Of a DNA stretch of 64,000 bases, positions 1-64,000 are shown in pieces. A program made the position numbers and the translations under genes. Location of the stretch: positions 124,060 to 188,059 of the forward strand of contig NZ_MWWW01000005.1 in NCBI RefSeq assembly GCF_002259745.1. Reading direction: 5' to 3'. A model generated the notes under the pieces. It worked only from the letters and a program-made list of their open reading frames with translations. It was not told the origin of the DNA and did not search any database. The stretch is from Bifidobacterium myosotis (lineage in GTDB: Bacteria > Actinomycetota > Actinomycetes > Actinomycetales > Bifidobacteriaceae). Positions within the stretch are counted from its first letter, which is position 1. Each line of letters opens with the position of its first letter.

Positions 1-78
1 CTGCCATACGGACTTCCTGAGCGCGGCCCAGGTCAGGGCCCAACGCAGACGGACCAACGTGCGCGCGGTGGCGATCAT
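1..78 (-). CDS. Probable ABC transporter permease, N-terminus only
   Basis: Only the first 26 codons lie in the window, reading MIATARTLVRLRWALTWAAL and on past the window edge. The ATG overlaps the stop codon of the ATPase gene by four bases (ATGA), so the two genes are translationally coupled. The short basic N-terminus followed by a hydrophobic stretch fits a membrane permease, which is what normally follows a stand-alone ABC ATPase. That identity is inferred from position. Confidence 0.55.
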   Translation of the reverse strand, partial: MIATARTLVRLRWALTWAALRKSVWQ

Positions 79-1244
79 CGCGCACCCGATTCGTTCGATG
101 GCGCGCCCGATGGTGCGCCCGGCCCAGGCTGCGCAGCCGCAGGGGCCGAGGCCGTCGCGCCAGCAGCGCCGCGACCGTCGGGGGCGATGCCGGCGTAGGC
201 GTTGCCAACAGGAGCACCGACAGGTGCGCCAGCGGGAGCGCCAACGGAATCGCGGGCACCGCCGTCGAGCCAGGCGAGGTGGGCGGCTTCATGGCGGCCG
301 CCGACCAATTGGAGGAACCGGTCCTCAAGGTCCTCTCCGGCCGCCACCTGCTCGACCGTACCGGCCGCGCACACCTGACCGTTGTTGACCACGGCCACAT
401 GCGTGCACATCCGCTCGACCAAGGCCATGACATGCGAGGAGATGATCACCGTGCCGCCGGTCTTGGCGTATTCGATGAGGATGTCCTTGAGATTCGCGCT
501 GGAGACCGGGTCCACGGACTCGAACGGCTCATCGAGCACCAGAATGCGCGGACTGTGGATCATCGCCGAGGCCAGACAGATCTTCTTGGTCATACCGGCC
601 GAATAATCGGTGACCATCGTGTTGGCGGCCTGGGCAAGATCGAAGGCGCCCAGCAGGTCCTTGGCGCGGGAAGCGGCCTCGGCGCGCGGCATGCCACGCA
701 GCATGCCCGAATAGACGAGCAGCTGCATGCCGGTGAGCCGGTCGAAGATCTGGTCGGGTTGGGGCATCACGCCGATCATGCGTTTGACCGCGTTCACGTC
801 GCTCCACACGTTGCGGCCCAGAATCATCGCAGTGCCGGCGTCCGGCACCAGAAGTCCGGTGACCATGTTGAGCGTGGTCGTCTTGCCCGCGCCATTGGGG
901 CCGACGAGCCCGTAGAACGAGCCGACCGGGATGTCAAGGGCAAGGCCGTTGACGGCGACCTTGCGGTCGAAACGCTTGAACAGGCCGCGGATGGACACCG
1001 CAGCGGTCGGATTGGGCGGCCAAGCCTGTGCGGCGGGTGCGTACTGCGGCTGAACCTGCGGCTGCGCAGTTGGACCTGCCGGCATAGGCTGTCCCGGCTG
1101 CACAGCCTGTCCTGCCGCCACATACTGCGGCTGCGCAGTCGGCACTGACGGCATCGGATTCGGCTGGACGGAGTGCGGTTGCGGCATCTCCTGCGCTGGA
1201 GTCCGCTGGAAATCGACATTCCCAAGGCTATTGTCTAGTCTCAT
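75..1244 (-). CDS. ABC transporter ATP-binding protein with Pro/Gln-rich N-terminus
   Basis: ATPase subunit of an ABC exporter, about 389 residues. Residues 1-80 are a low-complexity Pro/Gln/Ala segment with PQ-rich repeats. The nucleotide-binding domain starts near residue 82, with Walker A GPNGAGKTT at about 115-123, a YSAGM signature, Walker B ILVLDEP and an SSH switch histidine. The last 60 residues are again Gly/Ala/Pro-rich with GAP-V repeats. The extra tails are unusual for a domain that normally ends at about 240-300 residues. I chose the start at MRLDNSLG because the residues upstream look untranslated. It overlaps a probable permease by four bases. The transported substrate is unknown. 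Confidence 0.85.
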   Translation of the reverse strand: MRLDNSLGNVDFQRTPAQEMPQPHSVQPNPMPSVPTAQPQYVAAGQAVQPGQPMPAGPTAQPQVQPQYAPAAQAWPPNPTAAVSIRGLFKRFDRKVAVNGLALDIPVGSFYGLVGPNGAGKTTTLNMVTGLLVPDAGTAMILGRNVWSDVNAVKRMIGVMPQPDQIFDRLTGMQLLVYSGMLRGMPRAEAASRAKDLLGAFDLAQAANTMVTDYSAGMTKKICLASAMIHSPRILVLDEPFESVDPVSSANLKDILIEYAKTGGTVIISSHVMALVERMCTHVAVVNNGQVCAAGTVEQVAAGEDLEDRFLQLVGGRHEAAHLAWLDGGARDSVGAPAGAPVGAPVGNAYAGIAPDGRGAAGATASAPAAAQPGPGAPSGAPSNESGAR

Positions 1245-1304
1245 GATTTCACAATAGTCCGCCCGGACCGAATCCCGTAGCATTCCCAAGTGAATTCTTG
1301 GTGC

Positions 1305-2528
1305 TCAGCCCTTGTGCGTGATGGGCTTCCACTGGGCCTTGGCGAAGATGGCCTGGAAGGAGATGGGCACGTAGCTCAGCATGTAGATCGGGAAGCTCAG
1401 CACGTAGGCCAGCAGCTCCTTGTTGGTGGCACCGATCTGGTCGCGCTCCACGATGATGGTGAGCGCGGCCAGAGCCATCAGACCCAGAATCGACGTCACG
1501 ATGCCGTTCGACCATCCGGCAAGCGACTGGAGCTGGCTGGCCCAGCTGACGAACCCGAACGCGGCGAACAGCACTCCCATGAGCATGCGAATCACGCCGA
1601 GCACGGTGAACGGGCAGAGCATCAGCGTGAAGTCGATACAGGAGAAGTCACGCTCGCGCACCGCACGCTTGAGCAGCGCCGGCCCATAGTAGCGGAAGAC
1701 CTGCAGGAATCCCTTGCTCCAGCGCAGTCGCTGACGCCAGCTCTGCGCGAAGGTGACCGGCTGCTCGTCATAGAGGATCGCGGTGCCGCAGTAGCCCACG
1801 CGGTCGCCATGCAGAATGGAGTCCATCGTGAATTCGAGGTCCTCGGTGAGCAGATGGAACTTCCAGCCCTTGTTGCGCTTCATGATCTCGCGGGAGAACA
1901 TGAAGCCGGTGCCGCCCACATGGCAGGAGGAGCCGAGAATCATACGCGAGTTGGACAGGAAACGGGATTCGCGGATGAACCACAGGGCCGAGCCGGAGGA
2001 GACCCAGTTGTCGGCGAGGTTCACCGAGTTGCGGTAGCTGGTCAGGATCTTGAAGCCGGCGCAGAAGGCCTTGTTCATCTCCTCGAAGTAGTGCTTGTCG
2101 AGTTTGTTGTCGGCGTCGAAGACGAAGTAGGCGTCGTAGTCATCGGCCACGCCGGTGTCGAGCATGTGGGTGAGCAGGTAGCTCAACGCATAGCCTTTGC
2201 CGATCTGTTCGAGATTGTGGCGTTCGACCACATGGCATCCGCGGGCGCGCACCACATCGGCGGTGTGGTCGGTGCAGTTGTCCGCCACGAGCCAGATGTC
2301 GATGAGTTCGGACGGATAGGTCTGCGCCCGGATGGAGTCGATGAGGTTGCCGATCACGTTCTCCTCGTTTCGCGCGGAGATGAGCACGGCGTACCGCGTG
2401 GTCATCGGCGCCTCGGGGAAGCGCACGGGCTTCGCGAACAGCGACATGACGATGCAGACGGCCTGGTAGACCACGCCGGCACCGCCCACGATCATCAGCA
2501 GGACGTCAAGTACGGTCAGCAGTGTCAT
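1305..2528 (-). CDS. Membrane family-2 glycosyltransferase
   Basis: Processive-type GT2 of about 407 residues. It has an N-terminal membrane segment (LLTVLDVLLMIVGGAGVVYQ), a GT-A domain with ISARNEE, a DADN metal-binding site, a TED acid motif and a QRLRW (QxxRW) motif, then three or four C-terminal membrane segments. This is the layout of cellulose-synthase/hyaluronan-synthase-like enzymes, which extend or export a cell-surface glycan using nucleotide sugars. The ATG forms a TGATG with the stop of the upstream AI-2E gene and has a GGGGTGG ribosome site. A GTG at 2537 is an alternative start. The product is probably a surface or exopolysaccharide; the sugar cannot be read from sequence. Confidence 0.85.
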   Translation of the reverse strand: MTLLTVLDVLLMIVGGAGVVYQAVCIVMSLFAKPVRFPEAPMTTRYAVLISARNEENVIGNLIDSIRAQTYPSELIDIWLVADNCTDHTADVVRARGCHVVERHNLEQIGKGYALSYLLTHMLDTGVADDYDAYFVFDADNKLDKHYFEEMNKAFCAGFKILTSYRNSVNLADNWVSSGSALWFIRESRFLSNSRMILGSSCHVGGTGFMFSREIMKRNKGWKFHLLTEDLEFTMDSILHGDRVGYCGTAILYDEQPVTFAQSWRQRLRWSKGFLQVFRYYGPALLKRAVRERDFSCIDFTLMLCPFTVLGVIRMLMGVLFAAFGFVSWASQLQSLAGWSNGIVTSILGLMALAALTIIVERDQIGATNKELLAYVLSFPIYMLSYVPISFQAIFAKAQWKPITHKG

Positions 2529-4261
2529 CAGCGCCACCCCGCTCGCGGATTGCCAAGGGTCGCCGTGCCACGTCCGTCGGACGAGCTGCGAGCGCCGGAG
2601 CCACTGGAATCATTGGGCTCACTGGACTCATTGGAATCCGAAGAATCATCGGAATCATCGGCACCCGGAGCGTCCACGGCATTCGCGGCATCGTCGTTCC
2701 TGCCGGACGAACCTCCATGCAGATGCATCGACTGCGGGATGCCTTCGGTGTCGGGCACGTCGCCGTCACCGGCAGCGTCGGCCTCGCCGGTGCCGCGCAG
2801 GCCCAGACCCTTGCGCGCGTTGGCCGAAAGCACGTTCTTCGGGATGGCCACGGTGGCGGAATCGTCCGCACCCGACTCGTCGGTCGCGTGTTCGGGGATG
2901 GCGTAGATCTGCTCCTGCAGAAGACGTAGCTCCTCGTTCATCGGCACCCGGCTGCTCGTGCCCTTGGCGGCGCGCGGCATGTGCTCGCCAATCGGCTGCA
3001 GCACATGCTCGCCGAACGCCTCGGATGCGGCGATGATCTTGGACTTCTTGCCGGTCGGGTCGTTCATCAACGGGGAGTCGACCAGGTCGTACCGCTTCGT
3101 GTACACACGGAAGATCGCCTGGATGGAGGCGGTGACCGGCAGCGCGAGGAAGGCGCCGAGCGCGCCGAACAGCGAGCCGAATGCCAGCACGGCCAGGAAG
3201 GCGACGGCGGCGTTGATGTCCATCGTGCGCTGCGAGATCTTCGGCGAGAGAATCAGGTTCTCGATCTGCTGGTAGACGATGATGAACACCAGCACGGCCA
3301 CGGCGTACGGCCATCCGCGGTTGACGAAGGCGAAGAGCACCGGCAGCGCGCCGCCGATGTAGGTACCGACCGTGGGGATGAACTGGGAGACCACGCCGCA
3401 GAACAGGGCCAGCGGCATCCAATAGGGAATCTGCAGCACCTCGAGGAAGATGGCGGTGCATGCGGCGTTGATGAGCGCCAGAATCGAACGCGAAAACAGG
3501 AACGACGAGATCTGGCCCTGCACCACGGTCCACACCAGCAGGAACCGACGCTGTGTGGCGGGTGCCAGCCACTGGCAGAACGAGCGGCGCAGCTTGGGGC
3601 CGGCGGCGGAGATGTAGTACGTGGTCATGACCACGGTCATGAGGTTGAGCAGGAACGCGAACAACCCACCCACCGTGCTCATCGCGGTGCCGGCGAAGTC
3701 CGTGACCCAGGAGGTCTGGATGTTGTTGAGGATTTCGGAGCCGAGGCTGTTGATCTCCGGCAGCTTGAACGTGGCGTACTGGTCCACCCAGTCGCGAATC
3801 CGCTCGTACATGGCAGGCAGTCCGCGCACCATGGCGATCATCTGCTGGACGAACATGTTGCCGAACAGCGTGAACAACGTCACGATGATCACGGCGAGCC
3901 CCACCAGCGAAATCGCCGATGCGGCACCACGCTTCCAGCCGTGCGCCACCATCGTGACCACCAATGGCTCGACAGCGAGCGCAAGGAACAGCGAGATGAT
4001 GATGTCCAGCACGAGGTAGGAGATGTCGCCCCAACTGCGCCAGCAGAACATGAACACCACGATGGCGATGGCCACATACAGCAACGCGCGGCTGAACCAT
4101 TCCGGAGGACGACGTGGGTCACCCTTGGCCGGGAACAATGTACCGAAGTCGATGCGGTTCTCGTCGCCGTCGGGGGCCGAATGCCCCGTCTGTCCGGTGT
4201 TCGTTGTGCCGTTCGTATCCGGTTTAAGGGTGTCGTTCAGGTTGCGCGCGCGTTCGCTCAT
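2528..4261 (-). CDS. AI-2E family transporter (TqsA/PerM-like membrane protein)
   Basis: Predicted polytopic protein of about 577 residues, starting at MSERARNLNDT. Residues 1-55 are hydrophilic. Membrane helices run from about 60 to 410 (VAIAIVVFMFCWRSW, ISLVGLAVIIVTLFTLFGNMF), with the conserved C-terminal core IVYQQIENLILSPKISQ and NAAVAFLAVLAFGSLFGALGAFLALPV that marks the AI-2E/UPF0118 family. About 170 C-terminal residues are acidic, Ser/Asp/Asn-rich and probably disordered. Family members are exporters or Na+/H+ antiporters, so the AI-2 name should not be taken as function. Its stop overlaps the glycosyltransferase start, which suggests a two-gene operon. Confidence 0.85.
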   Translation of the reverse strand: MSERARNLNDTLKPDTNGTTNTGQTGHSAPDGDENRIDFGTLFPAKGDPRRPPEWFSRALLYVAIAIVVFMFCWRSWGDISYLVLDIIISLFLALAVEPLVVTMVAHGWKRGAASAISLVGLAVIIVTLFTLFGNMFVQQMIAMVRGLPAMYERIRDWVDQYATFKLPEINSLGSEILNNIQTSWVTDFAGTAMSTVGGLFAFLLNLMTVVMTTYYISAAGPKLRRSFCQWLAPATQRRFLLVWTVVQGQISSFLFSRSILALINAACTAIFLEVLQIPYWMPLALFCGVVSQFIPTVGTYIGGALPVLFAFVNRGWPYAVAVLVFIIVYQQIENLILSPKISQRTMDINAAVAFLAVLAFGSLFGALGAFLALPVTASIQAIFRVYTKRYDLVDSPLMNDPTGKKSKIIAASEAFGEHVLQPIGEHMPRAAKGTSSRVPMNEELRLLQEQIYAIPEHATDESGADDSATVAIPKNVLSANARKGLGLRGTGEADAAGDGDVPDTEGIPQSMHLHGGSSGRNDDAANAVDAPGADDSDDSSDSNESSEPNDSSGSGARSSSDGRGTATLGNPRAGWR

Positions 4262-4422
4262 GGCTCCCCATTGTAGCGAGCGCCCCGAAGAGCGGAGACA
4301 GAACAGAGGCATCTCGGCATAGGCGAACGTCAGACACCGGCTTGCCGAATTGTCGATTAACCGCAGGGCGGGAAACCGGAAAAGCGTCCCGTGCGTACAC
4401 CCGCTTCCCTATCCTTGGCAGT

Positions 4423-5367
4423 ATGCTCAACGTTTCGATTGTCATCCCCGCGTGGAACGAAGCCGAACGCATTCGCGACTGTCTGCTCAACGCCACCCGT
4501 CAGACCGTCATGCCTTACGAAGTGCTGGTGGTGGACAACCGCTCGACCGATGAGACGTGCGCAATCGTGGAGCGGTTCATCGAGGAGCACCCGGATGCCC
4601 CGGTGAAGCTGCTGCACCAGAACGACGAGCAGGGACTCATCCCCACCCGCAACTTCGGCCTGAACGCCGCCACGGGCGATGTGCTGGGCCGTTTCGACGC
4701 CGACTGCATGATCCGCCCGGATTGGGTGGAGGTGGTCTCCGGCATCTTCACCGAGGACCCGGCGGCGATGGGCGCCACCGGACCGGTGATGTACTACGAC
4801 ATGCCGTCCCGTCATTTCGGGCTAAAGGGCGACAACTCGCTGCGCAAGCGCATCTACCGCGCGGACGGCGGCCAGCCGCTGCTGTTCGGCTCGAACATGG
4901 CGCTGCGTGCCTCCGCGTGGCGCGAGATCGCCGGCGAGGTGTGCCGAGACAAGGCCGATGTGATGCACGAGGATATCGACATCTCCCTGCACCTGCTGGG
5001 CAAGGGACTCAAGACCGTCTACTCGCCCCGGATGATCGCGGCGATGAGCGCCCGGCGCATGGATACGTCGCTCAGCTCGTTCCTCAATTACATGCGTCGA
5101 TTCAAGAACACGTTCGACGCGCATCCGCAGCATTGGCGCAAGCACAAGCCGGAGCTGCTGTTCACCGCCATGTATCCGGCCATGCATCTCTTCTACCCCG
5201 TATGGCAGAAGGTGCTGAGCACTGCGGACATCAACCCCGCCGAGGCGGCATGGATCAACGAGCAAATGGAGCTCGCCGAGTCGCAGGGCAAGCAGCTCTA
5301 CGACGAAACCCCCACCGACGAGGAATACGACGAGAAGCACGGCGAGCAGGACGCTAGAGGCGAATAG
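4423..5367 (+). CDS. Soluble family-2 glycosyltransferase
   Basis: A 314-residue GT-A enzyme. It opens directly with the nucleotide-sugar fold (MLNVSIVIPAWNEAERI), followed by VVDNRSTD, a DAD metal motif in GRFDADCM, and HEDIDISLHL as the probable acid/base region. There is no membrane segment, so it acts in the cytoplasm or loosely on the membrane. I chose the start at MLNVSIV because the fold begins there; the reading frame stays open 27 codons upstream without a conserved domain. It is divergent from the AI-2E gene and faces the FucO-like gene across a hairpin. Confidence 0.85.
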   Translation: MLNVSIVIPAWNEAERIRDCLLNATRQTVMPYEVLVVDNRSTDETCAIVERFIEEHPDAPVKLLHQNDEQGLIPTRNFGLNAATGDVLGRFDADCMIRPDWVEVVSGIFTEDPAAMGATGPVMYYDMPSRHFGLKGDNSLRKRIYRADGGQPLLFGSNMALRASAWREIAGEVCRDKADVMHEDIDISLHLLGKGLKTVYSPRMIAAMSARRMDTSLSSFLNYMRRFKNTFDAHPQHWRKHKPELLFTAMYPAMHLFYPVWQKVLSTADINPAEAAWINEQMELAESQGKQLYDETPTDEEYDEKHGEQDARGE

Positions 5368-5479
5368 GCTGCTAGATGAGTCGCGACGTCTGAGGATTGC
5401 GGCGACGACAATTCGTGGCACCGGGAATCTGCTGGCCAAGCTCTTATCACCTCGCCCCTCAATCAACCCCTCACATGAC

Positions 5480-5522
5480 ATTGGCTCCTCTCCTGTACGG
5501 GATGTACGGGAGAGGAGCCAAT
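5480..5522. terminator. Hairpin between convergent genes
   Basis: Two 19-base arms (5480-5498 and 5504-5522) match except for one G-T wobble and enclose a five-base loop. The hairpin sits between the convergent glycosyltransferase and FucO-like genes, so it can stop transcription from both sides. There is no clear U-tract on the plus strand, so it may be only part of the termination signal. Confidence 0.6.
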
Positions 5523-5600
5523 CATCACATCGAACACCGCCGCAGACGATACCCGACCAGCCCAGCTGATCTGGGAATCATCGCCTGTGCGGCCCGATCA

Positions 5601-6752
5601 TCACATCAGCGACTTGTAGATGGCGAGGATGTCCTCTTCGGTGGCCTTGCGCGGGTTGCCCGGCGTGCACACGTCGTTGAAGGCGTCGTGGGCGAGCGGG
5701 GCCAGATCGGCCTCGGTGGCGCCCACTTCGGAGATTGTGGTCGGGTTCTTGAGGTCCACGGTCAGCTTATGCACGGCCTGCACGGCCTCCTCGCGCACGG
5801 TCTCGAGGTCGCCGGTGTAGGCGTCGGCCACACCGAAGGCGTCCGCGATATCGCGGTACTTCTCACCGGTGAAGTCCTTGTTGTATTCCATGACCGGGGC
5901 CAGCAGGATGCCGTTGGCCACGCCGTGGGCCACGCCCAGACGGCCGCCCAGCGGGTGGGCCATGCCGTGCACCAGGCCGAGACCGACGTTGGAGTAGGCC
6001 ATGCCGGTGATGTAGGAGGCGTAGGCCATCTGCTCGCCGGCCGGCACGTCGCCGTCGGCGGACTTGGCCAGGTTCTTGGCGATCATGCGGATGGTCTGCA
6101 TCGACAGGCAGTCGGACAGGCTCCACGCGCCCGGCGTGATGTATCCCTCGATGGCGTGGGTCAGGGCGTCGAGGCCGGTGGCCACCTTGAGGCCGCGCGG
6201 CATGGAGTCGGTCAGGTCCGGGTCCACGAAGGCGACGATCGGGATGTCGTGCGGGTCGACGGCCACGAACTTGCGCTTGTTCTCGGTGTCGGTGATCACG
6301 TAGTTGATGGTGGTCTCGGAGGCGGTGCCAGCGGTGGTCGGCACGCCGAAGATCGGCACGGACGGGTTCTTGGTGTCGGCCACGCCCTCAAGCGAGAGCA
6401 CGTCGGCGAATTCCGGGTTCGCGGTGATGATGCCGATGCCCTTGCAGGTGTCCTGCGGGGAGCCGCCGCCCAGACCGATCAGGAAGTCGGCGCCGGACTC
6501 GGCGAACTTGGCCACGCCGTCCTTGATGCACTCGACCGGCGGGTTCGGCTTGACGTTGGAGAAGACCTCGTAGGGCAGGCCTGCCTCGTCCAGAACCTTG
6601 GTGACCTTCTCGGCGGTGCCGGTCTCGAGCAGGACCGGATCGGTCACGATGAAGGCCTTGGTGAATCCATGCTGCTTAGCAACGGCCGGAATCTCCTTGA
6701 TGGCGCCACGGCCGAAGTATGCGGTCTGGTTGAAAATCATGCGATAGACCAT
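5601..6752 (-). CDS. fucO: Lactaldehyde reductase / iron-containing alcohol dehydrogenase
   Basis: A 383-residue group III (Fe-dependent) alcohol dehydrogenase. The NAD-binding GGGSPQD lies near residues 95-101. The metal-binding Asp/His set falls around LDALTHAIEGY, GLVHGMAHPLGG and GVAHGVANGILL. Its length and opening (MVYRMIFNQTAYFGRGAIKEI) match FucO, which reduces L-lactaldehyde to 1,2-propanediol at the end of fucose or rhamnose catabolism. In bifidobacteria this route follows fucose release from milk or mucin glycans. No other fucose genes are adjacent, so the physiological substrate is inferred from similarity alone. AAGGAGAG precedes the ATG. Confidence 0.85.
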   Translation of the reverse strand: MVYRMIFNQTAYFGRGAIKEIPAVAKQHGFTKAFIVTDPVLLETGTAEKVTKVLDEAGLPYEVFSNVKPNPPVECIKDGVAKFAESGADFLIGLGGGSPQDTCKGIGIITANPEFADVLSLEGVADTKNPSVPIFGVPTTAGTASETTINYVITDTENKRKFVAVDPHDIPIVAFVDPDLTDSMPRGLKVATGLDALTHAIEGYITPGAWSLSDCLSMQTIRMIAKNLAKSADGDVPAGEQMAYASYITGMAYSNVGLGLVHGMAHPLGGRLGVAHGVANGILLAPVMEYNKDFTGEKYRDIADAFGVADAYTGDLETVREEAVQAVHKLTVDLKNPTTISEVGATEADLAPLAHDAFNDVCTPGNPRKATEEDILAIYKSLM

Positions 6753-7016
6753 AAGGGCTCTCCTTTTGAGCTGATGTTTTGTCGACCGTTCGTTCGTTGA
6801 CCGGTCTCACGGTTCCCCAGTCTACCCTGCGTCCCGAGTACTTCCCGAAGACACGCTGGACATTCGCCGGGGATACGTCGCATTGTCCGCCAAAGGCGAA
6901 CAGCGGCGCCATAAGCCGGCATGCCACCGCGTCCCATGCCGCGGAAGGATTACAATACCTCGCAGTTGGGGGCATTGTGGAACACCAGTTGGAACATATC
7001 AGAGAATGAGGTGGAC

Positions 7017-8321
7017 ATGGCAAATGGCAAGGCTATGACGGTCGCGGAAATGGTGTCGCTGTTCCTGGACCCCGCGACGCCGGTGCGCGTGGACGCGTTC
7101 GACGGATCGCACTTCGGTCCGGCAAGCGCCGATCTCAACGTCAGGATCACTAGCCCGAACTGCATGTATCAGCTGCTGACGCACCCGAACGAAATCGGCA
7201 TCGTGCGCGCCTACGTGCTCGGCGACTTCGACGTGGTCGGCATCGATTACGCCGACCCGTACCCGGCGCTGCGCAAGCTGATCTCCCTGGCCAAGTACGT
7301 CAAGCCCATCACGCCGGTGGCGGTGGCCCGCGTATCCGCCGGCATCCTGAGCCACGGATTCCGCAAGCCGCCGGTCCCCGCCACCGAAGGCCCGAGCAAG
7401 TTCGACCGCATCAAGCGCGGCCTGCTCCCCCACACCGAGAAGGCCGATTCCGAGACGGTGAGCTTCCACTACGACATGTCGAACGAATTCTATGCAGACT
7501 TCCTCGGCCCCTCGATGACCTACACCTGCGCGGTGTTCGACAACGAGAACATGAGCCTTGAGGATGCGCAGGCCAACAAGCTGAGGCTGATTCTCGACAA
7601 GCTCGGACTCAAGCCCGGCGAGCGTCTGCTCGACATCGGCTGCGGCTGGGGTTCGATGGTCATCACCGCCGCCCGCCGCGGCATCAAGGCGCTCGGCGTC
7701 ACGCTCTCCAAGGAGCAGGCCGAGTACGCAAACGAATGGATCGCGCGCGAGGGTCTGCAGGACCTCGCCGAAGTGCGCGTGCAGGACTACCGCGAGGTGC
7801 CGGAGCACGACTTCGACGGCATCTGCTCGATCGGCATGATGGAGCATGTGGGCGTGAAGAACTACCAGAGCTACTTCGAGGAGATGTTCCGCCTTCTGAA
7901 GCCGATGGGACGCCTGCTCAACCACCAGATCACCATCAGCCACGACAAGCCCAACGGGAAGCCCGGCACCGACGAGTTCCTCGACCGCTACATCTTCCCG
8001 GACGGCGACCTCGGCACGCCCGGATTCATCGAGACCTGCATCCACGACGCCGGTTTCAACGTGGTGCATCAGGAGAATCTGCGCCAGCACTATGCGCTGA
8101 CCCTGCACCACTGGAACGCGAATCTGGCGGAACACTGGGATGACGCGGTCAAGCAGGTGGGATTCGAACGCGCCAAGGTGTGGGGCCTGTATATGGCCGC
8201 ATGCGCGCTGAACTTCGAGCTCGACGGCATCCAGATTCATCAGTTCCTCGCTGTGCGCCCCGACCGCGTCGGTCACCCGGATGGCAAGTGGTATCCGTTG
8301 CGCCCGTGGTGGAAGGCGTGA
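7017..8321 (+). CDS. cfa: Cyclopropane-fatty-acyl-phospholipid synthase
   Basis: A 434-residue SAM-dependent enzyme that adds a methylene bridge to unsaturated acyl chains of membrane lipids. The N-terminal lipid-binding region (1-140) is followed by the family stretch SFHYDMSNEFYADFLGPSMTYTCAVF, the SAM site LDIGCGWG (about 205-212) and the C-terminal ETCIHDAGF and LHHWNANL motifs. The ATG follows a GAGGTGG ribosome site, which favours it over an in-frame start about 96 bases upstream. It is monocistronic by appearance and divergent from fucO. Confidence 0.93.
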   Translation: MANGKAMTVAEMVSLFLDPATPVRVDAFDGSHFGPASADLNVRITSPNCMYQLLTHPNEIGIVRAYVLGDFDVVGIDYADPYPALRKLISLAKYVKPITPVAVARVSAGILSHGFRKPPVPATEGPSKFDRIKRGLLPHTEKADSETVSFHYDMSNEFYADFLGPSMTYTCAVFDNENMSLEDAQANKLRLILDKLGLKPGERLLDIGCGWGSMVITAARRGIKALGVTLSKEQAEYANEWIAREGLQDLAEVRVQDYREVPEHDFDGICSIGMMEHVGVKNYQSYFEEMFRLLKPMGRLLNHQITISHDKPNGKPGTDEFLDRYIFPDGDLGTPGFIETCIHDAGFNVVHQENLRQHYALTLHHWNANLAEHWDDAVKQVGFERAKVWGLYMAACALNFELDGIQIHQFLAVRPDRVGHPDGKWYPLRPWWKA

Positions 8322-8420
8322 GCGCCAACTGACCGGGCCTCGGGTCGGGGATTGCGCTGACCGCAATCTCCGACCTCAATCAAGGACCGCAATCAAGGAC
8401 AAGACAATCGAAGCCCTCCC

Positions 8421-8511
8421 GACGACGGGTGGCGGGCGCACCGTATGTGACATAGTCACGGCCATACGGCCGAGGCAACGGTCACGAACGGTGCGCCCGC
8501 CACCCGTCGTC
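8421..8511. repeat. Long perfect inverted repeat between cfa and MFS gene
   Basis: A 24-base arm (8421-8444) is matched perfectly by 8488-8511 across a 43-base loop. Flanking bases partly extend the pairing. It lies in the 327-base gap after cfa and before the MFS gene. It could be the cfa terminator or a structured leader. No T-tract follows the right arm. Confidence 0.6.
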
Positions 8512-8648
8512 GTATCGGGCATCTCCCGCGAGTGCCTTTTCGTATGAATTCGGATGTATTGGGGACCTATGGGGACTTACGTACATTCGTACACAATAAT
8601 GTCGCCGCATGGCCGCGTCACTGCTTTTGGTTTGCGATACTTGCAGCT

Positions 8649-9887
8649 ATGAGCAGCATCACCAGCACGGTCAGCACCCCGAACAGCGCGGCGAACTACG
8701 ACCGCACCGTCGTCGCCTGTTTCATCGGATACGTAACGCAGGCGGTCATCAATAACTTCATGCCGTTGCTGTTCGTCACCTTCGCAGCGACGTTCGGCAT
8801 CAGCATGGCGCGGCTTTCGGCGCTCATCACCGTCAATTTCATCACCCAGCTCATCGTGGATGTGCTTGCCGGACGATTCGTGGACCGCATCGGATACAAG
8901 CCCTGCATCATCGCCGCCCACGTTGCCGCATTGGCTGGCCTGCTGGTGCTGGGTCTCGTGCCGCCCCACGTGTCGGACCCGTATCCCGCGATCCTCGCCG
9001 CCATCATCCTGTATGCGCTGGGCGGCGGACTGATCGAGGTGATGGTCTCCCCCATCGTCGAGGCATGCCCAAGCGAACACAAGGCCAAGGCGATGAGTCT
9101 GCTGCATTCATTCTACTGCTGGGGGCAGCTCGGCACCGTCGTGATTTCCACGCTGTTCCTGTTCGCTTTCGGCACCGGTTCGTGGCCGGTGCTGGCGTGC
9201 CTGTGGGGCGTGGTGCCAATCGCCGGCATCGTGATGTTCGCCGGTGCCCCGATGCCGCGCATCGTACCCGAAGGCACCGCGACCATGAGGTTCGTCGATC
9301 TGGCCCGCCGCCCAGTGTTTTATCTCATGTTCCTCATGATGCTCTGCGCGGGCGCCGCCGAACAAGGTATGAGCCAGTGGGCCAGCACTTTCGCGGAATC
9401 GGGCCTAGGCGTGACCAAGGTGGTGGGCGATCTGGCCGGCCCCGCCGCGTTCGCGCTGATGATGGGGCTGGCGCGCACCATCTACGGCGTGCTCGGCCAC
9501 CGTCTCAACCTCACCGTGTTCATCGCCGGTAGCTCGGTGCTGTGCGTGGCCATGTACCTGACCGCAGCGCTCTCGCCTTCGCCGGTTTTGGGATTGGCGG
9601 CCTGCGCCATTACGGGATTCTCGGTGGGCATCATGTGGCCCGGCACATTCTCGATGGCCGCGGACGCCATGCCCGGCGGCGGCACGCTCATGTTCGCACT
9701 GCTCGCCGTCGCCGGCGATCTGGGCTGTGCAGGAGGCCCCGCCGTGGTCGGATTCATCGCCTCCGCCCACGGCGACAGTCTCCAGACCGGGCTGCTGTTT
9801 GGCTCCGTCTTCGCCGCGGTGCTGCTGGTTTGCGTATTCGTCGTGCGGCGGAATGCGTCGGCACGGAGAGTGGAGCCACGCAGCTAG
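8649..9887 (+). CDS. MFS transporter
   Basis: A 412-residue, roughly 12-helix carrier. Helix 1 is in VACFIGYVTQAVINNFMPLLFVTF, and the loop after helix 2 carries GRFVDRIGYKP, a variant of the MFS signature. The second half starts near RPVFYLMFLMMLCAGAAEQGMSQWAS. The similarity pattern resembles sugar/fucose-permease-like FHS family members, but the substrate is not certain. I chose the ATG at MSSITSTV because the upstream 39 codons are not conserved-looking. Upstream, gcgatac at about 8634 is a possible -10 region. Confidence 0.82.
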   Translation: MSSITSTVSTPNSAANYDRTVVACFIGYVTQAVINNFMPLLFVTFAATFGISMARLSALITVNFITQLIVDVLAGRFVDRIGYKPCIIAAHVAALAGLLVLGLVPPHVSDPYPAILAAIILYALGGGLIEVMVSPIVEACPSEHKAKAMSLLHSFYCWGQLGTVVISTLFLFAFGTGSWPVLACLWGVVPIAGIVMFAGAPMPRIVPEGTATMRFVDLARRPVFYLMFLMMLCAGAAEQGMSQWASTFAESGLGVTKVVGDLAGPAAFALMMGLARTIYGVLGHRLNLTVFIAGSSVLCVAMYLTAALSPSPVLGLAACAITGFSVGIMWPGTFSMAADAMPGGGTLMFALLAVAGDLGCAGGPAVVGFIASAHGDSLQTGLLFGSVFAAVLLVCVFVVRRNASARRVEPRS

Positions 9888-9904
9888 TGGTCTGCATTAT
9901 TATT

Positions 9905-10405
9905 CGTTAGCAAATTCACTACCCCTCAGACCCCGCTTCGCCGGCCAGCTCGTCCTGCAATTAAGGACGCGCTTCGCGCGTGTTCTGCTGGCTCGCCTGT
10001 CGGCTCGCACGTTGCCTGCAAACAGCTCCGCTGTCTGCTTCACGGCAACGTCCTAACAAGGGGAGCCAAATATAATCAACGAATTAATGACGCGGGATAC
10101 TAACGGTCTGTGTCAGAAGTTCGTGATTATAACGTTGCCGTGAAGCAAAACACAGAAGCTGCATGCAGTCAACGCGCAAGCCGACAGACGAACCAGTCGG
10201 CCGCATCCACATTCGCGGGATGAACGCCATTTTGGCTCCCCTTGTCAGGACGTTGCCGTGAAGCAGACAGCAAAACTGCATGTAGGGCAACGTTCAAGCC
10301 GACAGGCGAGCCAATCAGCTGCGCACGGAGTGCGTCTGAAATTGCAGGACGAGCTGGCCGGCAGTGAAGTGGGTCTGAGAGGTAGTGAATTCATCAATGT
10401 ATTGT
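9905..10405. repeat. Inverted pair of ~160-bp repeats with a third partial copy
   Basis: The plus strand at about 10238-10405 and the minus strand at about 10062-9905 share a long stretch. It begins TTGGCTCCCCTTGT and continues GACGTTGCCGTGAAGCAGAC, then CCGACAGGCGAGCCA, GCAGGACGAGCTGGCCGGC and GGTAGTGAATT. A third, diverged copy begins at about 10130 (AACGTTGCCGTGAAGCA). The arms flank about 175 bp with no convincing gene. This may be a MITE-like or degraded insertion, or a structured non-coding element. I see no transposase. Confidence 0.6.
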
Positions 10406-10434
10406 TGATGCGGGACACCAGCGGCATCGCCGCT

Positions 10435-10637
10435 TTGTGCTATCTGCTTTGCAAGGGGTACATCAGACCATCTGCGGTTATGTATCTGCCTTGCAAGGGG
10501 TACCCCACCAGCAATACCCCAAGTATCACCCTTGCAATTTCAACCTTTATAGTCGCCGTCCCGACATTCATGTACCCCTCGCAAAGCAGATACATAACCG
10601 CACACGCGACAAAGTACCCCTCACAACCGAGATACCC
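10435..10637 (+). repeat. 203-bp dispersed direct repeat, copy A
   Basis: Nearly identical (about 12 mismatches in 203 by eye, no indels) to 26535-26737 in the same orientation, exactly 16,100 bp away. Internally it holds two direct copies of a unit like TATCTGCCTTGCAAGGGGTA on the left and two inverted copies on the right, so the whole element can fold on itself. No convincing coding sequence lies in it. The two copies bracket the CRISPR-Cas/SWIM/Abi island. Confidence 0.85.
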
Positions 10638-12459
<1,822 letters not shown>

Positions 12460-12790
12460 ACTTGCAAAGTGTAGCAATTTCAAGGGATATATGGATGCGT
12501 CGTCATCTGTTTCCTTCACTTTCGTTCTCCGCACTATTTGCGGAGTCGCCTACATCAGCCACTCCCCTACAGCGAATTCACCAGCGGATTTCCATCACAA
12601 AGTGCAAGGATTCCGGACAATATGCAAGATACCGGACAATATGCAAGCCGCTGCTGAGCTACAACACATCGCAGGTCCTCTACGACAGTCCTCTACGGCA
12701 GTCCTCTCCAACAGACTTCGCCATCGGCCCCAACTGGGTACGGCGGAAATAACATCTTTGCTATCGACTTCGGCACCAGCATGGAAGTTG
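12460..12790 (-). promoter_or_regulatory. CRISPR leader
   Basis: The 331 bases between cas2 and the first leader-proximal repeat contain no credible gene. They carry a hairpin (CTCCGCA/TGCGGAG, 12527-12545), a 16-base direct repeat CCGGACAATATGCAAG at 12613-12628 and 12632-12647, and a tandem AGTCCTCTACGG-type repeat around 12673-12707. Leaders drive array transcription and mark where Cas1-Cas2 insert new spacers. The short repeats are candidate binding sites for the integration complex or a host factor. Confidence 0.7.
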
Positions 12791-13156
12791 TTATTGATAT
12801 CTACGTGCAGCCCGCCATTTGCTGGCATTACTCCAGTCGGGACGTCGAGATTGCGATTCAGTTTGCGTTTTACTCTTGGACATGCTGTTGGGACGTTGCA
12901 CAAGTTCCAACCCGTCACAATCCACCGGCGTCCAATCAGCATGATGCACCCGGAAACCAAGATGTTGCTCGTTACGAGCCGAATACACCATAATCGCCCG
13001 TCCGTCACGGACCAAATCCACAATGCGCTCCCAAAGACGGTCACGCACTTTGGCACTGACGTGTCCGACGAACACACCAGCCGAAATCTCAAGCAACCAA
13101 CGAGTAAGGTCTCCGCGAAGTCCCAAAGGGCAAGCAGTCAGCACTATTACGACCAT
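12791..13156 (-). CDS. cas2: CRISPR-associated endonuclease Cas2, type I-E
   Basis: Partner of Cas1 in spacer acquisition. The 121-residue protein opens with the I-E signature MVVIVLTACPLGLRGDLTRW, followed by LLEISAGVFVGHVSAKVRDRLWE and GRAIMVYSARNEQHLGFRVHH. The family core ends near residue 90 (DGLELVQRP). A basic Ser/Gln/Arg tail of about 30 residues follows. It is the last cas gene before the leader and starts 50 bases after cas1. Confidence 0.95.
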   Translation of the reverse strand: MVVIVLTACPLGLRGDLTRWLLEISAGVFVGHVSAKVRDRLWERIVDLVRDGRAIMVYSARNEQHLGFRVHHADWTPVDCDGLELVQRPNSMSKSKTQTESQSRRPDWSNASKWRAARRYQ

Positions 13157-13205
13157 ATCGGCATGCCCCTCCTACCATCCGAAATCAGCAGAACCGTCGG
13201 AACCG

Positions 13206-14183
13206 TCATTCCCTGAAATCACCGCCAACATCCTCATCGAAATCCTCGCCATAGGAGACGCCGGCAGCGACTTCCCCGAGTCTGTCATCCCATAACCCAA
13301 CGTGATCCGTCTCAGCATCATCCGTCGGCTCAGTGTTTCCCAATAGGCTGCGAATATCCCGCACCATCCTTTTCATGATGGACAGATCGTATACCACCTC
13401 ACGCATTCGATGCCGCGTAGCGGACCCAATATCGGCAGGTTGTTGCGCCGCAATCTCAAACGCCACCGGAATGGATAATTCAGCCTTGTACAAATCCGCA
13501 ATGTCATAGACGAAGGAACGTTCATGACCGACATGGACGAATCCCAATCCCGGAGAACAGCCAAGCGCCACAATCGCCGAATGCGCCAAGCCGTATAGGC
13601 ATGTGTGCGCGGCCGACAGGGCTTTATTGATCTCATTGCCGGCCTCAAAATCGTCATGGTCGTATGTTCTTTTATCCCACGCGACGCCGGTGCGCGCCGA
13701 ACACTCCCTATACACACGACGTACGCGTGCGCCTTCACGCCCGCGCAACTGCTGCATGGTCAGACCGCTAACGTCCTCATCGGGGAAACGCATCTGATAC
13801 ATCGCCCGTGCCACGGCCAGTCTCGTCCGCGTGTTGGAGACCAGACGAGCCTGTGCCTGCAGCAGCGCCGACGAATGCGTCAATGGCTTGCCGAACGCGT
13901 ACATGCGAACGCCGCGTTCCCCCACCCAAATCACCGTGGCACCATTATCCCCTATCACCGTCATGGCCTGATGCGTGACGGAAGTCCCGGGACCAAGCAT
14001 CAGCACGCTTAATGCGGCTGCAGGAACATGCACCGTTCCTACAGCATCAGCGACCGTGATGGCATTGTCGGAACGGTTGATTACGCAATGCTCGAAATAG
14101 GCAAACGACATGCGATCCTCCGCTCGGACCAGTTCATCGAGTTCGGGCGGAGGAGTCCCCGGTACGCGGTTCCTGTTTTTCAT
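13206..14183 (-). CDS. cas1: CRISPR-associated integrase Cas1, type I-E
   Basis: A 325-residue integrase that inserts prespacers at the leader end. The catalytic set is visible as E150 (GREGARVRRVY), H217 (GFVHVGHE), D227 and D230 (YDIADLYK), offset by nine from E. coli Cas1 (E141, H208, D218, D221). I chose the ATG at MKNRNRVPG, which overlaps the cas6e stop as ATGA; the nine-residue N-terminal extension explains the offset. The C-terminus is acidic (DFDEDVGGDFRE). Confidence 0.96.
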   Translation of the reverse strand: MKNRNRVPGTPPPELDELVRAEDRMSFAYFEHCVINRSDNAITVADAVGTVHVPAAALSVLMLGPGTSVTHQAMTVIGDNGATVIWVGERGVRMYAFGKPLTHSSALLQAQARLVSNTRTRLAVARAMYQMRFPDEDVSGLTMQQLRGREGARVRRVYRECSARTGVAWDKRTYDHDDFEAGNEINKALSAAHTCLYGLAHSAIVALGCSPGLGFVHVGHERSFVYDIADLYKAELSIPVAFEIAAQQPADIGSATRHRMREVVYDLSIMKRMVRDIRSLLGNTEPTDDAETDHVGLWDDRLGEVAAGVSYGEDFDEDVGGDFRE

Positions 14184-14884
14184 GACTGCGGTTCTCGAAT
14201 GGGAGCTACAGTCAACAACCCGCATCCGAAGCCTTTTGCCCGGCCAATGCCATGGCACAGCGCTTGTCGGAACAAATCAGCATCCGTCACTCGCAGGCGA
14301 CCATCGAATACCGCAGTGGTCAGGGTCACGGTTTTACCGTCACGTCCGAACCGCTCCTGATGTCTCTGGCTGACCGTCACCGACGGCTCATCATAATCGT
14401 CGGGAAGAATCTCGAACCCATGGCCGGCGGCCCGCGCGACCAACCAGTCACACTGTTGCGCAGCCGTCACATGCCCTTGAATCTTGCCCACTACACTCTC
14501 GCCGTCCGCCTTGGGACGCAGCCCTTTATCGATTTTGGCTTTGCGCACCGGATTTGCCCTCAGGCGAAATTGCCATTGCTGCCCAATCCCGATACGGGAA
14601 AGCAACGGCGAGTAATCCCTGCTCTCCCATTCCATCCGCGTGGGCCATCCCGCCTGCTCGATGATATGCGAAAAATCAGGCGCCTCCGGGCTCACGACAT
14701 ACAACCAAACACTATGATCCTGCGCCAGCACATCCAGACGCCACAGGATACGGCCTTCGTCGCTTTCACGAACGCTGCCGGGCGGAAACGCGCTCTCCAC
14801 CGCGGCATGCATGCGATACGGCGACGCCATCAGCTGCCGGGCACTGAATCTGGCCGCATTGAGCGGCACTCGAGAAATGAACAT
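14180..14884 (-). CDS. cas6e: crRNA endonuclease Cas6e (CasE/Cse3)
   Basis: A 234-residue processing enzyme that cuts the pre-crRNA below each repeat hairpin and stays in Cascade. It has H26 (SPYRMHAAVE), matching the catalytic histidine of Thermus Cse3, and the Gly-rich C-terminal loop GIGRAKGFGCGLLTVAP. It ends four bases into cas1 (ATGA) and starts 11 bases after cas5. Confidence 0.95.
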   Translation of the reverse strand: MFISRVPLNAARFSARQLMASPYRMHAAVESAFPPGSVRESDEGRILWRLDVLAQDHSVWLYVVSPEAPDFSHIIEQAGWPTRMEWESRDYSPLLSRIGIGQQWQFRLRANPVRKAKIDKGLRPKADGESVVGKIQGHVTAAQQCDWLVARAAGHGFEILPDDYDEPSVTVSQRHQERFGRDGKTVTLTTAVFDGRLRVTDADLFRQALCHGIGRAKGFGCGLLTVAPIREPQS

Positions 14885-14895
14885 GATTACATCTC

Positions 14896-15648
14896 CTAGG
14901 CAAAGCTCATGGGGTCGGCATCGCCGGTAGATGCGAATGACGGCGGCGCGCCGCCCCCAGCATTACGGGATGCGGCATTATCGATGCCGGGATTGTCGAT
15001 GCGGTACCGGCGAACCGCCCGATCTGCATATCGACGATCCTTCTGACTGAAGGTCACCGGCAGATCAGGCTGTGTCAGGAACGGTTCGTCGTCCACGGCA
15101 TCGCAGACGATCTCCAACTGCTGTTCCGGATATCGCCGCATATACCATCGCGACGCATGCCACGGCTCCCGTTCCAACGCCTCACGCACATCGACATACT
15201 CGTCATGGACGCCCAACGTGACCGGAAATTCCGGCGGACAGGATCGACGGCCCAGATATAGCGGCCATCGAGGCTGTCGCAGAGCATGATCCAGCCCGTC
15301 CAAGACGGCCCTTTCCGCTTCCAGCGCGACCAAAAAACGGGCGTCGGCCAGATAATAGCGATACGTCAACGGCATCACCTTGTCGAAATCACGCGAGTTT
15401 CGCTTGCGGGCCAGAGATTTTTCAGTCTGGAAATCCTGTATGATTCGTCCTCTCTGCTCTACGCGCACGCCGAACCGCAGACCCAGCAAATCCTCTATCG
15501 CATCCTCCCGCGTGCGGCCCTGAGCGGAGGCGAGCAACCCGATCACCGCGCTTTTCGTCGGTTCGGTGCGTGTCTCACGACGCACAAAACGCGACGAATC
15601 ACCCCATGATTGCATTGGCCCCGCAAGCTGCAGTAGCAATACAACCAT
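14896..15648 (-). CDS. cas5: Cascade subunit Cas5 (CasD), type I-E
   Basis: A 250-residue RAMP protein that grips the 5' handle of the crRNA. The family N-terminus is clear (MVVLLLQLAGPMQSWGDSSR, then TEPTKSAVIGLLASAQGR), as is the middle GRRSCPP motif. It starts two bases after cas7 ends, inside the Cascade operon. Confidence 0.95.
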   Translation of the reverse strand: MVVLLLQLAGPMQSWGDSSRFVRRETRTEPTKSAVIGLLASAQGRTREDAIEDLLGLRFGVRVEQRGRIIQDFQTEKSLARKRNSRDFDKVMPLTYRYYLADARFLVALEAERAVLDGLDHALRQPRWPLYLGRRSCPPEFPVTLGVHDEYVDVREALEREPWHASRWYMRRYPEQQLEIVCDAVDDEPFLTQPDLPVTFSQKDRRYADRAVRRYRIDNPGIDNAASRNAGGGAPPSFASTGDADPMSFA

Positions 15649-15650
15649 GT

Positions 15651-16784
15651 CTACTCCTCGGACAGCGCCTGCGTAAGAGCGGCCTTCAACTCGGCCTTCA
15701 TCTCCGGGAACGACACATGCTTGCTCACAGCGTCCAGTTCAGGTACGGATTCATCCGCGGTGATGTTCCATGCCTTTCGCGGAGTCTCCCCGTAAGCCGC
15801 ATGAACATAAGCCAGCTTACGTCCCAAACGCACGGCCGCCTGACGTGAAATCGACGCGCCTTCCGCCGGCCGCACGGGATCTTCAAAAGCACCGACCACG
15901 TTAATCGGCTGATCGTCGCGGATAATCACCACACACGCAGCGGGCAAAGTACGGTTTGCAAACGTGTTCTGCTTGCCGGTCGGCATTGACCTGATGAACG
16001 CCTCGACAAACGCCGCCACACCTTCGACTGTGGCGGTCGCATCCCGCAACTGGTCCTGCAATGCATCGACGTTCAATGTCGCATACCTGTACAAGGTGGA
16101 CGAATTGAATCCGACGGTGTCCAGCATGGCGGCTCCGGCGTTATCTTCCGAAGCGCAGTCGTCAACGGCGGTGAAGTAGTCATACTCGGGTGTGACCCGA
16201 TCCACAGAAATCGCATGCGCAACCTGCGCCGAGGCGTCGGTGTTGAGATCGGGCGCATCGGCCAGCATGCGACCGAACAAGGCGATATCCACAGCTTGGA
16301 CCCCATGGAACACCGCATCAATCTCCTTCTTCATCGCCGCCGTCGGCTTGGAAGCCGCATCGATGCCGGCATCATGCCATGCAATAGCAATGTCCGCGAG
16401 CTGCCCGATTTCCCGGTATGCAATGAAAATCAGGTATTCCGTGGCCAATGATCCCTTGTCTTTGCCGGCACGATCCGATTCCTTGACCTTGACGCCGGTG
16501 GCCGACAGCGCGAATTGTGCCATAGACTCCGCTTCCTCGGCCAGTTCAGGACGTTTGGCAACGATCGCATCCCGAATCAAGGCGACCGCATTTTTCGTAC
16601 GCACGCCCAGACGGCTAGACTCCAGCAGCGAGGGGAACATCTCCCGCATGGCCCGCTTCCAAGCTTGGGAGGAGACCCGGGAGCGCAGCACGCCGCCATA
16701 ATATGCGACTTTCGGGCTACCGGTATCATCGCGGTTGATATTGCTCGGCGGCACGTTTTGCAAACCATACAGATCAATGAACAT
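15651..16784 (-). CDS. cas7: Cascade backbone subunit Cas7 (CasC/Cse4), type I-E
   Basis: A 377-residue protein that forms the helical crRNA-binding backbone. It opens MFIDLYGLQNVPPSNINRD, followed by VSSQAWKRAMR, which are typical of I-E Cas7. The ATG follows GAAAGGAA, which favours this start over longer in-frame extensions. It lies 56 bases after cse2, the largest gap in the Cascade run. Confidence 0.95.
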   Translation of the reverse strand: MFIDLYGLQNVPPSNINRDDTGSPKVAYYGGVLRSRVSSQAWKRAMREMFPSLLESSRLGVRTKNAVALIRDAIVAKRPELAEEAESMAQFALSATGVKVKESDRAGKDKGSLATEYLIFIAYREIGQLADIAIAWHDAGIDAASKPTAAMKKEIDAVFHGVQAVDIALFGRMLADAPDLNTDASAQVAHAISVDRVTPEYDYFTAVDDCASEDNAGAAMLDTVGFNSSTLYRYATLNVDALQDQLRDATATVEGVAAFVEAFIRSMPTGKQNTFANRTLPAACVVIIRDDQPINVVGAFEDPVRPAEGASISRQAAVRLGRKLAYVHAAYGETPRKAWNITADESVPELDAVSKHVSFPEMKAELKAALTQALSEE

Positions 16785-16840
16785 GATGCTTTCCTTTCGA
16801 ATGTTGTTACTTCGTTCGCGGCAGACGGCAACGTTACCGG

Positions 16841-17470
16841 TTATTGGGAGACGGTGGACCCGACATGGTAATCCATGCTCCACCGCTGGAAGACCTCCGC
16901 ACGAGAGTCCGGGAACTGAACCTGATAGAGATCTTGGGCCAAGGAGCGGTAATCCAGCGTGATCGAACCATCGCCGGTCCCTCGCATCAGCAGAATCAGC
17001 GCGCGTACGCTGCGTATCACACCATTGAAATCCGGAGCGGCTTCGGCGGAGGCCAACCTGCGTCTTACTCCGTCGTCATGTTCCGGATCAGGTTGAATCA
17101 GCCGGCATGCGCGGCCGAAGGTCATCCGTTTCGTACGGGCGCTCTCAACGCTTTGGGCGACCCCATGGCGCCGTGACTGCTGATGAAGTGCGTACAACTC
17201 CAATGTGGCCTTCACTGCGCGAAGCACCGCCGGATCCTCCTCCGGAGAGGGCAGACTCTGCGGCCACTCCCCGAACAGGTCCCCGCCGATCAGCATCCAC
17301 GACGGCGCGCTGCCGTCAAGATCGCGTCGCAGCCGGGCCAACGCCGCCCGGGAATATGGCGTCCCACCATCCCGCTTGGTGTATTCGTTCTGCAGCCGGA
17401 ACACCTTTCCGTTGACGAAGAGACCCACTTCCTTCGCAGTGTCGCTGGAGAAATATCGCCGCATAGTCAC
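16841..17470 (-). CDS. cse2: Cascade small subunit Cse2 (CasB/Cas11)
   Basis: A 209-residue helical subunit that stabilises the R-loop. It has the family motifs WMLIGGDLFGEW and, near 120-135, RMTFGRACRLIQ. The GTG start overlaps the cas8e stop (GTGA); an ATG two codons on is possible. Confidence 0.9.
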   Translation of the reverse strand: MTMRRYFSSDTAKEVGLFVNGKVFRLQNEYTKRDGGTPYSRAALARLRRDLDGSAPSWMLIGGDLFGEWPQSLPSPEEDPAVLRAVKATLELYALHQQSRRHGVAQSVESARTKRMTFGRACRLIQPDPEHDDGVRRRLASAEAAPDFNGVIRSVRALILLMRGTGDGSITLDYRSLAQDLYQVQFPDSRAEVFQRWSMDYHVGSTVSQ

Positions 17471-19155
17471 ACCCCTTTCCTGTCGTTCGCAATTGTGCCC
17501 AGATATTTGTTCAATCCGCCCAGAAACAGTTGCGTGGCGCGAGCGACGCTCATCAGTCCCATCCTGCCGGAATCACGCTCGACGAACATCGGCGCATTAG
17601 CGTCGGACCGATACTCCCCGCCGATGGTAACGAGCACGCGATGGATGTCATCACGCCAAGCGTTCCCGTAGGATTCATAATCCTTGTCCGCAGTGAATCC
17701 AGCCAACCGGTCGCGGAACAAGACGTCAAGACGCGCATAGGCGTCTTCACGGACATGATCGGCAGCGGCCTGGGCCCTGCCTCCCGCGGCATGGTCACCA
17801 GCGGCGATGCAAAGATTGCGCACATAGTTCGAAAGCACAAGATCGACGGACATGCTCGTTTTATCGATGATGTCCACCACGGTATTAATGGCGGGATAGT
17901 CCCTACGCGAGAAGGATAACGGCAACGTCAACACGTCATCGATGCCGGTCTCATACACGCTGCTTTGGGTTCCATAGGTCATGCCCTGCGTATGGATCGA
18001 GAACACGGCAAGGACGTGCTCCTGCGAGTCCAAACATCCGTTTGTCTGCAACTCTTCGACCCACCGGAGCACCCCCGGGCGCAGGTCCCGATCGGCGACC
18101 GCGAGTATCGGCCCCAACCCGCGCCACAACGCTTTTCCGGCATCGTGGGTGACAGGCATTAGCGGGGGCGCGGGCAGTCCCAGCTTCTTCCGTTGGGTCT
18201 CGCTGACACGCCATGCCGTCATTTTCTCGCATGCATCGGTGTCATAGGCTGCGATGACGTCGCCGTAACAGTTCACCATGCCGACGATGCGGGTGCCATC
18301 GTCATTCGGAACCAAACGTAGACGACGGGATTGGAATGTCAGGGCATCCACCGGACCTGTGAACGCGGTGCGTACAGTCAGGTCAGGACCGGGGAAATCA
18401 TCTGATTCCCAAGGAGGTACGTCGTCTTTGTTGCCAAACAAACGCACGCCGTCATCGGCGGGGTCATACAGGCACCAGTTCAATAGCAGTGTGCGGAACA
18501 GGGATTCGCCCTCGACCATGATCGGCCCTATGACGCCCAACCATCCGGTGCCAGACAATCCCTTGGGCGCGTACACCTTTCCTTTGTTGATATGGGTGTT
18601 GCCGATCACGGGAGACTTGATACCGGCCGTGTCATACGCCTGCAGGAACACCAGCCAACGGGTCGCCTGAGCGAAATCGATGGATTCCAAGGCGTTCGGC
18701 GAACGCATGGAGAACAGGAATTTGTCCGGTTTGGGCACATCCGCGATCATCTCCCCGACCGGATCGTATTCCTTGTCACCCACATATGCCAGACCGGGTA
18801 CCTGATAGAACGGGCGTTCCGGATCCAGCAGATAGAACCGGTCATGGAATTCGTCGAAGTACCCGTCGAGCACATCCGCGTCAAAAGATCCCCGCCTCCA
18901 CAGGTAGTTCCACAGATTCAAGGCATCGGACCGGGAAGCCTCCGTGTCGCAGTACGCGCAATACAGAATCGCAAGCAACAAACGCATCAGAGGCATGTTC
19001 TGTTGCGGCAGATCGCCGGAAATCGAACGGATGCGCGGCGCCTCGCGAAAGACCTCGCACAGGGACAGCTCCCGGAGGCGCCCGTCGGAGAGTATGCATG
19101 GTATCCATGGTTCGTCAAGAAGATTGAACCGCCGTACTGGAGTGGCACCACCCAT
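17467..19155 (-). CDS. cas8e: Cascade large subunit Cas8e (CasA/Cse1)
   Basis: A 562-residue subunit that recognises the PAM and recruits Cas3. The family start FNLLDEPWIPCILSDG is clear, as are FYQVPGLAYVG and the NTHINKGKVYAPKGLSGTGW loop region. I chose the ATG at 19155, with GGAAAGGG upstream; a GTG at 19164 is also possible. It is the first gene behind the predicted TTGACA/TATCGT promoter. Cas3 is separated from it by a 220-base intergenic region with a solo CRISPR repeat. Confidence 0.94.
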   Translation of the reverse strand: MGGATPVRRFNLLDEPWIPCILSDGRLRELSLCEVFREAPRIRSISGDLPQQNMPLMRLLLAILYCAYCDTEASRSDALNLWNYLWRRGSFDADVLDGYFDEFHDRFYLLDPERPFYQVPGLAYVGDKEYDPVGEMIADVPKPDKFLFSMRSPNALESIDFAQATRWLVFLQAYDTAGIKSPVIGNTHINKGKVYAPKGLSGTGWLGVIGPIMVEGESLFRTLLLNWCLYDPADDGVRLFGNKDDVPPWESDDFPGPDLTVRTAFTGPVDALTFQSRRLRLVPNDDGTRIVGMVNCYGDVIAAYDTDACEKMTAWRVSETQRKKLGLPAPPLMPVTHDAGKALWRGLGPILAVADRDLRPGVLRWVEELQTNGCLDSQEHVLAVFSIHTQGMTYGTQSSVYETGIDDVLTLPLSFSRRDYPAINTVVDIIDKTSMSVDLVLSNYVRNLCIAAGDHAAGGRAQAAADHVREDAYARLDVLFRDRLAGFTADKDYESYGNAWRDDIHRVLVTIGGEYRSDANAPMFVERDSGRMGLMSVARATQLFLGGLNKYLGTIANDRKGV

Positions 19156-19207
19156 TGCCACCACCGGCCCTTTCCACCGTCTTCCATGACGGCATTGGTT
19201 GATCCGA

Positions 19208-19243
19208 TGACTTTACGATAGCATGTGAGCAAAAAATTGTCAA
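19208..19243 (-). promoter_or_regulatory. Predicted promoter of the Cascade operon
   Basis: On the minus strand a perfect -35 TTGACA (19243-19238) is followed after 17 bases by TATCGT (19220-19215), placing initiation near 19208, about 50 bases before cas8e. It is the best sigma-70-like promoter I see in the cas region. The inverted-repeat arm at 19247-19264 lies 3 bases upstream of the -35. Confidence 0.6.
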
Positions 19244-19246
19244 CGA

Positions 19247-19319
19247 GAAAAGGGTAAGGCATGGCATCAATACACTCAACCCCGCGCATACGGGGAACAC
19301 TCCATGTCTTACCCTTTTC
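19247..19319 (-). ncRNA. Solitary degenerate CRISPR repeat inside an inverted repeat
   Basis: Reading the minus strand, 19300-19273 gives GTGTTCCCCG-TATGCG-CGGGG-TTGAGTG. The first ten bases, the stem and TGA of the handle agree with the array repeat; the loop and handle ends differ. The Cas6e stem is kept (CCCCGT/GCGGGG, one wobble). The repeat is flanked by 18-base arms, 19247-19264 and 19302-19319, complementary except at one position. There is no second repeat, so it is not an array. It could give a crRNA-like regulatory RNA, act as an operator, or be a relic. The RNA assignment is inference. Confidence 0.5.
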
Positions 19320-19330
19320 ACTGGGTCATC

Positions 19331-19354
19331 CCTCCAATAAGGGACTTTTTCATC
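19331..19354 (+). terminator. Weak terminator-like hairpin on the plus strand
   Basis: TCCCT and AGGGA flank six bases and are followed by CTTTTTC on the plus strand. It lies between the solo repeat and the cas3 end. It would terminate a plus-strand (anti-cas) transcript, which is the only hint that such a transcript exists. Confidence 0.25.
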
Positions 19355-19375
19355 ATGACCGCAAGCCCCGACGCC

Positions 19376-22300
19376 TCACCCCGTCTTGGACACGACCAGC
19401 CCGGAGCCACGGTCATACCCCACATCGAAACCGTTGATCGTGGCATGCAACGCGCCATCACCATCGTCCTCGAGGAATACGGTCAGCTTCCCGGCGAGCC
19501 AAGGCGATTCCGTCCACAGCAACGTCTCCTCACCACACCTCTCCTCCAACTCATGAATCAGCGCATCAATCGCGTCGTACCTGCCCATCGCCGCCGGCAA
19601 ACGAACGGCGCACTGCGACACCAGCAGTGCCAGACGATCGTCAGGAACCGAATCCGTCGGCACTTCGGCACCCGGTTCGATACCGTGGGAAGGGTCGCTA
19701 ATCCACGGCAGCAGACGAATGGCGCCTTCCTGCCGCCTCAGCAGCAGGACTTCGACCGTTTCCTGCGTATCACGAACCGCGCGCTGTCCCTTATCATCAT
19801 CCCCATCGTCCAGCGGGCTGTTTTTGAACCAGTCCGTCAGGGTGTTTCCATTGGCATCCATGTCGTACAGCGATTTCAACAGGTAGGACCGTGCATGCGA
19901 CCGCTTCCTGTCCCATTCGGCCGAGCGTTGCACAATCGCCTTCTCGTACGTTTCCCGCCACTGTTCAGGAATCCCCCCAATCGCATGTTCGCCATATGCG
20001 CGACGCACAACGGTCGCGATATCCTCGGGCAGACGTGCAAGCGTCACCGATGATGGTTCCGTCAGCGCCATCACACCCAACGTCTCCAATAGCGACGCCT
20101 CCGCATACACGGCTCGCACCGCCGCATCGAACCGCGGAATCCCCTCCCACTCGGCAATCCCACGGATATAGCAGACGGCCTCCCGCAAGCGCGGAGGCCG
20201 GTCCAGCTGCGCTTCACCGCGATTATGACGGTGCACACGGCCAAGACGCTGCATCAGCAAATCCACCGGCGCGATATCCGTAATCAAGGCATCGAAATCG
20301 ATATCCAGCGACTGCTCCAACACCTGCGTTCCCACGACGATCAGCCGCTCAGGACGCCTGCCGTTCGCCTTCGTGCTCCGAGGCCCGAGCAGTTCACGCA
20401 GCTCGCGTTCGTTATCCATGCGGTCCAGATCCACGAACCGGGAATGCGTCAACCGGACCGTGTCGCCGCCATATCGTCCGGCCAGCAATTGCGCCGCATG
20501 CTGCGCACGGTCCACGGTGTCGCATATCACACCAATGCAACCGCCATCTTGCAGAAGGCCGTCAAGCAAGGCGATCAGCGATTCGTCATCGTCCGCCAAC
20601 ATCCTGCACGCCACCTGCATGGCACGTCCGGACGACGCAACGGGCATCGTATGGAGTCGCGCACCGGAGGAATAGGTAATCATCGGATACGCCTCGGTCT
20701 CGGACTGGGACAGGCTCCCCATCGACGCCCCGACCGGCGACCGACCATTCAGTCCCATACGTTCCGAAGCCTCGGAAGCCGTACGACGCCGACGTCGTCC
20801 GGGATGAACCGGCAGACCATCCGCCGTAGAAGAAACATCCGCAGTCCGATTGTGGTCATTGAGCTCCCCCGCGGACCATCCGCGCAAATATGCTTCCGCC
20901 ATCTCCTTGCGTTGGCGTTCGGGCAAGGTGGCGGACAACAGCACCACCGGTGTGTGAAAGCCTCCCAGCCATTCAAGAATGCGCTTCAGATACTCCTGCA
21001 TATAGGCGTCGTAGGCGTGGCACTCGTCGATAACGACCACCTTGTTGGCGAGCGCCAACTGCCTGAGCACCACATGCTTCATCTGCAGGGCGCCCATGAG
21101 CACCTGATCCACCGTACAGACCAGGAAGTTGGCCAGTGCGCCTTTCTTTCGCCCCCACATCCATTCGGACACCATGGTCTCTGGGCTACCTTTTTTGCGT
21201 ACCGATGTCTCAGAACGATCGCCATCAGCATCAATCGACGATATGGCGCGGCGCGAAGCCGCGATGATACCGCGAAAATCCTCGTTGAGTTGCGCCTTAC
21301 CGTGAGCGAGCCAAATCGTCCTGTCATTCTCGTCCTTTTGCGTCGGCAAAGCATCGAGCCATGCATGGACTCTGCCGAACATGGCATCGGTGGTCGCCAT
21401 CGTCGGAAGAGCCACACATACGCCACCGCGCCCGGTACGATGGGCGAGCAGTTCGGCTGCGGCGAGAGCGGCTTCGGTCTTGCCCTCGCCCATCGGCGCT
21501 TCGATGATCATCAGACCAGGCTGGTCCACCGTTCCGGCCAAACGAACCGCCTCACGTTGTATCGGGCGGGGATGGGCGTTCGGAGGGAGCTTGAATCTGC
21601 TCTGGAACCATGATTCCACGACGGCAGCATCCATGTCCGGTTCAATGGAGGACGACTTCCATGGCTCGCACATATGCAGATTGCGCCAGGCACGATCGGC
21701 GCGGGCATCCAACCCCTCCCAAGAGTCCACATCAGGACCGACGGCCGTATCTGCACCGCGATCATCAATGGAAACGTCACCGCCCAATGCAGCCAGAGTA
21801 CCGGGGACGGGGACCAGCGGAAACAGGCTTTCGTCGCTGTTGCTGGCCATCCAGTCGGCCATGATGACCAATCCGGTCATCAGCGATTCGCTTTCGGCGC
21901 TCAGCCGCCGTATGCCAAGCGTCGCGACATCCCGCGAAGACAATCCGGCGCGGCGGATGACGAACTCCAGCAACTCGTCCTGCACGGGCATCCAACGGCC
22001 CTTCGACGCCGCGTCCCATCCCATGCGTATCGGTTCGCCGAGACAGGCCTCTCTTATCTTATGGTCCTCGGATGGGGTGCCGTGATGTCCGCCGATCACG
22101 CTCGCGTAGGATCGTGCGACGCTTCCGCCCCACCCGTACGCGCCGCACATGTGCCGCTCGAAGATCACTTGCCCGGCTATCGGATGCGTGGGCCTGTTGG
22201 GATTGGACAGGCCGCTCCTGACCGGCAGCCCGGCATGTTCGGGCAGCCACGCCAGCGACGATGAGGAACCGTCATCCGAAGGATCGAAGCGTATGGGCTT

Positions 22301-22573
22301 GGATTGGAACACCGGTGTGGCCTTGCCGATGTCATGCGCACCGGCGAGCAGCGTATACACGCTGCGGGCATAGTCCCTGCCGTCTGTCTTACCGTTCGTG
22401 TCGCGGGCGATTACCCGTTTCACGCCATCCGGCACCCAGTGATCCCAGATGCGTTCCGCCATGGCGATTGAATCGGCCATGTGCACGTACAACGGCAGCC
22501 ACCAGTCACCATCGAGACGATCGGTTTTGCCCCATAGGGAACGGGCCTGTTCGGAAAGATATATTTCGGTCAC
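19376..22573 (-). CDS. cas3: CRISPR-associated helicase/nuclease Cas3, HD type
   Basis: A 1065-residue effector that degrades DNA marked by Cascade. The N-terminal HD nuclease has AGAHDIGK (H80-D81) and GGHHGTP (about 161-167). The superfamily-2 helicase has Walker A APMGEGKTEAA (about 359-369), VVIDECHAYDAYM as DExH box, and LLSATLP. A Ser/Arg-rich insert (SSTADGLPVHPGRRRRRTAS and on) between helicase lobes makes it longer than the usual 850-950 residues. I chose the GTG start because it overlaps the SWIM-gene stop as GTGA and matches the family N-terminus (TEIYLSEQARSLWGKT). Confidence 0.95.
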   Translation of the reverse strand: MTEIYLSEQARSLWGKTDRLDGDWWLPLYVHMADSIAMAERIWDHWVPDGVKRVIARDTNGKTDGRDYARSVYTLLAGAHDIGKATPVFQSKPIRFDPSDDGSSSSLAWLPEHAGLPVRSGLSNPNRPTHPIAGQVIFERHMCGAYGWGGSVARSYASVIGGHHGTPSEDHKIREACLGEPIRMGWDAASKGRWMPVQDELLEFVIRRAGLSSRDVATLGIRRLSAESESLMTGLVIMADWMASNSDESLFPLVPVPGTLAALGGDVSIDDRGADTAVGPDVDSWEGLDARADRAWRNLHMCEPWKSSSIEPDMDAAVVESWFQSRFKLPPNAHPRPIQREAVRLAGTVDQPGLMIIEAPMGEGKTEAALAAAELLAHRTGRGGVCVALPTMATTDAMFGRVHAWLDALPTQKDENDRTIWLAHGKAQLNEDFRGIIAASRRAISSIDADGDRSETSVRKKGSPETMVSEWMWGRKKGALANFLVCTVDQVLMGALQMKHVVLRQLALANKVVVIDECHAYDAYMQEYLKRILEWLGGFHTPVVLLSATLPERQRKEMAEAYLRGWSAGELNDHNRTADVSSTADGLPVHPGRRRRRTASEASERMGLNGRSPVGASMGSLSQSETEAYPMITYSSGARLHTMPVASSGRAMQVACRMLADDDESLIALLDGLLQDGGCIGVICDTVDRAQHAAQLLAGRYGGDTVRLTHSRFVDLDRMDNERELRELLGPRSTKANGRRPERLIVVGTQVLEQSLDIDFDALITDIAPVDLLMQRLGRVHRHNRGEAQLDRPPRLREAVCYIRGIAEWEGIPRFDAAVRAVYAEASLLETLGVMALTEPSSVTLARLPEDIATVVRRAYGEHAIGGIPEQWRETYEKAIVQRSAEWDRKRSHARSYLLKSLYDMDANGNTLTDWFKNSPLDDGDDDKGQRAVRDTQETVEVLLLRRQEGAIRLLPWISDPSHGIEPGAEVPTDSVPDDRLALLVSQCAVRLPAAMGRYDAIDALIHELEERCGEETLLWTESPWLAGKLTVFLEDDGDGALHATINGFDVGYDRGSGLVVSKTG

Positions 22574-24675
22574 ATCAGACCTTTCAATGCCGCTTTGAGA
22601 TTGACCCGGCGGGGATACTTCGCCGATAGCGAGCGCGCATACGCCGCAACCCATGCCGCTCCCATGAAGGGAATCGCCCGGCGCAACCGGTCGGCGACTT
22701 TGCGGTATTCCGCGCGAGATACAGTACCCACGAACGCACGATCCCCCGCATAGGGTTCCAAGAGCAGTGCCGTCGCCCGGACCGGCTGCGATGCGGCGAC
22801 GGAATCATACAGGCGATCGATCGCGCCCGGAACACGGGAACAGTATTCCAGTGTCTGCTCATCCAAATGTTCCGATTGCAACAGATACTCATATATTCGG
22901 TTCTCGCATATACGATTCTCACCATCCCGCGTCTCGCATTCCTCGATGATGGCCGGCAATGTGCGCTCACGCCACTGGCGGCCGCCGACCAGCTTCCTCA
23001 GCCCATCCACACAGGCTCTGCCATCCTCCAAGGTCGCATCGTCATACCATGGGATGGTCTTGCCACCGTGCGCGATGATTCTCCTGTACAAGTGCTCCAA
23101 TTCCGCCCTGTCAGCCAGTCGTTGGGCTGACGCGACCAGAACCGTTATCCATCCATAGGGGAACGTCGTTTCCGGAAGCGTTTCCGAAGCTCGCCATACG
23201 GATGTTTCAGGCACCGCTCGCATATGCCGCATCGCCAGTTCGCGGACGCGCCCGAAATCGTCCGCAAGCACCGCACGGGAGACGGCGAATGTGGCCATCG
23301 CGCCGTCCTCGATATGCTCCAGCTCATATCGCTCTGCCCTGTCGAATTCGCCGGCAAGCACTAGATCATCATGCCGAAGGGCGCACAGTGTCGATCGCCA
23401 TTGTTGCGATTCCTCCTCCAGCTCGGCGACCGAGTCAACTGCAGTCGAATCAGTCACCGTCGAGTCGGCCGATGTCGAAGCGAACGGCGAAATGATCGGC
23501 AAATCAGCGTCGTGCTCCAGATTGGACAGTGCCTGATCCGCAATGTGACGCACACGCGGGTTCGAGGAGAGTGACAATAACGCCGCCGCCATGCCGTCTC
23601 GAGAGGCACTCCAGCTCACCTGAATTCGGTCGTGCACGGCATCGACAAGCATATCGGCCATCGCCTTCAGCACCGCTGCATCGATATCCGCATCCCGCGT
23701 GGCTTTTTCCATAAGCAGCCGAATCTTCCAGACCAGCTGCTCGATGCACTCATCCGCATCTCCCGATGAATCGAGATATTCCAGCGACTTGTCGGCGATG
23801 TTCATCACGGCGACCGCGTTGCGCATGGCGGCCTCATAGTCATCCGTAGCGAGCGCATTGTCCAGTACATCATTCGCACCAGTGAACGCAGCCGTCACGC
23901 CGTCGCCGTCGGGCCAATCGCTCTCATCGAATTCGTCGTCGTCCCATCTATCGTCATCCCACTCGTCGTCATCGTCGCGGAAGTCAAGATACGACTGCAC
24001 GGCGCTTTCCGTCATGCGACCGGCTTGTTGAAGACTCAGACAGGGAAAGCTCATTCGCCGCATTGCCTCGCATTCGTCGATCACCCGAGGATCCCAGACC
24101 AACAACGGGCCATGATCGCCGTACCATGAGGAGCAATAGGACCGAACCGTCTGATAGGTGTCATGAGGAATAGGCCCGGGGTCGTCGGTCGGCATCGTGG
24201 TCGGCGTCATTGTCGGCATCCGAGCCGGTGACGCCGACAACGCCGACGACGAATCCGAGACCGTTCCGCCGGCACCCATCTCCCGCCCCGACGGAACGGC
24301 ACCGTCGGGATGGTGAGCCTGTTCGTCTGACGCGCCATGCACGATGGCGAGCAGCACCGCCGCACAATGCTTACAGTAATGGCCGGAGACAGCCGACGGA
24401 CAGGTGCATGAGCAGGATTGGATGGTCCAGTCCGCAGTCGACAAGCCGGCAGACGGGCTCAACGATGCCAAGTCAACGACCGTCGCATCGGACTGGACAT
24501 CGCCACGGCCATGCACGCGTATGGTGACGTCATACAGAGAACCACCCCTTACCTCTCCGTGAAAGATGCCGGGAGCGATCTGCGTAACACCTTCGACACG
24601 GCCATCACGCCAATACGATTCGCCCCGCTCAAACACACGGGACCCGAACAGCTGGGACATTGCCGAGAATTCCAT
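22570..24675 (-). CDS. SWIM zinc-finger protein coupled to cas3
   Basis: A 701-residue protein with an N-terminal SWIM finger, C90-T-C92 through C101-K-H103 (CxCx8CxH), after a FERGESYWRDGRV segment typical of SWIM proteins. Residues 130-180 are a Thr/Pro-rich linker and 230-250 a very acidic patch (DDDDEWDDDRWDDDEFDES). The rest looks helical and repeat-like, perhaps a protein-interaction scaffold. SWIM domains bind DNA or protein. Its stop overlaps the cas3 start by four bases, so cas3 translation probably depends on it. I do not know it as a Cas protein. The ATG at 24675 has no clear ribosome site; MSQLFGS at 24660 is an alternative. Confidence 0.85.
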   Translation of the reverse strand: MEFSAMSQLFGSRVFERGESYWRDGRVEGVTQIAPGIFHGEVRGGSLYDVTIRVHGRGDVQSDATVVDLASLSPSAGLSTADWTIQSCSCTCPSAVSGHYCKHCAAVLLAIVHGASDEQAHHPDGAVPSGREMGAGGTVSDSSSALSASPARMPTMTPTTMPTDDPGPIPHDTYQTVRSYCSSWYGDHGPLLVWDPRVIDECEAMRRMSFPCLSLQQAGRMTESAVQSYLDFRDDDDEWDDDRWDDDEFDESDWPDGDGVTAAFTGANDVLDNALATDDYEAAMRNAVAVMNIADKSLEYLDSSGDADECIEQLVWKIRLLMEKATRDADIDAAVLKAMADMLVDAVHDRIQVSWSASRDGMAAALLSLSSNPRVRHIADQALSNLEHDADLPIISPFASTSADSTVTDSTAVDSVAELEEESQQWRSTLCALRHDDLVLAGEFDRAERYELEHIEDGAMATFAVSRAVLADDFGRVRELAMRHMRAVPETSVWRASETLPETTFPYGWITVLVASAQRLADRAELEHLYRRIIAHGGKTIPWYDDATLEDGRACVDGLRKLVGGRQWRERTLPAIIEECETRDGENRICENRIYEYLLQSEHLDEQTLEYCSRVPGAIDRLYDSVAASQPVRATALLLEPYAGDRAFVGTVSRAEYRKVADRLRRAIPFMGAAWVAAYARSLSAKYPRRVNLKAALKGLM

Positions 24676-24829
24676 GTATTAACTGTATCCGACACGCATT
24701 ACGCGCTGCTGCGGATGCCGCGGCGACGTGACTGGTATCCCGCGTCTATAATTCGTTGAACATGACGCAGACACTATATTTAGCACATTGTTCTGCTGCG
24801 GATACTAGATGTGCGGAGTGTCCTGTACC

Positions 24830-24858
24830 TTTACGAGCGGTGACATGTTCGCTATAAT
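24830..24858 (+). promoter_or_regulatory. Promoter of the Abi RNA/gene
   Basis: TTTACG (24830-24835), a 17-base spacer and a perfect TATAAT (24853-24858) put initiation near 24865, just before the hairpin upstream of the Abi gene. Confidence 0.6.
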
Positions 24859-24864
24859 TATTGA

Positions 24865-24916
24865 TGTTAAAAGCCACCACTGCCTCTCTTTGAAGCACAC
24901 TAGGGTGGCATTTTTC
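24865..24916 (+). ncRNA. Probable abiF-type ncRNA hairpin
   Basis: GCCACC (24873-24878) pairs with GGTGGC (24904-24909) across 25 bases and is followed by ATTTTTC. The Abi ribosome site (GAGGGG) begins a few bases further on. A small terminated RNA placed directly before an Abi-family gene is the arrangement known as the abiF RNA motif. It is driven by the TATAAT promoter just upstream. I cannot verify the consensus by eye. Confidence 0.5.
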
Positions 24917-24928
24917 TTATCAGAGGGG

Positions 24929-25944
24929 ATGATGAACGAAAACGATACTCCGAAGCTCCGCCCCTATCCGCAGCATCCGACGAAATCATTGGACGTCTTA
25001 TCAGCTAAGCTTATCGACAACGGCTTGTCCGGAGTGAGCCAGGAACTGCTTAAGCGTCGAATCGAGCAGGCCGGTTACTTCCGACTGAAAGGCTACTGGT
25101 ATCCGTTCCTCACCCCTGTATTGGAGCAACCGGCAAAGCGTTCGTTGCCATTCCGGCAAGGTACGCAATTTCAGGATATCTGGGATAGATACTTGTTTGA
25201 TCAGGAACTGCGGATGCTGGTATTCGACGGTATCGTCACCATCGAGATATACCTCAAGAGCTTCCTCGCCCATGAGCTATCGGTATTCGGCGGCGAATTC
25301 GGCTACATGACACGGGAAGGACTCCCGGGGTTGAGCTATGCGACCACTTGTCCTGCCTTTCCTCGTTACGTTCGGCGTTCACCAAATCGAATCTTCCGTA
25401 CCTCAGGCATTTCCGGAACACCTACAGCGATCCGCTGCCTCCGTACTGGATGATCGTCGGATGTCTGAGCTACGGAACGCTCAAGGAGAACTTTTACCAA
25501 GGCGCACCAGCCCATATTAAGAGAAAGCTGGCCACCAGGCTGCACATCTTCAATCCCAACCCGAATCTCGCCGTGCGCGGCGACGCCAAAATCCTCTCCA
25601 ATTGGCTTGAGACTATCCGGCAGGCTCGGAACATGACCGCGCATCACGATCGCTTCTGGAACGAAACCAGCACCCGTATCGCGCCGAAACTGCCGAAGCA
25701 TCGCAGCGGATCCCATGCAAAGGATTGGTGGGGCAACGATTGGGATATTTTCCGCAGGTCTTCCGGCCCCGCCGTGTTCCTCACCATGGAGAACTACCTG
25801 ACGTCCCGGATCGACGGACCCGCATGGACGGAGAAATTCATCTCCCTCATGGATAGGTACCCTCAGATTCCGAAGTCTGACATGGGATTCCCTGACGGAT
25901 GGAGAATGTCGCCACTGTGGCGAGTCGATGGCTCAGTTCATTGA
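24929..25944 (+). pseudogene. Abi family (AbiF/AbiD, HEPN-type) abortive-infection gene, frameshifted
   Basis: The first frame (from MMNENDTPKLRP, GAGGGG upstream) encodes the family N-terminus with TKSLDVLSAKLIDNGL, RRIEQAGYFRLKGYWYPF and DRYLFDQELRMLVFDGI, but runs out at 25453. The family continues in another frame from about 25340: LPPYWMIVGCLSYGTLKENFY, then RQARNMTAHHDRFWN, which holds the HEPN RNase motif RxxxxH. A single missing base near 25330-25350 explains the break. The intact protein would be a phage-defence RNase of about 335 residues. It may be truly dead, programmed, or a sequencing error. Confidence 0.8.
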
Positions 25945-25978
25945 CGGGGGCACCTTAATTGTATAAACGGAAAACGCC

Positions 25979-26028
25979 TGTCTTTTCAGAGACGTGGATT
26001 CAAGGAATTGCCCACCCTTGAAAAGACA
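25979..26028. terminator. Inverted repeat after the Abi gene
   Basis: TGTCTTTTCA at 25979-25988 is complementary to TGAAAAGACA at 26019-26028 across 30 bases. It is positioned to end Abi transcription or the small minus-strand reading frame beyond it. Confidence 0.4.
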
Positions 26029-26046
26029 AGAGATGAGGAATCGTCT

Positions 26047-26148
26047 TTATTGGACGATGTGAGTGATTGCGTAGACCATAAGACCTGCGATGACGATGAC
26101 GGAAACGAGGATTGCAAGTCTGGTTTCATGGCGTTCCTTGGCCGACAT
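26047..26148 (-). CDS. Small single-helix membrane peptide, probably a gene remnant
   Basis: A 33-residue frame reads MSAKERHETRLAILVSVIVI and on through AGLMVYAITHIVQ, a basic start followed by one clear membrane helix. The frame is open upstream to about residue -24 (FAAIAAEAEALANRQAD) without a start codon. A separate MNDNHDETE start further upstream is out of frame. It looks like the C-terminus of a small membrane protein broken by frameshift. Confidence 0.3.
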   Translation of the reverse strand: MSAKERHETRLAILVSVIVIAGLMVYAITHIVQ

Positions 26149-26534
26149 GTCGGCCTGTCGGTTGGCTAGGGCTTCGGCTTCGGCGGCGATGGCCGCGAAT
26201 GCACGCTCATCTGATTCTCAAGCGAGGAATCATCCTCGATGCCACCGAAGGACTATTCGGTTTCGTCGTGGTTGTCGTTCATGGTCCTGCTCCGTTCCTG
26301 ATTGCTGGATTGCTTGCTTTATGCTTGCTGGCTTGTTTGATTGCTTGCGCGTCTGCTCGCCTGCATGCCGCCAAGCTTGATTGTTTGATTGCCTGACTGC
26401 CTGCCGGCAGGCTTGCTGGCTTGCCAGCTTTCGGTTTGCCCCGCGAGGATAGACATGCGGGTGGCGACGAGCGCGTAGCGTGCGATCGACCGGTAAAGCT
26501 GACGGCCTTTGCCGTCGTTCCAGAACCGGTCGAA
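26149..26534. other. Gap with low-complexity CTTG-rich stretch
   Basis: No supported gene apart from upstream remnants of the small membrane peptide. Bases 26305-26430 are a degenerate run of GCTTG/GATTG words (TTGCTTG, GGCTTG, GATTGCCTG). Such runs may mark slipped replication or decayed DNA next to the repeat at 26535. Confidence 0.4.
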
Positions 26535-26737
26535 TTGTGCTATCTGCTTTGCAAGGGGTACATCAGACCATCTGCGGTTATGTATCTGCCTTGCAAGGGG
26601 TACCTAAACAGCGATACCCCAAGTATCGACCTTGCAATTTCAACCCTCATAGTCGCAGTTCCGACATTCAGGCACCCCTCGCAAAGCAGATACATAACCG
26701 CACACGCGACAAAGTACCCCTCACAACCGAGATACCC
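26535..26737 (+). repeat. 203-bp dispersed direct repeat, copy B
   Basis: Second copy of the element at 10435-10637, same orientation and length. Differences cluster in the middle (for example GGTACCTAAACAGCG against GGTACCCCACCAGCA). The outer inverted units are almost unchanged, which suggests selection on the paired ends rather than the centre. It lies between the defence island and the integrase region. Confidence 0.85.
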
Positions 26738-26817
26738 CCTATACGGTGAACTTATCGACGCGGAGGCGAAGAAAATCCGATAGGGGAAGTCCCCGACGAT
26801 TCCAGGATTGCGGTCGT

Positions 26818-26847
26818 GTACCAAATCTGTACCAAACAAGTACCAAA
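26818..26847 (+). repeat. Three GTACCAAA direct repeats, 11-bp period
   Basis: GTACCAAA occurs at 26818, 26829 and 26840, on one helix face. Short phased repeats 450 bp before an integrase gene are typical of arm-type binding sites flanking an att core, although I cannot identify the core. Confidence 0.4.
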
Positions 26848-27162
26848 ACGGCTTTCGCCGGAAAACAGAAAAGCGCCGGAACCCAAGGATTCCAACGCCT
26901 TTCGTGGCAGTCGCCAGTGGTACCCCCAGAGAGGGGGATACGGCCCAGCGTCGTACAGGTCCATCTCCACCACTCCGGGGGCAAATAAATTTACCTTCAT
27001 TACTTACAAAATCAATCATAGCAACGGTTCCCGCTTTCTTCCAATAGACACGCAAGCAGTGTTGCTCCTTATCGTCATCTTCATGCGGCTGATGGTCGAA
27101 ACGACCTGTGACGAGTGATCGAATCAGCCTAAACCTCAATGATTGCAAGGCCTAAGGCACTA
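26848..27162. other. Intergenic region before integrase 1
   Basis: I see no supported gene. The sequence includes a GGTACCCCCAGAGAGGGGGATA palindrome-like patch near 26921 and an AT-rich part from 26985. It probably belongs to the attachment region of the element. Confidence 0.35.
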
Positions 27163-27236
27163 GAGGTGCATTTTTAGGTGCAATGGCTCACTGAGAGCGT
27201 ATTCGGCCACTTGGTGGCATTTTTGGTGGCATTTTT
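27163..27236 (+). repeat. GGTG(G)CATTTTT repeats upstream of integrase 1
   Basis: AGGTGCATTTTTAGGTGCA lies at 27164-27182, and two perfect tandem GGTGGCATTTTT units lie at 27213-27236. They sit 55-125 bases before the integrase start and are good candidates for integrase or excisionase arm sites. Confidence 0.45.
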
Positions 27237-27290
27237 CCGAGGCCGTTATGCCATGCCATCGATCTTGGATTCAGCACAAGGAGCATCATC

Positions 27291-28535
27291 ATGTCCGCGA
27301 GGACGAAGAAGGACAGTATGGGGCCGTCGCCGGGACGGCGGAGCAGGTTCGGCACCGTGACGCCGCGCTACGATACCGCAGGCAATCTCGTCGCCTGGCA
27401 GGTGCGGTACCCGGACCCGAAACGACCGGGCAAGAAGGTCCAGCGTCAGTTCAAGCCGGACATGGAGCACGAGGCGCACCAGTGGCTCGAAGAGGAACGG
27501 CATCTGGTGGAACTGGATCGCAAGAACATCCAGGAATGGGTCCATCCGTCAGAACGCCGCCGCAGGAAGCGCGCGAACCTGATCTCGTTCGAGGATTACG
27601 TGACCCGGTGGGCGGAAGGATACCGGCTGCCGAACGGCGAGAGGATAGCCGGCGGCACGCGCCGGAACCTGTATCTCGACATCGCGCACTTCATGCCGGG
27701 CTTCAAGGGCAAGCTCCTGACCGAGATCACGCCGAAGGACATCAAACGCTGGTACGACGCGCCGCACCCTGAGGGGCAATGGGCGTTCCGCCGCTCATGC
27801 ATGCGCCTGAAGGCGGCGTTCGCCAGCGCCACGAAGATGAGTATGGACGGCTCCCCGCCGCTGATCCGCGACAACCCGTTCATCCTGCCCATACCACCCG
27901 CGCCACGATCCGCCAGGGAGGACGTTCCACCGGTCACGCCGCTGGAACTCAAGCTGATCGCGGAGAACATGCCCGACTACACGAGACTGGCGGTGATACT
28001 CGCCACGCTCGTCGGAGGCCTCCGTTGCGGCGAGCTGTGCGGCCTGCAGATCAAGGACATCGACCTGAAGGCCAAACGCCTGACCGTGCGACATTCCGTC
28101 AACAGGGGCTATGCGGATCGCGGTTCGACACGCATCGCCAGGACCAAGACCGACTCCAGCCGGCGCACCGTGCCCATCCCCGACGGACTCGTTCCCCTGA
28201 TTCACGACCACCTGCTCAGGCACTGCGAATGGACGGACCCGGAAGCCATGGTCTTCCGCCCCAGACGAGCCTCGGTGATGAGCCAGACCACCCTGGAGGC
28301 CCAGTTCCGCAAAGCCAGGGAGAAAGCCGGCCGCCCCGACCTGACCTTCCAATCCCTGCGAGCGAGCCACGCGACCCTGCTCATGCTCAAGGGCGGCACT
28401 CTGCGGGAAGTCATGGACGAACTCGGCCACGTCAGCGAGAAGGTCGCCATCAAGCACTACCAGCGCATCGTCGCCCGACACCGCAACCAGATCGTCAACC
28501 AACTCGCCGAAGACTTCATCAAAGCAGCGCAATGA
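27291..28535 (+). CDS. Tyrosine integrase 1
   Basis: A 414-residue phage/ICE-type site-specific recombinase. Residues 15-60 form the arm-binding/AP2-like N-terminus (FGTVTPRYDTAGNLVAWQVR). The core-binding domain spans about 95-190 and the catalytic domain 215-400, with R245 (GGLRCGE), K286 (RTKTDSS), R357, H380 (ELGHVS) and nucleophile Y390 (KHYQRI). The usual HxxR histidine is replaced by Gln (Q354-S-L-R). AAGGAG lies before the ATG. It is closely related to integrase 2 at 33.7 kb. Confidence 0.92.
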   Translation: MSARTKKDSMGPSPGRRSRFGTVTPRYDTAGNLVAWQVRYPDPKRPGKKVQRQFKPDMEHEAHQWLEEERHLVELDRKNIQEWVHPSERRRRKRANLISFEDYVTRWAEGYRLPNGERIAGGTRRNLYLDIAHFMPGFKGKLLTEITPKDIKRWYDAPHPEGQWAFRRSCMRLKAAFASATKMSMDGSPPLIRDNPFILPIPPAPRSAREDVPPVTPLELKLIAENMPDYTRLAVILATLVGGLRCGELCGLQIKDIDLKAKRLTVRHSVNRGYADRGSTRIARTKTDSSRRTVPIPDGLVPLIHDHLLRHCEWTDPEAMVFRPRRASVMSQTTLEAQFRKAREKAGRPDLTFQSLRASHATLLMLKGGTLREVMDELGHVSEKVAIKHYQRIVARHRNQIVNQLAEDFIKAAQ

Positions 28536-28578
28536 CCACATGCAGACGAATACGGATTGAGACGCCCTGTTGCCCGGT

Positions 28579-28618
28579 GTATACAGAACTATTCCCAATC
28601 TGGAATAGTTCTGTATAC
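28579..28618. promoter_or_regulatory. Perfect 17-bp palindrome before the toxin-antitoxin pair
   Basis: The arms 28579-28595 and 28602-28618 (outer ends GTATACAGAACTATTCC) pair perfectly around CAATCT. It ends nine bases before the ATG of the helix-turn-helix gene. This is the expected place for an autoregulatory operator; it would also fold as an RNA hairpin after integrase 1. Confidence 0.65.
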
Positions 28619-28627
28619 AATAGGAAT

Positions 28628-29332
28628 ATGGCTATCAGAACGAATCGGACGCTGCTCACACGGCGGGAAGTCGCCCGTAGGCTCGGAGTGAGCGAGCGAC
28701 GGGTCAGCGCGCTTCGCGCTGCTGGCCGGCTTGAATCTCTTTCCGTGGGAGGCGGCTCGCTGATTACGGAGGATTCCGTACGTCGCCAAGCACAGTGGCA
28801 GGGTGCGGATGGGCGTCCTTATTCACCAGACATGGCGTTCGGGGCGCTATACATGCTCAGCGGGCTCGACGCGCCATGGCTGGGCCGGCAGCAGCGATAC
28901 CGGCTCAGGGGATACCTGAGGCAGATGGATGCGGAGAATCTGACCCGTCTCGCGCGCAGGCGTGCGACGACGGTCGAATACTGGTGCAGGGACTCCAACC
29001 TCGACAAGGTCGAAACCCTCATCCGTCCCTCCGCCGCCACCGGAGCATTGGCCGCCTCGTTCCAATTGACCGCCACAGACGTGGTGGAAGGCTACGTCAC
29101 CGCCGATGCTCTGAACGACGCCATTCGGCAATGCCGGTTGAAGCAAGGCGCGACTCCGGTCCGGGTACGGCTCCATGTCACCGACGATCTTCCCGCCGGT
29201 GAGGGCCCTATGCCTCTCGGCGTACGTGCGGCCGACCTGGCCGAATCCAACGACCCGAGAGAACGCCGCGCCGGCATGGAAACCCTTCAACAGCTGATCG
29301 ACGAATATCATCGCAAGGAGCATCAGGCATGA
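28628..29332 (+). CDS. Helix-turn-helix antitoxin-like protein
   Basis: A 234-residue protein with an N-terminal winged or MerR-like HTH (LLTRREVARRLGVSERRVSALRAAGRL, residues 8-34) and a helical C-terminal region of about 150 residues (APWLGRQQRYRLRGYLRQM and on). It overlaps the nucleotidyltransferase gene by four bases (ATGA) and lies behind a perfect palindrome, the arrangement of an AbiEi-like antitoxin. The start at MAIRTNRT follows AGGAATA. The role as antitoxin is inferred from the pair. Confidence 0.7.
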   Translation: MAIRTNRTLLTRREVARRLGVSERRVSALRAAGRLESLSVGGGSLITEDSVRRQAQWQGADGRPYSPDMAFGALYMLSGLDAPWLGRQQRYRLRGYLRQMDAENLTRLARRRATTVEYWCRDSNLDKVETLIRPSAATGALAASFQLTATDVVEGYVTADALNDAIRQCRLKQGATPVRVRLHVTDDLPAGEGPMPLGVRAADLAESNDPRERRAGMETLQQLIDEYHRKEHQA

Positions 29333-30066
29333 TTCCGACAATCCGCATCCCCAACACGGGCCATCCGTGGAATACCGTGTACGCGGTCGCCGCGGCGAAC
29401 ATCCCGGAATCATGGCTGCTTACGGGCGGGCTCATGGTCCAGCTGCACGCCATCATGGGCGGATTGACAGCACGACCCACCACCGACGCCGACCTGCTCG
29501 CCGACCTCATGGCGGATCGACGCGGCATCGCCAGACTGCGCGGCATTCTCACCTCTCGCGGGTTCGAGACGCAGCCGGGCACGCTGACCGGATACACGAC
29601 CCGCATGATCGCGCCGAACGGCGACGTCGTGGACCTGCTGGTCGCCGATCACCTTCCCAAGTTCCTTGGGGCTGACGCGACCATCGCCGGCACACCGGTG
29701 CTATCCATGCCGGGCGGCGCGCAGGCAGTGGAACGCAGCATGCAGGTCCAACTCATCGATGACAAGGACGGCGCCGAAGTCGTGGTTCGCATCCCGGACC
29801 TGCTCGGCGCGCTGATACTCAAGAGCGCGGCCTACAGCGCCGACCACGCCGGCTACGGTGACCGTCACCTCTATGATGCAGCCATGCTCGCATCCCTCAT
29901 CCCGGATCCCGATGCGGAGCTCGCACGCTTGCACAGCGGCACCGACCGCAAACGCATCAGACTCCTGCACGACAAGCTCATCGAGGATTCCCCGTACTGG
30001 GACAACCTCGATGAATCACACCGTCAAGACGGGCTCGACACTATTGAAACGCTCTCCACATGGTAA
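29329..30066 (+). CDS. AbiEii-like nucleotidyltransferase toxin
   Basis: A 245-residue protein with an N-terminal nucleotidyltransferase-like core: ESWLLTGGLMVQLH followed by RPTTDADLLADL, which matches the GG...(T)xDxD pattern. The second half (DLLGALILKSAAYSADHAGYGDRHLYDAAML) resembles the AbiEii/MenA type, with K and DxxD-like residues. Such enzymes add nucleotides to tRNA or other targets and cause growth arrest until held by the partner. The first acidic residue lies in TTDAD rather than a strict DxD, so activity should not be assumed. Confidence 0.65.
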   Translation: MIPTIRIPNTGHPWNTVYAVAAANIPESWLLTGGLMVQLHAIMGGLTARPTTDADLLADLMADRRGIARLRGILTSRGFETQPGTLTGYTTRMIAPNGDVVDLLVADHLPKFLGADATIAGTPVLSMPGGAQAVERSMQVQLIDDKDGAEVVVRIPDLLGALILKSAAYSADHAGYGDRHLYDAAMLASLIPDPDAELARLHSGTDRKRIRLLHDKLIEDSPYWDNLDESHRQDGLDTIETLSTW

Positions 30067-30116
30067 TTGTCGGCAATTCCTTTTCTTGCAGATCCAGTTG
30101 TACCTTGCGAAAACCT

Positions 30117-30809
30117 TCAGATGAATGCGCCGTCTCGCATGGTGAGGGTGGTGTCGCATTGGGCTGCGACGCGTGGGTCGTGGGTGGCGAGGATGAGCGT
30201 GGCGCCTTGCCTGCATTGCGCGAGGAGCATGGTCATGATGGTGTCGGCGGTGTGCGTGTCGAGTGCCGCGGTGGGTTCGTCGGCGATGATGATGGCGGGG
30301 TGCATCACGGTCGCCCTGGCGATGGCGATGCGTTGCCTTTCGCCGCCGGACAGTTGCCCGGGCATGCGTCGCGCCTTGCCGGCGAGCCCGACTTGTTCCA
30401 AAGCGGCTGTGGCGCGTTGCCGGCGTTCGGCGCGCTTGATCTTGGGTTTCGCGTATTCCATGGGGATGGCGACATTGGCCCATGCGGGCTCGTCTTCGAG
30501 GATCGCGTAGTCCTGCGGGATGAAGCCGAACATGCGGTTGCGCCATGCGGACCGGTCCTTGTCGTTTTCCGGCGTCGGGCGTCCTTGCAGGAGCAGGGAG
30601 CCGGAGGTGGGTTGCATGGACAGTCCGATCATGCGCAGCAGGGTGGATTTGCCGCATCCGGACGGTCCCATGATGGCGATCGACTCCCCGGCCGAGGCGT
30701 GCAGGGATACGTCGCGCACGGCGAGGAGCTGCGCCTGCCCGTCCGTGTATCGTTTGGTCAGGTTTCGGGCGTCTATGGTCGTCTGTGGCATGGTCGGTGC
30801 TTCTTTCAT
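30117..30809 (-). CDS. Bacteriocin-operon ABC transporter ATPase (locus 1)
   Basis: A 230-residue ATPase of the LolD/MacB type. It has Walker A GPSGCGKST, Q-loop FGFIPQDYAI, signature LSGGERQR, Walker B IIIADEPTAALD and the switch H in ATHDPR. The ATG overlaps the permease stop as ATGA; an internal ATG (MPQTTID) at 30791 is possible. It is the last gene of the operon that starts with the secreted peptide at 33.3 kb, so it probably powers export of that peptide or immunity to it. Confidence 0.88.
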   Translation of the reverse strand: MKEAPTMPQTTIDARNLTKRYTDGQAQLLAVRDVSLHASAGESIAIMGPSGCGKSTLLRMIGLSMQPTSGSLLLQGRPTPENDKDRSAWRNRMFGFIPQDYAILEDEPAWANVAIPMEYAKPKIKRAERRQRATAALEQVGLAGKARRMPGQLSGGERQRIAIARATVMHPAIIIADEPTAALDTHTADTIMTMLLAQCRQGATLILATHDPRVAAQCDTTLTMRDGAFI

Positions 30810-31876
30810 TGAATGTGTGTGGTTGCGCGTCGTACGGCGATCGTCCAGACCAGGGCCGCCATGGCGAGGATGACGGCGATCATCGTCCGGGATGCGGTGG
30901 CCACCGGTTCCCCTATCAGCTGGAAGCATGCCAGCACCACGGCGGCGGGCAGCAGCATGATGAGGATGAGTCCGGCGACGCGGATCGCCTCGTCCGCGGC
31001 GGTGGCGCCGTAGAGCCGGCGGACGAGCATCGCCGGCCGCTCCCGTGCGAGGGTCACGGACAATGATTGGATGATCACGATGACGGTGAGCGCGAGGAAG
31101 GCGGACAGTCCGAGCAGGTACATCAGCGCGCGCACGATGAGATCCCTGTCGCGTTGGGGCTGCTCCGTGTTCAGCCGGTGCGGCACGAGTATCAGGCCGG
31201 CGTCGCGGCTTCCCGTGATGAAACCGTCGAGCTGGGTTCGGGATGGGTTGAACATGACCGTTTTGGTCACCGCCTCTTCGAGTTCGATGTCGTTGAGCCG
31301 GTTCAGCGAACTCGGGTTGAGTCGGATGACGATGGTCCGGTCCAGGTTGATGCCGGCGGTGTTCGGGTCGAATATGGCCGCCGAGGCCGGCAGCGTGCCG
31401 GTTACCCTGACGTCGGTGCCGGCGATATGCACACTGTCGGGCGCCTGCGCCCGGTCCACCCGGTAGCCGATGGACGCGCAGGGCGCGTGGGAGCACAGGC
31501 CCAGACGGGGGAACACGTCATCGACGTTGCCCATCAGGACGATGGCCGGTATGCCGTTGGCGAAATCGGGATCGTCGATCTCGACGTTGTTGACGATCGC
31601 GGTGTACGCCCTGCCCTGCTCCAGCATGTCCCGCAAACTATCCGTCACCTTGGGGTCCGTCTTGCTCGGGGACTGCAGGAGGTATTGCGGGGAGAACGTG
31701 ACCGCGTCGACGGCCCGCAGACGAGCCTCGCCGCTGATCACGCTGGATTCGGTCAGCACATCGCTGAGCGTCATCGTGAACACGCTTCCCGCGAAGACGA
31801 CGAGCAGCGTGATGCCGAGAATCGATCCCCATCGCCTCAATCCCATGCGGACGCCGGTCATCAGTTCATGGATCAT
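30806..31876 (-). CDS. Bacteriocin-associated membrane protein, C-terminal half (locus 1)
   Basis: A 356-residue membrane protein with one N-terminal helix (ILGITLLVVFAGSVFTMTL), a large outer domain of about 190 residues and three C-terminal helices (LMYLLGLSAFLALTVIVIIQS onwards), including the FtsX-like VRRLYGAT motif. With the next gene upstream it appears to be a split version of the single 703-residue protein of locus 2 (341 + 356 residues). It overlaps both neighbours by four bases. Confidence 0.75.
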   Translation of the reverse strand: MIHELMTGVRMGLRRWGSILGITLLVVFAGSVFTMTLSDVLTESSVISGEARLRAVDAVTFSPQYLLQSPSKTDPKVTDSLRDMLEQGRAYTAIVNNVEIDDPDFANGIPAIVLMGNVDDVFPRLGLCSHAPCASIGYRVDRAQAPDSVHIAGTDVRVTGTLPASAAIFDPNTAGINLDRTIVIRLNPSSLNRLNDIELEEAVTKTVMFNPSRTQLDGFITGSRDAGLILVPHRLNTEQPQRDRDLIVRALMYLLGLSAFLALTVIVIIQSLSVTLARERPAMLVRRLYGATAADEAIRVAGLILIMLLPAAVVLACFQLIGEPVATASRTMIAVILAMAALVWTIAVRRATTHIQ

Positions 31877-32898
31877 CGTTCCACCTCGTCATTCGATCGT
31901 ATGCCGAGCCATTCAGCCAACGCCGTCACAAGCGCCGTCAGGACCGTGCCGCTGATAAAAGCTGCGGCGAACGCGGCCGCCGGGCCGATGCCGGTCCTGC
32001 CCGACACCACGGTGATGAGCACGGCGCTCAACACCGTTCCTGCCAGCACGCCGGCCACGATCGGGACAACGGCCTCACGCACCCGGCCCGCCCACACCTG
32101 CCTGCCAGTGGCGCCGAACAGCCGTCTGACATGCAGGTCGGCCTTCCTCGCCGTCTCCATCGTCATGACGCACACGCAGGCGCAGACCAACGCCAGTACC
32201 AGAAACAGCAAGGTGATACCCACGAAGGAATCACCGGCAAGGGACGACCACAACGACTGCGCCTGCGGTTGGGTCACGTCCATGCCGCAGCGCGCGAACA
32301 GGTCCGAGATCTCCCGGAGCCGCTGCGGGTCGCTCGTGTTCACATACACGCTGCCGGGAAACAAGGGAACCGCCCCCAACGGGAGCACATACTGCAGGTT
32401 GCCGCCGACGTTCGCCCCCGGAACCCTGACGACACCGCCGACGGAAAACCCGGCGGGCAATAGCGGTGCATCCCCATGCTCACGCCATTGCCCGGCCGAG
32501 AACGACGACTCGATCACACAGGCCACGCGACTGTTCATGTTCCGGCATTCTTGCGGAAGCGCATCGGCCCATCCGATGGAGGCCCCCGACGACTGGAACA
32601 CGATCGCCGGCCAACCGTCCCCCACGGAACCCTCCAACAGGGAAATACCGTGACCGGAAAGATACTCGGCCAGATCACGCGTCGCCTCAAGATTCTTTCC
32701 GTCGTCGTGCCCGGCATCCGCCGACGCGGTCAGCACCAGTTGCGTCTTCGCGTCGAACATGCCCCATTGCGATCCACGCCAATCAAGAACGCTCCAGTAC
32801 ACCGCCCAGGCAAGAAACGAAGACAACATCCCCAACAGCAACGATATTGCGCAAATGGATGTAGAAAAAAACTTTAGATGACGGGTAATTTTTAGCAT
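31873..32898 (-). CDS. Bacteriocin-associated membrane protein, N-terminal half (locus 1)
   Basis: A 341-residue protein with an N-terminal helix (FFSTSICAISLLLGMLSSFLAWAV), a long outer domain and three C-terminal helices with the motif ADLHVRRLFGATGRQ. The same (V)RRLxGAT motif occurs in its partner, so the two probably form a pseudo-symmetric permease. I used MLKITRHL as start. It begins 51 bases after the secreted-peptide gene. Confidence 0.75.
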   Translation of the reverse strand: MLKITRHLKFFSTSICAISLLLGMLSSFLAWAVYWSVLDWRGSQWGMFDAKTQLVLTASADAGHDDGKNLEATRDLAEYLSGHGISLLEGSVGDGWPAIVFQSSGASIGWADALPQECRNMNSRVACVIESSFSAGQWREHGDAPLLPAGFSVGGVVRVPGANVGGNLQYVLPLGAVPLFPGSVYVNTSDPQRLREISDLFARCGMDVTQPQAQSLWSSLAGDSFVGITLLFLVLALVCACVCVMTMETARKADLHVRRLFGATGRQVWAGRVREAVVPIVAGVLAGTVLSAVLITVVSGRTGIGPAAAFAAAFISGTVLTALVTALAEWLGIRSNDEVER

Positions 32899-32949
32899 TC
32901 CGTATCTTTCCAATCACGGTATTTCTAGATGGGTGCAATAAGAAATGCG

Positions 32950-33327
32950 TCAGAAGTATTCAACACCCCAGTAATAGTGCGTGACGTACTTATCGCCCCA
33001 CAATACGGAATCCCAGACGGAGTCCGTCCTGCTTCGAACCTGAGTGTCTCCTGAATAGGAAGCGGCTGATGTATACAGTCGTCCGGTATCCAAGCTGGGG
33101 CCGGCCTGTCGGGTGAAACGCTGATATCCGCGACGCGCGTGACGCCCGCCATCATTATAGGAAGCCTGAATCTGTACGTAGCCATTCACCTTGATGCCGC
33201 CAATGCTGCTTTCCCATGTGCGTCCATAATTCGGACCGCCGGCAAAAGCGGTAGAAGGCAATGCGATGCCAGCGATACCCAGAATTGCCGCAAGGACAAT
33301 TGCCGTAAATTTCTTTCGAACAATCAT
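32950..33327 (-). CDS. Secreted lactococcin-972-like peptide, divergent (locus 1)
   Basis: A 125-residue precursor. The signal peptide is clear (KKFTAIVLAAILGIAGIALP, then STAFA), with probable cleavage after AFA, leaving about 96 residues. The mature part has many Tyr, Gly, Ser and Arg, no Cys, and ends THYYWGVEYF. Its place ahead of a membrane protein pair and a LolD-like ATPase is that of lactococcin 972. The sequence itself is only weakly family-like, so the class is inferred mainly from context. An AAGGAG ribosome site precedes ATG. Two TGWCATCT-N2-RGATGACA sites lie upstream. Confidence 0.65.
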   Translation of the reverse strand: MIVRKKFTAIVLAAILGIAGIALPSTAFAGGPNYGRTWESSIGGIKVNGYVQIQASYNDGGRHARRGYQRFTRQAGPSLDTGRLYTSAASYSGDTQVRSRTDSVWDSVLWGDKYVTHYYWGVEYF

Positions 33328-33488
33328 GATTACTCCTTTGTTGGAAATTTGGAATGTGTAAAGACATGCGTAAAAAAACTAGATGATAATTACTTTCCTT
33401 TCTGCTAGATGCCGAAGTCTTATGGCTTCGTCTTGCAAGATCCAGTCTTCTACCCCAGCGAGATAGAAACAATCAGAGAAGGAGTTAT

Positions 33489-33506
33489 TGACATCTAGAG
33501 ATGACT
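33489..33506. promoter_or_regulatory. Regulon palindrome site 1 (TGACATCT-AG-AGATGACT)
   Basis: One of six 18-bp dyads matching TGWCATCT-N2-RGATGACA, with one mismatch at the last base. It lies about 160 bases upstream of the locus-1 peptide start. Confidence 0.7.
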
Positions 33507-33576
33507 CGCAATACGTCAATCGGAGAAGGGGAAAGCTACAACTAGCTGCTTCTATAGCCAACCTAATACTGATTAT

Positions 33577-33612
33577 GTTTGTTTTTGTCATCTCAAGATG
33601 ACAAAAACAAAC
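33577..33612. promoter_or_regulatory. Regulon palindrome site 2 with extended arms
   Basis: The core TGTCATCT-CA-AGATGACA (33586-33603) sits inside a longer perfect palindrome with GTTTGTTTT/AAAACAAAC ends. It lies about 250 bases upstream of the locus-1 peptide and 100 upstream of integrase 2. Confidence 0.75.
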
Positions 33613-33666
33613 AACGGCTCTTTCAGCATATTCACTTACACTGTTCCTTGGTTTCAATCTCCCCAC

Positions 33667-33692
33667 AAGGCGCACGCAGGGTGCGCCTTTTC
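33667..33692 (+). terminator. Terminator just upstream of integrase 2
   Basis: AAGGCGCAC pairs with GTGCGCCTT around GCAGG and runs into TTTC. It would stop read-through into integrase 2 from upstream or act as an attenuator in its leader. Confidence 0.6.
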
Positions 33693-33711
33693 GCGATCGA
33701 GGGAGATCAAT

Positions 33712-34989
33712 ATGCCGAAAATCAGGCATTCCCATGGAAACCATCCGCAGAAGCCGCCGCGAAGCAAGTGGGGAACCGTGCTGGCCCGTTATGACAGAAC
33801 CGGCATGCTAATCGCATGGCAGGTTCGATATCCGAATCCATTAGAACCCGGCAAACGCGTCCAACGCCAGTTCAAGCCGGATCAGGAGCTCGAAGCCCGT
33901 AGATGGCTGGAAGCCGAAAAGTACCTTGTCAGCCTCCATCGTAACGGCATCGCCGAATGGGTTCATCCAACAGAACGAAGCCGACGAAAAGCCGTCGTGG
34001 AAAAGAGCCAGACACAACGCAATATGTTGTTCCGCGACTATGTGATGCGATGGGCCGAGGAATACCGGCTGCCCGACGGCAATGGCATCGCCGGTGGCAC
34101 GCGTCGCAATCTTTATCTGGACATTGGCCATTTTCTGCCAAGTCTTGGAGACCTGCCGCTTAACGAGATCACTCCGTCCATCATCAAGGCTTGGTATGAT
34201 GCGCCTCACCCGGAAGGCCGGTGGGCATTCCGACGCTCATGCATGCGGCTGAAGGCGGTACTTGAGTCAGCCACCCGTGGCGGATTGGATGGTTCGGAGC
34301 CATTGCTGTCCTTCAATCCCTTCATATTCCATATTCCGCCAGCGCCACAGCCCGCCCGCATCAACGTGCCGCCGGTGACTCCTTCCGAATTGATCCTGCT
34401 GGCGAATGCCATGCCCGATTACACCAGACTGTCCGTATTCCTCTCGACTTTAGTGGGTGGTCTGCGATGTGGCGAACTATGTGGGCTGCAGGTGCAAGAC
34501 ATCGATCTGAACAGGCAGATACTTCACGTCCGGCATTCCGTGAATCGCGGTGACGCTGACAGAGGGGATCTCCAATTCGGTAAGACGAAAACGGAATCCA
34601 GCATCAGGAACGTACACATCCCGGATACGCTGATTTCTCTTATTCGACAGCACCTTTCTGATTACTGCGATCTGACCCGACCGGATTCGCCGGTGTTCGT
34701 GCCCAAACGTGCAAGAATCATGTCCCAGACAACGCTGGACGGCCAGTTCGCCAAAGCCCGGTTGAAAGCAGGACGCCCTGATCTGACATTCCAAGCATTA
34801 CGAGCCAGCCATGCAACATTACTCATGATTCAGGGTGGAACGTTGCGGGAAGTCATGAATCAATTGGGACACGTCAGTGAGAAGGTTGCCATCCGGTACT
34901 ACCAGCTCACCGTCGCCTCACATCAGAGTCAAGTGGTTGACGAGCTTGCCGAATCATTTATGAGCGGTATCCAGCGGCGTGAATTCTAG
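33712..34989 (+). CDS. Tyrosine integrase 2
   Basis: A 425-residue recombinase with the same layout as integrase 1 and long shared stretches (GGTRRNLYLDIGHF, DAPHPEG-WAFRRSCMRLKA, GGLRCGELCGLQ, VSEKVAI-YYQ). The catalytic R, K (KTKTESS), R, H (LGHVS) and Y (RYYQLT) are present. The HxxR position is again Q-A-L-R. The start at MPKIRHSH follows GAGGGAGA. The DNA is lower in GC than that of integrase 1, so the two are old paralogues or separate arrivals. Confidence 0.92.
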   Translation: MPKIRHSHGNHPQKPPRSKWGTVLARYDRTGMLIAWQVRYPNPLEPGKRVQRQFKPDQELEARRWLEAEKYLVSLHRNGIAEWVHPTERSRRKAVVEKSQTQRNMLFRDYVMRWAEEYRLPDGNGIAGGTRRNLYLDIGHFLPSLGDLPLNEITPSIIKAWYDAPHPEGRWAFRRSCMRLKAVLESATRGGLDGSEPLLSFNPFIFHIPPAPQPARINVPPVTPSELILLANAMPDYTRLSVFLSTLVGGLRCGELCGLQVQDIDLNRQILHVRHSVNRGDADRGDLQFGKTKTESSIRNVHIPDTLISLIRQHLSDYCDLTRPDSPVFVPKRARIMSQTTLDGQFAKARLKAGRPDLTFQALRASHATLLMIQGGTLREVMNQLGHVSEKVAIRYYQLTVASHQSQVVDELAESFMSGIQRREF

Positions 34990-35035
34990 ACCAAAGTGAT
35001 GCACCATCGCGATACGTGACTCACCTTCGTATAGG

Positions 35036-35076
35036 AAATGCCGTGAGGGATCTGAATCTGGTCCCTCACGGCATTT
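35036..35076. terminator. Bidirectional terminator between integrase 2 and GH20
   Basis: AAATGCCGTGAGGGA and TCCCTCACGGCATTT (15-base perfect arms, 11-base loop) lie between two convergent genes. The A- and T-rich ends serve both directions. Confidence 0.8.
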
Positions 35077-35112
35077 CGGTATCTGACTGGTCGAAGTCTC
35101 ACAATCGCAGCA

Positions 35113-37134
35113 TCAGACGGATTGGAAGCGCAGATAGTCCGTTAACTCCCACACCGTATCTTGCAGCCGACGGAGTTCGGAGTCTCGGCTGAGAGTACGC
35201 CATTGCGCCGCATACGCCTCCATCCAGATCTCCAATGCTTCGGCAAGGTTCACCGCGTCGTCATGCTGAATCGCCTCACCCGATTGCACAGTGCCAATGA
35301 CCCCGGTCTCGGACGCGAGTCGGAGGCCAACTCGGTTCAGAAGTCGCTGCCCCTCGATGGCTACGCGAAATGCAGCGGCATCCCCGTTGGTCCAAGGTCC
35401 TGAGGTCGCGGCGATTGCGGAGATTCGACGGGCACTGGTCTGTAGAAGGTGATCTGCGGTTTCGCCGAGCGTGACGTGATGTTTCAGATAGCGGAACAGC
35501 ATCCGTCGGGATTCCGCAAGTGACGGTGCCCGGCTTCCGTCCTGAAGGGCGCGGACCACGTCGTCCGGTCGTTCGTCTTCCGGCAGCAGTCCTGGGATGG
35601 TTTGCAGGACCCCGGTGTTGACGCCGCCCCGTCCGTCATCAAGTTCCAGCCATGTGATCAGATGGTTCCATTCGAAGCTGGCCGCATGACTGGCATGGGT
35701 GAGGATATCAAGCAGTTCGCCGCTGGCGTCGCGGTATTCGAGTCGGGAGATGCGGCGGAGCATGTCGGCCTCGTCGGGGATGCGTCCGGGGTTCCATGCC
35801 TCCTGCGCGCCGATGATCATTCCGGGGATGGCCATGCGCGGGTCGTTGACGTGGCCGAGGTCGCCCCAGTCGGTGACGAGCATGCCCTGCGCGCCGTATT
35901 GCGTGCCGTAGCGGGCCATGCGGGTGATGTTGTTCCAGGCGTCGTCGATGCGCGGCAGGAGCGCGTTCCAGCACCATACGGCGGGGCATACGATCTGCGT
36001 GGCGCCGGATCGGGCGACGGTGCGGATCTTCTCGTCGGTGACTTGCGGGTCGTACTGCCAGTTGAGCAGGGTGACGGTTTCGGGGAGTCTTTTCAGGATT
36101 TCGGGGTGTTCGAGGGTGATGTCGCCCCACATCATCGGCTTTTTGCCCTGGGTTTCGAGGTGGCGGCACAGGCGGGTGACGTAGTCGGCGTACATGGCGG
36201 CGACGCCGACCTTCTCGGCGAGGGGTTTGGAGCGGCCTTTGCCGAGGTCGAAGGTCTCGTCGGCGCAGATGTTGAATTTGTCGGAGCGGAACAATTGCAG
36301 GTAGTCGTCGATGAGCTTCGTGGACAGGGTGAAGGCGCGGTCGTCGCTGATGTTCAACGTGTGGTGGCGCATGCGGTCGATGAACCCGAACGGCTCGTCG
36401 GCGCTCTCGGGGAATTCGCCGAGGTCGCGCAGGCTTTGCGTGCGCAGGGCCATGTAGAGGTGGCCGAACGTGGAGACGGACGGCACGAGCTCGATGCCTC
36501 GCTCGGTGCAGTAGTCGTCGAATTCGAGGATGTCGCGCGGGGTGAGCGGGCTGGAGCCGCGCCAGGTCTCGCTCATCCCGTCGAAGGCGAAGGTGTGTTC
36601 GACGTAGAGCTGGAGCTGGTTGTACTTGTAGAGGCAGAGTTTGTCGGCCCAGGTCTTGAGCCAGTCGAGGGTGGGGACGCGCCCGCGGGTGACGTCGAGG
36701 TAGTAGCCGCGCGTTTCGAAGGCGGGCTGGTCCTCGATGTGCAGGCAGGGCAGGGCGGCGCCGCATTGGCGGATGAGCTGGCGCAGGGTCTGCACGCCGT
36801 TGCGCACGCCCTCGAAGTCCGCACCCCTGACGGCCACGCCGTCCTTGGTGATGTCGAGCGTGTACGCGCCGGACGGACGCGCATGGAGATCGTCCAGTGT
36901 CGTCAATGTGATGAATCCAGGCCAACGGTCACCCGTGGCGATGTCCCATTCCAATCCCGTAACCGCACGGATGTCGTCGGCAAGTTGTGTTGCGAGTACC
37001 TGCCGTTCGTCTCCGAACGCACGTGGCTCGTTGACTCGGCCGCACATCGGCAGCAGTGAGACGCCCGCCTTGTGTTGTACGGTCTGCGGCGTGGGAATGA
37101 TGGTCCATCCCTTCAGGGTTGCTTGATCGCTCAT
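35113..37134 (-). CDS. Intracellular GH20 beta-N-acetylhexosaminidase
   Basis: A 673-residue glycosidase. An N-terminal GH20b-like domain (1-140) is followed by a TIM barrel with YYLDVTRGRVPTLDWLK, LYKYNQLQLYVEHTFAF and the catalytic pair D292-E293 in FNICADETFDLG, which uses substrate-assisted hydrolysis of terminal GlcNAc/GalNAc. There is no signal peptide, so it acts on imported oligosaccharides. The upstream binding protein and two permeases point the same way, and the ROK kinase nearby could phosphorylate the freed amino sugar. AAGGACTT precedes the ATG. Confidence 0.88.
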   Translation of the reverse strand: MSDQATLKGWTIIPTPQTVQHKAGVSLLPMCGRVNEPRAFGDERQVLATQLADDIRAVTGLEWDIATGDRWPGFITLTTLDDLHARPSGAYTLDITKDGVAVRGADFEGVRNGVQTLRQLIRQCGAALPCLHIEDQPAFETRGYYLDVTRGRVPTLDWLKTWADKLCLYKYNQLQLYVEHTFAFDGMSETWRGSSPLTPRDILEFDDYCTERGIELVPSVSTFGHLYMALRTQSLRDLGEFPESADEPFGFIDRMRHHTLNISDDRAFTLSTKLIDDYLQLFRSDKFNICADETFDLGKGRSKPLAEKVGVAAMYADYVTRLCRHLETQGKKPMMWGDITLEHPEILKRLPETVTLLNWQYDPQVTDEKIRTVARSGATQIVCPAVWCWNALLPRIDDAWNNITRMARYGTQYGAQGMLVTDWGDLGHVNDPRMAIPGMIIGAQEAWNPGRIPDEADMLRRISRLEYRDASGELLDILTHASHAASFEWNHLITWLELDDGRGGVNTGVLQTIPGLLPEDERPDDVVRALQDGSRAPSLAESRRMLFRYLKHHVTLGETADHLLQTSARRISAIAATSGPWTNGDAAAFRVAIEGQRLLNRVGLRLASETGVIGTVQSGEAIQHDDAVNLAEALEIWMEAYAAQWRTLSRDSELRRLQDTVWELTDYLRFQSV

Positions 37135-37266
37135 GGAAGTCCTTTCTCAGTGGTTCACCTTTGATTGCGGTATATTGCGTTTTGGGTTCCGAGATGACGC
37201 GCGGCGCCGGAACCACTCGCGGAAATGGTCCCGGCGCCGCACGCATTGTTCATCGCTCCGTTTGTG

Positions 37267-38145
37267 TTATTTGACGGCTCCAGTGGTGACGCCCTTCATG
37301 ATGTTGCGTTGAATGATCATGAAGAAGATCACGACGGGCAGGGAGAAGATGACGGATGCGGCCATCTGTCCGCCGAAGTCGGTGCCCATGGTGGGCGTGG
37401 AGAACGAGGAGAGCCATACGGGCAGCGTGTACTTGGACTGGTCCTTCATGAACGTGTAGGCGGTCATGTAGTCGTTCCAGGCGTTGATGAACGCGAACAC
37501 GGACGTGGACACGATGCCGGGCGCGGCCAGGGGGAAGGTGATCTTCCACAGGATCTGCCAGTCGTTGGCTCCCTCGACGGCCGCGGACTCGAAGATGTCC
37601 TTCGGGATGTTCAGGAAGAAGCCGCGCATGTTCCAGATCGCGAACGGCAGGACCATGGCGATGTACGCGAGGATCAGGCCGCTGTACTTGTTGAGCAGGC
37701 CGAACTGGTTGAAGATGATGAACTGCGGGATGATGCCGCCCGAGGTCATCTGGATGGCCAGCACGAACACCATGATCGCCTTGCGGCCGCGGAACCGGTA
37801 GAGGGTCAGGGCCGCGCACGCGAAGAACGCGAGGACGATCGACAGGACGATCGACACGGCGGTCACGATCACGCTGTTCTTCAGGTTCGTCAGAAACGAG
37901 GTCTGGGTGACGGCCACCATGAAGTTGTCGATCGACAGTTTCGTGGGCCAGAACACGGGCGTTGCGGTCATGATCTGGTTGCGCGGCTTGATCGACGTGA
38001 CGAACATCCAGTAGACCGGGAAGATCCACACGATGCAGAACGCGACGGCCAATACGATCGTGCCGATGCGGCGCAGCTCGGCCGATGCGCTGCGCTTGGC
38101 GCGCGGCGCGATGCCGTGGTTTGCGGTTGCCATATTCATGGTCAC
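37267..38145 (-). CDS. Sugar ABC transporter permease, MalG/AraQ type
   Basis: A 292-residue inner-membrane subunit of six helices with the conserved EAA loop (ESAAVEGANDWQILWKITFPLAAPG). The GTG start overlaps the other permease stop; ATG two codons later is possible. It works with the MalF-type permease and the lipoprotein upstream. No dedicated ATPase is nearby, so a shared MsiK-type ATPase elsewhere is likely, as is common in bifidobacteria. Confidence 0.92.
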   Translation of the reverse strand: MTMNMATANHGIAPRAKRSASAELRRIGTIVLAVAFCIVWIFPVYWMFVTSIKPRNQIMTATPVFWPTKLSIDNFMVAVTQTSFLTNLKNSVIVTAVSIVLSIVLAFFACAALTLYRFRGRKAIMVFVLAIQMTSGGIIPQFIIFNQFGLLNKYSGLILAYIAMVLPFAIWNMRGFFLNIPKDIFESAAVEGANDWQILWKITFPLAAPGIVSTSVFAFINAWNDYMTAYTFMKDQSKYTLPVWLSSFSTPTMGTDFGGQMAASVIFSLPVVIFFMIIQRNIMKGVTTGAVK

Positions 38146-39077
38146 AGGTCCTCCCCGGATTTGAGCAGGTATCGGATGTACACGCTCGTCAGGGCGAGCA
38201 GGATGAGCGTGACCAGCACGCTCGCGGCGGCGCCGGTGCCGATGTCGAAGGACACGAACGCTTTCTTGTAGGTGAAGATGCCGATCGTCGCGGTCGTCTC
38301 GCGGGGTCCTCCCTGGGAGACGAGCCAGATCTGGTTGAACACGTTGAAGTCCCAGATCACCGACAGCATCGTGATGACCATCAGGCTCGGTTTGATCAGC
38401 GGCACGGTGATCTGCCAGTAGCAGCGCAGCTTCGAGCAGCCGTCCAATTGGGCCGCCTCAAGGCAGGACTTGTCCACCTGCGTGGTCGCCGCGTACAGGT
38501 TGATCGCGATGTACGGGACGGCCTGCCAGACGACCAGCAGCCAGATCTCCAGGAACGCGAGCCACGTGTTGTCGGTCCACGACAGGTTCGTCACGTCGCC
38601 GAACAGGCGGGTCTGGGTCAGCAGCCAGTTGATCACGCCGTACCCCGGCTGGAACAGCCACTTCCACACCACCGACGAGGCGACGTTCGGCATGGCCCAT
38701 GCGAAGATCAGCACGAATGTGACCAGCCAGCGCATCACCGGCCCCAGTTTGGTCATCAGCTGGGCCACGCCCATGCCGATCAGCACGCTGCCGGCCACGA
38801 GGGCGGCCGCGAACCCGAACGTGCGGGCCAGCGACTTGTAGAACTCCGGGTCGGCCAGCACGTTCTCGTACTGGTCGAACCCGACGATGTTGAACGAGCC
38901 TGTGAACAGGGTCTTCTGGTTGAAGTCCGTGAACGACGTGAAGACCAGGAAGACCAACGGCACCACGACCAGCGCGACGATGATCACGCCGGCGGGAGTC
39001 AGCAGCCACAGGGGCGTCAGATTGCGACGCCGTTTCACTACGGGGACGGCGGCAGCCGTCGATTGCGCATTGCTCAT
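38142..39077 (-). CDS. Sugar ABC transporter permease, MalF/UgpA type
   Basis: A 311-residue permease whose EAA loop reads KSCLEAAQLDGCSKLRCYWQITVPLIKP. I chose MSNAQSTAAAV as start, ten bases after the binding-protein stop; longer frames read back into that gene. It pairs with the MalG-type subunit. Confidence 0.92.
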   Translation of the reverse strand: MSNAQSTAAAVPVVKRRRNLTPLWLLTPAGVIIVALVVVPLVFLVFTSFTDFNQKTLFTGSFNIVGFDQYENVLADPEFYKSLARTFGFAAALVAGSVLIGMGVAQLMTKLGPVMRWLVTFVLIFAWAMPNVASSVVWKWLFQPGYGVINWLLTQTRLFGDVTNLSWTDNTWLAFLEIWLLVVWQAVPYIAINLYAATTQVDKSCLEAAQLDGCSKLRCYWQITVPLIKPSLMVITMLSVIWDFNVFNQIWLVSQGGPRETTATIGIFTYKKAFVSFDIGTGAAASVLVTLILLALTSVYIRYLLKSGEDL

Positions 39078-39087
39078 CACGCTTCCC

Positions 39088-40398
39088 CTACTTCTTCGCG
39101 TACAGGGAGTCCGCATGCTCGTCGAACGACTTGGCGGCGGCCTTGGCCGTGGTCGCTCCGGTGGCGATGTCGCCGAAGCAGTTCAGGGAGCTGTCGTTCT
39201 CGATGGTCAGCCATTGCGGGGACGCCGGTGTGGCTTTGGTGTCCTTCGCCGATTCGAAGAAGCCGGTCAGGTAGGACGGGAAGTCCGCGGACTTCATGAC
39301 CTCGTCGAGGCCTTCGACGTAGTTGGGCATCCATCCGTCCTTGGCGAACACGTAGTCCTTCTGGATCTCGGGGCTCGCGGCGATCTTGATCCACTTGAGC
39401 GCCAGCTCCTGACGCTTGCTCTTCTGCGCAACGCCCCACACCGAACCGGCCATCATCGCCGGCTGGAGCTTGCCGCTGGCGCCGGGCATGGGGAACGATC
39501 CCAGATCGTCGGTCGTGAGGTCGGGGTTGTACTGCTGGATGGTGCGGATGCCGGCGCTGTTGTTCAGGATCGCACTGGTCTTGCCTTCGGCCAGCAGCTG
39601 GCTGAAGTCGGGGTTGCCGGTGTCCAGCGAGCGGGATGCCTCGGAGGACCACTTGTGCTGGAATTCCAGCCATTGGTCGATGCCCTTGAGTGACTTGTCG
39701 CTCGACAGGGTGCTCTTCCAGGTTCCGTCCGACTGCTGTTCGGCGAAGTCGCCGCCGGCATCCCAGATCCACCGTGCCGCCGACTTCCAGTCACGCCCCG
39801 GCATATAGAACGGGGAGAAGTCCTTGTCGGTGTTCGCGTCCCGGAGCTTCTGGAGATCGGTCTCAAGCTCCTCGTACGTGCTCGGAGGATTGTCGATTCC
39901 GGCCGCGGACCACATCTTCTTGTTGTAGATCACGGCGCCGGCGGCTCCCAGCGCGGGGATGCCGTACAGTCTGCCGTCGATGGTGGCGGGCTCCTCAAGG
40001 CCGGACAGCCAGGTGTGCCCCTGCCTCATGTCGTCGGCCTTGTCCGTCAGATCCAGAAGGCCGCCGCTCACGGCGAACCCTGCGACCTGCGTGTTGCCCA
40101 GATCGATCACGTCCGGCGGCGTGTCCGTGGACAGCGCGGTCGTCACCTTCGTGTTGATGTCGGCCCACACCTGGGTCTGCACATCGACCTTGACGCCCGT
40201 CTCCTTGGTGAACCGCTCGTTGATCGCCTTGATGGTGTCCTCGCTCTGGTCGCCCTGCATGATCCACACCGTCAGCTTGCCGCCTGCGGATGCATCCTGC
40301 TGTGAGCCGCCGGACGGGGCTCCCATCGAGCATCCCGACAGGGTGAGCGCCGACGCGGCCGCCAAGGCGATGGCCGCTGAAATCCTCTTCGTTCTCAT
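39088..40398 (-). CDS. Sugar-binding lipoprotein of the GH20 operon
   Basis: A 436-residue solute-binding protein. The lipobox LSGC places the lipid-modified Cys at residue 23, followed by a Ser/Gly linker and the family-1 binding fold (KLTVWIMQGDQSEDTIKAIN, LYGIPALGAAGAVIYNKKMW). It captures an oligosaccharide outside the membrane for the two permeases. The GH20 in the same operon suggests a GlcNAc- or GalNAc-ended ligand. Confidence 0.92.
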   Translation of the reverse strand: MRTKRISAAIALAAASALTLSGCSMGAPSGGSQQDASAGGKLTVWIMQGDQSEDTIKAINERFTKETGVKVDVQTQVWADINTKVTTALSTDTPPDVIDLGNTQVAGFAVSGGLLDLTDKADDMRQGHTWLSGLEEPATIDGRLYGIPALGAAGAVIYNKKMWSAAGIDNPPSTYEELETDLQKLRDANTDKDFSPFYMPGRDWKSAARWIWDAGGDFAEQQSDGTWKSTLSSDKSLKGIDQWLEFQHKWSSEASRSLDTGNPDFSQLLAEGKTSAILNNSAGIRTIQQYNPDLTTDDLGSFPMPGASGKLQPAMMAGSVWGVAQKSKRQELALKWIKIAASPEIQKDYVFAKDGWMPNYVEGLDEVMKSADFPSYLTGFFESAKDTKATPASPQWLTIENDSSLNCFGDIATGATTAKAAAKSFDEHADSLYAKK

Positions 40399-40793
40399 GA
40401 TGGTTTCCTTTTCCTGGAATGCCTGCCCGACGCCGTCGTTCGGAGGAATGGCGCGACGTGCCGCTGCGCACGACGGTCCCGGGTCCGTATCCGCCCGCGC
40501 TGCCGTGCGCGGGCGATGCCGCTACGGACGCCGTTGCCGACGTCCGTAGCGATACCGAGGAACATGACGCCACACCACTTCTGGGCATCGCGCCGCAGCA
40601 AGACCGGATATTTTGTTAGCAAGCCTTGCGTAATTCCTGTAGTTGGTTTCAACCTCCTTGAGAGCCAAGGATATGACGCCTTAACCTTTTTGCAAGTCAG
40701 TCGAACAAAATAATGGATGTGGTGCACCCCGTCTGTTGGAGATTGGGGAATCTGGTTTCGGCGCGCCGATGGTCCGTCGGCACCGGGGTCTGG
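40399..40793. promoter_or_regulatory. Regulatory gap upstream of the GH20 transport operon
   Basis: There is no gene in these 395 bases. The region carries GCTACGGACG/CGTCCGTAGC (40521-40530, 40541-40550) and a second GC-rich hairpin just before it. At about 40690 the minus strand reads TTTTGTTCGACTGAC. TGTTCGAC also occurs before the second binding-protein gene (near 43135), so it is a candidate ROK-regulator site. Confidence 0.4.
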
Positions 40794-41723
40794 TCAGCAG
40801 GCGATGAGGGACGCTCCGAGCGCGCCGATCGGAATCGACGCATCGGCGAGCCGCAGGCGTTCCGTCAGCCGCAGACCCGCGATGAATCCGCTGGAGGCCT
40901 CCCTGTTGCGCAGTTCCCCGCGCAGCGCATCAAGCAACGGGGACCCGGCGCGGGAAACACCGCCTCCGATGACGATGACCGAAGGATCCGCGGCCTGGGC
41001 GACGATCTGCACGACGTCGGCGAGGGCATGCAGCGCGATGCCAAGAACCCGTTCCGCTTCGCCATCGCCGCCGTCGGCCCTCGCGAGGATGTCGGGCAGC
41101 GGAGGATCCGCGACGGGCCACATGCGCCGCAGGCCCCCTCCCGAGCATGCGGTCTCCAGGCATCCGCGCTGACCGCATTTGCACGCCATGCGGTTGGGGT
41201 CCACCGGCAGGTGGCCGATCTCCCCGAGGGCGCCGGTGTCGCCGCGTTCGACGAGACCGGCGCGAACGAAGCCGGCCGCCAGCCCCGTCCCTAGGTTGAC
41301 GAACGCCATCCTGCCGTGCTTGAGCCGGTCGGGTAGCGTTCCATAGGCTCCCAGCGCCGCGGCGTTCACATCGTTGTCCACCCACACGGGAAGGCCGAGC
41401 ATGCCGGATGCGCGACCTCCCAGCTCCAGGTTCTCAATTCCGAGATTGACCACGTTCTCCACGCGCCCGGTGTCGCGGTGCACCAGCCCGGGGATGCCGA
41501 TGCCCACCGATCTCACCTCATCGAACCGCATTCCGGCCACCTGCCGCACGATGGCTACCGCATCCTCCACGACCTCGTCACCGCCTTTCCGGGCTGCCTT
41601 GCGCGCGGATGCGAGAACCGTGCCGGCCGCATCGGTCAGCACCGCCTCGATCTTCGTTCCGCCGACATCCACGCCGACGCGCAGGTTCTCTGTTTCCGGC
41701 GTACCACTGGCATTCATCGTCAT
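40794..41723 (-). CDS. ROK family sugar kinase
   Basis: A 309-residue kinase without DNA-binding domain. The ATP-binding DVGGTKIEAVLTD starts near residue 17, followed by GIGIPGLVH, EIGHLPVDPN and the ROK zinc site CKCGQRGCLETACSG. It probably phosphorylates glucose, GlcNAc or ManNAc in the cytoplasm. Its position between the sugar transporter and the ROK regulator supports the sugars released by GH20 as substrate. I chose MTMNASGT as start. Confidence 0.85.
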   Translation of the reverse strand: MTMNASGTPETENLRVGVDVGGTKIEAVLTDAAGTVLASARKAARKGGDEVVEDAVAIVRQVAGMRFDEVRSVGIGIPGLVHRDTGRVENVVNLGIENLELGGRASGMLGLPVWVDNDVNAAALGAYGTLPDRLKHGRMAFVNLGTGLAAGFVRAGLVERGDTGALGEIGHLPVDPNRMACKCGQRGCLETACSGGGLRRMWPVADPPLPDILARADGGDGEAERVLGIALHALADVVQIVAQAADPSVIVIGGGVSRAGSPLLDALRGELRNREASSGFIAGLRLTERLRLADASIPIGALGASLIAC

Positions 41724-41854
41724 GACGATCTCCGTTCCCGAGGGCGGACTCCTGTTTCGTCCGCCCGCCATTATGTTCGGAATCCTTACATATTGGATTC
41801 GGGAAGCGATGATACACCACGCCACGCGCGCTTGGCGGCGGGACGCACGTGGCG

Positions 41855-42970
41855 TCAGGACGAGGCCGCCGCGGACAGCCCGCGCCTGCCCACGATCTCG
41901 CGCAGCACGGAGACCGCCTGCCCCCGCAGAGTGGCGTCGTCACCGAGCTCACACCGACGCACCCGCATACTGCTCTGGTAGTCGTTCCGCGACAAGGAGT
42001 TGACGGTCTCGTCGCATGCATTGAGCAGCGTCTCGCCGACGATGTCGGGAGGTCCGTAGACGGCGATGTCATGAAGATTCAACAGGCTCGCCGGCATGGC
42101 CAGAGCTCCGCCGAGCCTCGCACCAGCTTCGGCCAGGATGTCCGCGCGCCGATTCGGGTCCTGGCGAATGCGGTCGCGCAACGCGATGGCGGAGACGTAG
42201 GTCTCCAGGCAGCCGCGCTTGCCGCAGGTGCATGCCGGACCATTCGGGTCGATCACAACATGGCCGATCTCACCGGCCGCATGGTCGTCGCCATCCACGA
42301 ACTCGTCGTTCAGCAGCACCGACGCACCGATGTCCCGGGTGATCTGCACGAGCAGGCAGTTGGGATTGCCGTGCTCGAGGAAGCGGTCGGCGAGCAGTGC
42401 GGCGTTCGCGTCGTTGTCCACTCGGACCGGCAACGAGAACTCGCCTTCGAGCATGTCGCGAAGCTCCACGTCGTCCCAGCCGAGATTGGAACTGGATATC
42501 ACCCTCCCCGCACCGGAGACCACGCCGGGGACTGCGACGCCGATGCCGACAAGCCCCGAACCGGCAAGCCGGATCATCTGACCGACAAGCGAAAGCACGT
42601 CGTCGAGATCGACCCGATCGCCATCATCAAGCACACGTTCGCGACGCTCCACGATTCTGGCCCGCAGATCCATCACGGCGCCGGTCATCACATACGGGCG
42701 CGACAGATCGATGCACACCAGACGAAGCACGTCCGTATCGATGGCCAGCAAGGTGCCCGGCTTGCCGCGGCCATCCCGTTTCCCCGACCCCAGTTCACGT
42801 AGCAGGCCGTCGTCGATCATCTCGCCGGTCACATCCGTGGCGGTGGCGCGCGAGAGCCCCGTCTCCTTGCATAGGTCGGCGCGCGACAGTTGCCGGTCGG
42901 GGAACAGCAGCCGGAACAACAGTCTACGGTTGTTGGCCCTTGCGTCGCTGGGATTGGATTTAGCGTACAT
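41855..42970 (-). CDS. ROK family transcriptional regulator (NagC/XylR type)
   Basis: A 371-residue regulator. A winged HTH at residues 20-65 (LSRADLCKETGLSRATATDV) precedes a ROK domain with the zinc motif CTCGKRGCLETYVSA. The kinase motif is weakened (CIDLSRPYVMTGAVMD instead of DxGGT), so it should sense sugar rather than phosphorylate it. It probably controls the adjacent transport operon and the divergent binding protein. Confidence 0.88.
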   Translation of the reverse strand: MYAKSNPSDARANNRRLLFRLLFPDRQLSRADLCKETGLSRATATDVTGEMIDDGLLRELGSGKRDGRGKPGTLLAIDTDVLRLVCIDLSRPYVMTGAVMDLRARIVERRERVLDDGDRVDLDDVLSLVGQMIRLAGSGLVGIGVAVPGVVSGAGRVISSSNLGWDDVELRDMLEGEFSLPVRVDNDANAALLADRFLEHGNPNCLLVQITRDIGASVLLNDEFVDGDDHAAGEIGHVVIDPNGPACTCGKRGCLETYVSAIALRDRIRQDPNRRADILAEAGARLGGALAMPASLLNLHDIAVYGPPDIVGETLLNACDETVNSLSRNDYQSSMRVRRCELGDDATLRGQAVSVLREIVGRRGLSAAASS

Positions 42971-43203
42971 GGGAGCCCTCCTCGGGTGAGACGATTGCGG
43001 AAATGCGGAATCACATTATCGGGACGGACATCCCGGCGTCATCCTCGAACGGCTTTCAGAATAACACCCATCAGGGGACTGACAATATGAAAACCCCGGC
43101 ACTTTGACAAGTTTCCCATCTCTGTACATAATCATGTTCGACATCCAAACAAAATAGTTGCGACATACGGCCAAAGACGGTCAAGCACGGAAAGAAGACC
43201 AAC

Positions 43204-44529
43204 ATGAACAACACCACACGCGCAGCCATAGCCACGGCCGCCATCGGAGCCCTGCTCATCCCGCTCGCGGGATGCGGCAACACGACCACAAGCTCGGGCA
43301 AGACCGAACTGACGGTATGGTCATGGGACGCCAGCATCGATCGCGCCGCCAAAAACTTCATGAAGGCCAACCCCGACATCACGGTGAAGGTGAGCAACGT
43401 CGGCAGCACCGAGGAGACCTACACCGCGCTCAACAACGCGGCCCAGGCCGGCAACGGCCTGCCCGACGTCACCCTGATCGAATACCTCGCCATCCCGCAG
43501 TTCGTGCACTCCGGCACGCTCATGGACCTGAGCAAGATCTACGACACCGTCAAGCTCAAGGACACGTTCACCCCCGGCACCTGGAGCTCCGTGAACATCA
43601 ACGGCGGCCTGTACGCGATGCCCGCCGACTCGGGCCCGATGGCCTACTTCTACGACAAGGACGTGTTCGACAAGGCCGGCATCAGCGAACCGCCGACCAC
43701 CTGGGACGAGTTCTACGAGGACGCGAAGAAGATCCGCGCCACCGGCTCCTACATCACCTCCGACTCCGGCGACGCGGGCCTGTTCAACGCGATGATGTGG
43801 GCCATGGGCGGCCACGCCTACAAACTCAACGACGAAAAACTGACCATCAATATCACCAAGGACAAGGGCGCCCAGCGGTTCATGGACCTCTGGCAGAAGA
43901 TGCGTGACGAGGACCTGATCGACGTCCACACGAAGACCTGGACCGACGACTGGATGAAGTCACTGGGCGACAGCTCCATCGCCAGCCTCATCAGCGGCGC
44001 ATGGATGGCCAACAACCTCCTGCAGGGCGTGCCCCAAGCCACCGGCAAATTCCGCGTAGCCCTCCTGCCCACCATCGACGGCACGCCCATCAACGGCGAA
44101 TACGGCGGCAGCGGACTGGCCATCACCAAGAAGATCCCCGACGGCAAACTCGACGCCGCCAAAAAGTTCGTCGAATACGTCACCACCAACGACGAAGGCA
44201 TCGACGCCCGCGTATCCAACGGCAGCTTCCCCGCCACCACCAAGACCCTCAACCAGAAGGACTTCCTCGCCAAGACCACGCTCAGAAACGCCGACGGCAG
44301 CGACAACGAGTTCTTCGGCGGCCAGAAATACAACGAGGTCTTCTCCCAGGCCGCCAAGGACGTCACCGGCAAATGGGAGTTCCTGCCCTTCGAACCCTAT
44401 GCCCGCTCCATCTACAACGACAATATGGGATCATTCTTCTCCGGCAAGGAGACTTTCAAGGCTGCCGCTGACAAGTGGCAAAAGGCGCTGAAACTCTACG
44501 CCGAAGATCAAGGTTTCATCATCCATTGA
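43204..44529 (+). CDS. Second sugar-binding lipoprotein, without permeases
   Basis: A 441-residue family-1 binding protein with lipobox LAGC (Cys 24) and a fold like the other binding protein (ELTVWSWDASIDRAAKNFMK). It is divergent from the ROK regulator. It ends at a strong terminator with no permease gene after it, so it must share permeases elsewhere, perhaps those at 37-39 kb, or be the remnant of a truncated operon. AAAGAAGACC precedes the ATG. Confidence 0.9.
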   Translation: MNNTTRAAIATAAIGALLIPLAGCGNTTTSSGKTELTVWSWDASIDRAAKNFMKANPDITVKVSNVGSTEETYTALNNAAQAGNGLPDVTLIEYLAIPQFVHSGTLMDLSKIYDTVKLKDTFTPGTWSSVNINGGLYAMPADSGPMAYFYDKDVFDKAGISEPPTTWDEFYEDAKKIRATGSYITSDSGDAGLFNAMMWAMGGHAYKLNDEKLTINITKDKGAQRFMDLWQKMRDEDLIDVHTKTWTDDWMKSLGDSSIASLISGAWMANNLLQGVPQATGKFRVALLPTIDGTPINGEYGGSGLAITKKIPDGKLDAAKKFVEYVTTNDEGIDARVSNGSFPATTKTLNQKDFLAKTTLRNADGSDNEFFGGQKYNEVFSQAAKDVTGKWEFLPFEPYARSIYNDNMGSFFSGKETFKAAADKWQKALKLYAEDQGFIIH

Positions 44530-44586
44530 TTTGATTCCCTGATTTCAGGAGATAGCTATAGCGCTGGCTATGACTTATCTTGTTCG

Positions 44587-44627
44587 TTTAGTATTCCTCC
44601 CGTTATTATAACGGGAGGAATACTAAA
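44587..44627. terminator. Strong bidirectional terminator
   Basis: 20-base perfect arms around a single centre base (TAGTATTCCTCCCGTTAT on the left). The hairpin overlaps the stop codon of the ABC ATPase on the minus strand and also ends the binding-protein gene. Confidence 0.85.
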
Positions 44628-45297
44628 GTTGGATGCTCCAGTCGCATGATTCGACTACGTGGTCGGAGTGGGTGGCGATGATGACGATGCCGCCGTTGCC
44701 GGCCATGTCGCGCAGGGTGTGGATGACCATGTCGGCGTTGTCGTGGTCGAGAGCACCGGTAGGTTCGTCGGCGAGAATGACTTCAGGTTGTTTGACGATG
44801 AGGCGCGCCAGTGCGACGCGTTGTTGTTCACCGCCGGAGAGCTGGTAGACCAGCTCCCTTTGGCGGTCGGCCAGACCGACCCGTTGCAGGGCGTGGGAGA
44901 TGGTGGTCTTCCTTACCCGTGACGGGAGGTGTGGCAGGGCGACGTTCAGGTTTTCCTCGATGGTGGCGTTGTCGATGAGCGCGTAGTCCTGGAACAGATA
45001 GCCCAGGGTGTGTTTGCGGAACATTCGCGCGCCGTGCGCGTGGTATCGGGTGATGTCTCTCCCGTTCACTTCTATCGCGCCGCCGTCCGGCTTCTCCAAG
45101 AGGCCGATGCAGTTCAGCAGTGTGCTCTTGCCGGATCCGGATGGTCCGGTGAGAGCGATCATCTGTCCCGAATGGGCCGAGAATCCGAGGTCCTTCCACA
45201 GCAGGTGATCGCCGAAGGATTTGGACAGGCCCCGGACGTCAAGCCGTGTGCTCACCGGCGTGCGATCGGGCATGTGGCCGGATAATGCGGTGGTCAT
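44623..45297 (-). CDS. Lactococcin-972-operon ABC ATPase (locus 2)
   Basis: A 224-residue LolD-like ATPase with Walker [41 protein letters not shown] and THSDH. It is the last gene of the three-gene bacteriocin operon and follows the membrane protein by three bases. It should energise that protein for export or producer immunity. Confidence 0.92.
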
Positions 45298-45300
45298 CGT

Positions 45301-47364
45301 TTACTCCTCCCTAGCATGGTTTCGGACGTTGCCGCGCACGTATGCGGCGGTGGACAGCAGGCAGACCGCGAGACTTGTCATGGCGATCAGGACGGCGATG
45401 AGCGGCTGATACCCGTCGAGCAGCAGCGGATTGTTCTGAGCGTACGAGACGGTGGACCGGCGCGCGGCCAGAACGGCCTGCGACACGAACCATATGGACG
45501 GAATGATCGCCAGTATCGATTCGACGATGACTAGGCTCAGATGGGTTCTCGCGAAGGACCATCCGTGGATGTACCGGGCGAAGATGGTCTGGGCTCGCTC
45601 GCGGACCCTGATTCGGGCGATGGCCACGGCCGAGGCGATGAGGACGACGGCCGACATCATGACGTTGTACCCGTGGACGACCAGATCCGATCTGAGCTGC
45701 GCGTAATGCGTCGCGGCATTCTGCCCGGCATCGCTTACGGCAAGGATGAAGTCCTCCAGACCCGCCTGCCTTGAGGACGTGATCGCGTACTGCGCGTCAT
45801 CCAGCAGTGCATCGCCCTGGCTGGCATACGCCGCGTAATCGTCGAAGGACAACAGTCCGCTGCCGTTGTCGACCACAACAATCAGCGCGTCATCGAACAA
45901 GGTGGGCGTGTCGGGCAGGGCTGACCCGTAGCCGAATAGCCGCTGGCCCCGCTCGCCGCGCACATAGTCGATCTCGGGAACCGGAACGCCGTAGGCCGAC
46001 GCATGGGATCGCGCCCAGCTGTCGATCGCTTTCTCGTACGCTTTCACGGCCGCCGCGTCCGCATCATACGGGATCACCACCTTCACCGCCTTGGAGCCGG
46101 ATGTCAGGCGACGCCCCTTGTCATCCCTGACCGTCTGGTGTCGCAGATAGTTGCCATTGACCAGCAGCACCGTGCTGGACGCTGTCTCCCCGTCGCCCTC
46201 AGTGGGCGCCATGAACCGCAGGTCGTCCTCATGGGCCAGAATCATCCGCCCCTCGTCTTCGGCGTGTTCCAGCCATTCGCCGGTCCTGCGACTGTACGCG
46301 TCCTGCTCGTCCGTCGACATGTTCGGATTGAGATGCACCTGCGCCACATCGCCGGCGCCCCGCCACGCCTCCTGGGCCTGCCACTGGTTGCGCATATTCC
46401 CCACGGCGGTGAACAACAACGTCACCGACCATATGGTGATGAATATCGCCGGAATGCGCACGCAGTACACCGCGATGGAAGGCAGTCTGCGGGGTAGCCG
46501 CCCCTTGACCGCGGACAACAGGGGCTGCGCGGCCGCGATTATGAATCCCACTCCATAGGCGATTGCCAGACCCACGCATATGGTTAGGAAGATCGCGGCC
46601 GAGAGCATGCCGAACAGGCCCCACTGGGCCCCATGGTTGTGCGCTGCCACCAGAGAGCAAGCCACAATGCTGATAACGCATGCCCCCAACATGCAGGAAA
46701 CCGCATTGGCCTTGACATCCCGGGCCACCATCATCAACGGGCCTGAACCTTGAAGCCGCTGCACCGCGTATCCCTTCGCGTTCATCAGGGAGAAACCGCC
46801 CGCCAACGTCGCACACAACAGCAGCACGACGACCAGTCCCACCCCGACGGGCCTCGACATGACCCATTGCGCATACGAACCGACGAAACTCGTCTTGACA
46901 AGGACCCGGTACCCCTGGGACTGCAGTTTCTGCTGCAGGTCGACGGCCGAAGCGGCGGGCCCGTCGAACACGTAATACGTTCCCCGCGGATCGGAAGTGG
47001 CCAACTCATCCATCCGGCCGACTACAGTCCGCATCGAGACGTTGAACGACGGATACCCGTGCCCGATCCACGAAGCGGCGTCACCGGCAGGATTGCCGAC
47101 CGCGACATACAAGTGTCTAGCACCACCGGGATCCCGCACATCGGCGACGCTTTTGACGATATTGACCCTGTCCGCCAGCGCCACCTCGGATATCACACCG
47201 ACCGTCGCCTCGCTCCTGACCTGCGGTGACGGCCCCGATACCTGCACAGTGGCCCGTACCATAAGAGGCCCCGACAGATCCAGCGCGTTCAACAGCAGAA
47301 ACGAACCCAACATTGCGGCAAACGCCGCAATCCACACCGCCAGACGAATGGACCCGCTGCGCAT
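45301..47364 (-). CDS. Bacteriocin-associated integral membrane protein (locus 2)
   Basis: A 687-residue protein of the lactococcin-972 immunity/transport type. Helix 1 is at 10-28 (VWIAAFAAMLGSFLLLNAL), an outer domain follows, then four central helices (VGLVVVLLLCATLAGGFSLM; CMLGACVISIVACSLVAAH; FLTICVGLAIAYGVGFIIAA; FITIWSVTLLFTAVG), a second outer domain and a C-terminal FtsX-like block (VVLIASAVAIARIRVRERA). It looks like a fusion of the two locus-1 membrane proteins. GAGGAGG precedes MRSGSIR, which sets the start. Confidence 0.82.
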   Translation of the reverse strand: MRSGSIRLAVWIAAFAAMLGSFLLLNALDLSGPLMVRATVQVSGPSPQVRSEATVGVISEVALADRVNIVKSVADVRDPGGARHLYVAVGNPAGDAASWIGHGYPSFNVSMRTVVGRMDELATSDPRGTYYVFDGPAASAVDLQQKLQSQGYRVLVKTSFVGSYAQWVMSRPVGVGLVVVLLLCATLAGGFSLMNAKGYAVQRLQGSGPLMMVARDVKANAVSCMLGACVISIVACSLVAAHNHGAQWGLFGMLSAAIFLTICVGLAIAYGVGFIIAAAQPLLSAVKGRLPRRLPSIAVYCVRIPAIFITIWSVTLLFTAVGNMRNQWQAQEAWRGAGDVAQVHLNPNMSTDEQDAYSRRTGEWLEHAEDEGRMILAHEDDLRFMAPTEGDGETASSTVLLVNGNYLRHQTVRDDKGRRLTSGSKAVKVVIPYDADAAAVKAYEKAIDSWARSHASAYGVPVPEIDYVRGERGQRLFGYGSALPDTPTLFDDALIVVVDNGSGLLSFDDYAAYASQGDALLDDAQYAITSSRQAGLEDFILAVSDAGQNAATHYAQLRSDLVVHGYNVMMSAVVLIASAVAIARIRVRERAQTIFARYIHGWSFARTHLSLVIVESILAIIPSIWFVSQAVLAARRSTVSYAQNNPLLLDGYQPLIAVLIAMTSLAVCLLSTAAYVRGNVRNHAREE

Positions 47365-47427
47365 GGCACCCTCCTCAAACTCATTAAAGGTGATGCCGTT
47401 TTGCGGCATCACCTAATCAATTCTCGA

Positions 47428-47745
47428 TTAGCAATATCTCCAATATGCCTGATCGATTCGAAGGGGATTGCTGTCATAAGCAGTCGCGGTAGACCACTGC
47501 TTCTTCACTGCGCATTCTGACCGGACAAGTCCGACATCACCGGTTACACTGGAACCGTGAAGAGCAGATGGATGACGATAGTTTGACCAGTTATAGCCTT
47601 CACCGAAATCCATGATTCCGTAGTTCCAAGTTCCACCACCGGCAGGTACGACAGCCGCCATTGCTGTCCCGGTGGCTCCCAGAGATAGTCCTGCCGCTAG
47701 AACGATAGCAGCCATTGCTTTGACACGTCGATGTTTATCGGTCAT
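47428..47745 (-). CDS. Lactococcin 972 family bacteriocin precursor (locus 2)
   Basis: A 105-residue precursor. The signal peptide runs to about residue 31 (VKAMAAIVLAAGLSLGATGT, then AMA). The mature part has the family pattern GGTWNYGIMDFGEGYNWSNY, H-x-SALHGSSVTGD and a C-terminal YWRYC. Lactococcin 972 blocks septum formation by binding lipid II in sensitive Gram-positives. Two Cys in the mature part could form a disulfide. GAAAGGG precedes the ATG. Regulon palindromes lie about 100 and 130 bases upstream. Confidence 0.9.
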   Translation of the reverse strand: MTDKHRRVKAMAAIVLAAGLSLGATGTAMAAVVPAGGGTWNYGIMDFGEGYNWSNYRHPSALHGSSVTGDVGLVRSECAVKKQWSTATAYDSNPLRIDQAYWRYC

Positions 47746-47840
47746 CTTTGACCCTTTCTATAGTAGGCCGAATTCTTTTCGACTCCGTAAGAACTATTGT
47801 CCTAAGCGAGAATGCGACGGGCAATGACGAGCAAGCTCGT

Positions 47841-47858
47841 TGACATCTGGAGATGACA
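47841..47858. promoter_or_regulatory. Regulon palindrome site 3 (TGACATCT-GG-AGATGACA)
   Basis: A perfect match to the 18-bp dyad, 96 bases upstream of the lactococcin-972 gene. A degenerate second copy with an intact AGATGACA half lies at 47874-47891, 33 bases away (about three helix turns), so two regulator dimers could bind on one face. Confidence 0.75.
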
Positions 47859-47960
47859 TGAAGCCCCCAATCTCGCTATCTTGAGATGACAAATGGCAGC
47901 CACAACTTCATCTTGTGCATGGAAATTCTTTATGCGAGGGTCGGTGTCCTAGTTGTTGCG

Positions 47961-48386
47961 TCATTGATTCTTTCGTGCAGAGCTAGATCTGGTGATGATG
48001 TATTGTCCGATGGCATCAGGTTCGCCGATGGGTGTGCCGTTGACTTCGACCCAGGCGTGTGCGCGAAAGGGACGATCGGTGAATCCGGTGCACCATGTGA
48101 CGGATCGGTGAGATATGCGGCATGCCGCCGCTGTGGAGAGAGACCGAAGCAGACAACCCTGCTGGCTGCGGCATCTGCGGCTTACCGCACATACGGCGTT
48201 GCGGTAACGCTTCGCCATGTCGGCATCGGCTGGCGGATACCGTTCGGACCACGTTTCAAGCTGACGGCAAAACTCTCCGATTCGTTGTCGTTCCATCTGT
48301 CTTCCGATAATGATGGCAATCAGCGCCACCAGGCGGTCGTGAAAGTTGACTCGTGTGATTGCTTCCGGCTGTAGAGGGATGCTCAT
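47961..48386 (-). CDS. Lasso peptide leader peptidase B2 (transglutaminase-like)
   Basis: A 141-residue cysteine protease of the lasso B2 class that cuts the leader from the precursor. The Cys is in QQGCLLRS (C78), the His in FRAHAWVEV (H110), and the acidic residue in GEPD (about 124). The family ending -HAWVExxGxPI- is clear. It overlaps B1 by four bases (ATGA) and is the last gene of the lasso operon. Confidence 0.85.
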   Translation of the reverse strand: MSIPLQPEAITRVNFHDRLVALIAIIIGRQMERQRIGEFCRQLETWSERYPPADADMAKRYRNAVCAVSRRCRSQQGCLLRSLSTAAACRISHRSVTWCTGFTDRPFRAHAWVEVNGTPIGEPDAIGQYIITRSSSARKNQ

Positions 48387-48655
48387 AAACGCACGTGCTT
48401 CCCCATATCGGCGAGAAATCGTTCCGTATCCCGGACGATGATTTGTCTGTCAGCCCGATATTCTTCGGCGATTTCATTCGTGCAATCCTCGACGGTTTTG
48501 CCGTGCATCAGACCGTCGAGGATGATTCGGCCTATTTCGTTGATCTGCAGGTATTCGCCGGTGTCGTTGACGAATACGATTGCCCCTCCCTCTTTGGGAT
48601 ACAGAGATATCTGGTCCTTCAGGCTGGTGTTCGCCATCGTGTCATCGGTTTGCAT
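48383..48655 (-). CDS. Lasso peptide B1 / PqqD-like recognition element
   Basis: A 90-residue PqqD-family RiPP recognition element (GGAIVFVNDTGEYLQINEIG, then ILDGLMHGKTVEDCTNEIAE) that grips the precursor leader and delivers it to B2 and C. The ATG overlaps the cyclase end by 14 bases and has AAGGTGG at the right spacing. Confidence 0.88.
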   Translation of the reverse strand: MQTDDTMANTSLKDQISLYPKEGGAIVFVNDTGEYLQINEIGRIILDGLMHGKTVEDCTNEIAEEYRADRQIIVRDTERFLADMGKHVRL

Positions 48656-50234
48656 GTCTTAGCCACCTTTCCACTGCCGCGACTCGTTGCATTTCGAACA
48701 GAAACGTGATGTCAGGCATCGGCATGGAAGCTCGACGCCGTATGGCTGGCATATCGATCAATCCTTCTTCGTCCAGCTCTCCACCGGTGATTGAGTTGAG
48801 CAGCGAGTCCTTCGAGCGTTGCCAGGCCAGATACAGTGAATATGAGTGATCGCCTTTGACGGGACGCCGGAATATCGTTTCGGGGACTATGCCTTTGAGT
48901 GCCCGGTACAATACGGCTTTGTGTAGATTTCCTTCGGTGCGTGCACTGATTGGGGCGCATAGCGCATAGTCCGCGATCCCATGGTCCAGGTAGGGGGAGC
49001 GGAACGTTATGTCGTCAGAGGCGAACGTCCGATTAACCTGATTGAGCATTCGTGCCTGCATTGACAGAGAATAGAGCGCCTGATGACGGCTTCGGTCGGG
49101 GCTCAATGGCCGAATGTCGGCGTGTTTGAATTGTGATTCAATAGCGCTATATAGGATATCCCTGGCTTTTGTGGTCAGGAATTCGGGAATGAGTATGACA
49201 TCGTGCCATCCACAAGGCGAGGAGCGATGGTTATGACCTTGTTCCGCGTCCAGGAACGATGACCGTAATTCCTCATACAGATCGGTGTTATCGGTCAGAT
49301 CGAGAATTGCCTGATGGGGTGGGATTCGGTAATCGGCGCTGTATTGTCTTCGGATGTCTCGTAGTCGCAGTGGGTGTTCCCGCAGGCAGCTCCAAGATGA
49401 GGATGGCATAGATGCGAACAGCTCGTCTCCTCCGAAACCTGTGACATGGATACGGCTTGTGCCTGCCTCCATTTCGGAGATTCGGCTGAGATAGCCTTCG
49501 ATATCACTCCAGTAGATCGGTTCTTCAGGTATCTCGTTGTTGGGGTATTCGGCTGCGGGTTCGAATGATCTGTTTCCATCCACGACTCGGCCGACTTTGA
49601 TGAGTGGCATCCGAACGTCCTCGGAGATTCGCTCGGCCCATTGGGAATCCTGATTCATTGGATCGTCGGGTGTTTCATGATACAGGGGCATACGAACCCC
49701 CTCGCTGGCGAAGATGTATGTGATGGCGGCGGAATCCACTCCTCCGGACACATCGGCGGATAGTAGTGCCTCATTGCGCCACTCATCCGCGATCGTCAGG
49801 AAACTGCTCCTTAGCGATGCCAGAATTGCGCCGTTTGAAACATGTTTTATGGGTGAAGGTTCCGCTCTCGTATATCGCGGCCTATTGGATTTGTCGAGGT
49901 GCAGTATGGTTGCGACAGGTATGGAATGTACGTTCCTCCATGGGGATTTGTCCCCTCGTAGGCTGTCAGGGAGCGAAGGCAGCAGATCCATGACAATGCG
50001 TTCTAGGTCAAGATCGGCGTTCGTGATGCTTGCAAGTCGGGAGGCGCTGTCCGACAGGAGCACTTCATCTTCGGAGACGATCCAGAACATGCGATCGCCA
50101 CTCAGCAGAGGAACTTGGACGCATGTTCCCTCGTCATTGATGCTGATGGAGGCGGGAAGCTTCGAACAGTCCGTTGGCTTCCCGCCGCGGACAATCACGG
50201 TACGGTTTGGGTTCTTATACGTAAACGGCATCAC
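48642..50234 (-). CDS. Lasso peptide macrocyclase C (asparagine-synthetase-like)
   Basis: A 530-residue ATP-dependent cyclase that adenylates the ring Asp/Glu and joins it to the core N-terminus. It has a glutaminase-like N-terminal half without catalytic Cys2, and the PP-loop LSADVSGGVDSAA (SGGVDS at 163-168) in the C-terminal half, followed by FGGDELFA. The start MMPFTYKNPN is typical in place and length. It begins about 50 bases after the precursor gene. Confidence 0.9.
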   Translation of the reverse strand: MMPFTYKNPNRTVIVRGGKPTDCSKLPASISINDEGTCVQVPLLSGDRMFWIVSEDEVLLSDSASRLASITNADLDLERIVMDLLPSLPDSLRGDKSPWRNVHSIPVATILHLDKSNRPRYTRAEPSPIKHVSNGAILASLRSSFLTIADEWRNEALLSADVSGGVDSAAITYIFASEGVRMPLYHETPDDPMNQDSQWAERISEDVRMPLIKVGRVVDGNRSFEPAAEYPNNEIPEEPIYWSDIEGYLSRISEMEAGTSRIHVTGFGGDELFASMPSSSWSCLREHPLRLRDIRRQYSADYRIPPHQAILDLTDNTDLYEELRSSFLDAEQGHNHRSSPCGWHDVILIPEFLTTKARDILYSAIESQFKHADIRPLSPDRSRHQALYSLSMQARMLNQVNRTFASDDITFRSPYLDHGIADYALCAPISARTEGNLHKAVLYRALKGIVPETIFRRPVKGDHSYSLYLAWQRSKDSLLNSITGGELDEEGLIDMPAIRRRASMPMPDITFLFEMQRVAAVERWLRHANR

Positions 50235-50285
50235 GTTTCCCTATCCTGATACAGCTAGGGATCATCAATATATGCAGGGTTTCGG

Positions 50286-50414
50286 TCAGTTCGATCCCCA
50301 AGGGAACGGGGCCTTGGCGCCGCCAACATCGACATAGTTGCCGAACCATACGCCATTGGTTGCTTCCTTGAATGATGCGATGACCTCAACGGCAGGAGGC
50401 ACATAATCCTTCAT
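50286..50414 (-). CDS. Lasso peptide precursor A, 42 residues
   Basis: Leader of 20 residues with the YxxP recognition motif (KDYVPPAVEV) and the hallmark Thr at -2 (KEATN before the core). Predicted core is residues 21-42: it starts GVWFGNYVD, so the N-terminal Gly1 would be joined to Asp9 in a nine-residue ring. A 13-residue tail follows, with Phe and Trp as possible plugs, ending WGSN. There is no Cys, so it would be a class II lasso peptide. GAGGAGAACGAAG precedes the ATG. The regulon palindrome lies 105 bases upstream. Confidence 0.85.
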   Translation of the reverse strand: MKDYVPPAVEVIASFKEATNGVWFGNYVDVGGAKAPFPWGSN

Positions 50415-50504
50415 CTTCGTTCTCCTCGTGTTCTGGATATGGAACCGGATTGCATGTCGGTGCATGCCATTCCAGTTAACATGATTTGGATAGTACATCC
50501 AAGA

Positions 50505-50550
50505 ATGTGTTTGGTGTTTGTCATCTTCGGATGACAAACACCAAACACAT
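50505..50550. promoter_or_regulatory. Regulon palindrome site 4 with 21-bp arms and TTCG loop
   Basis: The core TGTCATCT-TC-GGATGACA (50519-50536) sits inside a perfect 21-base-arm hairpin closed by C(TTCG)G. It lies between the ABC ATPase stop and the lasso precursor, so it may be an operator for the precursor promoter, the ATPase terminator, or both. Confidence 0.8.
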
Positions 50551-50586
50551 GGATCTATGGGGAATCGGACGATCTGCTGGCGTTTT

Positions 50587-51270
50587 TCAGTCTTCCTTCC
50601 AGAGTTGGCCGCGGGAACCCTCTTTTACCACGGTGCCTTTATCCAGTACCACAACATCATCGGTAATCGGCTTCAGCTTGCCGTCCGGTTCGGATGCGAT
50701 GAGCACCGCAACGCCACGATTTGTCTGCTTCCGTATCTGCTCGCAGATCCAATTCGTGCCCGATTGATCGAGTGCCTGGAGCGGTTCATCTACGATCAGG
50801 GCTTTGGGATTGGGAAGCAGAGCTATGGCGAATCGCATTTTGAGGACATCGATTGGAGCGAGATCGTGGAGCTTGACGGTGAGAAGATTCTGCAGTTCGG
50901 TCATGTGAATAATCCCGTCAAGAAGCGAATCAGACGTTCCGGCCCAGAACGCCTTCCAACGAAGATAGGTTCCGACCGAGTAATACGGGGATAGTGAAAT
51001 GGCTTCGGGCATTGCATTCACAACGTTTTTGGGTATACGGGATGTGCCACAGGGTTTGCCACAGGTGTATATGCATCCGGAATCCGGGATATCCAGTCCC
51101 AACAGCATCCGGAGAACAGTTGTTTTGCCGGCGTCATGTGGCCCCATCAGAACGGTGACTCGACCTGCATAGGCGGCAAATGTGATCCCATGCAATTCGC
51201 GACCGGCATGATTGAATGAGACGTTCTCAAACGCAATGATGGGTGAAGCCGAATCGGGCAGCTGGCACAT
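50587..51270 (-). CDS. Lasso-cluster ABC ATPase with degenerate signature
   Basis: A 227-residue ATPase. Walker A is GPHDAGKTT (instead of GPNGAGKTT) and Walker B is ALIVDEPLQALD. The LSGGQ signature is eroded to LAPIDVLKMRFAIAL, and the switch His is absent (VLIASEPDGKL). No permease is visible in the cluster. It may give self-immunity or serve an ATPase-poor transporter. I chose MCQLPDSA after GAAAGGAAAACG. Its own copy of the regulon palindrome is about 195 bases upstream. Confidence 0.75.
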   Translation of the reverse strand: MCQLPDSASPIIAFENVSFNHAGRELHGITFAAYAGRVTVLMGPHDAGKTTVLRMLLGLDIPDSGCIYTCGKPCGTSRIPKNVVNAMPEAISLSPYYSVGTYLRWKAFWAGTSDSLLDGIIHMTELQNLLTVKLHDLAPIDVLKMRFAIALLPNPKALIVDEPLQALDQSGTNWICEQIRKQTNRGVAVLIASEPDGKLKPITDDVVVLDKGTVVKEGSRGQLWKED

Positions 51271-51451
51271 CGTTTTCCTTTCTTCGATTGACCCGAGCCG
51301 CAATAATCGAAGTCCCCCCCCCCTAACGGTTTTTGGATACTGACCTATCTTAGGGGATGGCAAAAGTGACGTGATATATGCTAGGTTTGTTCCGTTCGCT
51401 TGAGCGACGGACATAGACAGTTAACCAGTTTGCTCTATTCTCCAATAAAAG

Positions 51452-51493
51452 GATTGTGGTGTTTGTCATCTGAAGATGACAAACACCACAATC
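51452..51493. promoter_or_regulatory. Regulon palindrome site 5 with 20-bp arms
   Basis: The core TGTCATCT-GA-AGATGACA (51464-51481) has outer arms GATTGTGGTGTT and their complement. On the minus strand it is followed by CTTTTATT, so it is also a good terminator for the response-regulator gene that ends 23 bases before it. Confidence 0.8.
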
Positions 51494-51515
51494 GTTGAGA
51501 TGAATATCGTGATTT

Positions 51516-52223
51516 TTATGCTGGTTTGCTGCCTGTTATTTGGTCCAGCCCCGATTGATACCAAGCTATGGCGATTTGGACTCGGTCCCGCATGTGCATT
51601 CTGGCCAATATGCGGCTTACCGTGCGTCGTACCGATGTCGTTTCGATGAATAGGCGCTCCGCGATTTCCTGATTGGACAAGCCTGCCGCCACGAGTTCCG
51701 CGACTTCATGTTCCCGCTTGGAAAGTCCGTCGAATAGGCTTCGTAGCAGCTTGATGCGGGTGTTGTCCGATATGGGCCGAACCCCGCGATTGAGTACTTC
51801 ACCGGTGATTCTCGGTGTCAATACCGCATCTCCGTTATGCACGGCGTGTACGGCGTCACGTAGCTGTTTGGGGGTCGCATCCTTGAGCAGGAATCCGGAT
51901 GCCCCTCGCGCCAATCCGTCGAAGGCGTAATCGTCCTCATCGTATGTGGTCAGGATCAGTATCTGGATTTGGGGGAATTGCTCCTTGATGATGCCCGTCG
52001 CCTCTATGCCGTCCATGACGGGCATGCGCACGTCCATCAGAATCACGTCAGGCAGTTGCTGCGGTGATTGCCGTAGGAACTCGATTGCTTGGGCGCCGTC
52101 CACGGCCTGGGAGCTGACGATGATGTTCGGATCGTTGTTCAGCATCATCATGAAGCCGGTGCGCGCCCCTCGCATGTCATCGACCAGCATGACCTTGATG
52201 ATGTCGTCTCTTGCATCCTTCAT
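51516..52223 (-). CDS. NarL/LuxR-type response regulator
   Basis: A 235-residue regulator. The receiver domain (8-125) has D15-D16, phospho-acceptor D64 (VILMDVRMP), T in ILTTYDED and K in FLLKDA. The C-terminal LuxR-type HTH lies near 165-225 (LSKREHEVAELVAAGLSNQEIAERLFIE). It pairs with the kinase 16 bases upstream. Its own operon and the bacteriocin and lasso genes carry a shared palindrome, so it is the likely DNA-binding protein for that site. Confidence 0.93.
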   Translation of the reverse strand: MKDARDDIIKVMLVDDMRGARTGFMMMLNNDPNIIVSSQAVDGAQAIEFLRQSPQQLPDVILMDVRMPVMDGIEATGIIKEQFPQIQILILTTYDEDDYAFDGLARGASGFLLKDATPKQLRDAVHAVHNGDAVLTPRITGEVLNRGVRPISDNTRIKLLRSLFDGLSKREHEVAELVAAGLSNQEIAERLFIETTSVRRTVSRILARMHMRDRVQIAIAWYQSGLDQITGSKPA

Positions 52224-52239
52224 GGTTCTTCCGTTTCTT

Positions 52240-53565
52240 TCAGGGGATTAGTGCCTTGACCGCCCAGCCATTGCCGTATGGCCCATAGGACAGGGTGCCG
52301 CCCATTTTCGCAAGGCGTTGGGAGAGCCGTTGCAGTCCGGTTCCACCTGTCGGCTTCCTGCTTTGACCGGATGCCTCGCCGGTGGTGTCGTGTCCGGAGA
52401 CGTGTCCATCGTTGCGGATCGTGATTGCTGTTCCGCCATCACGGTAATGATTCCAGGAGACGGCAATGCGGGTCAGTCCCGCGCCGTGCCGAAGGGCATT
52501 GGTCAGTGCCTCGCGAGTGACGGCGAAGCATAAATCCGAACGGCGGGGGTCCTCGACGCGTCTTCCCGTTTCGGTGAACACGACGATGATTCCGGTTGAG
52601 CGTATGTGTTCCAGTACGGGTCTGATATCGTCCCAATCCCGTAAACGCAGGATGTCATCCTGATTCACTGGGTCAAGACCGACCTGTTCCAAAGACGGCT
52701 GCGATTCCTCTTCATTGAAGACCTTTAGTATACGGCGCGTATCGGTCAGACTGTCCTTCGCAATCGATGTGATCTCTGCTAAGACATCAGCCAGTTGCGA
52801 AGCGGAATAGCCGCCATTCCTTATGCAGTCCTCACCTCCCTGCGATAACGCGATAATCGAGGTCAATCCATGACCGACACTGTCATGCAGCTCGTTGGCC
52901 ATGCGAAGGCGCCGTTCCGTACGATTCTTTTCCTCCGCCAGCATTGCGGTCTTTCGCCGTGCCTCGGACAGCAGCCTATTCGACGTTCGCCGTTCCCACG
53001 CTATGGACAACAGTGAGGATGCGATGCCGGCCAAAGCGACGGAGTACAGTAACGCCAAATATTGAGGCTGCAGATAGGAGGGATAGATGTATTGCATTGC
53101 GATCATGCAGATCATGGCCAGATCGCACATGGCCTGAACATACAAAGGAAGCCGAATGCACAGATAAAGCACCAAGATAAGCGCGACCTGCGTGTATGAG
53201 TGCAGACCAACGCCGAACAGGACGCCCAGAGAGAGCTCAATGAATTCCAAGGCCAGCAACGCCACGGGGCTTCTGGACCTTAACGTCACGTTTATGGCTC
53301 CCAAAACTAGCAGTATAAGGAAGTACCATATTCCCGCTCCCTCGTTGAGGAACCGGATAAACGAATATCCTGTGCCGATTGCCATCCGCTCTTTCACATA
53401 ATCGCGGATCAGCACGCCCATCGTGCCAACGATGCAGATCAGAGTCGTCGTGAAACGAAGCAGGCGTTCCCCTTTGAGCTGACGAAGCCATAGGATCAAT
53501 CGATCCCGCGGGGTGACGGCTAACGTTTGTCTCCCATCTGATGACTTACCCCGGCGTGAGCCCAT
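52240..53565 (-). CDS. Two-component sensor histidine kinase (HisKA_3)
   Basis: A 441-residue NarX-like kinase with about six membrane helices (residues 35-190), no large outer domain, a short coiled linker (ERRTSNRLLSEARRKTAMLA), phospho-acceptor His in MANELHDSVGHGL and a C-terminal ATPase with TREALTNALRHG and TGGTGLQRLSQRL. Sensors of this shape often respond to peptides or membrane stress. The start is MGSRRGK or nine codons upstream. Confidence 0.92.
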   Translation of the reverse strand: MGSRRGKSSDGRQTLAVTPRDRLILWLRQLKGERLLRFTTTLICIVGTMGVLIRDYVKERMAIGTGYSFIRFLNEGAGIWYFLILLVLGAINVTLRSRSPVALLALEFIELSLGVLFGVGLHSYTQVALILVLYLCIRLPLYVQAMCDLAMICMIAMQYIYPSYLQPQYLALLYSVALAGIASSLLSIAWERRTSNRLLSEARRKTAMLAEEKNRTERRLRMANELHDSVGHGLTSIIALSQGGEDCIRNGGYSASQLADVLAEITSIAKDSLTDTRRILKVFNEEESQPSLEQVGLDPVNQDDILRLRDWDDIRPVLEHIRSTGIIVVFTETGRRVEDPRRSDLCFAVTREALTNALRHGAGLTRIAVSWNHYRDGGTAITIRNDGHVSGHDTTGEASGQSRKPTGGTGLQRLSQRLAKMGGTLSYGPYGNGWAVKALIP

Positions 53566-54084
53566 AATGAGATGGTTCCTCGCAACCTGCACCTTACGCC
53601 TTCTTCGTTGTCCGAGAATACAGCTTTCCCATTATCTACGATTTGAGGCTCGCATGTCCATGACTGGGCTCCTGTTTGACATCTACGGATGACAGTAACT
53701 TATCGCGGACTTCCCTCTCCGCTTGCGGAGAGAATGCTCCAGGCGGGGCTGTTCGACATACTCTCCGCAATCGGCGCGGGAACGCGGCCCCGGTCCATGC
53801 GCTGCGCGCATGACCGTGCTGTCTGGCCGCTCGCATGCTCGCGGCGGTGGGCCGCGCGGAATCTGACGAGGGGTTTGCGGCCACCACCAGCATGCCATGC
53901 GCTCCGTCTGCGTTCCCTGCGCCGTGTCCCGCGCCGCTCCCGTGCCTGCGCTGCGACGGCGGACCAGCATGCCGTCTTCGCTACTGCCCGGATCGTCGCG
54001 GTCCACGCCTCCGGTCTCTCCGCCTGCGCGCATGGCAGGCGGGTGGTGTCCGAAATGGAAACCACACGGAAAGGACCGATGGAC
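53566..54084. other. Gap between the two-component genes and the mobile element
   Basis: This stretch holds the regulon palindrome at 53677-53694 and, beyond it, about 390 bases of GC-rich sequence in which I see no supported gene. The GC jump here marks the edge of the ParB/relaxase element. Confidence 0.4.
53677..53694. promoter_or_regulatory. Regulon palindrome site 6 (TGACATCT-AC-GGATGACA)
   Basis: A perfect match to the shared dyad, about 110 bases upstream of the kinase/response-regulator operon. It predicts autoregulation. Confidence 0.75.
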
Positions 54085-54702
54085 ATGAACGACATGGTGG
54101 ACACCCGCACGACGGGAACCGGACTGGCGAAGCGCGTACGCGACGGGTTCCTTCAGGACCGGCGTGAACTTGGGCCGGCGGAAGCGGCCGACAAGTGGTT
54201 CGCACCCCTGATGGACAGGTGGAACGGCCTGCTGTCGCGCGACGAGGGAGGCTTCTCCCATGAGGAGCGCGTCACGCTGGCGGTGCTGATGACCGAGTGC
54301 CTGAGCATGCGGGACGCGCTGATACTCGCATCTTTGCGCGAGATGGGCGGCGGCGAACTGCACATGCTGTACGCCCAGCCGCATTCGATGGAGTCGGCGG
54401 CCGTGGTCATGCGCGAACTGTCACGGGCGTTCAAGGACGCCGCCTACCAGCCGGACACGAGACGCGGGGAACGCGCGACGGCGTTGCTGGAATCGGTGAC
54501 GGCCGACGCCCCGGACGGATACAAGGCACAGCCGATGGCGTCGTGCGCGTACCTGCTGTGGATGGCCGACCGTTCGACCGCCGCCGCGGTGCGCGCGCTC
54601 AAGGCCTTGGCCTTGGACGACGACTGCTCGTTGGCATCCCTCGTGCTCGCGGCCAGCGAACACGGCATCCGCCCCGCGTGGACGGAACGCCGCCGCCACT
54701 GA
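54085..54702 (+). CDS. DUF4192-type element protein
   Basis: A 205-residue soluble protein matching the actinobacterial DUF4192 pattern: RVTLAVLMTECLSMRDALI in the middle and the ending ASCAYLLWMADRSTAAAVRALKAL, DDDCSLASLVL. The function is unknown; such genes are common on actinobacterial mobile elements. The start MNDMVDTRT has AAGGA nine bases upstream. It is followed by parB after 88 bases. Confidence 0.7.
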   Translation: MNDMVDTRTTGTGLAKRVRDGFLQDRRELGPAEAADKWFAPLMDRWNGLLSRDEGGFSHEERVTLAVLMTECLSMRDALILASLREMGGGELHMLYAQPHSMESAAVVMRELSRAFKDAAYQPDTRRGERATALLESVTADAPDGYKAQPMASCAYLLWMADRSTAAAVRALKALALDDDCSLASLVLAASEHGIRPAWTERRRH

Positions 54703-54790
54703 GCGTCGGCCGTGGATTCATCTGGCTGGGGCTTCCGATTCCGGAAGCCCCAGCCAATCCCCAATCATCTGTTTTTTCAAGGAGACAATC

Positions 54791-56350
54791 ATGGAAACCG
54801 CAATCATCGAACGTCCCGTATCGGCCGACGAAGGCATGGAGGAATCGAACATCGTCATGCTGGACGTGGGACTTATCGATCCGAACCCCGCGAACCCGCG
54901 CCGCGACGTGGGCGATGTGTCGGAACTCGCGGATTCGATACGCGCGCAGGGCATCCGGCAAAACCTGCTCGTCACTCCCACGCCGCAGGGACGCTACCTG
55001 CTCGTCATCGGGCATCGCCGCCTCGCCGCCGCCAAACTCGCCGGATTGAGCCGGGTACCCGCCGTGGTGGCCGATTTGTCGGAACGGGAGCAACGCGAGC
55101 TCATGCTCGTGGAGAACAGCCAGCGCGCCGACCTGACCGTCATCGAGGAGGCCGACGGCTATCAGGGGCTTCTCGATTTGGGCGTGGGCGTGGACGAGGC
55201 AGCGCAACGCACCGGCCGTTCCACGTCATTGGTGCGCCGACGCCTGAAGATAGCCGCCATCGGCGAGAACGCGCGAAGCAAGGCCGGAACGGCCCAGCTG
55301 AGCATCGACGACTGGGAGACCATCGCCGACTTCGACCGGCATCCAGACCTTCAGGAACGGCTCGCCGAGGCGGCAGGCGGCAAGAACTGGAACATGGCCG
55401 TCAAGCACGCCCGGCAGGAGCGAACATGGCGCGAATGGCTCGACACGGCGCGAGCCGAATTGGAACGCATGGGCATCGACGCGGCCGACGAACAGCCGAA
55501 CACGGACAACTGGTATGACTCGCCAAAGGGATTGCGTCGCACCACGATGCTGACCACGGGCGACATCGCCAAGGCCATCGACGCATGGCGCGACTCCCAT
55601 GACGGAGCCACGCCCGTCGTTGGAGTGCGGGCCGAAGGCGCGTCATGGGCGCGCGGCATCGCCCTGTACGAAACCGTGGACGAGGAGGCCGAGACCGCGG
55701 CCCGCGAGGCGCGTGAGGCGCGTTGGCGCGAGGAACGGGAACGCGAGGAACGCGAGACGGCACCGGCCAAGGAGTTCGCGCGGGCAAGCCGTGATTTGCG
55801 CATCGCGTTCGTGACGCATCTCATGGAACTGAAATCCCAGCCGAAGGGCATCGGCAAAGCCGTCGCCCTGCTGTCCGCGAGATTCGCGCTCGATACGCTC
55901 ACCGAGGGATTCGACCAATGGAACAGTCATGCCGAGGACGTCTGGGAGCAAATCACCGGCATCGGCACGGCGGGCGACGACGCCGATGATGCAAAGCCGG
56001 AGGACGAGGCCGAAGACCCGTTACGCGAGTCCGTCACCGCGATGATTGCCGGCGACCCGCAACGGGCCGCGTTCGGACTGCTCTACGCCTTGGCCGAAGA
56101 GCGCGTCAGCTGGGAAACGTGGCGTGACGCGGCGACCATCGCGGAACACGCCGCACCGTTGTACGAGGCGTTGGAAACACTCGGCTACCGCACCTCGGAC
56201 ACGGAAGCCGAAGCCCTCAACGGCTCCCTCGTACCAATCGATGACGACGACAATGGCGAGGATACCGGCATAGGGCAGGACAGCGAACCGGACGACGATG
56301 GGGCGTCGCAAGCCGACGACGCATCCGGCGAGCCGGACGACGCCGAATAA
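54791..56350 (+). CDS. ParB/Spo0J-like partition protein of the mobile element
   Basis: A 519-residue protein. The ParB nuclease/CTPase-like domain (25-115) has NPRRDVGDVSELADSIRAQG, VIGHRRLAAAKLAG and ENSQRADLTVIEEADGY. An HTH follows (DEAAQRTGRSTSLVRRRLKIA), with a long helical and acidic C-terminus. AAGGAG precedes the ATG. It may keep an episomal form or organise the element's replication. No parA is next to it. Confidence 0.88.
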   Translation: METAIIERPVSADEGMEESNIVMLDVGLIDPNPANPRRDVGDVSELADSIRAQGIRQNLLVTPTPQGRYLLVIGHRRLAAAKLAGLSRVPAVVADLSEREQRELMLVENSQRADLTVIEEADGYQGLLDLGVGVDEAAQRTGRSTSLVRRRLKIAAIGENARSKAGTAQLSIDDWETIADFDRHPDLQERLAEAAGGKNWNMAVKHARQERTWREWLDTARAELERMGIDAADEQPNTDNWYDSPKGLRRTTMLTTGDIAKAIDAWRDSHDGATPVVGVRAEGASWARGIALYETVDEEAETAAREAREARWREEREREERETAPAKEFARASRDLRIAFVTHLMELKSQPKGIGKAVALLSARFALDTLTEGFDQWNSHAEDVWEQITGIGTAGDDADDAKPEDEAEDPLRESVTAMIAGDPQRAAFGLLYALAEERVSWETWRDAATIAEHAAPLYEALETLGYRTSDTEAEALNGSLVPIDDDDNGEDTGIGQDSEPDDDGASQADDASGEPDDAE

Positions 56351-56354
56351 GCGA

Positions 56355-56395
56355 CGGACGGGGCGGAACCGGAATACGGGTTCCGCCCCCGTCCG
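56355..56395. terminator. Terminator after parB
   Basis: CGGACGGGG...CGGAACC pairs with GGTTCCG...CCCGTCCG between parB and the convergent small membrane gene. It has a GC-rich stem of about 15 bp without T-tract. Confidence 0.55.
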
Positions 56396-56466
56396 GGCGC
56401 GAATGGCGAAACGTGACGGCGCATGCGCGCCCGCGCCTTCCGGAGCCAAGCGGCGGCGGGTGACGT

Positions 56467-56799
56467 TCAGCCGTGGCGGGAGGAGCGTCGTCGGAGCCGC
56501 GCGTCGCACCAATCCATGAGCATGCTCGCAAGCACGGCCGTGAGAAACGTGGCGACGATCAACGCGAACGAGCCGTCCAATGCCGGAGCGTCCGAGCCGG
56601 CGAGGAAATGCATGAGCAGGAACGCCAGCATGAGCAATCCCGACAGCATGGCGAACGCCGTGAACACGGAGTTCACGAGGAACACCACGAGCCGCAACGG
56701 GTGCGCGAACAGGGCAAGGCACGAGGCCACGCCACGCATCAGCATGCGTATCACGCCCGTCGCCAGCGACAGGCCAAGCATCACCAGCAGCATCGGCAT
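56467..56799 (-). CDS. Small multi-helix membrane protein of the element
   Basis: A 110-residue protein with three or four helices (PMLLVMLGLSLATGVIRML; LRLVVFLVNSVFTAFAMLSG; FALIVATFLTAVLASML). I chose the ATG at MPMLLVML because GGAGGTGG lies eight bases upstream; longer frames run into the next gene. The family is unknown. It is co-directional with the next gene, 28 bases away. Confidence 0.55.
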   Translation of the reverse strand: MPMLLVMLGLSLATGVIRMLMRGVASCLALFAHPLRLVVFLVNSVFTAFAMLSGLLMLAFLLMHFLAGSDAPALDGSFALIVATFLTAVLASMLMDWCDARLRRRSSRHG

Positions 56800-56827
56800 C
56801 GCCGCCACCTCCCGTATGTAGCCAATG

Positions 56828-57334
56828 TCATCCAGCGTAGCCGCCAGGACGCGGGAAACCGAATCGCAATCCCTCCGGGTCCAATCCAATCGAACCGGAT
56901 TCTCCGGCATCACCGGCATCGGCCGCATTCGCCGTTGCGGCGTTGTCTTCCGTCAGGGCAATCTCCGGCGTATCGACGGCGGATGCCGGTCGGCCGTCGG
57001 ATTCGAGGGACAAATCCTCGCCATCATGGATTTCGCCGTGACTATCGGCGGGATTGGCCTGCCCGTAGTCGGGCGTGACGGCATGGAACGCCATGCCCGT
57101 CTCCCTTGGCTCCATCCTGAGCGTGCGCACGAGCTGGGCACGAGGCATGTGATGGTCGTCGCAGAACGATTGGGCGGCGTCACGGAATCGTTCCGCGGCC
57201 CAGCGCATATCGTCCAGCAGGATACCCAAACGCGACAGTTCGCCGCGTTTGCGCCGAAGCGCCTCCAACTCGGCATCCAATGCGTTGTCGGCGATGGCGC
57301 GCATCGCCCGGTTGCGTTCCCTCGGCTTCGCCAT
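56828..57334 (-). CDS. Hypothetical element protein, charged helical N-terminus
   Basis: A 168-residue protein opening MAKPRERNRAMRAIADNAL, helical and charged to about residue 80, then acidic and Ala/Gly-rich. I do not recognise a family. GAGGAG precedes the ATG. It is divergent from the mobilisation genes and could be a relaxosome or regulatory accessory; this is only positional. Confidence 0.6.
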   Translation of the reverse strand: MAKPRERNRAMRAIADNALDAELEALRRKRGELSRLGILLDDMRWAAERFRDAAQSFCDDHHMPRAQLVRTLRMEPRETGMAFHAVTPDYGQANPADSHGEIHDGEDLSLESDGRPASAVDTPEIALTEDNAATANAADAGDAGESGSIGLDPEGLRFGFPRPGGYAG

Positions 57335-57622
57335 GACGGTCTCCTCACGGTGATTGTTCTTCACTGCCCCGCATCGTAGAACGACGCCGGCAATGATGCC
57401 GGCGGACACGAAACGGAACCGGCGTCGGCATGCGAAACGTGACCTGAAGTCCGCCGCGCATGGCGTGGCGCCAAGGCGAAACTGACCGGTGCGCAACCAT
57501 CCCCTCCCCGGAGGGGCGGTTGGTGTGTAGCAAGCATCGCCGGTGTACGTACACCGGCGCGGCCCCGCGAGGCTCGGGGCCGATCGCGGGACACCCGTGG
57601 AACCCGATATGAGGAGGCGCCG
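57335..57622. other. Candidate oriT / divergent promoter region
   Basis: The 288 bases between the divergent hypothetical gene and mobC carry several hairpins: GCCGGCA/TGCCGGC near 57390, CCCCTCCCCGGAGGGG near 57510, the perfect palindrome CGCCGGTGTAC/GTACACCGGCG (57538-57559), and GGCCCCG/CGGGGCC just after. Transfer origins usually lie right before mobC/relaxase genes and contain such repeats. The nic site is not identified. Confidence 0.5.
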
Positions 57623-58027
57623 ATGGGTTGGAAAGGCAACCGTTCCAGGACGATCCGCAAGGCGGTCACGTTCAGCGAGGAGGAATGGCGGTGGGTGGCG
57701 GACTCGCTCAAAGTGGAGAACCGTCAGCGCATCCAGGCCGGGCTCAGGCCCGTGGGATGGATGGCGTTCGCCCGCAACAGGATCAGATGCGCCCACCGCG
57801 TCAACATCACCGTGCCCGCGAACCTGCATGACGTGAGCGCCCAACTGGCGAGGATCGGCAACAACGTCAACCAGATCGCCCGTCACGCGAACACCACGCG
57901 GGAGACGGACCTGGCCATGCTCTCGCGCGTGTTCGACGAGCTGCGCCAGGCGGAACGGCTGGTCGCGGGCCTGCGCATCCGGGTGGAGACCGACGTTGAC
58001 CCCAAAGGGGTGCCCGAATGGCTGTAG
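57623..58027 (+). CDS. mobC: MobC-like relaxosome protein
   Basis: A 134-residue accessory that helps the relaxase open oriT. It has an N-terminal RHH-like part (RTIRKAVTFSEEEWRWVADSL) and the MobC signature IGNNVNQIARHANTT near 80. GAGGAGGCGCCG precedes the ATG. It overlaps the relaxase by ten bases. Confidence 0.85.
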   Translation: MGWKGNRSRTIRKAVTFSEEEWRWVADSLKVENRQRIQAGLRPVGWMAFARNRIRCAHRVNITVPANLHDVSAQLARIGNNVNQIARHANTTRETDLAMLSRVFDELRQAERLVAGLRIRVETDVDPKGVPEWL

Positions 58028-59469
58028 TCAAGATCGGCAAGATCAAAAGCACGCTTGCCCGCAGCATCACCTACGTGACGAACCCGGCCAAGACCGACGG
58101 CTACCGGTGGGCCTCGACCACCGTCGGCGATGACATCACGGACGCCGAGTCCATCGCCCGAGGCTTCGAATGTGCGTTGGACGCCACGAAAGGCGGCTCA
58201 CGCCGGCAGGGGGCCGTGTTGGCGCTGCACGTGATCCAATCGTTCGATCCCACCGACCAGGTCACGCCCCGATTGGCGCATCTGATCGGGGAACGGTTCG
58301 TCCGGGAGATCACCGGAGGCACGCACGACTACGTGATTGCCACCCACACCGACAGATCCCACATGCACAACCACATCCTCATCTGCCCGGCAGACCGGAT
58401 CACAGGCAAGGCCCTGCGTCTGAGGAAAGGAACCCTGGGCGAATGGCGGAAGATCAGCGACCGGCTATGCCGCGAATACGGCCTGCACACCCTCATGCCG
58501 GAACAGTCCGGGCGCGTGGCCCCGTCGATCGGGGAACTCCATCTGAGCGCCAGAGGCGGCAACCTCAAGGACCGGTTGCGCACCAGCATCGACACGGCCT
58601 GCATGAACGCCCATGACTTCGCGGGCTTCCGCCGCGAACTCGCGACGCTCGGCGTCAACGCGACCGTGCGCGGCGGACGCATCACCTACACGCCACGCGG
58701 GCAGACACGCGGAATCCGAGACCGGCGACTGGGCGTGGCATACAACATGCTCGCCATCATGGGCAAGATCCACCGGCGCACACTCAGCGAGATCACCTTC
58801 CACGAGGCCATGATCGCCCGTCGGACGGATACGGCGGTGACCGTTCGAGTGCCCGGCACGCACGGACGCCTGCGCCTGTCCATACCGTGCGACCGGCTCG
58901 TGCGTGACGGAAGGATCTGGCACGCCTACCTGTCCGACGACGTCAGACAAGTGCTCACCGACGGGAACGGCGGCTATGTGCGATCGACGGACTGCGAGGG
59001 CCTGTACGCATGGTTCGCACGGCCCACGCTGCGACTGGAGGACTACTGCCGTCAACGGTTCGACGGCCGGGACCTGACCGGCGTGAACGGACGCGCGCTG
59101 CGTCAGGCAATCGCCTGCGACCGACTCGCCGACAGCCTGCGCGAACTCAAGGTACTCGCCCAGGTCATCGACGAAGGCGACGGCCGACTGGCGACGCTCG
59201 GCCGACTCACCGACTCCGTCGAACTCAACGCGAAGCACATGCGCGCCCTGATCGCGCTCATCGCCGACAACCACGATCGGGGAGCCGACGTCGCGGGATT
59301 GGAGGCGCAGCTCGCCATCGAGGAACGGGAGACCCGCGATCTGGCATCCGACGCCCTCGCCCTGCGACGACTCATCGCACGCACCACGCCGACAAGCGAA
59401 CGCTCCGACAACACACGGCGCACACAGCGCCGCGATGACGGGCATCGTGTCCGCCGCAGGAACCGGTGA
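58018..59469 (+). CDS. mobA: Relaxase / mobilisation nuclease (MobA/VirD2 type)
   Basis: A 483-residue HUH nuclease that nicks oriT and leads the strand to the recipient. The N-terminal Tyr lies in SITYVTNPAKT, and the metal triad is in ATHTDRSHMHNHI (H110, H115/H117, H119). The C-terminal 150 residues are helical, ending in a basic Arg-rich tail. It is coupled to mobC. Confidence 0.9.
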   Translation: MAVVKIGKIKSTLARSITYVTNPAKTDGYRWASTTVGDDITDAESIARGFECALDATKGGSRRQGAVLALHVIQSFDPTDQVTPRLAHLIGERFVREITGGTHDYVIATHTDRSHMHNHILICPADRITGKALRLRKGTLGEWRKISDRLCREYGLHTLMPEQSGRVAPSIGELHLSARGGNLKDRLRTSIDTACMNAHDFAGFRRELATLGVNATVRGGRITYTPRGQTRGIRDRRLGVAYNMLAIMGKIHRRTLSEITFHEAMIARRTDTAVTVRVPGTHGRLRLSIPCDRLVRDGRIWHAYLSDDVRQVLTDGNGGYVRSTDCEGLYAWFARPTLRLEDYCRQRFDGRDLTGVNGRALRQAIACDRLADSLRELKVLAQVIDEGDGRLATLGRLTDSVELNAKHMRALIALIADNHDRGADVAGLEAQLAIEERETRDLASDALALRRLIARTTPTSERSDNTRRTQRRDDGHRVRRRNR

Positions 59470-59520
59470 GCCGGCGGAAGCTGGAACGCAACGAACCACG
59501 ACGGATGACGGGAGAACCCC

Positions 59521-60417
59521 ATGGCGGCCGAGGACCAGGCACAGGAACTCATGATGCGCGTCAGCGAGCAAGGCACGCGCGTCATCATCGACGTGACCAA
59601 ATACGGGCTCGACAAGGCGCTGCACCTGCTCGGCATCGGCGTGCACGCCACCGGCGAGACGCTGCGGCGTATCAGGACCACCGGCAAGGTGGACAGCAAA
59701 ACCCTGCACCGCACCGGCGAGCCGATCAACGTGCAGGAAGTCACCGGACGATACGCCCGACAGCTCGAACACGACCTGAAAAAGGCCGGCATCACCTTCC
59801 ATATCGAACACGACCGCGACACCGGCCGCACCTTCCTCCACTTCCAAGGCAGGGACGCCGACGAGGTCAACCACGTCGTCTCACGCATCGTCGAACGTCT
59901 CAACCGAGAGCTCGCCCGGCAGGAGACCGCCACGATCCACGAACCCGGCGACACCGACCCAGTGCGGCCGCCCACGGAGACGACGCCGGACCGGGAGGAG
60001 TCGAACCCGTTCCTCGAACCATCCGACGACGCGCTGCGCCTCGCCTTCGACGCCGAATCACCATCGAACGGCCGTTTCGACTTCCGCACGGTGCCCTGGG
60101 ACCGCGACGCCGCGATCATCACCGACCAGCTCGACCGGCTCCACATACCCCACCACACGCAACGGGTCGCCGACGACACGGTGCGCTTCACCTATCCGGC
60201 CGGCCAGGCCAGACGGATCGCCGACACTATCGAAACCCTGACCGCACGCTCACGGGGCCTGGACTGGAACCGCATGGACATCCCCGCCCCGGACGGCGGC
60301 GTGCGCCGCCCCAAAACCAAACAGCAGACCCTGAACGACATCCATCTGCGGGCCGGCAAACGCATCGAAGGCCAACGCCGCGCCACACCCTCGAAGCAAC
60401 GCGTCCGTACCCGGTGA
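59521..60417 (+). CDS. DUF3801 (PcfB-like) element protein
   Basis: A 298-residue protein. The DUF3801-type N-terminus (VIIDVTKYGLDKALHLLG, then GETLRRIRTTGKV) is often found beside T4SS coupling or relaxase genes. The C-terminus ends with TLNDIHLRAGKR and a basic tail, a motif shared in form with two neighbours. GGGAGAACCCC precedes the ATG. Confidence 0.7.
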   Translation: MAAEDQAQELMMRVSEQGTRVIIDVTKYGLDKALHLLGIGVHATGETLRRIRTTGKVDSKTLHRTGEPINVQEVTGRYARQLEHDLKKAGITFHIEHDRDTGRTFLHFQGRDADEVNHVVSRIVERLNRELARQETATIHEPGDTDPVRPPTETTPDREESNPFLEPSDDALRLAFDAESPSNGRFDFRTVPWDRDAAIITDQLDRLHIPHHTQRVADDTVRFTYPAGQARRIADTIETLTARSRGLDWNRMDIPAPDGGVRRPKTKQQTLNDIHLRAGKRIEGQRRATPSKQRVRTR

Positions 60418-60456
60418 ACGGATGCGCGACGACCATGACCGGAAAGGAACATCGCC

Positions 60457-61467
60457 ATGCCCGAGCTTTCAGCCAACGCGCGTTGGCTCATGGACAACCT
60501 CATCGACAACGACCGGCAAGCCTTGGTGGACATCGCACGGCGCGGCGAGCAATACGCGGCCGCCGGCATGCCGCAGGACAATCGGCTGGGTCAAGTCTCC
60601 CGCATTGTCATCGACGACGCAATCCGACGCCACAACCAGGCATGGCCCGACGCCGCAATCAGCTTCCCCGGAACGGATCTCGCCCAGGCCTCCGACGAGA
60701 TCGGCCAACGCATCCGAACACAGGCCGCACGATCATGGAACACTCCCGACGTCATGCAGACGCCGGCGCAATGGCAGCCCGATCACTCCATGAACGCGCA
60801 GGCGCCGGCCCCGGAGCCGCGGCGGAACGCAACATCTGTCGGCCGGCCCGGCGGAGATACGCCGGCGAAACCCGCAGTCGGGGAAAACGCAAGGGAGATA
60901 TGGCCGCGCGTGAACTTCCCCAACAGCTACGTGCACCTGTACCGGATGACCTCCAAGGACGGGCGCATGTTCGACAAGATGCGCGTGGCGATACCGCAGG
61001 GCACCAGCATCCGCGGCGTGGACCTGACCGGATGGCAGCTCGACCGCTTCCTGACCGACCATGCACGGGACGCCAAACTGAACGGACGCGACGTGACCGT
61101 CAGCTTCAAACCCGGAGAACCAGTGGAACTTTGGCGGGGCAAAGGCGAACAGCGCGAGACCATGCGCATCGACGACGCATGGCAGCTATGCCGGGCGGTC
61201 AAAGCGCAACGCTTGGCCTACGCGAGGCAACGCGCCGAAAACAAACCGGTCACCGCCACCCCCGGCACCCGGACCGGCGAGGAAACACCCGTGGAAGCCT
61301 CCGGGCCGGAGACCCCCGAACAGACGGCCTCGCAATCCCGGACCATCGGCAAGAGCCGGACGCTCGACGCCATCAGGGATAGAGCCGAACGCCGCACGCA
61401 AACGCCGTCCACCACGCCGACAAGAACGCAGACGCAATCACAGATATCACAGACAAGGAGCCGATGA
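60457..61467 (+). CDS. Element protein with shared C-terminal tail motif
   Basis: A 336-residue soluble protein. Residues 1-95 are helical and 100-145 a Pro/Ala linker. The 150-250 region (WPRVNFPNSYVHLYRMTSKD, then IPQGTSIRGVDLTGWQLDRF) looks like a small globular domain. The tail carries TLDAIRDRAERR followed by a Thr/Gln/Ser-rich end. The family is unknown. It is coupled to the ArdA-fusion gene by ATGA. Confidence 0.6.
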   Translation: MPELSANARWLMDNLIDNDRQALVDIARRGEQYAAAGMPQDNRLGQVSRIVIDDAIRRHNQAWPDAAISFPGTDLAQASDEIGQRIRTQAARSWNTPDVMQTPAQWQPDHSMNAQAPAPEPRRNATSVGRPGGDTPAKPAVGENAREIWPRVNFPNSYVHLYRMTSKDGRMFDKMRVAIPQGTSIRGVDLTGWQLDRFLTDHARDAKLNGRDVTVSFKPGEPVELWRGKGEQRETMRIDDAWQLCRAVKAQRLAYARQRAENKPVTATPGTRTGEETPVEASGPETPEQTASQSRTIGKSRTLDAIRDRAERRTQTPSTTPTRTQTQSQISQTRSR

Positions 61468-62924
61468 TGGCCGAAGACGATCTGACAATCAACGTATGGG
61501 TGGGCAACCTCGGACGATACAACGAGGGCACGCTCATCGGCGGATGGCTGCGCCTGCCCACGGACGAGCAGCGGATCAACCGGTTCCTCACCGAACAGGT
61601 CGGACTGACGCTCGACGCGCAGCAAGCCTATGAGATCGGACGCCAAGGAGGCGTCACCTATGAGGAATACGGCATCTTCGACCACGAATACACGGGCCTG
61701 CTCGCCGCACTCGACTACCGGCCCGGCGAATACGAAGACCTCCACTCCCTGAACACGCTCGCGCAAGCCGCCCGGATCTTCACGCAAGACCAGCCCGAAG
61801 CATTGGAGGCGGTACGGCTGGCGGCCGATATGAACGGCGTGCACGACCCGATCGGACTGGCGAACCTGCTCGTCCAATCCGAGGACATCGAATACATGAC
61901 CTACGACCCGCCGCAAGGCATCACGCAGGAGAACACGCCCGACCTGGACGAGATGTACGGCTGGCATTGCGTCAACCAAAGCACGGAACTCGCGAAACTC
62001 CTTGACGGACCATACGGCATGTACTTCGACGTGGCGAAATACGGGCGCGACGCCGCCATCAACGACAACGTCACCCTCGCCGACCACGGGTTCCTGATCG
62101 ACGCCACCATCCCCGACACCAAACGGTATTCCGGCACGGAACTCAAGCAGATCATCGACGCCTACACCGACGACGAGCCCGGCCTCGACGCCACGACGCA
62201 GTCGACCCCCGACGCAATGCGGATGATCGAGCGCTGGGGAGACACGCACGACAACGTGATGCGATCGGACGGCACGGAGCGCATCACCGAACGCATCATG
62301 CAGGCCAACGACACCGATGGCGACACCCTGCGCCGACAGGTCCAAGGCCTCGTCAAACCGGTGGCCGACCAGCTGGACGGCGACATGCCCTCAGGCTCGG
62401 CCACGTTCGCCCGACTCGTCGCCGAACACGCAGCAGAACACGCCAATCCCGACCAGATGCCGGCACGGGAACCGTTCCGGCTCGAATCACTGCTCGAACC
62501 CAGCGAACGCATCATGGAATACACGCTCGCCGGCACGGCGACGAACTGGGGAGCACCCGTCTACCAGTGCATCATGCCCGCCGATTCCACCGACATCAGC
62601 GCCGGATTGGAGGACACCCTCCAACGCATCATCGCCGACCGGACCGGGCGCGGCGACGCCGCCTCGATACTCGCCGAAACCATGGGCGCCAAGCCCGCCG
62701 GCGAACTCGACCCCGCCGACGGCATCACCCCGATCGACCAGGGATACGCGCTGCCCGCACCCATCACCTCCTTCAACCCCAAATCGGCGAAAGAGGAAGA
62801 GCCGAACACGTCGAAAGGCAGGGACACGGTGCTCGACGGCATACGCCAACGGGCCAGCCAGCGCGCCGACGACCCCACAGCCCATCCGTCCACACCGGAC
62901 CGGACGAAGACCCGCAACCGATAA
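61464..62924 (+). CDS. ArdA antirestriction domain fused to a long C-terminal region
   Basis: A 486-residue protein. Residues 8-170 match ArdA, a DNA-mimic that blocks type I restriction (INVWVGNLGRYNEGTLIGGW, EEYGIFDHEYTGLL, EYEDLHSLNTLA). Usual ArdA is 165-200 residues; here about 300 more follow with no recognised family, ending with TVLDGIRQRASQR and a basic tail. On a transferring element it protects incoming DNA. It overlaps the gene before it as ATGA. Confidence 0.8.
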   Translation: MMAEDDLTINVWVGNLGRYNEGTLIGGWLRLPTDEQRINRFLTEQVGLTLDAQQAYEIGRQGGVTYEEYGIFDHEYTGLLAALDYRPGEYEDLHSLNTLAQAARIFTQDQPEALEAVRLAADMNGVHDPIGLANLLVQSEDIEYMTYDPPQGITQENTPDLDEMYGWHCVNQSTELAKLLDGPYGMYFDVAKYGRDAAINDNVTLADHGFLIDATIPDTKRYSGTELKQIIDAYTDDEPGLDATTQSTPDAMRMIERWGDTHDNVMRSDGTERITERIMQANDTDGDTLRRQVQGLVKPVADQLDGDMPSGSATFARLVAEHAAEHANPDQMPAREPFRLESLLEPSERIMEYTLAGTATNWGAPVYQCIMPADSTDISAGLEDTLQRIIADRTGRGDAASILAETMGAKPAGELDPADGITPIDQGYALPAPITSFNPKSAKEEEPNTSKGRDTVLDGIRQRASQRADDPTAHPSTPDRTKTRNR

Positions 62925-62942
62925 GCCGCCGAGGAGACCAGC

Positions 62943-63656
62943 ATGACCACCATGGACACCGCCTACCGGCAACTGCAGGACGAACTCAAACGCCTCGGCT
63001 ACGAGCTGCGCATGGAAGGCTTCGGCATCCTCCAGCCCCAAGGCTCCTACGGGGACATCGAACCACCGTACCGGCTCGTCACCCTGCGCGAGATCCCCAT
63101 CGAACCGTTGCCCGAATGGTCGGCCGACGTGCACCCGCACGACATCACCTACCGGTTCGACGCCACGCGATACCAGCACGACAGCGAACAACGGGACACC
63201 ATTGACGTGCGCGACTACGAAACATGGACGCGCACCGTATGCGACGAACAACACGTGCAAGGCCGCGTGCTCATCGACATGGACAAAACGGCGGAGGAAC
63301 GCATCGCCGACCTCGCCACCGCAATCCACTACATCCAATCCGCGAACCCCGCATGCCGCTCCTACCCGGTGGACCGCAAGACCCGACGCAACGAACTGCC
63401 CGACCGCACCCGCATCAGCCAGCCGATCGACGACTACCGGGACCCGTGGAGCATCCGGGTCATGGCCGCACGGGAACAGGCCCTCGACACGCTCGCCTCC
63501 AAACACGTTCGGGTGTCCAAGGCCCGCGCCGAATCCGACGCGCTCACCGGAGGCGGCCGCGACGCCCGCGCCATCGGTCGAGACGCCATCAACGCCGTCC
63601 AAGGCAAAGCCCCGAACATCGACAAACCCATCAGAAAACGCAGGCCGAGCCGATGA
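62943..63656 (+). CDS. Hypothetical element protein
   Basis: A 237-residue protein starting MTTMDTAYRQLQDELKRLG after GGAGACCAGC. It has a helical N-terminus, an acidic middle with many aromatics and a very basic end (KPIRKRRPSR). I do not recognise a family. It overlaps the SSB-like gene by four bases (ATGA), so it belongs to the same transfer operon. Confidence 0.6.
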   Translation: MTTMDTAYRQLQDELKRLGYELRMEGFGILQPQGSYGDIEPPYRLVTLREIPIEPLPEWSADVHPHDITYRFDATRYQHDSEQRDTIDVRDYETWTRTVCDEQHVQGRVLIDMDKTAEERIADLATAIHYIQSANPACRSYPVDRKTRRNELPDRTRISQPIDDYRDPWSIRVMAAREQALDTLASKHVRVSKARAESDALTGGGRDARAIGRDAINAVQGKAPNIDKPIRKRRPSR

Positions 63657-63961
63657 TCGACGCCCGACATCCGCAGGCCTATGCGCGCGGCATCCTCACC
63701 GATGACGCCAGATTCCACACCGACGGCGACGGCAGGACGACGGCAACCCTGACCGTGAACGCCGGCACCATGGACACGCCGCTCATCATCCGCGTGCACG
63801 CGGCCGGAGACCATGCGACATACCTGCGCGAACAGAGCGCACTGCAGGGACGACGACTCATCGTCCACGGCATCATCCACGAAGAGGAAAACGCCGACGA
63901 AGTGTACATCCTGGCCGACGAGATGGCCCTGCACACCAGCGTCAAGGACACACTCCCGTGA
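63653..63961 (+). CDS. Short SSB-like OB-fold protein
   Basis: A 102-residue protein with the single-stranded-DNA-binding pattern: ARGILTDDARFHTDGDGRTT, ATLTVNAG and GRRLIVHGIIHEEEN. It is shorter than chromosomal SSB (about 160-200 residues) and lacks the acidic tail. It could coat the transferred strand on entry. It is coupled to both neighbours. Confidence 0.65.
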   Translation: MIDARHPQAYARGILTDDARFHTDGDGRTTATLTVNAGTMDTPLIIRVHAAGDHATYLREQSALQGRRLIVHGIIHEEENADEVYILADEMALHTSVKDTLP

Positions 63962-64000
63962 ACACGGCGCGAACAATCACGATCATCGATGCAGGCGAGG
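63958..64000 (+). CDS. Next gene of the transfer operon, partial
   Basis: A GTG overlapping the SSB-like stop (GTGA) opens the frame MNTARTITIIDAGE to the window end. The coupling fits the operon pattern; nothing can be said of function. Confidence 0.4.
   Translation, partial: MNTARTITIIDAGE

Follow-up and report, generated by a model that had tools for sequence, protein, structure and literature searches.

The 18-bp palindrome TGTCATCT-N2-AGATGACA, repeated across a 64-kb stretch of Bifidobacterium myosotis DNA (the window), is likely to be the operator of a NarL-type response regulator encoded at 51516..52223 on the minus strand. As judged from site placement and comparative genomics, this regulator is predicted to run several peptide operons and its own operon as one regulon. 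In our reading this is a portable regulon for bacteriocins, resting on an operator that its operons have in common; multi-operon bacteriocin regulons as such are already known.

Both strands of the window were searched with the pattern TGWCATCTNNRGATGACA, allowing up to 3 mismatches. The search returned 15 rows on the two strands, corresponding to 8 places in 64 kb, against a mean of 1.50 and a maximum of 5 in shuffled windows; 15 rows were reached in 0 of 100 shuffles. The sites share an 8-2-8 geometry, in which two half-sites form an inverted repeat with a 2-bp gap. Five places are mismatch-free (33586, 47841, 50519, 51464 and 53677), while the copy at 33489 has one mismatch and a degenerate copy at 47874, adjoining 47841, has three. 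A preliminary description of this DNA had reported these six palindromes, the single mismatch at 33489 and the degenerate copy, and all were recovered at a frequency far above the shuffle expectation. The eighth place, at 18774, carries 3 mismatches and resembles a chance match. The genome-wide scan proposed in the same description (2.94 Mb, 58 contigs) placed every copy with 0 or 1 mismatch within a single 33-kb stretch: 7 places, all on contig C45 at 157548-190121, which corresponds to window positions 33489 to 66062. Elsewhere in the genome we found one place with 2 mismatches on a different contig and otherwise only places with 3. The remark that no further copies were noticed holds inside the window but not beyond it, since a perfect seventh copy lies just past the window end at window-equivalent 66045-66062, with a 135-residue secreted-looking protein downstream and an ABC ATPase further along.

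The sites, all listed on the minus strand, precede genes read in that direction. The copy at 33489..33506 lies 161 bp from the start codon of the locus-1 peptide (32950..33327, minus strand, 125 aa), which has a signal-like N terminus, judged by eye, and matched no Pfam or NCBIfam family. The copy at 33586..33603, with 18-bp perfect arms, sits 258 bp from the same peptide, between it and an integrase gene on the plus strand. After the peptide come an ABC ATPase (PF00005) and two putative membrane proteins (30117..32913, minus strand), neither of which matched a family above cut-off. The copies at 47841..47858 and 47874..47891 lie 95 and 128 bp, respectively, from a gene at 47428..47745 (minus strand) whose 105-aa product belongs to the lactococcin 972 family (PF09683, 55.2 against a cut-off of 22; TIGR01653, 34.1 against 32.1); an ABC ATPase and membrane protein of the same type occupy 44623..47412 (minus strand), for which neither TIGR03608 (229.3) nor TIGR01654 (46.7) reaches its cut-off. 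The copy at 50519..50536, a perfect core with 22-bp arms containing one mismatch, is 104 bp from the start of a 42-aa lasso precursor (50286..50414, minus strand; NF033521, 20.8 against 19). This leader-bearing precursor and the B2 (transglutaminase-like, PF13471), B1 (PqqD, PF05402) and C (Asn synthase, PF00733) genes at 47961..50234 (minus strand), all above cut-off, make up a lasso cluster. The copy at 51464..51481, with 20-bp perfect arms, precedes a lone ABC ATPase (50587..51414, minus strand; PF00005) by 49 bp if the first ATG is used, although the true start may be further in. Finally, the perfect copy at 53677..53694 stands 84 bp from the first GTG of the kinase gene that heads the kinase-regulator operon; a promoter-like TGGACA-18-GATAAT lies nearby at 53660-53631, and a conserved -10 at fixed distance from the sites was not evident by eye. 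Most of these gaps agree with the 90-260 bases initially given, but those of 49 and 84 bp fall short. Curated cut-offs are passed by one lactococcin-972-type and one lasso gene, and the remaining peptides are unnamed. The palindrome thus heads several bacteriocin operons plus the regulator's own, as in pln-like multi-operon regulons.

The regulator has a receiver domain (PF00072, 2.5e-23) and a LuxR-type (GerE) helix-turn-helix (PF00196, 2.2e-13), and is of the NarL/FixJ type; its best NCBIfam match is NarL, at a score below cut-off. The adjacent sensor histidine kinase (52240..53592, minus strand) matches HisKA_3 (PF07730, 42.6 against 24), with HATPase_c at 23.2 against a cut-off of 26.4. 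A plausible scheme is that the kinase would answer a peptide or envelope signal, and that the phosphorylated regulator dimer would occupy the 8-2-8 inverted repeat, in the manner of NarL at its 7-2-7 sites, and activate the target operons.

To relate the palindrome to regulators of this kind, which we call class I, we used 19 of 31 Bifidobacterium relatives at 50-60% identity to the window's regulator, and compared sites matching at least 13/16 within 7.5 kb with scrambled palindromes. The 19 loci contain 8 such sites in 8 loci, including two pairs of near-copies, whereas 300 scrambles gave a mean of 0.58 and a maximum of 5, none reaching 8; 11 of the 19 have no site at this threshold and distance. 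The Bifidobacterium relatives with palindromes close by are 52-60% identical to the window's regulator, and most of these palindromes stand ahead of the relative's own operon. Where gene calls reveal how the ABC-kinase-regulator operon begins, 82-226 bp separate the end of the site from its first gene (L097, L098, L100, L104, L105, L106, L130, L133 and L138; the gap is 82 bp for the paralogue in G017). At L085, L086, L087 and L137 the gap is larger or the operon head indistinct, and the L086 site falls within a called ORF. Other NarL-type regulators show no palindrome excess: 20 controls at 39-44% identity had 2 sites against 0.54 expected, a number reached by 34 of 300 scrambles. Among 7 further class I Bifidobacterium loci, 2 have an operon-head site, 1 is ambiguous and 4 have none. 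At the level of whole genomes, a regulator at least 97% identical occurs in 9 of 112, and perfect sites in all 9. Among 394 genomes of the class, 1 had a close regulator, the window's own.

Support outside Bifidobacterium is thin. Seventy loci gave 2 sites against 1.3 expected (reached by 56 of 200 scrambles), which is no general enrichment, while the four closest loci (52-56%) gave 2 against 0.15 expected (5 of 200 scrambles). The sole strong site is in Acidipropionibacterium (L133), where TGTCATCTCGAGATGACT lies 83 bp upstream of the operon; a site in Olsenella scores 11/16 and surfaced only under a looser criterion. An apparent excess in other genera (78 loci, 13 sites in 8 loci, 1.4 expected) was discarded, as it came mostly from six Bifidobacterium loci, three of them already counted. 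Because the recount without these six left no general excess outside the genus, we lowered our confidence in the operator reading.

One base of the half-site also varies with the regulator. Base 5 is A where the recognition helix carries Arg and C where it carries Lys: with R as second helix residue, A is found in 23 of 24 half-sites, and with K, C is found in 14 of 14, one half-site of L135 breaking the rule. A permutation test reached this association in 1 of 20000 trials (19 loci), or 41 of 20000 in a stricter 15-locus set, for helix positions picked after looking and loci related by descent; four rows of the table come from looser searches, the window row is a consensus, and L135 and L139 are included. 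The 7 further loci supplied 2 usable sites on which the helix/base rule could be tested blind. Both are operon-head sites and both obey it, one being a near-copy of L092; a wider blind test failed for want of material.

The most serious competitor is a second NarL-type family, F2 (query L068:12058-12723), a divergent one only about 27% identical to the window's regulator; it is the family to which the sites might belong or with which they might be shared, the window's regulator then using them partly or not at all. We regard this as possible though doubtful. Of the 31 genomes that carry one regulator or the other, 24 have perfect sites, against 0 of the 81 that remain, and 15 of the 24 have no copy of the window's regulator at 97% identity or above. 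All 15 carry an F2 match at least 41% identical, a line set after the table was inspected, and 3 of these matches are partial, split or interrupted by an internal stop; 5 of the 15 genomes also hold another class I regulator (51-58%). At 19 of 21 chromosomal F2 loci a site of at least 13/16 lies within 7.5 kb, against a mean of 0.63 loci and a maximum of 7 in 300 scrambles. However, the window's own genome has seven sites with a best F2 match of 34% and none at 41% or above, class I loci bear such sites beside their own operons, and the F2 evidence includes several closely related loci in genomes akin to each other. We had considered the sites in G038 and G041 chance matches and dropped this idea, as an F2 regulator lies about 1 kb away. 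Since the window's regulator is missing from 15 of 24 perfect-site genomes, it is the likely binder in the B. myosotis genome and not everywhere; in related genomes without it, F2 would take its place at sites of this sort. The original proposal of the NarL-type regulator as binder is favored by the sites near its relatives, the control set, the covariation and the additional peptide operon, but it is probably not the sole reader.

The sites also lie on and around a conjugative element. Three other explanations were weighed in earnest and set aside. Partition (parS-like) or other sites of its ParB-like protein (54791..56350, plus strand; PF02195, PF17762) are very unlikely. The window's palindromes do lie around this gene, and all 17 of 112 genomes with a protein at least 94% identical have perfect sites, but so do 7 of 14 genomes that carry class I (at least 97%) or F2 without such a ParB, as opposed to 0 of 81 with neither regulator. 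Some of those 7 hold element fragments, and G038 and G041 have truncated ParB-like matches (76-78%). The palindrome is also present by regulator operons with no conjugative element. The element, whose relaxase is at 58018..59469 (plus strand; PF03432), carries cargo modules between its coupling-protein gene and the '70k' gene. Three module kinds were examined, and despite their differing read directions each has a site at its own promoter end and at that end only. This placement favors the operator reading. It argues against ParB sites, and also against sites at which bacteriocin cassettes recombine or insert, an idea we consider the least probable: homology between elements often stops at or close to a palindrome, but palindromes also stand beside chromosomal regulator operons. 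It is likewise highly improbable that the palindromes are intrinsic terminators, or hairpins in the RNA between operons in tandem. Arms of 18-35 bp at some sites differ in sequence from site to site, folds are unusually stable at 51464 (z -8.9), 50519 (z -8.1) and 33586 (z -6.4), and the copy at 51464 has the score of a terminator, one that would end the regulator operon. Of the five places in 47300-54100, the stretch scanned for a G+C-containing hairpin with a T run behind it, it is, however, the only one to score; 47841 (z 0.12) and 53677 (z -1.76) are short-armed and fold unremarkably, no gene ends at 33586 despite its long arms, and the tendency for longer arms beside a gene end reaches only p=0.054 (11 against 34 sites). 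Terminators would not be expected to combine a conserved core with variable arms, and Rfam gave no match in 33000-54200. The palindromes at 51464 and 50519 may act both as operator and as terminator.

The operator reading has parallels in known systems. In the pln system of lactobacilli the regulators are of the LytTR type and the DNA elements are direct repeats. The Bifidobacterium sites differ in being 8-2-8 inverted repeats that go with a NarL-type regulator and chemically unrelated peptides, on and around a conjugative element. The likeness lies in having one element before several bacteriocin operons and the regulator operon: in Lactobacillus plantarum C11 the regulator operon is auto-regulated, the same repeats serve a transport operon as well as several that encode bacteriocins, and two regulators, PlnC and PlnD, bind them (PMC2714321). 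The geometry resembles that of Escherichia coli NarL operators, in which a dimer binds two 7-base elements arranged as an inverted repeat 2 bp apart, singly or in tandem, upstream of the -35 (PMC7419079), although NarL differs in sequence and targets and responds to nitrate rather than governing bacteriocins. In Bifidobacterium itself, bacteriocin genes next to a kinase/regulator pair are described for two lantibiotics, pseudocin 196 (pscKR) and an earlier cluster; each is portrayed as one-cluster control, and the relevant portions of that report mention no shared multi-class operator (PMC11305057). The operator is undescribed in the matches listed for Bifidobacterium elements and for the control of lasso peptides or bacteriocins in this genus, and among those listed for the literal palindrome no title names Bifidobacterium or bacteriocins.

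In relatives, matching sites lie upstream of other lactococcin-972-like peptides, unnamed secreted proteins and a class III lanthipeptide synthetase, the LanKC gene of G017 (NF038151, 645.9 against 575) following a perfect site. The chances seem to us about even that bifidobacteria share a portable operator on mobile cassettes of at least three chemistries (lactococcin-972 type, lasso and class III lanthipeptide), readable by either NarL-type family. With the 8-2-8 palindrome common to such cassettes, whichever regulator family a host or element has could govern newly acquired peptides, and the layout would let mobile bacteriocin cassettes of differing chemistry swap under one retained switch. 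If so, this would be a regulon whose peptides are exchanged via a conjugative element, and a case of regulatory sharing in which two regulators about 27% identical use one kind of operator. The 18-bp motif would then forecast jointly deployed peptide operons in these bifidobacteria and offer an easy way to search for antimicrobial peptides not yet described; copies of it already precede several unnamed proteins that look secreted. At some sites what comes next is not recognizably a peptide gene: a YqcI/YcgG family gene, an EamA-like gene, an integrase or an IS element.

A pattern search of the window recovered all six 18-bp palindromes (8-bp half-sites, 2-bp gap) of the preliminary description, at 33489, 33586, 47841, 50519, 51464 and 53677; five of them match exactly, and 33489 has one mismatch. 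A degenerate copy at 47874 has three mismatches. The window gave 15 pattern rows against a mean of 1.5 in shuffled sequence, and none of 100 shuffles reached 15. Across the whole genome (2.94 Mb, 58 contigs), in which the window occupies positions 124060-188059 of contig C45, seven places have 0–1 mismatch, all within C45:157548-190121. The seventh, a perfect copy at window-equivalent 66045-66062, lay beyond the stretch first inspected and thus provides independent support for a motif that marks peptide operons. It is 135 bp upstream of the gene for a family-less, 135-aa protein (L007 2258-2665; window-equivalent 66198-66605) whose N terminus looks signal-like by eye, followed by ORFs lacking a Pfam match (two tested) and then an ABC ATPase (PF00005). 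We consider this operon a candidate new bacteriocin operon.

Matches above curated cut-offs were obtained for the lactococcin-972-type bacteriocin, the lasso precursor, the PqqD-like B1, transglutaminase-like B2 and Asn-synthase-like C proteins, the ABC ATPase, the regulator (Response_reg and GerE) and the kinase (HisKA_3). Two bacteriocins had been proposed; one is firm, and the other is presumptive, since neither the locus-1 peptide (125 aa, 32950-33327) nor the 66-kb peptide matched any family in profile searches. A conjugative element gene set is represented by relaxase, coupling protein, TraG-type ATPase, ArdA and ParB-like genes. B2 is the last gene of the window's lasso operon (47961); in genome G017 it is followed by a 590-aa ABC exporter (L126:2725-4497), and the corresponding position in the window is occupied by the lactococcin-972 module. 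The window's lasso cluster may lack a dedicated exporter.

Relatives with 50–60% identity to the window's NarL-type regulator (51516-52223, minus strand; kinase at 52240-53592) form class I, with 31 rows, not counting nine near-identical copies; 19 of the 31 were used first. Sites were scored at ≥13/16 of TGTCATCT-N2-AGATGACA within 7.5 kb, with 300 composition-matched scrambles of the palindrome as controls. Eight sites were found in 8 of the 19 loci, which include the near-copies L087/L093 and L105/L106, against a scramble mean of 0.58, and no scramble reached 8. Twenty NarL-type regulators of 39–44% identity showed no enrichment (2 sites vs 0.54; matched by 34/300 scrambles). At the nine loci with a readable operon head (L097, L098, L100, L104, L105, L106, L130, L133 and L138), an 8-2-8 palindrome ends 82–226 bp upstream of the gene that opens the ABC-kinase-regulator operon. 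Its operon-head position is unclear or farther away at L085, L086, L087 and L137, and no operon-head palindrome was found at other loci. Beyond Bifidobacterium, 70 loci yielded 2 sites vs 1.3 expected, with an excess only among the four closest regulators (52–56%; 2 vs 0.15, 5/200 scrambles); the one strong case outside the genus is Acidipropionibacterium L133 (15/16).

Within class I, the half-site changes with the recognition helix. When the second of two basic helix residues is Arg, base 5 is A in 23/24 half-sites; when it is Lys, base 5 is C in 14/14, and L135 is the sole exception. This association was equaled in 1/20000 permutations with 19 loci and in 41/20000 with 15 loci under stricter criteria, figures to be read with the helix positions having been picked after inspection, the window row being a consensus, four rows coming from looser searches and the lineages not being independent. 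Seven further class I loci gave two operon-head sites, both obeying the rule, one unclear case and four loci without a site.

A second, divergent NarL-type family, F2, may also read the palindrome. The window's regulator (≥97%) occurs in 9 of 112 genomes, all nine with perfect sites, and perfect sites occur in 15 more genomes that do not have it. In each of these 15 the F2 query (L068:12058-12723) finds a match of ≥41% identity, which in three cases is partial, split or interrupted by an internal stop; five of the 15 (G041, G054, G068, G072 and G075) have another class I match of 51–58%, one partial and one with a stop. Perfect sites are present in 24/31 genomes encoding either the window's regulator or F2 vs 0/81 others, and in 7/14 vs 0/81 once the 17 genomes having the element's ParB are removed. 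Chromosomal F2 regulators have a site (≥13/16), often a TGTCGTC variant, at 19 of 21 loci, several of which are close relatives of one another (scrambles: mean 0.63 loci, maximum 7). F2 shares ~27% identity with the window's regulator, and its recognition helix differs. At ≥41% identity F2 has no match in the window's genome (best 34%), so the binder there is probably the class I regulator, as predicted from sequence.

Cassette-end recombination sites were considered as an alternative. Among relatives, the bay flanked by the coupling-protein gene and the "70k" gene holds differing peptide modules. Of the three module kinds examined, two (window-equivalent 66 kb; L074 site 16207) point away from the coupling-protein gene, with the site on that gene's side; the third is transcribed from the 70k side (L074 site 7201, L083 site 10005), and there the site is on the 70k side. 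The site thus occupies the promoter end whichever way the module reads, which speaks against recombination sites and for predicted promoter operators. By hand tally, genes after sites elsewhere encode a 95-aa lactococcin-972-like peptide (PF09683, 32.4 > 22), a 68-aa one scoring below the cut-off, and proteins of 127, 174 (DUF5626) and 180 aa with N termini signal-like by eye. In G017, a site precedes a class III lanthipeptide synthetase gene (LanKC; NF038151, 645.9 > 575) in a cluster that lies beyond the lasso operon, at the position of the window's lactococcin-972 module, and also encodes a prolyl-oligopeptidase-family protein and a 44-aa ORF (L126 7402-7536). This ORF follows the LanKC gene, has C-terminal Ser/Thr/Cys residues, found no match in a family search and is possibly a lanthipeptide precursor. 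A ThiF-family enzyme gene downstream of the L079 15013 site marks a candidate peptide-modifying cluster; this perfect site and that at L076 10248 sit within inverted repeats with ~35-bp arms. An evident peptide is not found at every copy, as other sites precede genes for a YqcI/YcgG protein, an EamA-like protein, an integrase, a small membrane-like protein, a 38-aa ORF or an IS element.

Inverted repeats of 18–35 bp extend some sites, with arm sequences that vary from place to place. The 51464 site also scores as a terminator of the regulator operon, and folding is far better than in shuffles at 51464, 50519 and 33586 but not at 47841 or 53677. Long arms are weakly associated with gene ends (p=0.054), a pattern that 33586 does not fit; 51464 and 50519 may combine operator and terminator roles.

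A shared element over several bacteriocin operons recalls the pln regulon, in which one regulator operon governs several such operons via common repeats (PMC2714321), and an inverted repeat with a 2-bp gap is the operator geometry of NarL (PMC7419079). Bifidobacterium lantibiotics under two-component control are already known (PMC11305057). The principle is therefore known; the operator itself is apparently new, as no description was found, among the matches listed, in literature on Bifidobacterium lasso/bacteriocin regulation or by motif sequence.

A run of ten C residues (G on the coding strand) lies at 51314-51323, downstream of the putative 51464 operator and ahead of the lone ABC ATPase's likely start. 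Its length in near-identical relatives is 8 (G016, G037), 9 (G017, G047, G051), 10 (G004), 11 (G067) or 12 (G111); a run of 10 places an upstream ORF in frame with the ATPase, and a slipped-strand on/off switch is possible. Two tyrosine integrase genes ~5 kb apart (27291-28535 and 33712-34989) flank the locus-1 module, and a CRISPR-Cas locus with Cas3 and a CT1975-like Cas gene is located at 15651-22573.
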